From contig JAHJDO010000137.1 in assembly GCA_018812485.1 (NCBI GenBank), positions 1-39,868 of the forward strand: a DNA stretch of 39,868 bases, written 5' to 3'. Below the pieces are notes generated by a model. It made no database searches, was not told where the DNA came from, and was given only the letters and a program-made list of their open reading frames with translations. Numbering within the stretch: the stretch's first letter is position 1; every line of letters begins with the position of its first letter. This stretch comes from a bacterium (GTDB taxonomy: Bacteria > JAHJDO01). The position numbers and the translations under genes are program-made. Of this stretch, positions 1 through 39,868 are shown piece after piece.

Positions 1-456
1 CCAAACCACCCTTCCTTGGTCTTTGGGAAAATTTGGGCCATCAAATTCACCAAACATCTTCGTATAGTCAATCCCGGAAAATCCACGTAAGAATTGATCT
101 GAGACTGAAAAATACTGAGGGGTGGTAGCCATCATAGTTGAAAAAGGTAGTGGCAGACAATGCGCTTTCTTAATCACACACTCTCCTGTTTCATTAAATT
201 TCCATACCCTCTCCCCTTTCTTAACTTCTCTTAGGAATCCGGAAGGCACCTTTTTATAGAGAAGAAGATCGCCTGTCTTATTAAGGCCAATACCTACCAA
301 ATTATCACTAAAAGAAATCTTATCCACTGAGAAATAATTATTTCCAGTCGACTTCTTTAATTTTTCTCCAGCAAAAAATTTTCCATCCTTTATTGAAGTA
401 TCAAAAACTGGTATCCCTCGATAGGACTTCCCAGATTTAAAATTAATTTTTTTCAT
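1..456 (-). CDS. 5' part of an unrecognised gene (C-terminus outside the window)
   Basis: An ATG at 454-456 opens 152 codons without a stop, running off the left edge, so only the N-terminus is present. A good ribosome binding site (GGAGG, reading 466 to 461) lies just upstream and fixes the start. The protein begins MKKINFKSGKSYRG, has no signal peptide or membrane helix, and is a basic, mixed alpha/beta-looking soluble sequence with the stretch GEFDGPNFPKDQG near the visible end. I do not recognise the family. The start lies only 11 bases after the stop of the outer-membrane-type gene at 468-1268, and its binding site fills that gap. The two are therefore probably co-transcribed, which is the only hint about its role. 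Confidence 0.7.
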   Translation of the reverse strand, partial: MKKINFKSGKSYRGIPVFDTSIKDGKFFAGEKLKKSTGNNYFSVDKISFSDNLVGIGLNKTGDLLLYKKVPSGFLREVKKGERVWKFNETGECVIKKAHCLPLPFSTMMATTPQYFSVSDQFLRGFSGIDYTKMFGEFDGPNFPKDQGRVVW

Positions 457-467
457 TTGATCCTCCG

Positions 468-1268
468 TTAAAGTCGTGCCGTAAACTTAACACCATATTC
501 TATAGAACTGTTCTCTGGCTCATATCCATATCCAACAATAACTCCCGAATATGTAACAGGCTGTGTTTCTGACTGCTCGATATCCCAGTATCTTATAAAA
601 GGAGATACCAGAAAATCCATTTTTTCACTCTTTTTTTCAAATTCCACAGAACCTCTCAAACCATACCCCTCATTCTGGTCATTTTCAAGATTGCCAACGC
701 CAGCAATGGCATCACCAATATGACTTATTTGTCTCCCCTTCCAGAAATGGTCGTATTCTAATGTTATTCCTATGAACCATCCGTTATTCATTTCATTAAC
801 TACTTCTATACCTATTGGACTATAATAATAATTTGATTCCCTTTCATAGCCCTTTGCACCTGTTGACGTAGTCATTCCAGCGGAATCATCATTCAAATAT
901 CTATAGCCGACCCCTAGCTAGGGTATAATAGTAGTTGCTTTTGAAAAACCAAAAACATATCCTCCTAGCTGTCTAACTTCAATAATATAATCATCTATAT
1001 TATCCAATGTCCCTGAATTTTCATAATCTACCTGTCCGTAACTAAATCTAGCTTCTGCCCGCAACATATGTTTATTAGCACGATAAGTATAAGAACCATG
1101 AAGCCCATACATCATACCTTCTTCTTCCATCACTCCTGGCTCATCATAAGTAATATGCGATATCTCAATCCCCAAATCGAATGTATGCTCCTTTGATGGT
1201 TCCGCAAAACTATCCATTGCTGTCAAAAATACAATACACACTACTACTATTAACAACTTCTTCATCAC
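468..1268 (-). pseudogene. Outer-membrane beta-barrel-like protein, split by an in-frame TAG
   Basis: Two reading frames in the same phase, 918-1268 and 468-917, together make one protein of about 265 residues. The first half starts at GTG 1268 or ATG 1265 after an AGGAG site. It carries a signal peptide (MMKKLLIVVVCIVFLTAM, with a likely cut after DSFA). The mature part alternates aromatic and polar residues in short strands, as in small outer-membrane barrels. A TAG at 918-920 interrupts it, and the next codons read LGVGYRYLNDDS, a strand typical of the same protein, so nothing is missing except one residue. TAG differs by one base from a Tyr codon, which would give the natural-looking sequence PYLGVGYRYL. 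Either this is a nonsense mutation, or it is a base-call or assembly error in an intact gene. The specific family and ligand are unknown. The gene follows the glycosidase operon and seems to have its own promoter. Confidence 0.65.
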
Positions 1269-1292
1269 TTTCTCCTCACAATAAAATACAAA

Positions 1293-1322
1293 TTTGTAAA
1301 TCTCTTATTTCTATCTTGTCAA
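1293..1322 (-). promoter_or_regulatory. Candidate sigma70-type promoter for the outer-membrane-type gene
   Basis: On the minus strand there is a perfect TTGACA (1322-1317), and 17-18 bases downstream a moderate -10 element (TTACAA or TACAAA, 1299-1293). This sits about 25 bases before the GTG/ATG start at 1268/1265. A perfect TATAAT also occurs at 1328-1323, but it lacks a well-placed -35. The 11-base string containing TTGACA occurs again inside the end of the GH57 gene (1353-1363), so part of the match may be coincidental. Confidence 0.4.
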
Positions 1323-1331
1323 ATTATACTA

Positions 1332-2549
1332 TTAATTTAATCTGTTATTTTTTATCTTGTCAAGTTCTGCTACTATTTTTTTTGCTTCATCAAGGTGGTA
1401 GCGACAGTATTTTACATTGTTTTCACCAGGCCTAAAAGGTGGGAGAGGATAACGACCATCAGCACTTTCAGCCTGAACGAGATGCCACCAGGCCTTAAGG
1501 AGTTTTTCTCTATCCACCTCACTCTCAAGTTCTTTTTCTGCATCCTCGATCATCTTACCAATTTCACAGCAAGATTTATTAAGATTCTTCGCATCTTCTG
1601 TCCCATCCCATTGTGAACATCTGCCATGGTGCCAGCTAAGCCCATCTTTAATTTTAATAATCCCATCCCTCGGTGGAAATCTATGGACTGCTTCAGAAAT
1701 TGAGATAAAATTCCCTCTTTTCCCTAGATAATCTATTATCTCGCCTAATCTATCGAAAGTATAAGGGGCGGGTTCGAAAACCCTATCAGGTCCCATCTCC
1801 TGAAGATTAAACCAACCAGTAGTACCAAGATATTCAGCATCATTAGCATATATAACTAAGTATCCTTCACCTTTAGAATAATAATCAAGGCAATTAGTCA
1901 ATTCTTTGTAAGATAGGTCATTCTGTAAATACTTTAGAACCCTCATACTAATTCTATCACTACGCATTATCCCTTTAAGTCTCTCATTCACTCTAATAGG
2001 AAAATGGAGATCTTTATCATCTGGGTCGATCTTTAAGTATTTATCAATCACTTGAGGTTTTTTGGCATAGGTCCGAGGTATAAATATATTCTCTCTAGTC
2101 TGAACATAAGAATCAAAATCACAGATAAGAAAATCAAAACCTGCTTCCTCAAACATCCTTGGCACATCTTGTCTCCACCCACATTCAGGAATCCATCCTA
2201 CACGTGGTGTACATCCTACCCAATTCTTCCAACTCTGGCAGCTAAACTTCAAGCTATTTAACCCATGAGAATACGGAAAATTTGCCAAGATACTGTGGGC
2301 ATAAGGCCCTGAGACTAGCTCACAATTTCTATTAATACTTCTCCTCAATCTATCAGGGGTTTTTGGATATGTGCTACATAGGTAATCTAAAGTAAACCCC
2401 GACATCTCCAGGCACCATTTTGTCTCAGGATATCTTGAGTCGAAAAAATTTATTAATTTAAGATAAGATTCTTCACAAAGCAGGTTATATTTATGCGGGA
2501 ACAAAAGACCATGATTGAGATTAGAATGAAAAATTAATATATAATCCAT
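1332..2549 (-). CDS. Glycoside hydrolase family 57-like protein (GH57)
   Basis: A 405-residue protein without a signal peptide, so presumably cytoplasmic. The N-terminus (MDYILIFHSNLNHGLLFP) and the motif VGWIPECGW, with Glu122 as candidate nucleophile, are typical of the GH57 (beta/alpha)7 barrel. The segment VIYANDAEYLG places Asp237 where the family has its acid/base Asp. GH57 enzymes are retaining alpha-glycosidases, transferases or branching enzymes acting on alpha-glucans or alpha-galactosides. The exact activity cannot be read from the sequence. At about 405 residues it is near the short end for the family and has little beyond the catalytic region. The gene starts 3 bases after the stop of the GH94 gene and so is translated as part of that operon, as its last enzyme. 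Confidence 0.75.
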   Translation of the reverse strand: MDYILIFHSNLNHGLLFPHKYNLLCEESYLKLINFFDSRYPETKWCLEMSGFTLDYLCSTYPKTPDRLRRSINRNCELVSGPYAHSILANFPYSHGLNSLKFSCQSWKNWVGCTPRVGWIPECGWRQDVPRMFEEAGFDFLICDFDSYVQTRENIFIPRTYAKKPQVIDKYLKIDPDDKDLHFPIRVNERLKGIMRSDRISMRVLKYLQNDLSYKELTNCLDYYSKGEGYLVIYANDAEYLGTTGWFNLQEMGPDRVFEPAPYTFDRLGEIIDYLGKRGNFISISEAVHRFPPRDGIIKIKDGLSWHHGRCSQWDGTEDAKNLNKSCCEIGKMIEDAEKELESEVDREKLLKAWWHLVQAESADGRYPLPPFRPGENNVKYCRYHLDEAKKIVAELDKIKNNRLN

Positions 2550-2552
2550 TTA

Positions 2553-4862
2553 CTACCCCATAATTACTTCTATTTGGTGATTTTTGCCGTCTGCAAAAGG
2601 GGTAATCGGTCTGACTGGATCAACCTCCTCACCATCTACTTTCAATCTTTTAATTCCAGTTTCAACTCGTTCTGGATTATTAATATTAATATCATAAATT
2701 GCCTTTCTATAGTTTCTCACCATCTTACAAGAGGGCCAACTAGAAGGAATACATGGATTAATCAAGAGTCCATCATAAGTACGTCTTACCCCAAACATCC
2801 ACTCAGTTACTGCTTGAAAGATCCAACCACATGAACCTGTTATCCAACTATACTCTATTCTTCCTGGAGAGGTCTTATGTGAAGGTCCGTAGTAACCGTT
2901 GGGAAACACATAAGGCACAGCTGTATTGGAAGGATTATTTGGATTTTCCGGAAGGATTGCACGATAAACAGAGTATGCCTTATCTCCTTTATTAGCAAGT
3001 AGATAGGCTATCATTAAAAAGGCATTACCATGACAGTAAACAGTCCCATTCTCACATATCCCTGGTTCTAAGTTTGTCAACCTGCCTATATGCGGATCAT
3101 ATTTTGTATAAACAGGTGTATTAAGTAAAAAACCATATCCAGAGTCAAGATATTTTTCAACAGAGGCAAGGCATTTCTCTTGCCGCTCTTGTGTCGCAAT
3201 CCCACTCATGATAGCCCAACTTTGCATGTTAAGAAAAATCTTACCCTCCTCGCAATCTTTTGAACCAATAGCCCTACCATTATCATCAAAAGCACATACA
3301 TACCATCCTCCATTCCATGCGTCTCTATTTAAGGCATCTTTCACTTCTCTATAAATCTTATCCATCTCTTCTGCAATACTCTTTCTATTTAATCTCTTAG
3401 CTAACTCTCTAAGGAGCATTGCTGAACGGCAAAGGGCCATAGAAAGCCAGACGCTCGTGCCTTTACCAGCCTTACCAACAGAAGTCAAAGAGTCATTCCA
3501 ATCTCCATATCTAATTAAACAAAGCCCCTTCTCTCCTCTATCTTCGTATAACTTCCTGAGAGCACGAACCATATGCTCAAGGACTGAAGCCGTCCCTTCA
3601 TCATAGAAAGGAACATCTATCTCTAAAAGCCCGAAGTCACCACTTTCTTTGATATATTCTGTAATGGTCGAAACCATCCACTGTGCACTATCTGAATATT
3701 TCATTTTGTCAACTGGAGCCCATCCTCTAAGAGCAAACCCATCGCTATATTGATAGCAAAGCGCATCTAAAATATCTTTCTTAGCACGGTCGAGATCAAA
3801 TGTAATAACTCCTTGTGCATGCTGGAGGATATCCCGATAACCTTTTATTCCCCATCTTACCCACGTAGCACCATAAGAAACCTGTTGCTTGTTCCAGATA
3901 TTAGTAATTCTGTTCAACTCTTCATCCGGAGAGTCTATAGAAATAGGACTAAATTTCTTATTGCGCTCCTCTTTTAACATCTTGAACTCTTCCTCAATCT
4001 TCTGAGTATCAAGATATCTATCAATCAAGCGCCTTGCTTCTTCTGTAGGATTATCTACATCAGTAACTCCGACGATAAAATTAAAGACATTTTCCTCTTT
4101 CCCCTTCAGAGAGAATTTATTCTGCAATACGCCAACAATAGGTTCTCCTGTCCCAATACTATTTAAACATCTGCCCTCAGAGACAACCTGTGGATTAGTT
4201 AATCGGCGATACGTACCCAGAAATGTACGACGGCTTGCATCAAAACCAAAAGGCAAAAAATCTCCGGAGATAAAACCTGCATATTTTGAGTGAGGAAGGC
4301 CCTCTGCCCTCTTCCTAGCAATAATACCTTTGATCTCTGGATAGAAATGACCGCTCATAAACATTAAATGTCCATAAGTACGATAACCAGCTAAAGAAAG
4401 TTCTGTATAAGTAAATAAACTGATGTTTCTCTTATTATTACCTAAATTCCTCACTTTAAGAGTCCAGAGTTCTAATGGTTCATTTCCCAACGGGACAAAA
4501 ATACGATATTCCACCTCAATTTTATCGGTAGTGTTTTCAATTACAGTATAACCAAGGCCATGACGGCAAAGATACTTATCGTACTTCTTCTGCACAGGAT
4601 CCCAGCCTACATTCCAGTATTCACCACTCTCATCGTCTCGCAAATATATAAGGCGACTATCTTGGGGCTGGTTGTGAGCACCGAAAATTACATGGGTAGC
4701 CCAACCTTCATCTGTCTGATACCGACTATATCCTTTGCCGAGTTGATCAATATAAGTATAGTAGACATCATTCCACAAGAAATTATCCCAGGGTCTAGGC
4801 GTATCGGGCCTTGTTATGATATATTCTTTATTCTTATCGTCAAAATATCCGAATTTGCTCAT
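2553..4862 (-). CDS. Disaccharide phosphorylase, glycoside hydrolase family 94
   Basis: This 769-residue protein has the full-length GH94 layout: an N-terminal beta-sandwich, a helical linker and an (alpha/alpha)6 barrel. The start (FGYFDDKNKEYIITRPDTP, residues 4-22) is the hallmark opening of cellobiose and chitobiose phosphorylases. YGDWNDSL (about 452-459) holds the conserved catalytic Asp. YCHGNAF and WITGSCGW match the phosphate- and sugar-binding loops of the barrel. There is no signal peptide. Such enzymes split a beta-linked disaccharide with inorganic phosphate, giving a sugar-1-phosphate and saving ATP. Whether the substrate is cellobiose-, chitobiose-, laminaribiose- or mannose-type is not decidable here. 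Its ATG overlaps the TGA of the GH42 gene (ATGA, 4862-4859), so the two are translationally coupled and likely act on the same imported sugar. Confidence 0.88.
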   Translation of the reverse strand: MSKFGYFDDKNKEYIITRPDTPRPWDNFLWNDVYYTYIDQLGKGYSRYQTDEGWATHVIFGAHNQPQDSRLIYLRDDESGEYWNVGWDPVQKKYDKYLCRHGLGYTVIENTTDKIEVEYRIFVPLGNEPLELWTLKVRNLGNNKRNISLFTYTELSLAGYRTYGHLMFMSGHFYPEIKGIIARKRAEGLPHSKYAGFISGDFLPFGFDASRRTFLGTYRRLTNPQVVSEGRCLNSIGTGEPIVGVLQNKFSLKGKEENVFNFIVGVTDVDNPTEEARRLIDRYLDTQKIEEEFKMLKEERNKKFSPISIDSPDEELNRITNIWNKQQVSYGATWVRWGIKGYRDILQHAQGVITFDLDRAKKDILDALCYQYSDGFALRGWAPVDKMKYSDSAQWMVSTITEYIKESGDFGLLEIDVPFYDEGTASVLEHMVRALRKLYEDRGEKGLCLIRYGDWNDSLTSVGKAGKGTSVWLSMALCRSAMLLRELAKRLNRKSIAEEMDKIYREVKDALNRDAWNGGWYVCAFDDNGRAIGSKDCEEGKIFLNMQSWAIMSGIATQERQEKCLASVEKYLDSGYGFLLNTPVYTKYDPHIGRLTNLEPGICENGTVYCHGNAFLMIAYLLANKGDKAYSVYRAILPENPNNPSNTAVPYVFPNGYYGPSHKTSPGRIEYSWITGSCGWIFQAVTEWMFGVRRTYDGLLINPCIPSSWPSCKMVRNYRKAIYDININNPERVETGIKRLKVDGEEVDPVRPITPFADGKNHQIEVIMG

Positions 4863-7003
4863 TTTAATAAATCAAATACCCTGATTTCTTCGGGGAGAAG
4901 TGAAATCTCTCCTTTCAGGCCATACTTCTCAGAAGTAAGCCTTACCTTCTTTCCGTTAAAGAGATCCTCCATCTCTGAAAAACCCGCAATGGGTAAGTGA
5001 AACCCTGTTGTTATCCGTCTCTTCTCAAGGTTTGTCACAATTACCCACCCTTCATCTTTTTTATTATTAGAGATAAGGTCTAAACGAACTTTACTTTTTC
5101 CATTTATTTTAGGGAACTTGCATATACTTCCAATTTTTGCGAGACTTACAATCAATCTTTCATTCGTCTCATTTCTAAATTTAAAGTAATCATATCCAAT
5201 AAATGAACCTATTAAGATGGCCTTACCTTTGCCGTAATTTGAAAACGTAATAGCAGGTTCTTTCCCTTCTTTAAATATTGCTAAAACTTTTGCACCCTTT
5301 AAAATAAACGTCTCCTCACAGAGCATCCCATTAATTTTCTCTCCCTTTTTGATATCGGATAAATCTCTATCCATAATGATAGTTGCTCTTTCGCCTGAAA
5401 AATCCCGTCTAGCCCTAACCAACCCCTGCTCCACACCAAAGACCTCTATAAAACCAGCGCCTGGAATTTTGTATCTGAAAGAACCGTCTTTTGTATCCAA
5501 CGCAGCGAAATAACTTTCCCCGATAAGGGTCCCGCCGTTTCGAACCCATTCTTTTATAATCGCTAAACTTTGCTCATCAAGATACATCGGTACAGGCACA
5601 TACAATACTGAATAGTTATTAAGCTCTCCTTTATTGATTTCAAGGGTATGCAGAATATCGACATTGAAGTTAGCCTGATAGAGGGCATTATGTAAACCAA
5701 CCATAGAGTCATGATAAAAATATTCTGTGCCATAAGAGCACCATGAAAATATCTGGTTTTCTGGTGAGAATAATATCGCGATATCTGTTTTTAATCTTTT
5801 AAGGCTTAACACCTTATCTTTATTCTTCTGAAGTAACTTACAGCATCTAGAGGCAGTCTCTAACCATGGGGTAGAAGTACCATCAAGCTTAGTTAAACCC
5901 CATGCTGGAGACTCCCTACCAAGTGTCTCTGGTCGATACTGCCAGTATTGAAATCCGCTAAAACCAGCTGCTAAAGGAGTAAAAACTGTACGTTTGATCT
6001 CTCCATCTTTCAGGACCCTTGGAAAAACCATGGTCATACCGGGCATAGCATGAATTTCAACGCTCCAAACAGGTTTATGCTTTGCACAGCAACGTAAAAT
6101 GTCACAAGCGAAAGGATCATTTACTAATGTCACACCATGTACATCGCCAGGCTCAGCCATTCTCCATAGGTCGACTCCTGTTGACATCAAATCGAAATAC
6201 TTCATATCGTGAGTATGGCACATAACTAGATGTCTCTTATCTAGTTTCCTTATAAGCTGCATCTGCTCAAGATTTACCTCTGCCATCCTTTCGATAAAAA
6301 ACATCCTCCAGTCAATCATTGAAACAAACATATCTCGGCTACGTGGAATTTCAATTTCTTCCCAATTTTGATAATTTTTATGCCAACATTTATTCAACCC
6401 ACTAAGGCCTTTGTATTTTTTCTTAAGCCATTCTTTGAAAGCTGTCCTGCAACTCTCACAATAGCACAACAAAAACTCAATATTTCTATAGTCTTTCCCA
6501 ACAACCCGGTGAATAGAATGTCCTAGGTCCGGTTCACCCCAGCTATTCCAAATATATAATGCCTTGTGGCCTCGATATCTTTTTACAGTTTCTGCAAGGA
6601 ACTCCATCCTGATTTCCATACTCTTTCTATGATTGATGCAACCACCTCCTACACCGCCAATCTGTCTTGCAGCAAATTCAACAGGGCCTACGTATCTTCC
6701 ATAGATAGTTTCAAGCCGACTCTCAGGAAATTGATTAAATATCCAAGCCGGGACTGAATCATATTTTGGGCTCATGTTGACTTTAATATCGTATTTGATA
6801 GCCAGATCCATAAGTCTATCAATATCTTCAAAATAATATTTCCCTGCCTTCGGATTACTCCATCGCCACATAACCCAAATTTCAATCATATTAAAACCAT
6901 ACCTTTTTATATTCTTAAAATCTTTTTCCCATTCTGAAGGCTTAGGAGTAGGAACACGATAATAATGAGCACCAAAAGGTATGATATTTATCGAATGTTT
7001 CAT
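4859..7003 (-). CDS. Beta-galactosidase-type glycosidase, family GH42
   Basis: 714 residues, typical of GH42: a catalytic TIM barrel, then a flavodoxin-like trimerisation domain (about 400-620) and a short C-terminal beta domain. The acid/base Glu is E157 in NSWGEPD and the nucleophile is E316 in VWSVEIHAMPG. The Cys cluster C180, C182, C185 and C206 within CYCESC...LNKCW matches the zinc-binding insertion of GH42. It has no signal peptide, so it acts on imported sugar. The start is ATG at 7003 with a GGGGAG site upstream, 53 bases after the ROK gene. Its TGA stop overlaps the ATG of the GH94 gene. GH42 enzymes usually release terminal beta-galactose, but some members prefer other beta- or alpha-linked sugars, so substrate specificity is an inference. 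Confidence 0.88.
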   Translation of the reverse strand: MKHSINIIPFGAHYYRVPTPKPSEWEKDFKNIKRYGFNMIEIWVMWRWSNPKAGKYYFEDIDRLMDLAIKYDIKVNMSPKYDSVPAWIFNQFPESRLETIYGRYVGPVEFAARQIGGVGGGCINHRKSMEIRMEFLAETVKRYRGHKALYIWNSWGEPDLGHSIHRVVGKDYRNIEFLLCYCESCRTAFKEWLKKKYKGLSGLNKCWHKNYQNWEEIEIPRSRDMFVSMIDWRMFFIERMAEVNLEQMQLIRKLDKRHLVMCHTHDMKYFDLMSTGVDLWRMAEPGDVHGVTLVNDPFACDILRCCAKHKPVWSVEIHAMPGMTMVFPRVLKDGEIKRTVFTPLAAGFSGFQYWQYRPETLGRESPAWGLTKLDGTSTPWLETASRCCKLLQKNKDKVLSLKRLKTDIAILFSPENQIFSWCSYGTEYFYHDSMVGLHNALYQANFNVDILHTLEINKGELNNYSVLYVPVPMYLDEQSLAIIKEWVRNGGTLIGESYFAALDTKDGSFRYKIPGAGFIEVFGVEQGLVRARRDFSGERATIIMDRDLSDIKKGEKINGMLCEETFILKGAKVLAIFKEGKEPAITFSNYGKGKAILIGSFIGYDYFKFRNETNERLIVSLAKIGSICKFPKINGKSKVRLDLISNNKKDEGWVIVTNLEKRRITTGFHLPIAGFSEMEDLFNGKKVRLTSEKYGLKGEISLLPEEIRVFDLLK

Positions 7004-7056
7004 GATTTCAACTCCCCTATTTCATCACGGTTATGATATTTTCAGGAAAGTTTAAG

Positions 7057-8313
7057 CTATACATCTAGAAATACTTCTTGAATAACCCCGCTGGCACCTC
7101 CCAAAGCTACTGCCTTATTACCCAATCTGGAAGGAACAATCTTAACTATACGAAAAGCTTCTTCAAAGGCCCATTTAGCTACAGTTTCTTTTATAGGCTC
7201 TACTATAAAAGTGCCTGCTTCTTCTATTCCTCCACCTAAAACAACCATTTCAGGATTTAAGAAATTCACAAAAAATGCTATCTTGATACCCAGATTTACC
7301 CCTGCTTCTCTTAGCAAGTCAATAGCTAGCTTATCTCCTGCTTTTGCTGCCTTAACTACTGTCCTGAAGGTTACCATTTCTGACCTTCCCCCTGCCAAAG
7401 CAAGAATCTCTGATTCTTTTCCTTCCTTAATAGCTTGCTTAGCTTTATAAGAAAGACCCATATCTAACTCCCATCGCAATAGATAAAATAACTTCTCCTG
7501 TTCTTTTTCTGGAAGGCATTCAAATTCTGGATTGTGGATATTAACCTCTCCTGCAATCCCACTGCTACCTTTATATATCTGCCCATTGATCATAATGCCA
7601 CAACCGACCCCAGCGTACATATACAACATATTCTTTATGGTAGGGTCAAGGCCTAACCATTTTTCTCCAAAGGCAGCTATAGTAGCATCGTTCTCGATAA
7701 TAGTAGGGACGCCAAACTTATCTTCAAAAAGATCCTTAACAGCTATACAAATCGAGATATCCTTCACACCTCTTTCATTAGGCCATTTGATTTTTTGTCC
7801 AGGCACATCAATAATTCCAGGCACTCCTACACCAATCCCTTTTAGTTTTTTTACATCTAGTTTCGAATTTTCTAATACCTTACTCACTACCTCAACTAAA
7901 GAATAAATAGTTGATTCTCCGTTTTCAACCGATAGAGGACTGGTCGTGGTTGTAACTCCACTGAACCTATCTTGTCTCATCTCATAGAGGACATTTGATT
8001 CTAGATCTACAGCCACGCCAACTATGTCCATTATATTCAACCCAACTCCAATGACAAAACCAGCTTTCGGATTCAACTTTATCAAAGTCGGCCTACGTCC
8101 TCCGCTCGATTCGTCCAAACCGAGCTCTAACACTAATCCTTTCTCAATGTAATGACTAATGTAGTTTGACACAGTCACTATATTGATGCCTGTAACTTTC
8201 GAGATATCGGCCTTGGTAACGGATTCCTTCCTCCTAATCATCTCCAAAATAGAGAGATTCTTTCTTTCTCTGTCCGATAAAAAATCATTATCAATACGTA
8301 ACGACTCTTTCAT
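7057..8313 (-). CDS. ROK-family transcriptional regulator
   Basis: 418 residues. A winged helix-turn-helix (about 16-80, with VTKADISKVTGINIVTVS as the HTH and GGRRPTLIKL as the wing) is followed by the sugar-kinase-like ROK fold: the phosphate-loop-type GVGVPGIIDVPG (about 161-172), the ENDA motif with D209, and the glycine-rich GVGCGI (235-240). The zinc motif that normally follows (GH, then CxCGxxGC) is degraded here to AGEVNIH plus a single Cys, so this is more likely a sugar-sensing repressor or activator than a glucokinase. It lies between the transporter genes and the glycosidases and most simply controls that operon. The ATG at 8313 is preceded by a strong AAGGAGGG site. Confidence 0.88.
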   Translation of the reverse strand: MKESLRIDNDFLSDRERKNLSILEMIRRKESVTKADISKVTGINIVTVSNYISHYIEKGLVLELGLDESSGGRRPTLIKLNPKAGFVIGVGLNIMDIVGVAVDLESNVLYEMRQDRFSGVTTTTSPLSVENGESTIYSLVEVVSKVLENSKLDVKKLKGIGVGVPGIIDVPGQKIKWPNERGVKDISICIAVKDLFEDKFGVPTIIENDATIAAFGEKWLGLDPTIKNMLYMYAGVGCGIMINGQIYKGSSGIAGEVNIHNPEFECLPEKEQEKLFYLLRWELDMGLSYKAKQAIKEGKESEILALAGGRSEMVTFRTVVKAAKAGDKLAIDLLREAGVNLGIKIAFFVNFLNPEMVVLGGGIEEAGTFIVEPIKETVAKWAFEEAFRIVKIVPSRLGNKAVALGGASGVIQEVFLDV

Positions 8314-8385
8314 TTTTTTATTACCCTCCTTCTTGTTTTGAATTATTTCTACATTACAACAAAAATAACCTCTTTTGTGTGCAAT

Positions 8386-9237
8386 CTATGCTTTAAGCGC
8401 TCCAGCTGTAATCCCCTTAATAATATTCTTCTGCATGATCATATAAATTATAATCAGTGGAAGAGCTGCGATTGTCAAACCAGCCATAAGTAATGGATAA
8501 TTAGTTATATGTTGTCCTTGAAATGTCCAAAGTCCTACCTGAATCGGCAAGAGCTCTTCTTTACGCACAACAATTAATGCCAAAAGATACTCATTCCATA
8601 TTGTAAGAGAAGAGATTATTGCTACTGTCGCTAACGCTGGAGTTGCCAACGGTAACATTATGCGCCAGTATATACCCATTCGAGAACAACCGTCTATTCT
8701 CGCAGCATCTTCGAGGTCACGGGGGACTCCTTCGAAAAATCCTTTCAGGATAAAGATAGCCAATGGTAAACCTGCATTAATGTATGGGAGTATTAATCCA
8801 ATACGTGTATCAACTAACTGTAATCTAATCAGAAGGATATATAGGGGTATAAATGCCCCTGGGATTGGTATCATCATAGAAGCCAGAAATAAATAAAATA
8901 AAAGATTTCTTCCTCGAAATTGAAATCTGGCAAAAGCATAAGCTGCTAACGAAGCAAATAATAGAACCCCTGTAACAGCAGTAGTTGTATATATAAGACT
9001 ATTAAAAAAATAAGTACCAAATCTAGCCTGTTTCCAAGCAATTATGTAATTATTCCATTTAAAACTAGATGGAATTAAGCTCATATTTAAGAATACTTCA
9101 CTTTGAGATTTTAGCGAGGTTGAAAGCATCCACAAAAGAGGAAATAAACAGCTAACGGATACTAAACATAAAAAAGAGTGAATAATAAACTTTTCAACTA
9201 TTCTCTTGCTATTAATTCTTCTCGTAGCCATTTTCAA
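8386..9237 (-). CDS. ABC sugar transporter permease, MalG/UgpE type
   Basis: A 283-residue integral membrane protein with about six helices, the usual size for MalG-like permeases of the CUT1 carbohydrate family. The cytoplasmic loop EDAARIDGCSRMGIYWRIMLP (about 176-196) is the EAA motif that contacts the ATPase. The C-terminal SLTIWNEYLLALIVV is typical of MalG. It starts 12 bases after the stop of the MalF-type gene and pairs with it to form the channel. The ATPase is not encoded nearby, as is common for CUT1 systems that share an MsmK/UgpC-type subunit. Confidence 0.93.
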   Translation of the reverse strand: MKMATRRINSKRIVEKFIIHSFLCLVSVSCLFPLLWMLSTSLKSQSEVFLNMSLIPSSFKWNNYIIAWKQARFGTYFFNSLIYTTTAVTGVLLFASLAAYAFARFQFRGRNLLFYLFLASMMIPIPGAFIPLYILLIRLQLVDTRIGLILPYINAGLPLAIFILKGFFEGVPRDLEDAARIDGCSRMGIYWRIMLPLATPALATVAIISSLTIWNEYLLALIVVRKEELLPIQVGLWTFQGQHITNYPLLMAGLTIAALPLIIIYMIMQKNIIKGITAGALKA

Positions 9238-9249
9238 TCATCCTCTTTT

Positions 9250-10152
9250 TTACCTCCGTAATCTGCGCCTTGAACACTCCATCTGAAATATTGACAAAAT
9301 AAGCAGAAGCCCACCGAATACTATTGCCATAGCTGTACCGTATCCAAAATGATAGTAAGAGAAAGCTTCTTTGTAAATCCTCGTTATAGGGACCTCTGTA
9401 TGAAAACCCGGCCCACCTTGAGTCATCGCCATAATTAGGTCAAATATCTGCATTGTCCCCAATATAGTTAATACAGAAACAATAGTTGCCACGGGAACTA
9501 GCAGAGGTAAAGTTATATAACGAAATTGGTTCCAAGTGCCAGCGCCATCCACCTTAGCTGCTTCATAGAGATCCTCTGGTATTGTCTGTAATCCCGCTAG
9601 AAATAGAATAAATGCAAACCCGAATCCTCGCCAACAATGGGCCACAGCTACTGAAATAAGAGATGAGTTTGCCTCAGAGAGCCATGCCCGAACATGATTG
9701 CCTAATCCTATAATCCGCAGGATATGATTTAAGATTCCATAATTTCCATCGTATATCCAAAGCCAAATATACCCAACGACAATCAGAGATAACATAGGTG
9801 GCATAAAAAAGATAACCCGGTATATCGTTCGCCCATTCGTAATGCCACGATATAACAAGATAGCTAACAGTAATGCCAAACCATTCTGGAATGTAAGAGC
9901 GATAATGGAAACAATAGAGGCATTTAGTACTGAAGTCCACCAAATAGGGTTATTGAATATAATATCAATATAATTCTTTAGACCAACAAATTGCATATCC
10001 GGAGCAATACCATCCCACCTATAGAAACTAAGTTGAAAAGTCCTTAAAAAAGGATAAAGGCCGAATATCAAATATATGCTAAGAGCTGGTAACACAAAGA
10101 GATAGGAATTCCAGTTATGTCTGATATATCTGATTTTTTCCTTTTTCATCAC
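9250..10152 (-). CDS. ABC sugar transporter permease, MalF/UgpA type
   Basis: 300 residues, about six helices, with a short cytoplasmic N-terminus. The EAA loop is YEAAKVDGAGTWNQFRYITLP (about 196-216), and the MalF-like hallmark MAMTQGGPGFHTEV follows. The start may be GTG at 10152 or ATG at 10149. Both sit on the TGA stop of the binding-protein gene (TGATG arrangement), showing translational coupling. It forms the membrane channel with the MalG-type protein at 8386-9237 and receives sugar from the lipoprotein at 10149-11453. Confidence 0.93.
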   Translation of the reverse strand: MMKKEKIRYIRHNWNSYLFVLPALSIYLIFGLYPFLRTFQLSFYRWDGIAPDMQFVGLKNYIDIIFNNPIWWTSVLNASIVSIIALTFQNGLALLLAILLYRGITNGRTIYRVIFFMPPMLSLIVVGYIWLWIYDGNYGILNHILRIIGLGNHVRAWLSEANSSLISVAVAHCWRGFGFAFILFLAGLQTIPEDLYEAAKVDGAGTWNQFRYITLPLLVPVATIVSVLTILGTMQIFDLIMAMTQGGPGFHTEVPITRIYKEAFSYYHFGYGTAMAIVFGGLLLILSIFQMECSRRRLRR

Positions 10153-11453
10153 TCGAGTTTATCTTTTAGACGCTGTGCTTCTTCGAGAACTTTGATAGAG
10201 GTCTTCTCCCCGATAATTATTGATTGAATTCCTTTTCTTAAGACCTCTCTCACTTCATTTTTTTCTTCTACTTCTAAATCTGGTATAATCCTTTCCATGC
10301 CCTTGGCAAACTTTGCCAATACAGGTGAAAGTCCGTCTATCACATTTCTATTGGCAGACAGGGTATGGGCCTTTTCTACATATTCTATTTGTCGCTCCTT
10401 ATCCGTAAACCACTTTAAGAATTTTATGGCTTCTAGTTTCTGGGAAGATTTACCATTTACAGCAGCACAGATACCTGTACCACCAAACAAAAGCACCGGA
10501 TTCGCAGCCTCTGTATCTTGAGGGAAAGACATAACATCATATTCGAGGTCTGGGTTCATCTGGTAATATACATTCACAGCCCAAGATCCGTTCATCGCCA
10601 TGGCAGCCAGACCATTGGCGAAGGCTTGTTCTGACTGTTTGTTAGACATTATTGCTATCCCTTCTATAAACATCTCATTATCTCGCATCTCGACGAACTT
10701 ATCAAAAGCAGCCTCCCATTCTGGTGATACATATGACCTTTCACCTACCCAAGTAGCCCGCACATTATCTTCACCAAGAAAACTCCAGGCATAACTATTA
10801 AGAAACCACTCAGCAAGTCCTAAATCACCAAATCCAGCAGTAAAAGGGGCTATACCCTTAGCTCGTAATTTTCTACCCGCAGCAATAAACTCTTCCCATG
10901 TAGCAGGTGGATTCATTGGATCAAGTCCTGCTTTTTCAAAGAGTCTCTTATTATAGAATATTTGTATATTCATAACAGTCAACGGCACAGCATAAGTGCC
11001 GGGTATAACACCCCACTGATTTCCATCTTGGTAAGAGCCACGTTTTATTGCTTCTGGAAAAAATCTATCTTTCCATCCTTCTTCCATTTCGTCGGTTAGG
11101 TTAGATATATGTCCGGCATTTATATATCTAGCCAAAAATTCTCCTCAACCCCATACCCCAATAATATCTGGCAGGGTACTAGATAAAGCAGCTGCTTGCA
11201 ATTTATTTTTATAGAGATCCCCACTTGGAGAAGAGAGTACAAACTTCACTTTTACTCCGGTTTCCTCTTCATATTGATCAGCAAATTCTTCCAAGATCGA
11301 TTGCCTATCTGTCCACCAATGCCAGAATGTTATAAGAGGTTTCTTTTTTGCTCCAATTTCCTTATCTTTATCTTGACCACACCCAACGAACAATATGGGT
11401 CCCATAATAAACAGATAGATGACCAATATCCACTTTTTACAAGGATATACCAT
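10149..11453 (-). pseudogene. Extracellular solute-binding lipoprotein (CUT1 type), split by an in-frame TGA
   Basis: 11148-11453 and 10149-11144 are in the same phase and give a 434-residue binding protein, with one TGA (11147-11145) between them. The start is ATG at 11453 after GGAGG. The N-terminus is a lipoprotein signal (ILFVGCGQ, Cys as the lipid site; Phe at -3 is slightly off consensus). ITFWHWWTDR and LPDIIGVWG are typical of family-1 sugar-binding proteins. After the stop, GEFLARYINAGHISNLTDEM continues the same fold without a gap, followed by the usual WEEF...KLRAKGIAPF and AAMAMNGSWA segments. TGA is one base from GGA (Gly), which would restore the GG typical of this position. TGA is a true stop in neighbouring genes, so this is either a nonsense mutation or a sequence error. 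A TTG at 11135 could restart translation but without a signal peptide, so that product would not be exported. Confidence 0.8.
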
Positions 11454-11513
11454 CGCAAATTTCCTCCATTTAAAGTTCTGATTAAATCTAAATAACCCTC
11501 ATCTTTTTATATA

Positions 11514-11542
11514 GTTATAACAGTAACACCCCAATTTGTCAA
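11514..11542 (-). promoter_or_regulatory. Sigma70-type promoter of the sugar transport and hydrolysis operon
   Basis: On the minus strand there is a perfect TTGACA at 11542-11537, a 17-base spacer and TATAAC at 11519-11514, about 60 bases before the binding-protein ATG. The -10 sits inside the perfect palindrome GTTATAAC (11514-11521), which could be part of an operator for the ROK regulator encoded in the operon. That last point is inference only. Confidence 0.7.
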
Positions 11543-11573
11543 GTGCGAACACGCTCCATAAGAGAGATTGCTG

Positions 11574-11601
11574 AAAAAGTCATTACCGAGCAAGCGGGAA
11601 T
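11574..11601 (-). terminator. Hairpin plus T-run after the giant gene
   Basis: Seventeen bases past the TAA of the giant gene, ATTCCCG and CGGTAAT form a 7-bp stem with one mismatch around a 6-base loop (CTTGCT). After a 3-base gap comes TTTTT. This is a plausible though weak intrinsic terminator separating the giant gene from the sugar operon promoter 32 bases further on. The stem also resembles widespread repeats with ATTCCCG...CGGGAAT arms. Confidence 0.45.
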
Positions 11602-11617
11602 CTATATGTACAATGCA

Positions 11618-14600
11618 TTACAAGCACACTCTATTTTTTTTGTGTCCTTTTATGATTCCATCAAGCTCGTCACCTGTCCCCGAATTAATCTCTTCGCGCT
11701 GCATAAAAATCATAAGGCCGATAGCAAAAAGTGTCCCAATTAATAAAAGAGGTAAACTTTTAATTGACATCCCAGTAATCAACATCAGTCCAACCGTAGG
11801 GAATCCAACCCAAGGGAGAACTAGAGACGGGGCCCAATTTTCCCGTTGTAAATCCCCATGAGGAAATTGGGATGTGTCCCTGATTTTTCTGATTTTTAGA
11901 TAGCCTCTTCTAACTGCCAAATAACCTAAAATCAGTAACCCTCCTGCAACAACAAACGCACCAATCCCAACAATAACCCACAGCCCCTCATGAGAACCAA
12001 GCCATGATAAGGCTGGTTGTATACCTTGCGTAAAGAAGTCCTGCAAGGGACTCACTTGCGTCTCCCCTAAAAATCGACCTAGTCCACCAAACCCAAAGAA
12101 ACCTGCAGCTTGAACAACAGCTGGCCTGCCGCCAGTAGGAGATAAACCCTGTGCAGCAAAAAACTCTTCTCGTCCTGGGCATCCTTTTTCAGTGTCACCT
12201 CTGCAATCCAAGGATTTGCAATAAGGGCAGTTTATACGTTCTCTTCCTATAGGACCTAATCCCTCGATAGTTTCGAACGAAAACTGCCTTCCAGAAACCA
12301 CTGTGCCTTGCGCAACTTGTCCATCAGCAAGAAACATGCGTCGTCCAAGATCGCATATTTCAAAGTTCATCCCAGGTGGCATATTTTCATTTACTACTGT
12401 ATTTGAATCTATCTCACCAGATCTTTCTAATTGCTTAAATCTACCCAGTCGATCCAACCATGCTAAGGTAATCTCCTCAGATTTCATGCCTTGATAGATA
12501 TAGGTTCTTATAGTATCAATCAAATCCGGTTCGTCTTTACGTTGAAATAAAAACAACCAACAAGCGAAAGTAACTCTAGGCCTATCTCCTCTTTGTATAT
12601 CGTTATATTCGGTAATTCTATTTCTAATCGCCACTGCATATTCACAATACTTCTCTACGCCAACTTTACGCATCCAAGCACTCGGCGCAACGCTTAAAAC
12701 AAATGTTCTCTTCCCCTCTCCTGACCCTAATAATCTCCCTAAAGCTCTATCCGTTACAGAACCTGGTACAAATACAGCAGAAAATATAGTTTCTGGATTA
12801 AATAAATCTACAACATCACTCGCATCTGTATCATAAATAATATCGTAATAATCTACAAAAAAGTCATTCCTGTAGGTCATAACCTCTGGTGCTCCTACTT
12901 CATCTTTTGCCTGTTCAAGCCATATCCACGGCATAGAAACAACCCTAAAGGTGGCTGCCATGTCACAGTGGTCGCATTGACTAGAACATCCATCCGTAGC
13001 TACAACTCTACTCTGTTCTCTTCTTATTTCAGCTACTTTTACTTCTTTCTGCCTTATATTATCTTCATATATCTTCTTCCTTTCCCCTTCCAATAAAGGC
13101 ACAAACCACATAGCAGGAGGAAGCATAACTGTTTTTAATACATCTCCGAGCAGTTCAGTACGAGTGCTATAAGCATTAACATACTGATCCATAGATTCTG
13201 TCTGTACAGCCTTTTCAAGTAACCTTACGGCATTCTCTCCTTTGGTAGATAATGGTGCTTGATAACGCTTAATCATATCAAGTCTTGCTGCAATGGCAGC
13301 CTCAAGAAAACCCGAGAAGTTAGCAAATTGACTTTGTTCTTCTGCTGGAAATGCTATAATTCTCTTAATGGCAGTATTTATTGCTGCAGCCTCTTTTATA
13401 AACTCCTGGTAAAAGAACATCTTCTTAGACCAATCAAGATGCAATGAATCGTAGTTACCTTCTCTGCATTCACTGATTATTCTATTGGCAATATCATCAA
13501 TGGATCCTGGAATATCAGAGGCATCAGGTATGTCTCTATAAGGAGCTGGAATTTCCTCTGGTACACTGGTTGATAGTAATTCATCTGTCTGTCTGGCTAA
13601 GACCTCCTCAGGTGTCAAGCCTAGAACCATTGCGACAGCCCTGATAGTTTTTTCTTCGGTAATCTTAAAGACGTTTAGATAAGTGAACCGACGATCGTCA
13701 AGCTGGGTTTTAACTAAAGATTCAACGGCTTCAATAACACTCATACCCTCCTCTCCATCCACCAAAGCCAGGGCGCCCAGTGATACAGGAAGTCCTAAAT
13801 CTCGAACCATGTCTCGCGCTTCATCAAGACTTGGAAACAGTTCAGGTCTTTCTTCTAGTCTCTCAAAGAATACCTTAAGGTCATCAATAGCAGATGGGCC
13901 TCGTTCTTGTAAAAATTGCTCGTTAAGTTGATCTACGGGAAAATCTCCGCTTTCAAGGTTTTCCTTATCAATATGATACAGTGCAAGCATTAATAGAGTT
14001 GAGATGCCAACCTGCTCTCCATGAAGCATTTTTCTACCCTGTGTCTGAACCTCCATACTGTAGGCAACGCAGTGATCGCTTCCAGCCTTTGGCCTTGCAT
14101 TTCTCGCACGGCTCATAAGCGCTGATATTCGCATAGCAAGTCTCGCTGATTCTTCAATGCCTTTAGGAGTATTATCCTTAATGATAGTAGCAAGAGAGCT
14201 CAAATCTTCTAACACTACATGGGCTTCTTCAAATATAGCTCGCTCCTCCTCAGTCATCTCAGTAACGCCAAGATGAACCGCTAACATCCAATCGAGCAAC
14301 GCTACCCAACCACTGAATAAATCCCCAGCCCCTGCAATATTACCTCTCGGGTTAAGTCTCATTAAAGATGCATCAGCAATGACTTGTTCAGCTGCACCTG
14401 TCATATAACTAAACTGCCGGAAATCATCTCCCGACCCGTCACGTATTAGTATATTAGGAGTAAAAGGTGCATTCGTTGAAGTCGCAGTCACAATAAGATG
14501 AACATTGACTCCGAGTTTATGACCGATGACTTTCGACCAGTCACAAACCGTACCCATACCAATACCTACCACTAAAGGAGGTTTATCAGACTGACCACTA

Positions 14601-17600
14601 TTCGCGGCAAGTCTTTTCTGTGCCTCAGTGTAATATTCAGTTACAGAGTCATAGTGAAGTTCCTTTTCTACGATAATGGCATCCTGTAGAAGTAGCTCTA
14701 CTCTTCGTTTAAGCCAGCCAATTTTGGCCCACTCTCTCATCTGCTCAGCTGTCTGGGGAGAAACAACTACAAGCACAGGCCTACCTGCTTTAACCTCTTT
14801 AATCAAATTCTTCAAATAACGGTTAAGGTATCTTCGATCTTTAGATGATGTTTCTGGAAAACCTTCAAAGGTAGGTCCCCGCTCTTTCCTAAATGTATAG
14901 TTTGTATCTCCTATATGCACATCTCCAGGGTCAAACCTGAATTCTTCTGCCTTATGTGGACTAGTGCCATTACGGTCAGGATCTTCTGACCACATCATAA
15001 AGTGGTGTTCATCTTCTGTTCTAGTCCGTAAGCCTGTAACACCTTTGACATCGCCCCCTTCTACTTGCATCCTTTTAGCTTTTAACGACTCGATCTCCGC
15101 TACCATAGCTGCCAATTCTTGGTACCACTTGCCAGCTAAAATAACAGATAGCTCTTTTGCCCCTTCTAATCTTGCTGTCTGGTTCCAACGCATCAAGATA
15201 TGCCATATTGCCCGTTCACTGCCTAATCTCTCAGAAAGTTGATTGATCAGGGTTTGGAACTCAGTATTTAGTAGAGCTTGTAATTTTTCTACTCTATCCG
15301 CTGGTTCTTTCAGAAGCTTTTGAGCCAAAGGTAAGAATGTATCTTGAGATATTCCTGATACTTCACCCTGGCTTTGGATAGACGTAATGAATTTTACATT
15401 GTCTCCAATCAACTTGTCTATTTCTTCCGCTCTAAACCATGTCTTATCCGGTTTCTCGTTGACAATGACAACATCGGGCGGATGGTCTTCATAATTAGCT
15501 GCTACTCGAGAATTCACTATCCGTTCTGTCTCTGGTTCAGAAACTCCCATAGCTCTCATTCTCTTTCTCCGGACAGATCTTTCTGATCTAACTTCAACAA
15601 ACAAATCTAAAAATTCAACGTAATCACCTGCTGGTGGTAACACATCTGTGGCTTCACATAATATTACATCAGCATCTCTATGTTGTTCTTCTATGTACTG
15701 ATAGCTAGGCCACGGTCGGTAACCTAATATATCCCAACTCGCCACCTTATCTGGTGCAGCGACTTGTAATCCAGTCTCTTCCAGACGTTCTTTCATTACA
15801 CGAATCAATGTCGTCTTGCCTACCCCACCTGCTCCTTTCACCATTACTATAAAAGGCCGATCAATCCCTGCTTCTCGATGTGCTCTGAGCTTCACCGAGA
15901 AGATCCGTGCTAATTCGCCGAATCCTGGGTCAATTTCCGCTACTGTCTGTGGTAGTTCACTAGGCAAGACCCCATGTCCAATAATTAGTGCTTCACCTCT
16001 TATACCAAGATTCATTCGTAATTTTTTTCTTAATTCCTTTAACTCTACTCTGCGTGCCAAATCCTCAATACCAAAATACCTATTCAGAACACGAACCATT
16101 CCCACCACTGTGTCCTTTGGTTCACCGAACTTCTCAGCTAAGCCTGATATATTCAAATCTTCTTCAGGATACCATGCAATCAAAGCTAATAGTCTTGCTT
16201 CTTCAAAATTTAAAATAATTGGGGTCTTTCCTCTAAAGAATCTTGACTCGTTATACGTACGAAATCTCTCTATTAGAAAAGCCATTCTCTCAAGCTCATT
16301 AAGTTGCTCAGAACTTAACACCTTATCAGCATCTCCTCCTTTCCACTTATTATCTACTAACCGACGAAGAGAGCTTTTCGCATGTTTAACGCTCTTTGTT
16401 TGCCTTCCTTCAATAACAGGTGTGTGACTATAAAGGGCATCAAAAGCTTCATCAAGCCGGCCCATCAATTTTTCCTCACGTTCACGTTCACGTCGTGCCT
16501 CTCTTCTTGCTATTATTGAAAAATAAATACTCAGATATACACCATGGTATAACACTACCGGCACAATACATAAAACCATCCATGTATAAGATATAATCTC
16601 ATTTAAAGCTCTAGGTAATCTTAATCCCTGCTGGGTTCTTTCCTTTATCCAGATTAGGTGTTGGATGGAGTTTCTGTATTGGGCAAGTGCTTTAGGGTTA
16701 ATGTGGATAGCTTTGTCTTTTGGACTATAGTAGGCGATGTGGTCTTTTGCATCATGTCTTACAAGGTCAGATTGAGTGAATTGAGGAATAAGCTCTGCTT
16801 GTTCTGATTTTTTCTTAAGCAAGATATCAATAGGCCCGGCACGTATCTCAGTATTCGGTAAATTATCAAGTGTACGACGAATAGATCGTGCCAAACTCAC
16901 CAAAAACCCTGACAACCCTAATCCCAAAACCAGCGCTACGTACGGAACTATATCAGGGACATCCCATCCACACGCAGCCTTTAAGACAAATGGAACAAGA
17001 CCAAGGATAAGTGTAGCTATAGAAGTTACATATAATTCTCCGGGTGTGATGTGGTGGGTCAAAATTGGTGTATTGCTATCTGCCCTAATAATACTAGGAT
17101 ACGTTAATTCAACTTCTTTACTTTTATCTCTACGAAAGACCTTCTTAATAAACATAATTGGTATCCTGGCCAAATATAGGTTCCAATAATATAGCGCTAA
17201 GGTCGTCCTGCCCCAACCAGGCACTTTACCCCAGGCTTTTTCGATCAAAGACTCCCATTCAAAGATAAGTAGGAAGGCCAACTTGTCACGCTCTGGGAAA
17301 AATATAAGACCAACCAGCATCTGAAAAGGCATTGTAAGATACGTTAATCCAGGTATAGGAAGAATACCAAATAGTAAAGCAACAGAAAAACACCTCAAAC
17401 GGCCCCACCAACTATAATCTTGTATAACAATTAAAGTAGTAACAGTCCTCCAAATAGCACTAGGTATCGCAAAGGCCCAGAGTCCAGAAAGAACATTGAA
17501 TTCACCGGTAATTACAAATATGCTACCCATTAAAATTATCCGCAATAACCAGACGACAAGTTTAGATGCTAACTGCACACCATATATCTTAATATAATCA

Positions 17601-20600
17601 CGAATAACTTTTTCATTCCGTAACCCCAATAATTTCTCCTGCCAAGATTCAGTAATCCTATACTGTTCTGCTCCTTCCTTGACCCAATCTTTGAAATCTT
17701 CTTCAGCCTCTTCAGAACGTTCCGTTAAGAACTTCATATCTGAAAATCTCATACTAACTACTGCTCCAACGACACTCCCAATAACTGAAACCACCAGTGC
17801 CCAAAAGAATTCCCTGGAAGGAAGTAGCGGCCATATCAATAACGAAAGCCCTATTCCTACAACAGGACCTACCATAATAGAAACTTGGCTGGTGAACTTA
17901 TCCACTGCCTCCTGCCGATACGTTCTGTCAACTAAAAAGTGATGGATAGGGCTTGGAGTACAGTAACTAAGCGCTACATTTAAGATAAACTGGCGGTTAT
18001 TCGGCCATTCAACCCATTCATTGACTTCTAGTACTGGGTAAAGGCTATTATATAAAGATTTTCCTAGCCTACCTTGGGCATGCATCTTATCAAGTTTTGC
18101 CTGACGGTAAGCATGCCAGCGTTCTTTAAAGAAATCGCTGTCAGTAAATAAACGACGCATTGAAGCTCGATAGTCTCTATTGCCAACCACACGGCCTACT
18201 ATAGGTATATGACTCTCACACCAATATAAGAAATATATTGGAGCAGGACAACTTTGCAGATAAGTAGCCATGCTACTGGAAATCCTACCTTCATCCAGCC
18301 AGTATTGTATATTGAACTCGCGTATAGCTTCCCGACGTGCCTGGTCACGGATAAAATCTAAGCCATAACTCCAGATATTAATCTGACGTCGTGAATTAGC
18401 TTCTTGTGCTTCTCTATATTGGTCAAGGTGCCAGAATAGTTCACGATAATCTCTAAGCGGCATGCTTATTTTTTCTTCATCAATATCATAATTTCCTGCA
18501 ACCTGATAATTACCCGAGATATGTCTCTCTGCAGCATCAACATCCATCGCCCCTAAATTAGGACCAAAACCTGCCTTCTTCATTTTACTTACAGCACCAA
18601 ACTCAAAAGGAAATAACCATCCAGGCGAAGTAACAATCAAAAAGACTAAGGCACAACACCCAGCCACATAAAATGGAATCCCACTAAAAAATGATGCCAA
18701 AACTACTAAACCTGCAATAGAGAGTCTCGGGACAAATGTTGGCCAAAGGATACCACCTAATGGTCCACCGCGCGGAAGTCCTGGCTCAAGGTCAAGAGTC
18801 TTTAAACCGATTCCTCGTTTTCCACTCCAGAAAATGTTATCCCAGGAGAAAAACGAACCACCGACAGAATGACCAAGGACAAAAAGAACTGTGACAGAAA
18901 GCAATAATGTTACAGGCCAAGAATTTGTAAGGAAAAATGTAGCTAAAGAAACCAACATTGCTGCTGTTATGCCTAATTGATACTTTATACCTATTGGCTC
19001 AGATGTACCAAATAAAGTCTTACCTATATAAGTCTGAGGTATATACCCCTCTGCACCAATATTCTCAAGCAACCTGCAAAAAGCACGCATAAAGAGAGCT
19101 TGAAGACGCATATCCTCATCAAGCAGGCCTGAAAAATAACCATACCGTGCAGTATTCACATTATCTTCCCATTCTAATTCAAGGAATGATGCATTATGTG
19201 CATCTGACCAACCATAAGCATTAGCCTGCGTTACAAGAGATGGCCCAATCCCATCTCTTAACTCTTGCAGTTTTCCCATTACGTCATTATTTTCTCCTCC
19301 ATAAATCGCGCTTGCTTCCTCAAGCATAAGCTCGTATATTTCAGGATATTTTGTAAGAATACCTGCAATCTTTCGCATAGAAACTGCCATCTGAGCCTCT
19401 TCCCTGCTTGGCCTAGCATCCTGAAATGCCAACATGCGACTTTGCCTATGAATCTTTCCATTTTTGCCAATTGGTCGAAATACCTTTAAGGCTACTCTCT
19501 CCTCAGTACCCTCTACCCTTGCCTCCCAAACCTGGGCAGCAAATCCACTTTGTTCAACCTGTCTGACTAATTCATACTTCCTTTTCTTCTCCACCCATTG
19601 CATCTTACCATCCACCTCGACAGGAATCTCTACGTTCAAAGTCACTATCTTCTCTGGCAGCCAAAGATTCGTATAGTCGTCGAGGAGATTTTTGACCAGC
19701 CAAACAACACCAACAGCAAGTGCCAGCGCCCCTAATACGATTGCCAAGTTAGGGATTCCCTGAACCCATTGTTTAGTAGCCTCCTCAGCAAATGGCTGTA
19801 CCTGATTGAGCACACTGGAGCCACCCAAAGCCATAATCATTGCGTTTGTTTTTCTTCTTATGAAATCATCATCATATTCTTTAGCACCAGTTCTTCTTCT
19901 TGTAGATGCTTTTATTTCAGAATCTCTAGTCGAAGAAATATTCCTATCTGCTAATCCAAATACAGCAGGAACGAGGGCATCTCTCCGTTTAGTAGGCACA
20001 AGCCCCTTTGGTACCCCAAAAACTTTGCACAATCCAAATATATATGTTCTTACACTATTAGGTTCTAACCCCGTCAATCTAGATAGGGCTTCTCTGGAAA
20101 GATGTGGACTCTGATTCAAGACCTCAAGAATCCTTAATTGACCCGAATACAATTGCCTGTGGACCGCTGGAGGAAGACTAAAACCTAATAATCGTTGAGC
20201 AGCTTCACCTTCTTCCAGTAGACCATTCTGCCTGAGTTTACTCCTTAACGAACCTTGATGAAATGGAAACACTTTTTCCTTACATGTAGCACGGTAAACA
20301 CTTATATTGTCCTCACTCACTCCATACCTCGCAGCCATTTCACCATCGGATAATATCCCATGCACAGTCCAATAAAGAACAAGCGCCTCCATGGCACTCA
20401 AAGGTGGCTTCCCAGCAGTCAGGACATCACTTCCTTGCTGCTCTCTAGCCGGCCTCAAAGGATATACAAGAAACCCATGTTCAATGAGCCAGCGATGAAT
20501 TTCAACAGTGACCTTGCAATATATGCCCCTGGATGGTATTACCCCGCGTGCTAAAAATAGCTTTAAAATTGTCATTTTATGTTCGGATTCAGTTTCTCTT

Positions 20601-23600
20601 TCTAGTCGAATTTTCCCTCTTATACCAGAAGCGTAGTAACTTATCGATTTTAGTGCTATGTAATACGTTCTGGCTATTTCTTCATACCTTAATCCACGCA
20701 GGAATCCCTCGAGTATTTCTTGTTCCTTGGTTTCCAAAGGTGATTTTACCATTCCTAAAATACCTGCTTTGGTGAGCTTCTCCCGTGGTGAACCACCTTC
20801 CCAAAGAAGCTTATTGTTGAGGGTACCTAATATGAGGCTCAACGTTGTATATTCCAGACCTATTTCTTCTTTAAGTCGTTCATCAACCCATCCACGAAGG
20901 AGTCCAATAAATACCAGTCGCTCTTCTTGAGTAAGCTTTGCAGCTAAATACCCTGTAGCCACTAATGGATCGTAAGCAGAATCCGTCGAGCCAGGCGCCA
21001 CTCTACTACCATCCGCTCCAGACGTATCTTCAGTGAAAGCCCTATCTCCTACAACCATTGCCACTCCTATGGGTAAGGCAGTCAACACTGTACTGCCCAG
21101 CGACATCAAGGTAGGGCTGTTTATACCTATCAAAGCCAATCTTTCCAGCAACATCATAAGGAGAGAACTTACTGGTACAGTAAGAAATTCTGGAGCAAAC
21201 CATAGAATCAATATAACAAACGCCGTAATTAAAGATAGGGCGGGAACTACAAGCAAAAACGTAACTCGACTGACCCGTCTCAAAACAGTCGTGCACCGGT
21301 CAAATTTCTTTGATGCCGCATCGGGACCAAATAATATTTTCCCGATTCGATAAAAAATCGCAACACAAGACAATAGAAATGTAAGAACGCCTATGGATGC
21401 AATAAATGGCTGAATATTGGTAAGTGTAAAACTATATAGAAAAGCGCTAAAGTCAATAATATATGGGACAATAGGCTCGATAAGGAATAGCATTGCAGGT
21501 ATTGCCAGCCATAAACTCCATGGGAGAAAACGCATGGCTCGTTTAGATTTCTTCAGCGTTTCTTTTATTTCTTCTTCCGTATATGAGAAAAATGCCGTAT
21601 TTAATGCATTTTCTACGCTACCCAATAATTTCCTTATTAGTCTATCATCCTTAGAAACATTCTCACATATTTCATTTAATACCTTAATCTTTATACGTAG
21701 TTCATCCTTCTCTGCATTCATATTACGAACCGCTTTGATAGTATAGCGGTATATCAATCCAAGCGTGAGAACATAGTAACCTGTCAGTATAGCAACGAAG
21801 AAATTTCTGGCTGAAGGAGGAACCATGGAATATAACAAAAGGCCAATGCCCGTAAGAAATAAAGTGCGGATAGTAGACGGATGTCTAAGGAATGCTGAAA
21901 GCTTTTGGGAAATGATAGACATCAATATAGTGACGCCAAGCAAGCCCAACACCCCAATCCCAACCCAGTGTAAAGTAGTTAAGCTGCTCTTAAACTCACT
22001 AACAGTCTGCCAGATAGCCGAAAGATCCAACTGCTGTGGCACATACTGCGTCAGTCCTGATAAAATAGACCCGGAATCAAAACCAAAATTAAAATCAAGT
22101 TTAAAATCAGTGCGATTGAAGATATCGGTACCAAACATGTTTGTCAATCCACCCAGCGTAAGGCCAGCGAACAAACTAATAGGTTCATATTCATCCAAGG
22201 TCAGTTCCTCATACAGTTCTTCATCCTCACGAGGTTCCCTTTTTGCGCTATGCATGGATACTAATGGTAAAAGTGAAGGTACTATTGCTTCTTTATCTCT
22301 CAATTCCTTTTCTCGTCGTAACGTTTCAAGTCTCTGATTCAATGCTTCAACCTGAGGCGTGTTGCCTATAAGTATGGCTATTTTAATCATATGAGTAAGA
22401 ATATATATTTTTTGATCTATATCCTCCAATCCAAACTTATAGGCTACTGACCATGCGTATCTTGCTTCTGCTCGAATCTCTCGATCTAAAGATCCTAACT
22501 TATCAGGATGTTCAGGATATTGGTCTACTACCCAGTCTAAAAACTCAGTTATTCCCCCACCTGGACCTAAAAGATTATCAGGGATACTACCATCTTCTAT
22601 GGCCCGGTTAATCTTTTCAATCAGTAAAATACGGTCTTCCGCATAAAGAGAGATAAAAAGAATTTTCAATGCATCTATATCCCCTTCTGTTATAATATCT
22701 CCACCTTCATCTACCGGCCCAATAATCTGCCTCTTTTCTTTCAATCTCTTTACAATCTCAGCAAAATGCACTATATCAACTCCCCATTCACCTGTTACTG
22801 CTTGCGTTTTTATGTCTACTAAAGATAAAACCTCTTCTGCAGTCACTTTGATCTGGTTCTCTCTTAACCTAACCAAAGCATCTTTTAAATAGACAAATCC
22901 AATCTCCTTTACTAAAGATAAAAACTCTGTTTCAGTCACATAGAGATCTCTCTCTCTTAACTCATCCAAAGCATATTGAACAGGGACAAATCTACTCTCC
23001 TTTACAGCCAGCGCATTGACAAGTTCTCTGTTCAACTCCCATACTCTTCCTTCTCCCCCTGACCTTGCCACCCTCTTGGCGCTTAAAGCTCTTTGATTAT
23101 CTTTGTCAGTTAATAAATACGAGTGCAGTTTAGACCTACTCCAACCGAGTGTCTCGTGAAATGTTTCCACCACTTCGCGAAGACGCACTCTCTTCGCAGA
23201 TTCACTTGTTACCTCGTATGAAAAAACCCACCCTTTCCCCTCTTCTGGTATTTCAGCATCAAGGTCGCCTTGCCTTGCCCATCGCTGTACACTATCGAGT
23301 GCCCTATTTATGATTTCTGCATATTCAACATCAGTATGGTCTCTCTCCTCAACTTCTCGAATCGGAAGAAGCAACAATCCTTCACTGAGTCTTTCAGCCA
23401 TCTCTGGAGTAAACTGGCCTTCAAAGATGGCGTCCATAACATTAACTTTTTCCCCACCTGACTCTGTGATAATATATTGCCTAGGCTTCATTTTTCGTGT
23501 CGAGGCAAATAGCCATATCCCGCCACCGAGCAAGGCAGGTTTGAGAAAATCACTGATTGCATTAGCCTGGTTATGCGGTAAATTACCCGACAGGATAGAA

Positions 23601-26600
23601 ATAATACCAAGTCCTGCTTCAATAGCGAGAATACTGACAAAAATAGCGTATACTGGCTGAGCGTCGACTACTTGCTTAATTTTTTTAAACAAAGAAACCA
23701 CAGATGCCCAAAGAGAGGACAGGCGGGATGGCTGCATCATAAGGTGAGATTCAGGTATAAATGAGTGTTCCGGCCCGGCACGTTTCCGCATCCATCTCTG
23801 CCAGAGTAAAACGCCTATGCGAACTGCCACAAAAGCGAGTGCCAGTGCCCCCAAGACGATTACCAAGTCAGGGATCCCATGAACCCATTGTTTAGTAAGC
23901 CCCTCGCTAAATGGCTGCATCTTGCCGAGCAGATTGGAGCCACCCACGGCCATAATCATTGCATTTATATTTCTATTGGCTAATCCGCTCCCTCCATCAT
24001 ATCCTGGTTCATCGGGATACGTCGCAGGCAATCCCAGAACAGTTAAGACTTCTGAAGCAACCAGTCCTGCTTGAAATCTCTTCTCCAGAAAAAGTTTTCC
24101 TAAAATACCAGAGATATAAAAGCGTATAGTTTGTACCTGAACCCCCAAATTGTCTGCTATCTCTTGATTGGTTAAACCTCTTCCCAAAAGAGCTAACACT
24201 TTTGTCTCTGGTTTATCAAGATCCCAAACACCATCTTTGTAATAGTCAATTGCTGGTCTCTCTATTATCCCTTTCTTAACTGCAATAAGCACTGCTTGAC
24301 AGCAGTCTGAGGCCTTTAGCTTATCTACAATTAAACGCACACGGTTTCCAACTTCTATCTTTTCGATAAATAATGCTTTTGCTATCTCTGGATAGGATAA
24401 GTTTTTTGCAACCAATCGTAAAATCAGTATATATATAAATTCAATCCCGATTTCAAGAATTCCTTTTGATATTCCTTGTAAATTTCGATCTACTCTCTCA
24501 AGTTTTCCTTTAACACCAATAACACCAAATACTATTCCAGCAGCCATAGTAGCTAAAGGCCGCATAGATATAATTTGCAATTGGACATTTGTATCCCTGC
24601 CAAATTCTAAAAAGTATACCTTCATTTCAGTACCGTCCATGTCTATAACAATAATCCTGAGATGAGAAGATCTGCTTTGTTTCATCCACGTCTCAATAGC
24701 TTGCCGTATTTTAAACAGGCTACCATTATCTCCTTGGGATAATCCAAGAACAGATATCCCACTTATTTTGCTATTAGCTAAGAGATCTATCATGTGTTTT
24801 CTGGTGGATTGATTTCGGGTAATGAGTACTATTCCTGCCTTTCTCGATAGACCCTCTAAAGAAGGAAGAGCTACCGTTTCTTTTCTTGCACTCCTATATC
24901 TATTAACTAACTCTAGAAAAGATACTCGTTCTATAGGTTCCAATGAACTAGCCGGAGATAAGACAGCCATGGCGCCTACTAATCCTGGCAACCCTAACCC
25001 TAAGCCAGACAGCGAAACAGGCAAAGGCACAGGTTGAGATACCCCTGCTAAACTATTGGCACAAAGTGTTACCAAAATAACCAACAATATAAAAACTGAG
25101 GCCCCTATCAAGAAACATTTCCTTATCATACTTGAATAGTATTCTCCATAAGAAGCCATTTTCTCTGCCAAGCCATCGTAATAGTGAACGCTTGCAGGGT
25201 CTTGAGCTAAAACGGATTTTACCCTATATTCACGTTCTATATCTATCACATTTCTCCGCATATCTATGAAGGGTCTTATAACTAGATTTAAAATACCACC
25301 TACCATGGCAATAGCGAAACTAACAGCCCCGGGCCTTTCATCAGTTGAAGGTATAGGGATCCCGATAGTCCTACCTTGAGGTCTCTGGAGACTTTCTATC
25401 ACTTCCGGAGCAGCCAGTGCTACATACACTCTTTTATTCAACCCTAGCTTACTTCTGATAAAACTAATATAATTTCGGAGAGTATCTCTACCAATTCCAA
25501 GTTTTTGCGCTATCTGTGGATTGGTCAAGCCTTTTGCCAGACAAGACAGTACATCTAATTCTCTTGGAGTAAGTTCTTTAGCTCCGATTTCACAATAGGA
25601 AATCTCTTCTGGTCTCTCCACCAATCCCATCTTAACTGCCTCAATTGCTGTTGCTACACGATTTCCTACACCAAGCTTTCTTAAAATTGCAGTTATACGT
25701 TTTCTAACTCTGCCTTCTGTGATATGTAAGTTTTCTACTATCTCTGGATTAGTCTTGCCTTGTACTAACAGCTTAAGAATTTCAATTTCCAAGGGAAGCA
25801 GCCCATCGTCTTGTTCCTCTTGTTCCTCATAAAGTTTTATCACTTCAGGAGCGACGATTGCTACCTGAATCCTATTCACGATTTTGACTCGAAACTCATT
25901 CTCATCACTCCCTTTAAGTTTCTGTATAAGAGAACTTACACGGGTACTTACTGTCCCTTCCGTAATTCCAAGTTCTTGTGATATCTCTAAATTAGTCATA
26001 CCTCTTGCCAGATAAGGCAGTACCCTTACTTCCATTGGGATAAGTCTTCTAATATTATCTCTATTATAGTGAATCTCTGGTCTTTCCATTATACCGTTTT
26101 CTATTGCCTTTATTACTGCTGCAGCGCGATTCAAAACTCCCAATTTATGCAAAATTAGAGACCCACGGTTTGCTATCGTTCCTCGGCTAATGGATAGTTT
26201 TATCCCTATTTCTTTATAAGTCCATCCTTCAGCTATCCACCTCAATATCAAAACATCTCTCTTAGTCAAAGCAGATAATTGCCTTTGCAAATCTCGCTGT
26301 GCCTCTATAAGCATTAGTGCAAGAGCATGGCTTTCCAAACCAGGTAATGCATCCGTTCCTTTACCATATCCTCTGCCATTTGATCCTTCATCTATTGGCA
26401 CACCTCCTTCTTGCAAAACCCCTATATCTGGATAGTCCTCAGCTGTTAATCCCTTCCTCTGCAGTCCAGCCGCCACCACTGCCACTCCAATACTACTAAT
26501 TACCGCCAGATACGGCGCTGCCCTCAAAAGAAAATTACTGCTTACCTGGACGATATGCACCAGGCTATTCGTATCAACCCCTGTAAGATACGCAGCCATG

Positions 26601-29600
26601 CCTAATCCTATTACTACGCCACCCAAAAGTAATGCGTTCGCGATCAAGGCCTGTCCTCTCTTACCAGAACCACTTACCCGATACAAAACTAATTTTGCCC
26701 AGTTGATCAATGCCGGATGAGTTGGTCGCCTCTTACGGAGTAAGTCTAATGCGTCTTCATCTCCTATCTGACTCCCCCTATCATGTGCCGACCAGAAAAC
26801 TCTGCTAGCGTCCCTATAGATATCTCTTAAATCCATCCTCTTTACATAAGTTTCCAATACCCCTGATTGCTTATCTAATGCATCAAGCATGTCTTTTAGG
26901 CTTAACAATACCTGGATAGGATTTCCCGAATTCGCGATGAGAATGGCAATAAAATCAATGCTAAATATCGGTATCTCTCTTTGAATTACTCTTAATGCGC
27001 CGGCATCGAAATAATTGTTCCTCTCATCCTCAGAAAAATAGCAATTAACCAGCCTTTGGCAGAGGCTAAGAGGAACTATATCTTCAAATTGTTCTCCCAA
27101 TACATTTGACCATGCGGTTTTTCTATCTTGAACCGATGGCCTCTCTTTTCCAATCGCTAAGTCAATCTCTTTTTTGATGGCGAGTTCTTTTTCGCTCATT
27201 TCACCCGCCGTTTTTTCAGCCGACCTAAACTCCACCCTTGTATCCTGCTCCATTTTTGGAAAGTCATATTTGACTAAAAGCTTTTCCAAAAGCGCATCTC
27301 TTTTTTTAGCTAAATTTTCAGCTAAAGAAAGGGCCCTGTAATTCATCTTGTGGTGGGTTACTAGCAGAGAAACATAAAAGACCAAAATCACTGGAATTGA
27401 TATGAGCGCTACTAAAGGAGAGGTAAGTACGCTAACTAAAATACCAGGTACAAATTGAGCACCTATAAAGCCAACTCCACCTAAAATTAAACCATTAACA
27501 ATAAATCCTATAGCTACTCCCACTGCACTAATATTGGCTGCCGCACCCATATTCTTTAACCCATGTCTCCAGCCGTCAAAAAAGTGACCGCCTATAAACG
27601 CTATGAAGCGTGAAAATGGAAAATACAAAATACTTCCTATCACTAAAGCCAATGGCAAGCCTAAAGCAGTTATTCCGCTTAAAAAGCCGAGTGAGAAAAG
27701 ATTACTAGCCACGAAAATAATCCCTACGCCCGCGACTACTCCAAGTAACCCAAGTAGAGTAATATCTTCTTCGGTCTTTAACCATTTATTCGGCGTTACC
27801 TCAACTCCATGTGTTTCCAGCCATTCCTTTACCCATGCCATCTGCCCGCTGGAATGCTTATCTGGTGCTCCTCCTCTACTTGTTCCCGCTCGTGCCTTCA
27901 GGCGTGTATTTTCTACATCTTCAGCCGCCATCATTGCCACTCCAAGGGGTAAGGCCGTCAACACTGTACTGCCTAGCGACACCAAAGTCAGAGTGTTTAT
28001 CCCTGCTTGTCCGGCAAGAGGTAACAGCTGGTCAATCTGGGTAAATCCCCATTTGATTCCGAGAGCTAATAACACACCAACACCAACCAACAATAACCCC
28101 CTAATAACCACAATTACAAGCCCAATTCCCTGCCACCCCCTGATACGGATTCGATGAGCCTCTAATCCCTTTCTCTTAAATGCCAGATCAACAAGAGCTT
28201 TAACCTCTATTCCCCAGACTATTCGTCGTCCGCCAGCGAGCCGTATCCCAGTCTCATTCAACAATTCTTGTACATCTCCCTCCACCCTCCACCTGCTCTC
28301 CCCGGGAAAGGAAGGAGGTAGCGGCACCATTGCGTCAAATGGATCTATATGTTCGAAACCGGGTGTGCCAGTAACTGTAATATCTGCTCTATACCGTGGC
28401 TTAGGTATTTCAACCTTTGACGAACGCTGTAAAACAGCTAACGAATGTTGTGCTACAACCCAATAGATGCGCAATGCAATAAGTACTATGGAAAATTTCA
28501 ATGTTATTTTCAATAGCCTATTGCCCCAGGATGGCCAATCAAAATTCATCAATGAGGATATCTGGGTCAAAGAAGAGGGAATATCAGATAATGGTGCTGA
28601 TAGGACAGGCTGTGCGGCAAACAATGGTAAGACTAAAAAGACGAGAGGTATTCCAATCAAAGCGAATCTTCTAATTGGCGGAGCGCGTGAATATATTACA
28701 GAAACTACGCCTAATGCCACCAAAAGACCTAAAGCCCCGACCGCTACAGGCCCGGCAAGGCCTGCGGTTAATAAGACTGCTGCCACTGTAATCCCTACTA
28801 AACCAGTAGAAGAAACCGTTTTCTTTTCAGGCCCAATAAAAACAGCCTTTATAGTTTTTATTCCGTCACCCCATATTCCAGCAAGACGTAGTCTTTGCCC
28901 CATCATATCCCTAAGATAATCTCTAATTGCCGGGACTAGCTTATAATTATGCTGCTGTAAATAAGGCCTTAAAATCAAAAATCCAACAAACAACGCACCA
29001 AAACCAACAACCCACATCCACCAGTTGAAAGATAAAATATCCGGAAAAACGTCCTGTCCCTGCACAATAAAATCCTTCACACCCCGGCTAAGAAAATCCT
29101 GCACTCCTCCAATGGCACCCACGCCCATCATGACCCCTGCTGCTCTATCTTCAACAATAGCCCCATCATCATCATCGAAATTAGGAGCCTCAGCCTGCCC
29201 AATAGACTCTAGTGCTTGCCTACCTCTATCTGTCTGGCTAAGAATCTCTGTAACTAACTCCCGAACTTCTGGGCTCGGGTCAGTTAAAAGAGGAATCCTA
29301 ATATCACCTGTCAGGGTACTGCTAATCAACACTCCATTGAGAAAGCCCAGGTCTATTTCTCTAAGTATCGAAAGCAGCATAATCTTTATCCCAGGTTCTC
29401 CTTTAAATGTATCTTGCTGAAAAAGAACTTTTAAATTTGTCTCATCCAGCTCTATAAGTACCTCTGTTACTCTATCAACTACCCCATCAACTTTTTCTAT
29501 TCCTGCTCCACCTAAGCTTAAATATGCTTCTCTTAGTAACAAGGCATGTCTTAAGAATTCGGCTAAAACCGGCATTTTTCTACGCCACTTACCCATCCGG

Positions 29601-32600
29601 TTAAACATAAGTTCATAAAATCTCATGCGGTTTTCTATTATTAAAATAGTGTTGTTTCTTGTAACATCGCTCATTCCGGGTAATAAAGAGCGCACCCTCT
29701 CTATATCCAATCCATAGACAAGGCTAATAATCTCTTGGCTGACCCGTTCTAAACTAACTGTATTTTGGGAATCCGTATATATCTTTAACATGGTGCAGAG
29801 CGCTTCCAAATGTAAAAGAGTATCTTCTTTCCCTTCAGCTTCTTTAATTACACATTCCAATAAGACTATCTTATATTCAGCAGGATATTGCTCATTAGCC
29901 ATAAAGGCGTGCCAACTAGTAGAGGAGTCTATACTAAAATCACCTCGCTCACTTCCTGCTAAAATCTCTGAACCTTCATTTAAACAATCGTATTCCCAAT
30001 CTTCCAGTATCCCACTTTCAACCCAATCAGTCCAATTTTCGGCACTCAACCTTGATCCTTCACCTGACGCTAATCTAAAAATGCCAAATAAAAACATGGC
30101 ACGGCCATATACTGGTACTGCCGTATCTTTTAAAAACGCCTCTATTGCTGGCCTGCCTTTTTCGGTTAACGTCTTTACACGATCTACTACCAGCCATTTT
30201 ACATCATCGACTAATGCTACGATTCCCTGAGTAAGTTTTGTATACTGGGGTAGCCCCATGCGCTCTTCTAATTTTGTCACACTTGCACCTGACCTAAAGG
30301 CAAGACCTAAAATACCGCCGAGCTCTTCCAACGAATAGCAACTAACCTCATCAGGTGTAATTAAATCAGCTAAAGTTTTATCTACTCCTTTTATCCCTAC
30401 AGGGGCTTTCTTAACTCCAAGAAGGCCGACAAAAAGCATCCTTACTGCAAAATGATATTCTCTTGGACTCCTGCTTCTATCAGTAACAATATGGTTTCTA
30501 ACATAACTTTTAGCCGATACTAACCTCTCCTGTAAAGACACCCTACTATCACCAGATATCGCAGCGTCGAGCTTTCCAGCAAAAACTTTATCAAAATAAT
30601 CTTCTTCTTGTAAGATACTCTCAAACTCACTTTCAGATACGGCCAATGCAGAAACCGTGCGGCTGAGATAAGGTAGAGCAACTGCCAAAGGAATCTCGTA
30701 GACCCTGAATTCCTCTATTACTTCTCTCAAATTTACTATTGTTGTCATACGTGGATATCTGTTAGAGAAGACAAATATTAAGATCTCATAAAGAAGAACA
30801 TCATATCTTCTTTTGTGCAATGAAGGTGTAATACGTTTTTGTAAGGCCGCGACTTCAGATCCAGACAAACCTAACCTTCTCTGGATAACTGCGATTACTG
30901 TCTCAGGATCTGGTTTCTTTCTGTCCTGAGCCAACCCATTTAGATATGTTTCTATGCTAATTAAGCCATTTATAAGCTTATTGAACTCAGCATGCCAATC
31001 TCTAATTCTAAATAGAAGTTCTTTTCTTTGCTCTAATTGTCTTCTATAGGCAACATCAATAGCTTCATCTCCTTCTATAAAAATAAGTTTTGGCGTTAAA
31101 AAGCTGCTTATCTCTTCCTGGCTATATACTCCTGATTTAGCGAAAAAGGTTAGCGCTTTGACCAAGCTATCTTTTAAATCTAATCCTGCAACGCTTTCAA
31201 TACTATGGCCTTCAGCTATTTCTCGCACTAATCTTGATAAGCCAATAAGCCCGAACACCTGAGAGACAAGATGCCTTATCTCCAAAGACAACTTTCTACT
31301 CAGGGCAGTCTGTCCACCTTTACCTACAAAACTGGCCATTGCCCAGCCCCTCTTAATTTCTAGACCTGCTCTTTGAAAAACACTGGGGTCTTTAAGATCT
31401 TTTGCCCAACATAGATATGCTGCATCCAAAGGTAAGCTTTCTGTGAGAGCATCTCTTGCCAAGGAATAGCCCACAGATATCATCATTATAGTATCTTTAT
31501 CAGTAGCTATCCCGTGAAACTCCCTGCTTAGATCACTCAAATCCAGACCTGGAGATACTGACCCGTTAGAAACCATCCTTATTCTGCCATCAGTTAGAAA
31601 CTCTCCTAAAAAGTTCTCTTCTCTTACTTTCGGATGCTGGAGTAATTCGCTCAAATCTCTTACATCGTAATTATCGTCGATTGGCCCCTCGTTAGCTGAA
31701 ATAACTACCTTGTAGCCGAGTCTTAAGACCTCCCGTACTAAAACCATATTATAGATGACCTCTCCGGCATTATTTATATTGAAGATTACGGTCTTATTTT
31801 GTCTCTCCCCTTCTGGCACTACCAGTAATCGCTCGACGATATCCTCTGCCTCATCCACGGCTATGTACGCCTTACTTGCAATTAAATTTAATAGTTCATC
31901 CGTAATTTTGCCCTCACGTATAGAAGCAACAACTGAGCTGAATTTTCTTACTGCAAAACTCAGTTCATCATCCGCATCCTCTGGTATAAACCTGTCAAAT
32001 ATACTGATATTGGACAATGCAGATATCTTTATGGCTAGCTCTAACCTCTTTCCGGCATCCTGAGTTTTATCTAGAGTACCTATTAAAACCTCTGCAACCT
32101 CTATTACCTTTTCATCTTCTTCTCTCTTTATCAGTTGAAAGGGTGACTTTGCATAGACCCAGATAATCTGTCCAATAAATGCCTTAACCTGATGTAAAGT
32201 AAAGTCATCTAACATCGGGTCTTTAACGACCATTTCAATCGTTTCCATAATTCTATCGCCAAACTCATCAGTAAATTGCCTATCTTTATTCAACCTTAAC
32301 AACAAGTCACTGGCCACATAAACACCCAACCTTGCCTGCTCTAATAACATATCGATTACCTTCGCTTCTTCACCTGCTCTTTTAATCTCACCAAAAGATA
32401 AATGCCTGGCCCTCCTACTAATTAGACTAAAACGTGAAAGAGCAGCCCGGTCTCTACATCTTACCCCCATTATGCCTTTTTCACCTTTCTCTAACGCAGG
32501 ATCAACAACAAAACCAATGATCTCTCTTCCTTCAGGGACACTCCCATAAGGATAAACCTGCTCGTCCCGCAATAACGGAATATCATCAATGTTAACTCTT

Positions 32601-35600
32601 GGATAGAATCTGCAATTTGCTGCCGTAACCCTTGATAACTTACATTCTTCCTCTACCTGTGTATCAACTAAGTACACAAGCGGATTAAGCACCACATTTC
32701 GTCCAACTACAGTCTGGCCTAATAAGACAACGTGTGAATGTATTACTGTACCCGGCGCTATTTCAACTCCATCAGCAATATAAATAGTGCTGAGTTCCCC
32801 CTCTATCCTAACGCCGTTAGCTACGAGTTTATTATAAAGGGTTTTATTGACAGAAAGTGGCTGCAGGCCTATTGTCGCAAGACCCATAGTGGACATAACT
32901 TCTCCGGATCGTCCACGACGAAAACGCTTTTCATCTGGGCCTCTACCTATAATCACTCTTCTTCGAACTTTTTCTCCATCTCCAATCTCGGCATTAATCA
33001 GTACTGCATTTGCAACACGGCAAGCTCTGCCAACTGCTGTCCCTCGTCTAATGACTACACCACCTCTTCCGTCTATATGCGTATCTTTTCCTATAGCACA
33101 TCGGCCTAAATAAATCAGGCCAGTCGAGGCATCTAAAACAATCCCTTTTGATTCAAAACAATCTGCTATGCCTTCTACTAAAGGTCCCTGGAATTCTTCA
33201 GGATAAATATAAATATTTTCGTCACCCATAATAGTTACACCTTTTGCTCTTAAAACTGCTATAAGGTCTGGCCGGTCTTTCAGACAAACTGTCTCACCTG
33301 AAACCTCTTTATCTGCCATTATTATATCTTCTGGTCGTATAGGCAGATTAACCAGCAGCAATGGTGAGTGAGAAGGGATGTTTTGAAGGCCCCATACTTT
33401 TAACGAGTCTTTTAGTGTCAAACAATGTATACATGCTTTTTCACGCCACTCGCCCTGCCATAGACTTTCCATATTACCCTGTCCCATGGCAAAGACACAG
33501 ACAGTATTTTCATCATTATATTCTCTTAAAAACTCTGTGCTTAAGTCAGCAGGTGGAGTGGCAAACATAGCTGCACCGGACGAAATCACCTTAAGCCGCT
33601 CTTCGCCGTATTTCTTAAAATATCCTCTTTCTCTGAATTCTTCGAGTAATGATTTGCTATCCTCTCGAGTCATATCATTTATTACAGGTACATCGCGGCT
33701 GGCAATAACAACATTAAAACCAAGTGCTAATAAAAATCCAACCAGTAACATGACCAAGACTGTCTCGCCTGCATTGTCAGTCAATATGATTATCTTGGGC
33801 CGTTTGCTGTCATCAATCCTCTCATCATCATCAGACCAACCATTATTTTCTTTTACTCTTTCAAATTCCAATTTGGCAGCGCCTACGATCTCAAAAAATT
33901 CATCAATGTCGCTCTCGTAAAAGCCTTTTTCAAGCCCCTCCTCTATCTTATCTACCATCCATGCCTTTTCATCAAACCCTGCTTCTTGCGCCTCTTGCTG
34001 GAACTTAGGGTCACCGAAATCCATAGCATTTGCTATTGCACAAAGCAAAGACAACCTCTCCAATTTTCTATGCATCCACACCAACCTGCGTATATAATAA
34101 TCAGGCTGTTTCAGAGTCAAATCTGCTCCGTATCTATCCCAGAGCTTTTGCACTACTGGAAGTTTTTCTCTATACGCACCTAAAGGAGAGCTCTGAACAT
34201 CTTCAGGAATATCCCATCCTGAGAACGGTTTTAACTCATCATGAAATGCAGAGAATATTTCCAACGCTGCCGAATTCGCCCTGTATTTTTCCATCTCAAA
34301 AAAATCTTCCAAACCAAATATCTCCTGCCTCAGCCTTTCTGCTACACAGTATAAAGCAAAAGTCGGCTTAGCTACATAAGTAGGCTCGTAAGCCATGGCA
34401 AATATCTCTGCATAGAAACGACACATCCTGCCGTAAAAATCATCTTCCCTATTAGGTATACGTAACGAATCAGGCCGCGGGGAACCTGATGGATACTGTA
34501 TATCCACTAAATCAGAAATCGCCGCATACATTGACTCTTCTATACCATGGACCAACCCATCCCTTTCTCTATAGGTCTTTACATTGGGCATGTCCTGGCG
34601 CAGAGACTCAAATCCCTTATTTAATGCGGAAAGCAACGTCTTAACTTTATCTGTATCTTCTATTAAAGCAGCAAAACTTTGTTTGAACTTTTCTTTATCC
34701 ATTGGTGCTTGACTATAATCCTCTTCTGATAAGATACGGCACCTCTTTTGCCATAGCCTTTCCAGATTTTCCTCTGAAAGAAAATCATCGAGAAAGTCAT
34801 CAGTATAACTTTCTCTTAACTCTTCTGGCACTTGGTCCCTTAATCCCTCAGGCAATGTCCTTGCCATACTTACATATGCGTCAATAAATAAGTCTACAAC
34901 TGCCTGTTCCTTTAACGTGAGGCCTGCATATAACTCTCTTAGATAACGACCGCGTACATTTAGAGGTAAAAATGTCCAGTGGCCGCTTCTCAGAATATCA
35001 GCCATACCTCCGCCTGTGCCAGTATAAAAAGGCGTTCCCAATATTCTCTTAATGATCGAGCTTTCACTTGTAACACGCTCCAGGTCCATCAAAAGATAAA
35101 CTTCTACTCCCTCAATAGTCAATCTTAAAATATCACCTGAGCGAGAAACGTCTTGCAAAATAACCAGCATCATTTCTTCTGGAATACTCCCTCTAAGATC
35201 TTCAGGCATTTCCTGCCATATACGATCAGCTGTTACATGTACACCTTCAATAAATGTCTCTCTTAAAAATCTTAAAAATCCGTCCCTTAACTCAAGAGAT
35301 ACACCAGAAGGAATCCTTTCTTCAGGTGAAACCGACTGGGTTTCAGTCTCCCGGGTCCTATAAGTATGAAGGACCCGAGTTATTAGAATTAATGCTGCTA
35401 TTACTATGCCTGTTACTATAACAACCGCCAGCAACACTGCTAGTATTGCCAATACCCCTTCCTGATTCAACCTCACCAAGTCAGATGCCTGTTCAAAGAA
35501 ACCCTGGAGAGTCGGCCAGCTAGATGAAATGTCAGGAAAATCCTGAGCTCCTCCAAGAAAATTCGGCAACTGGCTTAAGGTACTGAAACCACTAACAGCT

Positions 35601-38600
35601 GCTAAGGTTTCAGCTACACCTCCGGGTTGTCTGACCTCTCCCCATTCCCTCATAATACTTCCATCCTCATTTCTACCTAGCAATAACGGCAATTCTCGAG
35701 GGTCTCTATAAAGTAAACCTTCTTCCCCATCAAGCCTACCTTTTTTCTCTTGAGTTCTCTTTAACACAAAGGCTATTACCTCTCCAGCATCTAAGTCTTC
35801 TATCCCTTTACTAACAAGCGCCTTTTGAAGTTCGCCCTGAACAGCCCTGATCTCTCCACCTTGAGGTACTGTGTAGCGCCCTTCGGCTGTTATAACTCCA
35901 CACTCTTTCATCGCATCCATTACAAGCCTTGCCCTTCCGTCAGTATCGCCATTTAATAAGCCTACTACAAAATCTCCCTGGGCAATTGCTCCTTCACGAT
36001 TCCACGGGTGACTAAGAAAAGCATCATCAATTATTTTCCTATTTTCAAGAATATACGGCAATAACGCCATAAAAAGCCATGCCTGATGATTAGCTAAACG
36101 TCTGTCTGAATCCATTGAATCTCCGAAACCATATTTCGGATCATAGTTGCCCTGTGCTACATACCAAATAAAATCCAGGTAGACTTTATATGCTATTTCC
36201 TTAAACACAGGACTCGTTACTAATGTTAACCCAGCTGAATAGGCCGACGCTGGCAATCCTTCTGCCAAGAGTTCTGAATCTCTATTATTTGCAGCTATAC
36301 GCCTACTTCCTATAGCCCCATACCTCTCAATAGCTCTACCATTATCATCATGCACCAAATAACAACTTTCAGACCGCGCAAGAGGTTCTCCCATTTCTCT
36401 CGCATCTCTATCCTGCAGTACAACAAGCTGTTTTAATGATTGTTGCATTAATGGATGGGTCTTTAATATATCTATCAATAAATACGACAATGCCCAAGCA
36501 AACGTAGTACCATCCCACGTACCAATATGAGAATCTTCTGGCAGAGGCACTTTCTCCGGGTCCACCCATCTGCAAAGATGAGTAAAGCATTCCTCTGGCA
36601 CATATCCAGTAAGTATACCAACTATAATGGCCAACAAAACCTCGCTAATCATATCGTAATGAGCATTCTCTGGAATTAAAAATTCTCCTTCTCCAGTAAG
36701 CAATCCTCCTGTAAAAAACGCTTTATTATCCCCATTATCCTTTCCATCATACAATATATCCCATCGCATCTCCTGCACTGTCCTATCAAGCCGTTGTACT
36801 ATTCCATCTATCCTGTCCCTATATCCAGGGTAGCTTGAAGATATCTCCCTCAAGAGTCCCATTGCTTGTATTGCAAATGCTGCATAAAGTCCTGAATCTA
36901 CGGTCGATACCCAGAAACCTTCTTTTTCCTCTCCTTTTATCCATCTCGTTTCTTTACATGGCTCTCCTTCGGCAGTGTACCACTGGAAAGAAAATCCTTT
37001 ATGTTTCGTAAGTTCTTCATACCTTTTCAAAGCATTATCCAGCCTATCAAGTGCATCATTCACATCATTTTCAATGCCTGCTAAAAGACCTCCGAGAATA
37101 ACGATAAAGAATCCTCCTATATTCGTCGGTGATATTTTACGTTCCACATAATATACCTCACCATCCGACTCCATCTTCTCTACAGAAACACCTGCTTCAA
37201 CAAGAGAAATAACATCATCGCCAAATTGCAAACATATAGATCCGGTCCCTTCATCTTCTCTTATAACCGAATCCGGACATGCCGGGTTTTCACCATCAGT
37301 AAAATCCATAAAAAACCTATGAGTGGATCTCGCTATCTCTCTAAAAAGTCCTTCTGAATCAGGGCGGCCATCTTCGCTCCTCCAGTGTTTTATATACTCC
37401 CGCCAATCCTTAAATCCTAACCCCTGTAATGCCTCAATAAGCTCATCTTCCATCTCTGCATGGCGAACAACGACATCAATCACATCGCGGATAGTAATCC
37501 TCCAGTCACTCCTCCATTTACCCCAGTAGTCTGGATCCGCTGCTTCACGGCGTAATAATTCAGCAAGAAGTCCAGGCTCTGAACATACTAAAGCCCTAAC
37601 TTCCTCTCTATCTTTAGAAGTTGTAGAATAATAAGTTCTACTATCTCCGCTAGAGTCAACTCTCCTCATCTGACTGTATGAATAACCTTCGTCTCTGCTT
37701 CTACCTATATCACCCAAAGCATAAAGTGTTCGATGCAAGGGCTCATCTGGATTGACAGAGTGTGTAGTTCCAAATATCTGCCCTTCTACAGGAAACTGCG
37801 TAGGCCCCCTAAACAGGCAATACTCCACATCCGATGATGCGGTGTAGACAATAACCTCCCTGACTTGTTCCGTATCATTAACTCTTGCTTCCCTATCGGC
37901 CTTGCGTTGATAAATCCGACGCACCTGAATAGCTAGTAATACCAACAACGCCACCACCCCACCTATCAACACGCCCACCGCTAGAGTCTGCCAGTTAATG
38001 GAGGAAGGGCCTAAGCCTGGCACATGTTGCGTCAGTCCTGATAAAATAGAACTAGAATTAACTCCTGTCAGGGCCTCCTGGGCATTATTTAAAATTGCGC
38101 CTAGTCCAAACAAACCTGCAGCGAATGAATGAGAAGGTTGAGGAGTTTTTTCGGCGGGTTCACCGGGTGCCATGGTGCAAGAAAATCGTCTTTCCAGTAA
38201 TGGGAGAACATCGAAAAGTAAAGCCCCAGGTAATTTACCTAGAATCCCTGCACATCTGGTTTGTTCTCTGTCTGATAATCTCATTGTGTTCCCGAAAACC
38301 TTTCTAAGGTAGGCATTCATTATCTCAGCGATGCGCCTAGATTCCATGCTCTCCAAAACCTGCGTTGACCATATCGAATCGCCTCTGGAGTCAAAATAAT
38401 CAAGGATATCCACAACTAACTTAGGGGCAATTTGCTTAATACTCAATAATTCTGCTACAAGATCTATGTCACGCCTTGTTAATTGTTCCCCTAAAGAATA
38501 ATCCAATGAATATGCTTCAAGGCTGCTATCAACCCTTCTTAACACTTCTCCTAAAGAAGCGACTTCCATCCTCTTAAATATTATTCCCAGACTTCTATCT

Positions 38601-39868
38601 GAAATAATCCTTTGTCCTTCTCCGTCTTGGCAAACAAAGATACTCCAAGCCAAGTCTGGTCCCAGTCCACTGAAGATCGAGCCAACATTATCTAAAACAT
38701 CGTCATCTTTAACTTCAGAAACCAGATCAAAGATGTAAGCAATCATCTCTACTTCAAGTCGAGATATAAGATTAATGCTGCGTTGAATATCATGAAAGAA
38801 TGCAGCCATTAATACCTCCTGTACTTCCGGGAGATCTATGTATCCGACTAGTCCTGAAATAAGTTCTTGATCAACGCCGCGGTATCCTGAACCAGTGGCA
38901 GTACAAGATGTCCATAATCTCTTAACCAAACTTTCAAGAGAGGTATGATTAGCGCTACTGCCAGCACCTCCTAAAAATTTCCACATTGAACTATACGTCA
39001 TAGCTGCAGCCTTCTGTTGATCGAATCTAGCCGTAGCTTCATACATCTGTTGACTGAATCCAGCCATAGCTGCACGCATCTGTTGACGAACTCTATCCCT
39101 AGATTCATCCATCATTTGTTGATCGACGGTATACATAGCTGCAGCTCCTGTATCAAAACCTGGCTGACTTCCTCGTGTTGCTGAGGAATGAGGCTGCCAT
39201 CCCATCCAAGAGGTTGATTGATTCCGGCGAGTCGAGGAGTAGCTACCATGACCTAATCTATCATATAGTGTTCTATTTTCTTCATCCCCCAACACTTCAT
39301 AAGCTTCATTGGCTTCCCTAAAGCGCGCCTCTGCTTGCGGATTCCCTGGATTTACATCAGGGTGCGTTCTTCTGGCTATTCTACGATAGGCTCTCTTAAT
39401 TTCCTTATTGGATGCAGTCCTATCTACTCCTAAAACATTATAATAATCTCTACTACTGCCCACTACCGCACCCACCAAACCAAGGCCAAGGGGACCCAGC
39501 ATCATGCTAAGCCCGCCAGGACCTAACACCTTATCTAACAGCTCACTTAAGTATGGAGCAGCAACCGCTGCACCTACAGCTGTTATTGCAATAAGTACGA
39601 TAAGGCACCCAACTCCGCTACGTCTTCCTACCGTAAAAACCATTACAACAGTCAACAATACAAGTACTGCCACAATAGCTATTCCTATTGAGTCTGCCTG
39701 ATTTAGTGTAGGGGCTACAGCTTCCAACGCACCACCGCTGCCAATAGAAGAAACTATGCCTGAAATCTTCTCTGCTGCTTTAGGGCCCCATAACACAATA
39801 GCCCCTGCCGCAGCTGCTAATCCGACTGTTATCTTACCTAAAGTACTACTTCTACTAATCCTCTCACA
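11618..39868 (-). CDS. Giant multidomain membrane polypeptide, at least 9,416 residues (N-terminus outside the window)
   Basis: A single open frame without a stop from 39868 to the TAA at 11618-11620. The GTG at 39796 is the first conventional start codon inside the window. However, the 24 codons upstream are also open and read into a hydrophobic segment ([17 protein letters not shown]) that a start there would cut, so the true start probably lies beyond the edge. Residue numbers here count from that GTG. Recognisable modules in order: J-domain (114-186), glycoamylase-like (about 886-1253), DUF89 (about 1770-2183), hexapeptide beta-helix (about 2225-2421), second DUF89 (about 2436-2861), HEAT-like helices, LuxR HTH clusters (about 4504-4803, 5113-5253, 6284-6618), kinase-like N-lobe (about 6728-6906), P-loop NTPase (about 7933-8133), glycerol-1-phosphate-dehydrogenase-like (about 8323-8616), radical SAM (about 8913-9210), then membrane helices. 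Numerous transmembrane segments lie between modules. The overall function is unknown. Whether it is one protein or is cut into parts cannot be seen. Confidence 0.9.
11834..11872. repeat. Imperfect palindrome inside the giant gene (REP-like)
   Basis: CCCAATTTTCC (11834-11844) and GGAAATTGGG (11863-11872) are reverse complements apart from one extra T, with an 18-base loop. The outer flanks (AGAGAC at 11824 and GTCCCT near 11882) extend the symmetry with one mismatch. It is read in frame as part of [20 protein letters not shown] between two membrane segments. Confidence 0.55.
12170..13060 (-). other. Domain: radical SAM in the giant protein
   Basis: Residues about 8913-9210. The cluster motif [13 protein letters not shown] supplies the CxxxCxxC triad (C8937, C8941, C8944) for a 4Fe-4S cluster that cleaves S-adenosylmethionine. 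Near the end, [13 protein letters not shown] and KGCPG give four or five more Cys, which may hold an auxiliary cluster or zinc. The substrate is unknown. The membrane cassette [18 protein letters not shown] follows directly. Confidence 0.8.
13950..14830 (-). other. Domain: glycerol-1-phosphate dehydrogenase-like (iron-ADH superfamily) in the giant protein
   Basis: Residues about 8323-8616. [19 protein letters not shown] is the NAD(P)-binding GGGTxxD signature, and [13 protein letters not shown] is the usual PTxxSTDG-type loop. The three metal ligands expected for the family are present: D8492 in [10 protein letters not shown]8575 in GSDHC and H8592 in LHGEQVG. Relatives (archaeal EgsA, bacterial AraM) reduce dihydroxyacetone phosphate to sn-glycerol-1-phosphate. 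The intact ligands suggest a working enzyme. Related activities such as 2-deoxy-scyllo-inosose synthase are possible but fit less well. Confidence 0.8.
15400..16000 (-). other. Domain: P-loop NTPase / nucleoside-kinase-like in the giant protein
   Basis: Residues about 7933-8133. The Walker A motif is GAGGVGKTT (G7988 to T7996), preceded by the hydrophobic strand FIVMVK. The strand [14 protein letters not shown] fits a Walker B-like position, and [18 protein letters not shown] and [13 protein letters not shown] resemble the lid region of uridine-kinase or zeta-toxin-like small-molecule kinases. The substrate is unknown. An HTH-like segment lies just upstream (about 16,080-16,200). Confidence 0.65.
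19080..19615 (-). other. Domain: protein-kinase-like N-lobe in the giant protein
   Basis: Residues about 6728-6906. [20 protein letters not shown] and [11 protein letters not shown] look like the beta1-beta3 strands of a protein kinase, with the ATP-anchoring Lys at K6771. The usual Gly-rich loop is poorly kept, and I find no HRD or DFG motif before the next membrane segment (about residue 6930). It is best read as a pseudokinase or kinase remnant. Confidence 0.45.
19716..19847 (-). repeat. Linker/TM cassette repeat 1, copy A
   Basis: This 132-base stretch matches 23835-23966 over its full length without gaps. The match includes an identical 17-base core (19762-19778 versus 23881-23897). It encodes [19 protein letters not shown], then [20 protein letters not shown]. 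Confidence 0.85.
19945..20945 (-). other. Domain cluster: four diverged LuxR-like HTH units in the giant protein
   Basis: Residues about 6284-6618. Units start at [60 protein letters not shown] and [20 protein letters not shown]. Each is followed by a second helix pair (for example [18 protein letters not shown] and [20 protein letters not shown]). They are more divergent than the 26-kb cluster, so DNA binding is uncertain. Confidence 0.6.
21056..21128 (-). repeat. Linker/TM cassette repeat 2, copy A
   Basis: 73 bases align without gaps to 27932-28004, with 14 identical bases at the centre (gtcaacactgtact). It encodes [18 protein letters not shown]. Confidence 0.85.
22038..22069 (-). repeat. 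Linker repeat 3, copy A
   Basis: 32 bases matching 38019-38050 with two differences. It encodes [12 protein letters not shown] ahead of a membrane segment. Confidence 0.8.
23835..23966 (-). repeat. Linker/TM cassette repeat 1, copy B
   Basis: Partner of 19716-19847. It encodes [19 protein letters not shown], then [20 protein letters not shown]. Here the upstream LANRN adjoins NAMIM almost directly, whereas in copy A about 30 extra residues lie between the equivalent LADRN and NAMIM. Confidence 0.85.
24040..24460 (-). other. Domain cluster: two LuxR-type HTH units in the giant protein
   Basis: Residues about 5113-5253. The first unit is degenerate ([20 protein letters not shown]...RLIVDKLK). 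The second is canonical ([19 protein letters not shown], then [19 protein letters not shown]). The linker [12 protein letters not shown] between them resembles [12 protein letters not shown] in the 26-kb cluster, which shows shared ancestry of the units and their linkers. A Rossmann-like stretch ([20 protein letters not shown]) lies upstream. Confidence 0.75.
25390..26285 (-). other. Domain cluster: four tandem LuxR-type HTH units in the giant protein
   Basis: Residues about 4504-4803 hold four consecutive GerE/LuxR units. Their cores begin [60 protein letters not shown] and [20 protein letters not shown]. Each is followed by a recognition-helix-like segment (for example [17 protein letters not shown] and [19 protein letters not shown]). 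LuxR domains normally occur once, at a response regulator's C-terminus. A membrane segment precedes the cluster, so it must face the cytoplasm if it binds DNA. Confidence 0.85.
27932..28004 (-). repeat. Linker/TM cassette repeat 2, copy B
   Basis: Partner of 21056-21128. It encodes [18 protein letters not shown] in the membrane-rich part before the LuxR clusters. Confidence 0.85.
29170..31200 (-). other. Region: helical repeat segment (HEAT-like) of the giant protein
   Basis: Residues about 2866-3542 are soluble and almost entirely predicted helical. Near the end lies a HEAT-like signature, [20 protein letters not shown] recognise no enzyme motif. A Lys-poor acidic stretch ([12 protein letters not shown]) closes the region before the next membrane cassette. 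Confidence 0.4.
31215..32490 (-). other. Domain: DUF89-like, second and divergent copy in the giant protein
   Basis: Residues about 2436-2861 repeat the DUF89 layout: a helical first half, then [39 protein letters not shown] and a further Rossmann-like part. The first metal-binding Asp of the DNAGE motif is Asn here (N2675), and the GQGN loop is not evident. This copy may therefore be catalytically impaired or may bind metal differently. DDNYDVRD keeps acidic residues at the second site. Confidence 0.6.
32535..33125 (-). other. Domain: left-handed beta-helix (hexapeptide repeats) in the giant protein
   Basis: Residues about 2225-2421 carry repeated hexapeptide-type turns such as [32 protein letters not shown] and, clearest, [20 protein letters not shown] followed by [20 protein letters not shown]. 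The pattern resembles the acyltransferase half of GlmU. No nucleotidyltransferase half is present. It sits between two DUF89 copies. It could be an acyltransferase or merely a structural coil. Confidence 0.75.
33250..34490 (-). other. Domain: DUF89/ARMT1-like, first copy in the giant protein
   Basis: Residues about 1770-2183. An all-helical first half is followed by a Rossmann-like half containing LTDNAGETV (D2007, N2008), [22 protein letters not shown] and [14 protein letters not shown]. These correspond to the metal-binding Asp/Asn, the ND.T..D motif and the KGqGNfE-like loop of the DUF89 family (metal-dependent phosphatases acting on sugar phosphates or damaged metabolites). The metal ligands look intact, so this copy could be active. 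Confidence 0.7.
36040..37140 (-). other. Domain: glycoamylase-like (NdvB-type) domain in the giant protein
   Basis: Residues about 886-1253. The sequence has SPTNIGGFF, then [68 protein letters not shown] and YGFGDSMD. This order of motifs is that of the DUF3131/glycoamylase-like (alpha/alpha) barrel found in cyclic beta-1,2-glucan synthases and related exo-glycosidases. Whether catalytic carboxylates are retained cannot be judged with certainty. The preceding 250 residues are soluble and unrecognised. Membrane cassettes flank the module on both sides. Confidence 0.7.
38019..38050 (-). repeat. Linker repeat 3, copy B
   Basis: Partner of 22038-22069, about 16 kb away in the same frame. It encodes [13 protein letters not shown] ahead of a membrane segment. 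Confidence 0.8.
39240..39456 (-). other. Domain: DnaJ J-domain in the giant protein
   Basis: Residues about 114-186 read RDYYNVLGV, then [20 protein letters not shown] and [20 protein letters not shown]: all four helices of a J-domain, with the invariant HPD at 145-147. Such domains stimulate DnaK/Hsp70 ATPase activity. Two hydrophobic segments (residues about 36-95) precede it, so it is a membrane-tethered J-domain that should face the cytoplasm where DnaK is. No zinc-finger or C-terminal DnaJ substrate-binding domain follows. A Gln/Met-rich helical stretch comes next instead. Confidence 0.93.

Follow-up and report, generated by a model that had tools for sequence, protein, structure and literature searches.

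A candidate oligosaccharide import-and-phosphorolysis operon combining GH42-like, GH94 and short GH57 enzymes in an uncultured bacterial lineage

A GH94 phosphorylase encoded beside ABC transporter genes is described for the solabiose phosphorylase cluster of Paenibacillus borealis, PBOR_28840-28865, in the passage devoted to it (PMC8741936), and Omnitrophota MAGs from Ace Lake are credited by their source text with sugar ABC importers and phosphorolytic enzymes (PMC8542988). The locus described here lies in a window of 39,868 nucleotides, the whole of contig JAHJDO010000137.1. As a whole it is best read as an oligosaccharide import-and-phosphorolysis operon of an uncultured marine bacterium, known in type but with a combination of genes that is unreported. 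Positions 1332-11453 of the minus strand encode a binding protein (SBP), two CUT1 permeases, a ROK protein, a GH42-like enzyme, a GH94 enzyme and a short GH57 enzyme, and the genes run on towards the start of the contig:

11145-11453, minus strand: SBP lipoprotein, N-terminal part, ending at an in-frame TGA in this copy; lipobox-like Cys recognized by eye
10149-11135, minus strand: remainder of the SBP in the same frame (SBP_bac_8, 104.8 bits)
9250-10152, minus strand: CUT1 permease of the MalF/UgpA type (BPD_transp_1)
8386-9237, minus strand: CUT1 permease of the MalG/UgpE type (BPD_transp_1)
7057-8313, minus strand: ROK-family regulator (Pfam ROK, 121.1 bits)
4859-7003, minus strand: GH42-like glycosidase P0003 (Pfam GH42, 147 bits; E157, E316)
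2553-4862, minus strand: predicted GH94 beta-glycoside phosphorylase GH94a, P0002 (Pfam; general acid D457)
1332-2549, minus strand: short GH57 enzyme P0001 (Pfam, 60.8 bits; nucleophile E122, acid D237)
468-1268, minus strand: outer-membrane beta-barrel protein, with an in-frame TAG in this copy and intact in contig L065
1-456, minus strand: GH94b (P0011), first 152 codons of a laminaribiose-phosphorylase-like protein of 957 aa in L065

The first-pass annotation had described an operon confined to 1332-11453. Its families, single strand, tight gaps and missing ATPase gene all stand, but the SBP gene is split and the run is longer: beyond position 1332 come the barrel, the second GH94 (GH94b), two GH99-like proteins and a two-component system of sensor kinase and regulator. 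The 3' rest of GH94b is located on contig C19 of the window's bin, and the gene is unbroken in L065 (JAHJHC010000041.1). All 13 genes of the run share one strand with intergenic gaps of -4 to 72 bases, those from SBP to GH57 being -4, 12, 72, 53, -4 and 3 bases. The Pfam matches of the window proteins each exceed the curated cut-off, and the genes are taken as real because of how long their frames are, which families they match and how well their catalytic residues are conserved, with GH94, GH57 and GH42 membership assigned from bit scores and residues in place of trees with characterised members. Scans of the locus gave 46 promoter hits, where chance gives 37.7 on average (sd 6.6), and 7 terminator hits, where it gives 7.5, so that both numbers are near chance; Rfam at the gathering threshold gave no match.

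The combination was also said to be unlike known loci, and this held: among the matches reported from 384 other genomes the families do not occur together. In scans of which two scored at most two candidates per genome, no two of GH42, GH94 and GH57 were reported near each other, and the sole shared contig belongs to a single-contig genome (G056) in which GH42 and GH94 lie about 0.78 Mb apart. Literature searches for the GH94/GH57/GH42 and GH99/GH94/GH57 sets brought up genome, metagenome and review papers, and no report of the combination was found. No report of one of the operon's enzymes was found, nor any on an omnitroph phosphorylase with an ABC transporter and an oligosaccharide. A grouping seen nowhere else is what would be expected if unrelated genes, each enzyme with a separate substrate, had come to share a promoter by chance. 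This explanation is nevertheless distinctly unlikely, since starts and stops overlap at the GH42-GH94a and SBP-permease junctions and since importer components and GH42-type enzymes are repeatedly found associated with the short GH57.

The SBP is a single gene (11453-10149) that an in-frame TGA divides, in the window copy, into ORFs of 102 aa and 328 aa, and the barrel gene (1268-468) is likewise split by an in-frame TAG. The two interruptions would suit a decaying locus in which nonsense codons in the SBP and barrel have left the importer dead. However, L065, a contig from a marine biofilm MAG, is 99.976% identical to window positions 1-12549 over 12,549 bases. Two of the three positions that differ are the TGA and the TAG, so that both genes are whole in a contig that otherwise departs from the window at 1 position in 12,549. 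None of the three enzyme frames is interrupted, their catalytic residues are kept, and the stops are distributed as strain variants or an assembly error would have them, which leaves decay a most improbable account. Recoding of the stop codons was rejected because the stops are of two kinds and the near-identical contig carries both genes intact.

The SBP and two MalF/MalG-type permeases, encoded on the same strand as the enzymes, bear out the proposed dedicated CUT1 importer. The permeases match BPD_transp_1 at 71.6 and 57.9 bits, neither of the two MAGs that hold the contig has a second match of the MalF/UgpA type, and among solved structures the SBP comes closest to two sugar-binding proteins, 4zza and NagB1, with E about 2e-21. 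The window's own bin and four sister genomes yielded no MalK/MsmX-type ATPase; there is therefore none in the window, in agreement with the ATPase-free operon reported initially. The suggested search for an MsmK-like ATPase elsewhere in the genome thus found none in the window's own bin, but the second MAG (G385) encodes one MalK/MsmX-type ATPase (P0016) outside any transporter operon. P0016 matches MsmX 6yir at E 9.1e-125. At the positions D77, R104, E110 and K154 tested in MsmX (PMC7658222) it has, by numbering, N77, R104, E110 and M154, only two of the four being kept. For such a genome the locus suggests a CUT1 importer that may be served by an orphan ATPase. The ROK assignment was likewise sound, and the protein probably carries an N-terminal helix-turn-helix as in NagC/Mlc-like regulators, with HTH_24 (20.8 bits, cut-off 21.9) and HTH_27 (19.9 bits, cut-off 22.2) both matching below cut-off and the NagC model giving 118.9 bits, far under its own cut-off.

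GH94a matches PF06165 (174.4 bits) and PF17167 (303.8 bits), that is, the N-terminal supersandwich and the catalytic domain. Its R343, D344, W455, D457, Y609, H611 and T675 match R342, D343, W454, D456, Y609, H611 and T676 of PBOR_28850, the pairing being by motif and numbering without alignment to PBOR_28850 itself, and it has QH against the QD of the three cellobiose phosphorylases compared. GH94a is thus a predicted beta-glycoside phosphorylase that keeps a glucose-type subsite -1. The closest solved relative of GH94b is the laminaribiose phosphorylase 6ggy (E 5e-99, 335.9 bits), well ahead of the next (E 1.5e-50, 175.3 bits). The Arg-Asp pair of subsite -1 is absent, GWRE standing in place of the GWRD of 6ggy, and GH94b is for this reason termed laminaribiose-phosphorylase-like and not a laminaribiose phosphorylase. 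The locus therefore holds a pair of predicted GH94 phosphorylases that are expected to differ in linkage. The likeness of GH94b, the glucose-type subsite of GH94a and the marine biofilm origin of the near-identical contig would all fit a laminarin-type beta-glucan operon, in which the two GH94s do the main work and the GH57, GH42 and GH99-like proteins are accessory, dealing with side branches. Such an operon is fairly unlikely, since the scanned locus proteins include no GH16, GH17 or GH55 match and three proteins of alpha-acting families (the GH57 and both GH99-like) would be left unexplained.

The GH42 family match stands, but the label beta-galactosidase-type, as first applied to P0003, is a mere family name for a divergent enzyme whose best solved relative is found at E 4.3e-25. 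The acid/base E157 and nucleophile E316 form a pair present in 12 of the 13 sequences aligned, the thirteenth, a second Marinovum enzyme, being unaligned there. An Asn directly before the acid/base is a hallmark of clan GH-A. This position is occupied by Asn in seven relatives, by Ser or Glu in four and by Gly in P0003, which is termed GH42-like on account of this replacement.

In P0001 the nucleophile E122 (beta4) and proton donor D237 (beta7) are invariant across all five aligned short GH57s, whose core is about 400 aa. Position 23 of GH57 enzymes is T, S or A in amylases, K in 4-alpha-glucanotransferase, L in branching enzyme and F in alpha-galactosidase and related enzymes. With the numbering inferred from the published Asp20, it is Tyr in 5/5 members of the P0001 clade and no named specificity fits; the clade thus has the full catalytic machinery and none of the named specificity fingerprints. 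It is present in 4 of the 384 other genomes. All three other lineages that have the gene encode a component of a solute importer no more than three genes away. In G210 this is a CUT1-type binding protein, three genes upstream; in G166/G019 a protein of the same type is directly upstream, and a GH42-domain protein is also present; in G049 an SSF symporter is directly downstream, with a GH2 after it. An M28 peptidase, and no glycosidase, is encoded by the gene that overlaps the short GH57 in G210. With cut-offs picked after the data were seen, close GH42 relatives occur in three of the four species with the short GH57 (Fisher p 5e-5) and in two of the three genera (p 0.0012). Searches for P0001 relatives in plasmids, and a pattern scan of viral contigs, found none, and the single-sequence structure prediction was unusable (mean pLDDT 33.7).

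The GH57 family includes glycogen branching enzymes (PMC6037648), and GH57 matches of any type occur in 116 of 385 genomes, as would suit an enzyme that branches or debranches glycans while the cell turns over its own storage glycan (glycogen) or its envelope glycans. This role is unlikely, indeed very much so, because of the specificity fingerprint and the gene context: the Leu of branching enzymes is replaced by Tyr in P0001, the short clade sits near an importer component in every lineage seen, and C32 of the same bin carries another GH57 match, in a longer frame of 766 aa. A tentative suggestion, rather less likely than not, is that the short GH57 may represent a new specificity for just-imported oligosaccharides, paired with divergent GH42-type enzymes of which some lack the clan GH-A Asn, and that the operon dismantles a heteropolysaccharide repeat without a known pathway, ending in two different GH94 phosphorolyses.

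P0012 and P0013 match GH99 at 51.9 and 62.3 bits (E 2.5e-9 and 2.9e-10). The active-site pair of GH99 is E-x-x-E. Both proteins have D-x-x-E (WNDWNE, WNDFPE), the first active-site Glu being changed to Asp, so the pair is incomplete. One of the two has a CBM9-like domain and, by eye, a signal sequence; the GH42-like, GH94a and GH57 enzymes have no evident signal sequence by the same reading, in keeping with the cytoplasmic location first assigned to them.

Gene order, families, catalytic residues and the lone ATPase of the second MAG are the direct observations on which a model of external trimming, import, hydrolysis and two-step phosphorolysis of an oligosaccharide can be built, and this model as a whole is considered rather more probable than its converse. 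Counting against it are the absence of the three-enzyme set among the matches reported from other genomes, the M28 peptidase gene that overlaps the short GH57 in G210, the ATPase's absence from the window's bin and its partial set of MsmX residues, the interrupted SBP of the window copy, the modest GH99 matches with their changed Glu, and the QH of GH94a. The secreted GH99-like/CBM9-like protein would trim a polysaccharide outside the cell and the beta-barrel would pass the fragments across the outer membrane. The lipoprotein SBP and CUT1 permeases would then import them, with energy from the lone MalK/MsmX-type ATPase, whose gene lies elsewhere. Once the fragments are in the cytoplasm, alpha-linked residues would be taken off by the short GH57 and by the second GH99-like protein, while a beta-linked hexose at the end of the chain would be the target of the GH42-like enzyme. 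The two GH94s, one cellobiose/solabiose-like and the other beta-1,3 laminaribiose-like, would phosphorolyse beta-glucosyl links, and the release of glucose 1-phosphate would spare ATP. As for regulation, the ROK protein may respond to a breakdown sugar, and the polymer itself may be the signal for the kinase/regulator pair. We infer the substrate, each reaction, the regulation and, from signal sequences by eye, the compartments; the mixed alpha/beta-linked oligosaccharide put forward in the first-pass annotation is a reasonable substrate. The locus is thus a candidate pathway that is complete in itself and open to testing although its lineage is uncultured, and work on its three soluble enzymes could reveal a GH57 activity and a glycan diet that are both new.

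The contig is present both in the window's own bin (G000) and in G385, which are different species, and one of the two bins is therefore probably wrong. Assignment to G385 rather than G000 is preferred. Codon distances slightly favour the window's own bin over G385: the operon lies at 0.219 from sampled G000 contigs and 0.265 from G385 contigs, and the giant gene (0.195 and 0.215) and the downstream genes (0.266 and 0.280) lean the same way. The best relative of GH94a among the matches reported from 384 genomes, at 41%, is in G004, a sister of G000, and likewise counts against G385. By tetranucleotide z-scores three of four pieces lean to G385 and one to G000, whose pool included a GC-rich contig, and placement by composition is not decisive.

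Among known systems, the P. borealis cluster also places a GH94 beside ABC transporter components, a binding protein and other carbohydrate enzymes, and its phosphorylase has the same seven catalytic and subsite -1 residues as GH94a, as far as the published passage describes them. In contrast, it has GH130 and GH26, the passage names no GH42, GH57, ROK or GH99-like protein, and its subsite +1 residues, compared by numbering only, seem to differ from those of GH94a. GH94b shares with 6ggy the aligned general-acid motif ADWND but has Glu where 6ggy has Asp beside the subsite -1 Arg. The Omnitrophota MAGs are similarly described as importing di- and oligosaccharides, from which hydrolytic and phosphorolytic enzymes release glucose and glucose 1-phosphate (PMC8542988). 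Their source describes them as lacking enzymes of first depolymerisation, whereas the GH99-like/CBM9 protein of the present locus has, by eye, a signal sequence; the main text of that paper mentions none of GH42, GH94 and GH99. In pMaD2 of Marinovum algicola (CP010857.1) the order SBP-permease-permease recurs, followed by an ATPase and a P0003-like GH42 (26% identity). That cluster, a precedent for such an importer with a GH42, differs in having its own ATPase and a second beta-galactosidase, and none of its annotated neighbours is a GH94 or a GH57.

The operon lies on the minus strand, where the gene for a solute-binding protein is followed by two CUT1 permeases, a ROK regulator, a GH42-like enzyme, the GH94 enzyme GH94a and a short GH57, all above the Pfam cut-off and spaced by -4, 12, 72, 53, -4 and 3 bases from the binding protein to the short GH57.

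1332-2549, minus strand, short GH57
2553-4862, minus strand, GH94a
4859-7003, minus strand, GH42-like enzyme
11618-39796, minus strand, giant open reading frame, 9392 aa within the window

This gene order and the minus-strand Pfam matches agree with the operon coordinates of the first-pass annotation (1332-11453). The binding protein gene is broken in the window copy by an in-frame TGA, and the same gene run extends past 1332. The next gene after the short GH57 encodes an outer-membrane barrel and is interrupted in the window copy by an in-frame TAG. A scan of named genomes turned up a near-identical contig, JAHJHC010000041.1 (L065), labelled 'Candidatus Omnitrophota bacterium isolate Modern_marine_glass_biofilm.mb.96'. 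Only three positions of window 1-12549 read differently there; two of them account for the TGA and the TAG, and L065 has both frames unbroken. The window stops, at 11145-11147 and 918-920, fit strain variants or assembly errors. Upstream, the giant frame stops at 11618, leaving a 164-base gap before the binding protein gene, and is still open at the edge of the longer contig of a second metagenome-assembled genome (MAG), G385. Its Pfam matches comprise a DnaJ domain, ARMT1-like phosphatase stretches and several mid-protein LuxR/GerE helix-turn-helix stretches.

In L065 the run goes on after the barrel gene, on one strand and with genes never more than 63 bases apart: a 957-aa second GH94 (GH94b), two GH99-like proteins (first one of 430 aa, then one of 868 aa that has a CBM9-like domain), a TPR/histidine kinase and, named by eye, a response regulator.

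L065:18896-20716, histidine kinase with TPR repeats

The same genes are carried by contig C19 of G000, the window's own MAG, where the second GH94 lacks its start. The histidine kinase may be a polymer sensor; its central part was judged by eye to be possibly carbohydrate-binding. The 1268-aa product of L062:9187-12993, encoded just downstream of the response regulator, has matches to FG-GAP and PQQ-type propellers. At what we take to be the first GH99 active-site Glu position, both GH99-like proteins carry Asp.

The best scores of GH94a, 428 and 409 bits, are to cellobiose and chitobiose phosphorylases. All seven catalytic and subsite -1 residues listed for solabiose phosphorylase in PMC8741936 are present in GH94a, which makes a beta-glucoside likely on its donor side. 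Directly after the subsite -1 Arg-Asp, GH94a reads QH; the three cellobiose phosphorylases compared read QD there. For GH94b the top match is laminaribiose phosphorylase at 335.9 bits (the second scores 175.3), from which GH94b differs in having Glu, not Asp, beside the subsite -1 Arg. Nucleophile E122 and acid D237 of the short GH57 are conserved in all five sequences aligned, as is Tyr at position 23, a residue unlike the fingerprints given in PMC6037648. The GH42-like enzyme keeps both catalytic Glu residues, with Gly preceding the acid/base. A second GH42-like gene of G000 (C17:21477-23267; L099:8136-10283), which adjoins a 1233-aa protein, shares 30% identity with it and 85% with one from sister genome G003.

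Across 385 genomes, the window's own included, 116 gave some match to the short GH57. Full-length relatives occur in four others (G210, 44%; G049, 34%; G166 and G019, 31%); the remaining matches, at or below 54.1 bits and nearly all partial, are to ordinary GH57. In G210 an M28 peptidase overlaps the short GH57, and upstream are a xylose-isomerase-like barrel and a binding protein. In G166 a binding protein, a GH42 plus CBM_4_9 domain protein and a xylose-isomerase-like barrel lie nearby; the G019 neighbourhood is the same, its genes being 84-97% identical to those of G166, which the Pfam scan covered. An SSF symporter and a GH2 are found near the short GH57 of G049. With at most two candidates scored per genome, and the window's own included, 36 of the 385 genomes have GH42 relatives (E 1e-8) and 79 have GH94 relatives (1e-40). 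Among the matches listed, no other genome has two of the three enzymes near each other, and GH42 and GH94 share a contig only in the single-contig genome G056, about 0.78 Mb apart. Close GH42 relatives are enriched in short-GH57 genomes under cut-offs set afterwards, by species (3/4 against 7/380) and by genus (2/3 against 5/321, two same-genus pairs collapsed and the window's own genus left out).

The first-pass annotation had suggested looking for MsmK-like ATPases elsewhere in the genome; G385 holds one ATPase of the MalK/MsmX type, while none was found in G000 (2.68 Mb, 172 contigs) or four sister genomes, one of them 62% complete. The G385 protein matches MsmX (E 9.1e-125), as well as other MalK-type ATPases, and keeps two of the four MsmX residues reported to matter in PMC7658222. 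Its gene comes after a series that was named by eye as grpE-, dnaK-, dnaJ- and accD-like, and no permease or binding protein was seen by eye in the surrounding 9.2 kb.

L065 is assigned to G385, and about 53-55 kb are common to G000 (C137, the window contig, and C19) and G385 (C56). A 5.8-kb stretch of G000 C17 is unmatched in G385 but, over 2.1 kb, 86% identical to sequence from a sister genome of G000; 3.2 kb around the G385 accD-like gene match G000 only at 69% over 420 bases, plus a 31-base piece. By these comparisons the two genomes are different species, and thus the contig is probably misplaced in at least one bin, barring recent transfer. The G000 bin is likely mixed, since one of nine contigs compared has 68.5% GC and the other eight 35-41%; that contig, C160 (L128), is likely contamination. 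G385 is the likelier true home: besides the mixing in the G000 bin, it has one MalK/MsmX-type ATPase, its sole permease of the type of P0006 (a CUT1 permease of the operon) sits in this operon, and giant open reading frames are described as common in Omnitrophota in PMC10066038. Against G385, codon usage is slightly nearer G000, and the best GH94a relative, with at most two candidates scored per genome, is in a sister genome of G000.

The data show the order and families of the genes, the residues described above and the presence of the ATPase in G385, and we infer substrate, compartments and reaction order. Most likely, a mixed-linkage oligosaccharide would be imported and then trimmed in the cytoplasm by enzymes from both alpha- and beta-acting families, with phosphorolysis of its beta-glucosyl links yielding glucose 1-phosphate. 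This enzyme combination and the short GH57 clade were not found described in the portions of the literature searched. The type of system is already known: the cluster of PBOR_28850 (solabiose phosphorylase) and systems of Ace Lake Omnitrophota are of the same type as this operon.

Follow-up and report, generated by a model that had tools for sequence, protein, structure and literature searches.

The window analysed here, the whole of contig JAHJDO010000137.1 (39,868 nucleotides; contig C137 of genome G000), shares with a second contig a giant reading frame that is genuine and continuous in both, and which probably belongs to an Omnitrophota giant gene of more than 10,184 residues, whose accreted modules would form a membrane-tethered multi-enzyme scaffold. 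The window would hold the 3′ 28 kb of this gene, read as one polypeptide. The gene would have grown by accretion and shuffling, its enzyme, chaperone-like and DNA-binding modules being connected by membrane-anchor linkers, of which some are copies made within the gene. The modules may be active, and the membrane may keep them together as a multi-enzyme scaffold that acts on envelope glycans and on sugar or polyol phosphates.

On the minus strand, to which all the modules and linkers described below belong, no stop interrupts the frame between the contig end at 39868 and the stop at 11618 (11618..39868; 9,416 codons, 28.2 kb). Its 5′ end lies beyond the contig, so that no start codon can be assigned. 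Among named genomes, a scan retrieved near-identical DNA (99.99% identity; 4 mismatches and no indels over 39,868 bp) in JAHJHC010000041.1, a contig of 55,211 bp from Candidatus Omnitrophota bacterium isolate Modern_marine_glass_biofilm.mb.96. The two contigs could represent either independent samples or two assemblies of one sample. In the longer one the frame reaches 10,184 codons (30.5 kb) and is still open at the contig start, and the N-terminus of the chain is absent from both. The single chain proposed in a preliminary description of the window is thus upheld and prolonged. Given this base composition, 10,184 stop-free codons have a probability of about 10^-313 by chance, and the other two forward frames contain 883 and 908 stops. 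When scored against the codon usage of neighbouring genes, frame 0 came first in all 20 blocks of 500 codons, which argues against a hidden frame switch. Moreover, nothing suggests internal genes with starts of their own, since in-frame starts with a strong Shine-Dalgarno sequence are fewer than in synonymous shuffles (6 observed, against 14.2 +/- 3.3).

Most of the domains listed in the preliminary description found support in searches against Pfam, NCBIfam and the PDB. The J-domain (39260..39448) is a clear case (Pfam DnaJ, 4.8e-25), with the HPD motif intact in the translation, and it may recruit DnaK and aid the folding of the chain. The segment first called glycoamylase-like (35978..37675), a relative of the Pfam family 'Glycoamylase', proved to be related to the GH189 glycosidase domain of cyclic-glucan synthases. 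On its own it matches the solved synthases at 7e-6 (phmmer against the PDB); with its free-standing homologue L156, which matches PF10091, included in the profile, 8wy1 is reached at 1.7e-36, a figure that leans on L156. The predicted structure of this module is poor (pLDDT 41.8).

The succession of DUF89, beta-helix and DUF89 was also recovered. The first DUF89/ARMT1 damage-control phosphatase module (33440..34354; Pfam 4.8e-38) keeps the metal-binding D, N and D, at the positions that we take to form the triad of the ARMT1 family. The hexapeptide left-handed beta-helix (32627..33103) stays under the Pfam cut-offs (Hexapep 5.6e-4, LbH_EIF2B 2.2e-5), yet is consistent with GlmU-type models (NCBIfam GlmU, 8.7e-10). 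The second DUF89-like module (31487..32287; PF01937 match at C56:9887-10660) has diverged, with 29% identity to the first over 107 columns, and is degenerate, as both Asp of the triad are replaced by Asn.

In 270 genomes, the PF01937 matches form two classes: those in ORFs near 300 aa mostly score above 140 bits, and those in ORFs of more than 1,000 aa (48 matches in 41 ORFs, counted by hand from the table) all score below 180. These low scores led us to expect decay of the active site in the embedded copies. However, the triad is kept in 13 of the 14 first copies scored in giant ORFs, and decay holds only for the second module, which lacks the triad in both the window chain and its relative in genome G169. 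In a phylogenetic tree, one branch separates the 14 embedded copies from 37 free-standing ones (support 98/96), and the split persists (97/82) when the five longest rows on the embedded side and three long ones of the outgroup are taken out. Because long branches meet on the embedded side, we limit our claim to this: the embedded copies are not recent recruits from the sampled free-standing ones, and the tree falls short of showing a single origin.

Seven LuxR-type HTHs are supported further along the chain, in groups of four, two and one. The first array (25415..26272) comprises PF00196 matches at 26105-26272, 25910-26032, 25643-25789 and 25415-25576; the second (24065..24427) contains two, one of them below the cut-off; a single LuxR/GerE HTH follows (20588..20737; 1.5e-8). 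The arrays of four and two that had been described therefore stand, and the last, described as another four, is reduced to one HTH and a marginal second. The region around residues 5000-5090 of the chain (P0001; window about 24600-24870), which precedes the second group, resembles a degenerate receiver domain, and given this stretch the HTHs look as if they came from NarL-type response regulators. They may provide DNA or regulatory contacts.

The C-terminal part of the window chain carries three more modules. The P-loop module (15389..15922) carries the motif GAGGVGKTT and gives a weak match to AAA_16 (8e-5), and its homologues are found in other giant ORFs (18,187, 44,856, 9,541 and 4,033 aa). 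The assignment of the next module (13562..15010) as glycerol-1-phosphate-dehydrogenase-like (G1PDH-like) is confirmed by NCBIfam (PRK00843, 5.1e-22) and by the PDB (7e-16; 4rgq at 2.8e-16, with SDH and LHGEQ aligned), and the two His of the metal site are kept. It scores far under the equivalog cut-off of NCBIfam, so that the match does not fix its substrate. The last module (12119..13573) had been called radical SAM. Its CxxxCxxC [4Fe-4S] motif (near 12965-12988) and C-terminal Cys cluster are invariant in all five copies aligned, and on this motif a radical SAM identity is probable; profile and fold searches stayed below significance (one homologue gave PF04055 at E=0.2; the fold search, with a model of low to moderate confidence, pLDDT 57.6, had no match at E<0.001). 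The kinase-like segment, for its part, finds no support: no protein kinase was matched by Pfam in the chain, and the PDB gave CK2 only at E 0.48.

The chain had been described as membrane-threaded, and a simple hydropathy scan indeed finds about 56 hydrophobic segments in its 10,184 residues. The linkers between modules consist of a Gly-rich stretch, a loop, a transmembrane (TM) segment and a basic flank, an organisation seen in linker a (37898..38137); the others are b (35318..35635), c (28913..29167), d (23768..23998), e (21878..22192), f (19658..19882) and g (11873..12127). Repeats at the DNA level (81-86%) join three pairs of membrane segments, among them linkers d and f (145 nt, 81%) and linkers a and e (44 nt, 86%). 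Net positive charge (inside) follows the TM segment in six of the seven linkers, a pattern incompatible with serial single-pass linkers. A helical-hairpin model gained no support, the proposed short partner helix being no more hydrophobic than background. The idea that the linkers form a phylum-wide cassette was rejected, as they had no match among the other giant ORFs compared.

Such similar linkers, some of them recent DNA-level copies of one another, between modules that look separable as enzymes, are also what one would see in a polyprotein, translated as one chain that proteases then cut at these linkers to release the individual enzymes. We consider this unlikely, though it is the best of the alternatives: no conserved cleavage motif is seen across the linkers, the Pfam scan shows no protease module in the window chain, and in the relatives from G169 and G364 TM segments are nearly absent between modules.

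In favour of the membrane-tethered scaffold, key residues are conserved in the first DUF89, the J-domain, the G1PDH-like and the radical-SAM-like modules. The membrane-bound assembly line coupled to transcription control, envisaged in the preliminary description, may yet apply to the chain. Sugar-phosphate chemistry is favoured because a 5,842-aa ORF of another Omnitrophota genome (L119, G257:C72), whose contig is open throughout, carries PMI, GHMP kinase, DUF89, CofD, ROK, Fe-ADH/G1PDH-like, SIS and HAD modules. Enzymes within one chain, of course, need not belong to one pathway. Against a scaffold stand the degenerate second DUF89, the weak scores of the beta-helix and P-loop, and a radical SAM assignment based on its motif.

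A different function has been proposed for the giant protein of Ca. Velamenicoccus archaeovorus (an ORF of 39,678 aa; Seymour et al. 2023, PMC10066038), namely that of a surface or predation protein, and attachment and predation have been associated with Omnitrophota giant ORFs (PMC10066038). In that case the window chain would be exported, its modules acting outside the cell or on a host. The G169 giant does begin with a signal-peptide-like segment, and it adjoins an outer-membrane-barrel-like gene, a homologue of which (45% identical) lies downstream on the window contig. The modules are, however, mostly of cytosolic type (J-domain, G1PDH, radical-SAM-like, LuxR HTH), and the Pfam scan finds no adhesion domain in the chain, which leaves this function rather improbable here.

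The region downstream of the giant ORF (1332-11135), as read from its translations, encodes parts of an ABC sugar transporter, a ROK regulator and glycoside-active enzymes. One of the four differences between the two contigs lies near 11147 (near 31027 in JAHJHC010000041.1), in a sugar-binding-protein gene. The frame of this gene reaches less far upstream in the window than in JAHJHC010000041.1, probably through an error or because the window holds a broken copy.

How did such a chain arise? Across 285 Omnitrophota genomes, strong matches to the C-terminal modules occur in ORFs as long as 57,756 aa, and the modules also exist as ORFs of about 350-440 aa. The giant ORFs with recurring modules measure 57,756, 44,856, 22,400, 18,187, 9,075, 7,588 and 5,842 aa. 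Free-standing homologues, which it had been suggested to look for, are present in the same phylum for the DUF89, G1PDH, radical-SAM-like and GH189-like modules. Relatives lie within giant ORFs both in G169 (48% identity over about 1,060 aa) and in G364 (34%), and the whole DUF89-helix-DUF89 block of G169 is 46% identical over 1,380 columns. In G169 this block forms the C-terminus of a 4,565-aa ORF, whose N-terminal part is unrelated to the window chain. In G364 a piece matching residues 8452-8545 of the chain (61%) precedes the DUF89 block. The order in the window chain is the opposite, with the counterpart of this piece several thousand residues downstream of that block. The 1,380-column block is kept in relatives while its surroundings and the order of modules differ. 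The search for the same domain order in other genomes, also suggested beforehand, thus came out negative even between relatives.

Two side observations concern other large proteins. The 4,134-bp contig C87 of G000 (L041) is open from end to end, contains a DUF89-like stretch and seems to belong to a further giant gene. In several large or exported-looking proteins (G078:C96, G078:C128, G078:C56:51216-55022 and L156), LR[VI]P comes after an initial signal-like segment, possibly as a sorting or processing motif in this lineage.

The unstable order, the degenerate DUF89 copy and the weak conservation of several modules would also fit a neutral accretion, in which shuffling enlarges the gene and the majority of modules are passengers with no joint function. 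We judge this improbable, as distant relatives keep their open frames and active-site residues. Selection is also apparent at the codon level: between the G169 and window ORFs, codon positions 1, 2 and 3 differ by 0.39, 0.29 and 0.54, and this concentration of substitutions at third positions points to protein-level selection. These comparisons indicate modular accretion under protein-level selection and not error-driven loss of stops. The earlier suggestion of separate genes fused by stop loss keeps its first half, since accretion and free-standing homologues agree with it; the accidental loss does not hold. More tentatively, it is possible that the Omnitrophota giants include a class of membrane-tethered multi-enzymes, drawing on a private, shuffled pool of cytosolic-type modules that evolves within giants, rather than on repeatedly recruited free-standing copies.

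An artefact, in which stops vanished through assembly or sequencing error or through recent pseudogene decay, could draw on the contamination of the MAG that contains the window contig, estimated at 4.93%, and on the contig end that cuts the gene, but it is very improbable: the contigs are in agreement, neither the coding signal nor the selection is disrupted, and both giant open frames and codon-position bias persist in relatives.

The contamination estimate of G000 bears rather on the origin of the contig. Among the relatives of G000 in its phylum (n=5 genomes in the group), no giant ORF matches the DUF89 and G1PDH/radical-SAM segments, and homologous giant ORFs are present in genomes of the Omnitrophota MAG's own family. 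Other contigs are shared by the two bins. A 2,143-aa ORF of G000 contig C53 is also found in the Omnitrophota MAG (G078 contig C96), where, from the translations, it adjoins genes resembling DnaG primase and a sigma factor, and G000 contig C19 matches JAHJHC010000041.1 just past the window portion. Since the J-domain proteins of G000 and the Omnitrophota MAG differ, these are different organisms with common contigs. One signal is mixed: a flanking glycoside-active gene has a relative with 41% identity in G004, of the genus of G000. We infer that the window contig is probably Omnitrophota DNA misplaced in the G000 bin, a contaminant; a MAG bin can hold giant-gene contigs from another phylum.

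The combination of modules had been presented as unknown, and this is true of its exact order, which is not kept even in relatives; its kind, the Omnitrophota giant ORF, has been described (PMC10066038). Like those ORFs, the one reported here exceeds 20 kb, belongs to an Omnitrophota genome, encodes multiple predicted TM helices and is poorly conserved. Unlike them, it carries many recognisable intracellular-type enzyme and LuxR modules and no adhesion or dockerin domain that we could find, whereas most published giant proteins have few annotated domains (PMC10066038). The giant genes of Omnitrophota and relatives reported by West-Roberts et al. 2023, of up to about 85,800 aa, are discussed in terms of cell-wall degradation, according to the account of them in PMC12057145; the likeness here is that of an Omnitrophota giant gene. 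The gigantic lipocone proteins of Omnitrophota (PMC12419801) likewise combine TM segments with enzymes of polysaccharide biosynthesis and with signalling and methylase domains, but no lipocone domain is seen in the window chain and its module set differs. The glycosidase module is related in sequence to the GH189 domain of cyclic beta-1,2-glucan synthase (NdvB/Cgs), whose glycosyltransferase and phosphorylase partner domains were not found in the window chain. PKS/NRPS megasynthases, with many enzyme modules in one chain, serve as a working analogy only, as the Pfam scan of the chain shows no carrier-protein, condensation or ketosynthase domain. In conclusion, giant ORFs are a known trait of Omnitrophota, and what is new here is the choice and shuffling of modules. 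To the question of what giant proteins do in these uncultured, possibly predatory bacteria, the window chain and its relatives bring enzymes that can be recognised and whose active sites are conserved, several of them of sugar-phosphate type, with modules that can be tested singly, and so a testable idea of what the giant genes of Omnitrophota consist of.
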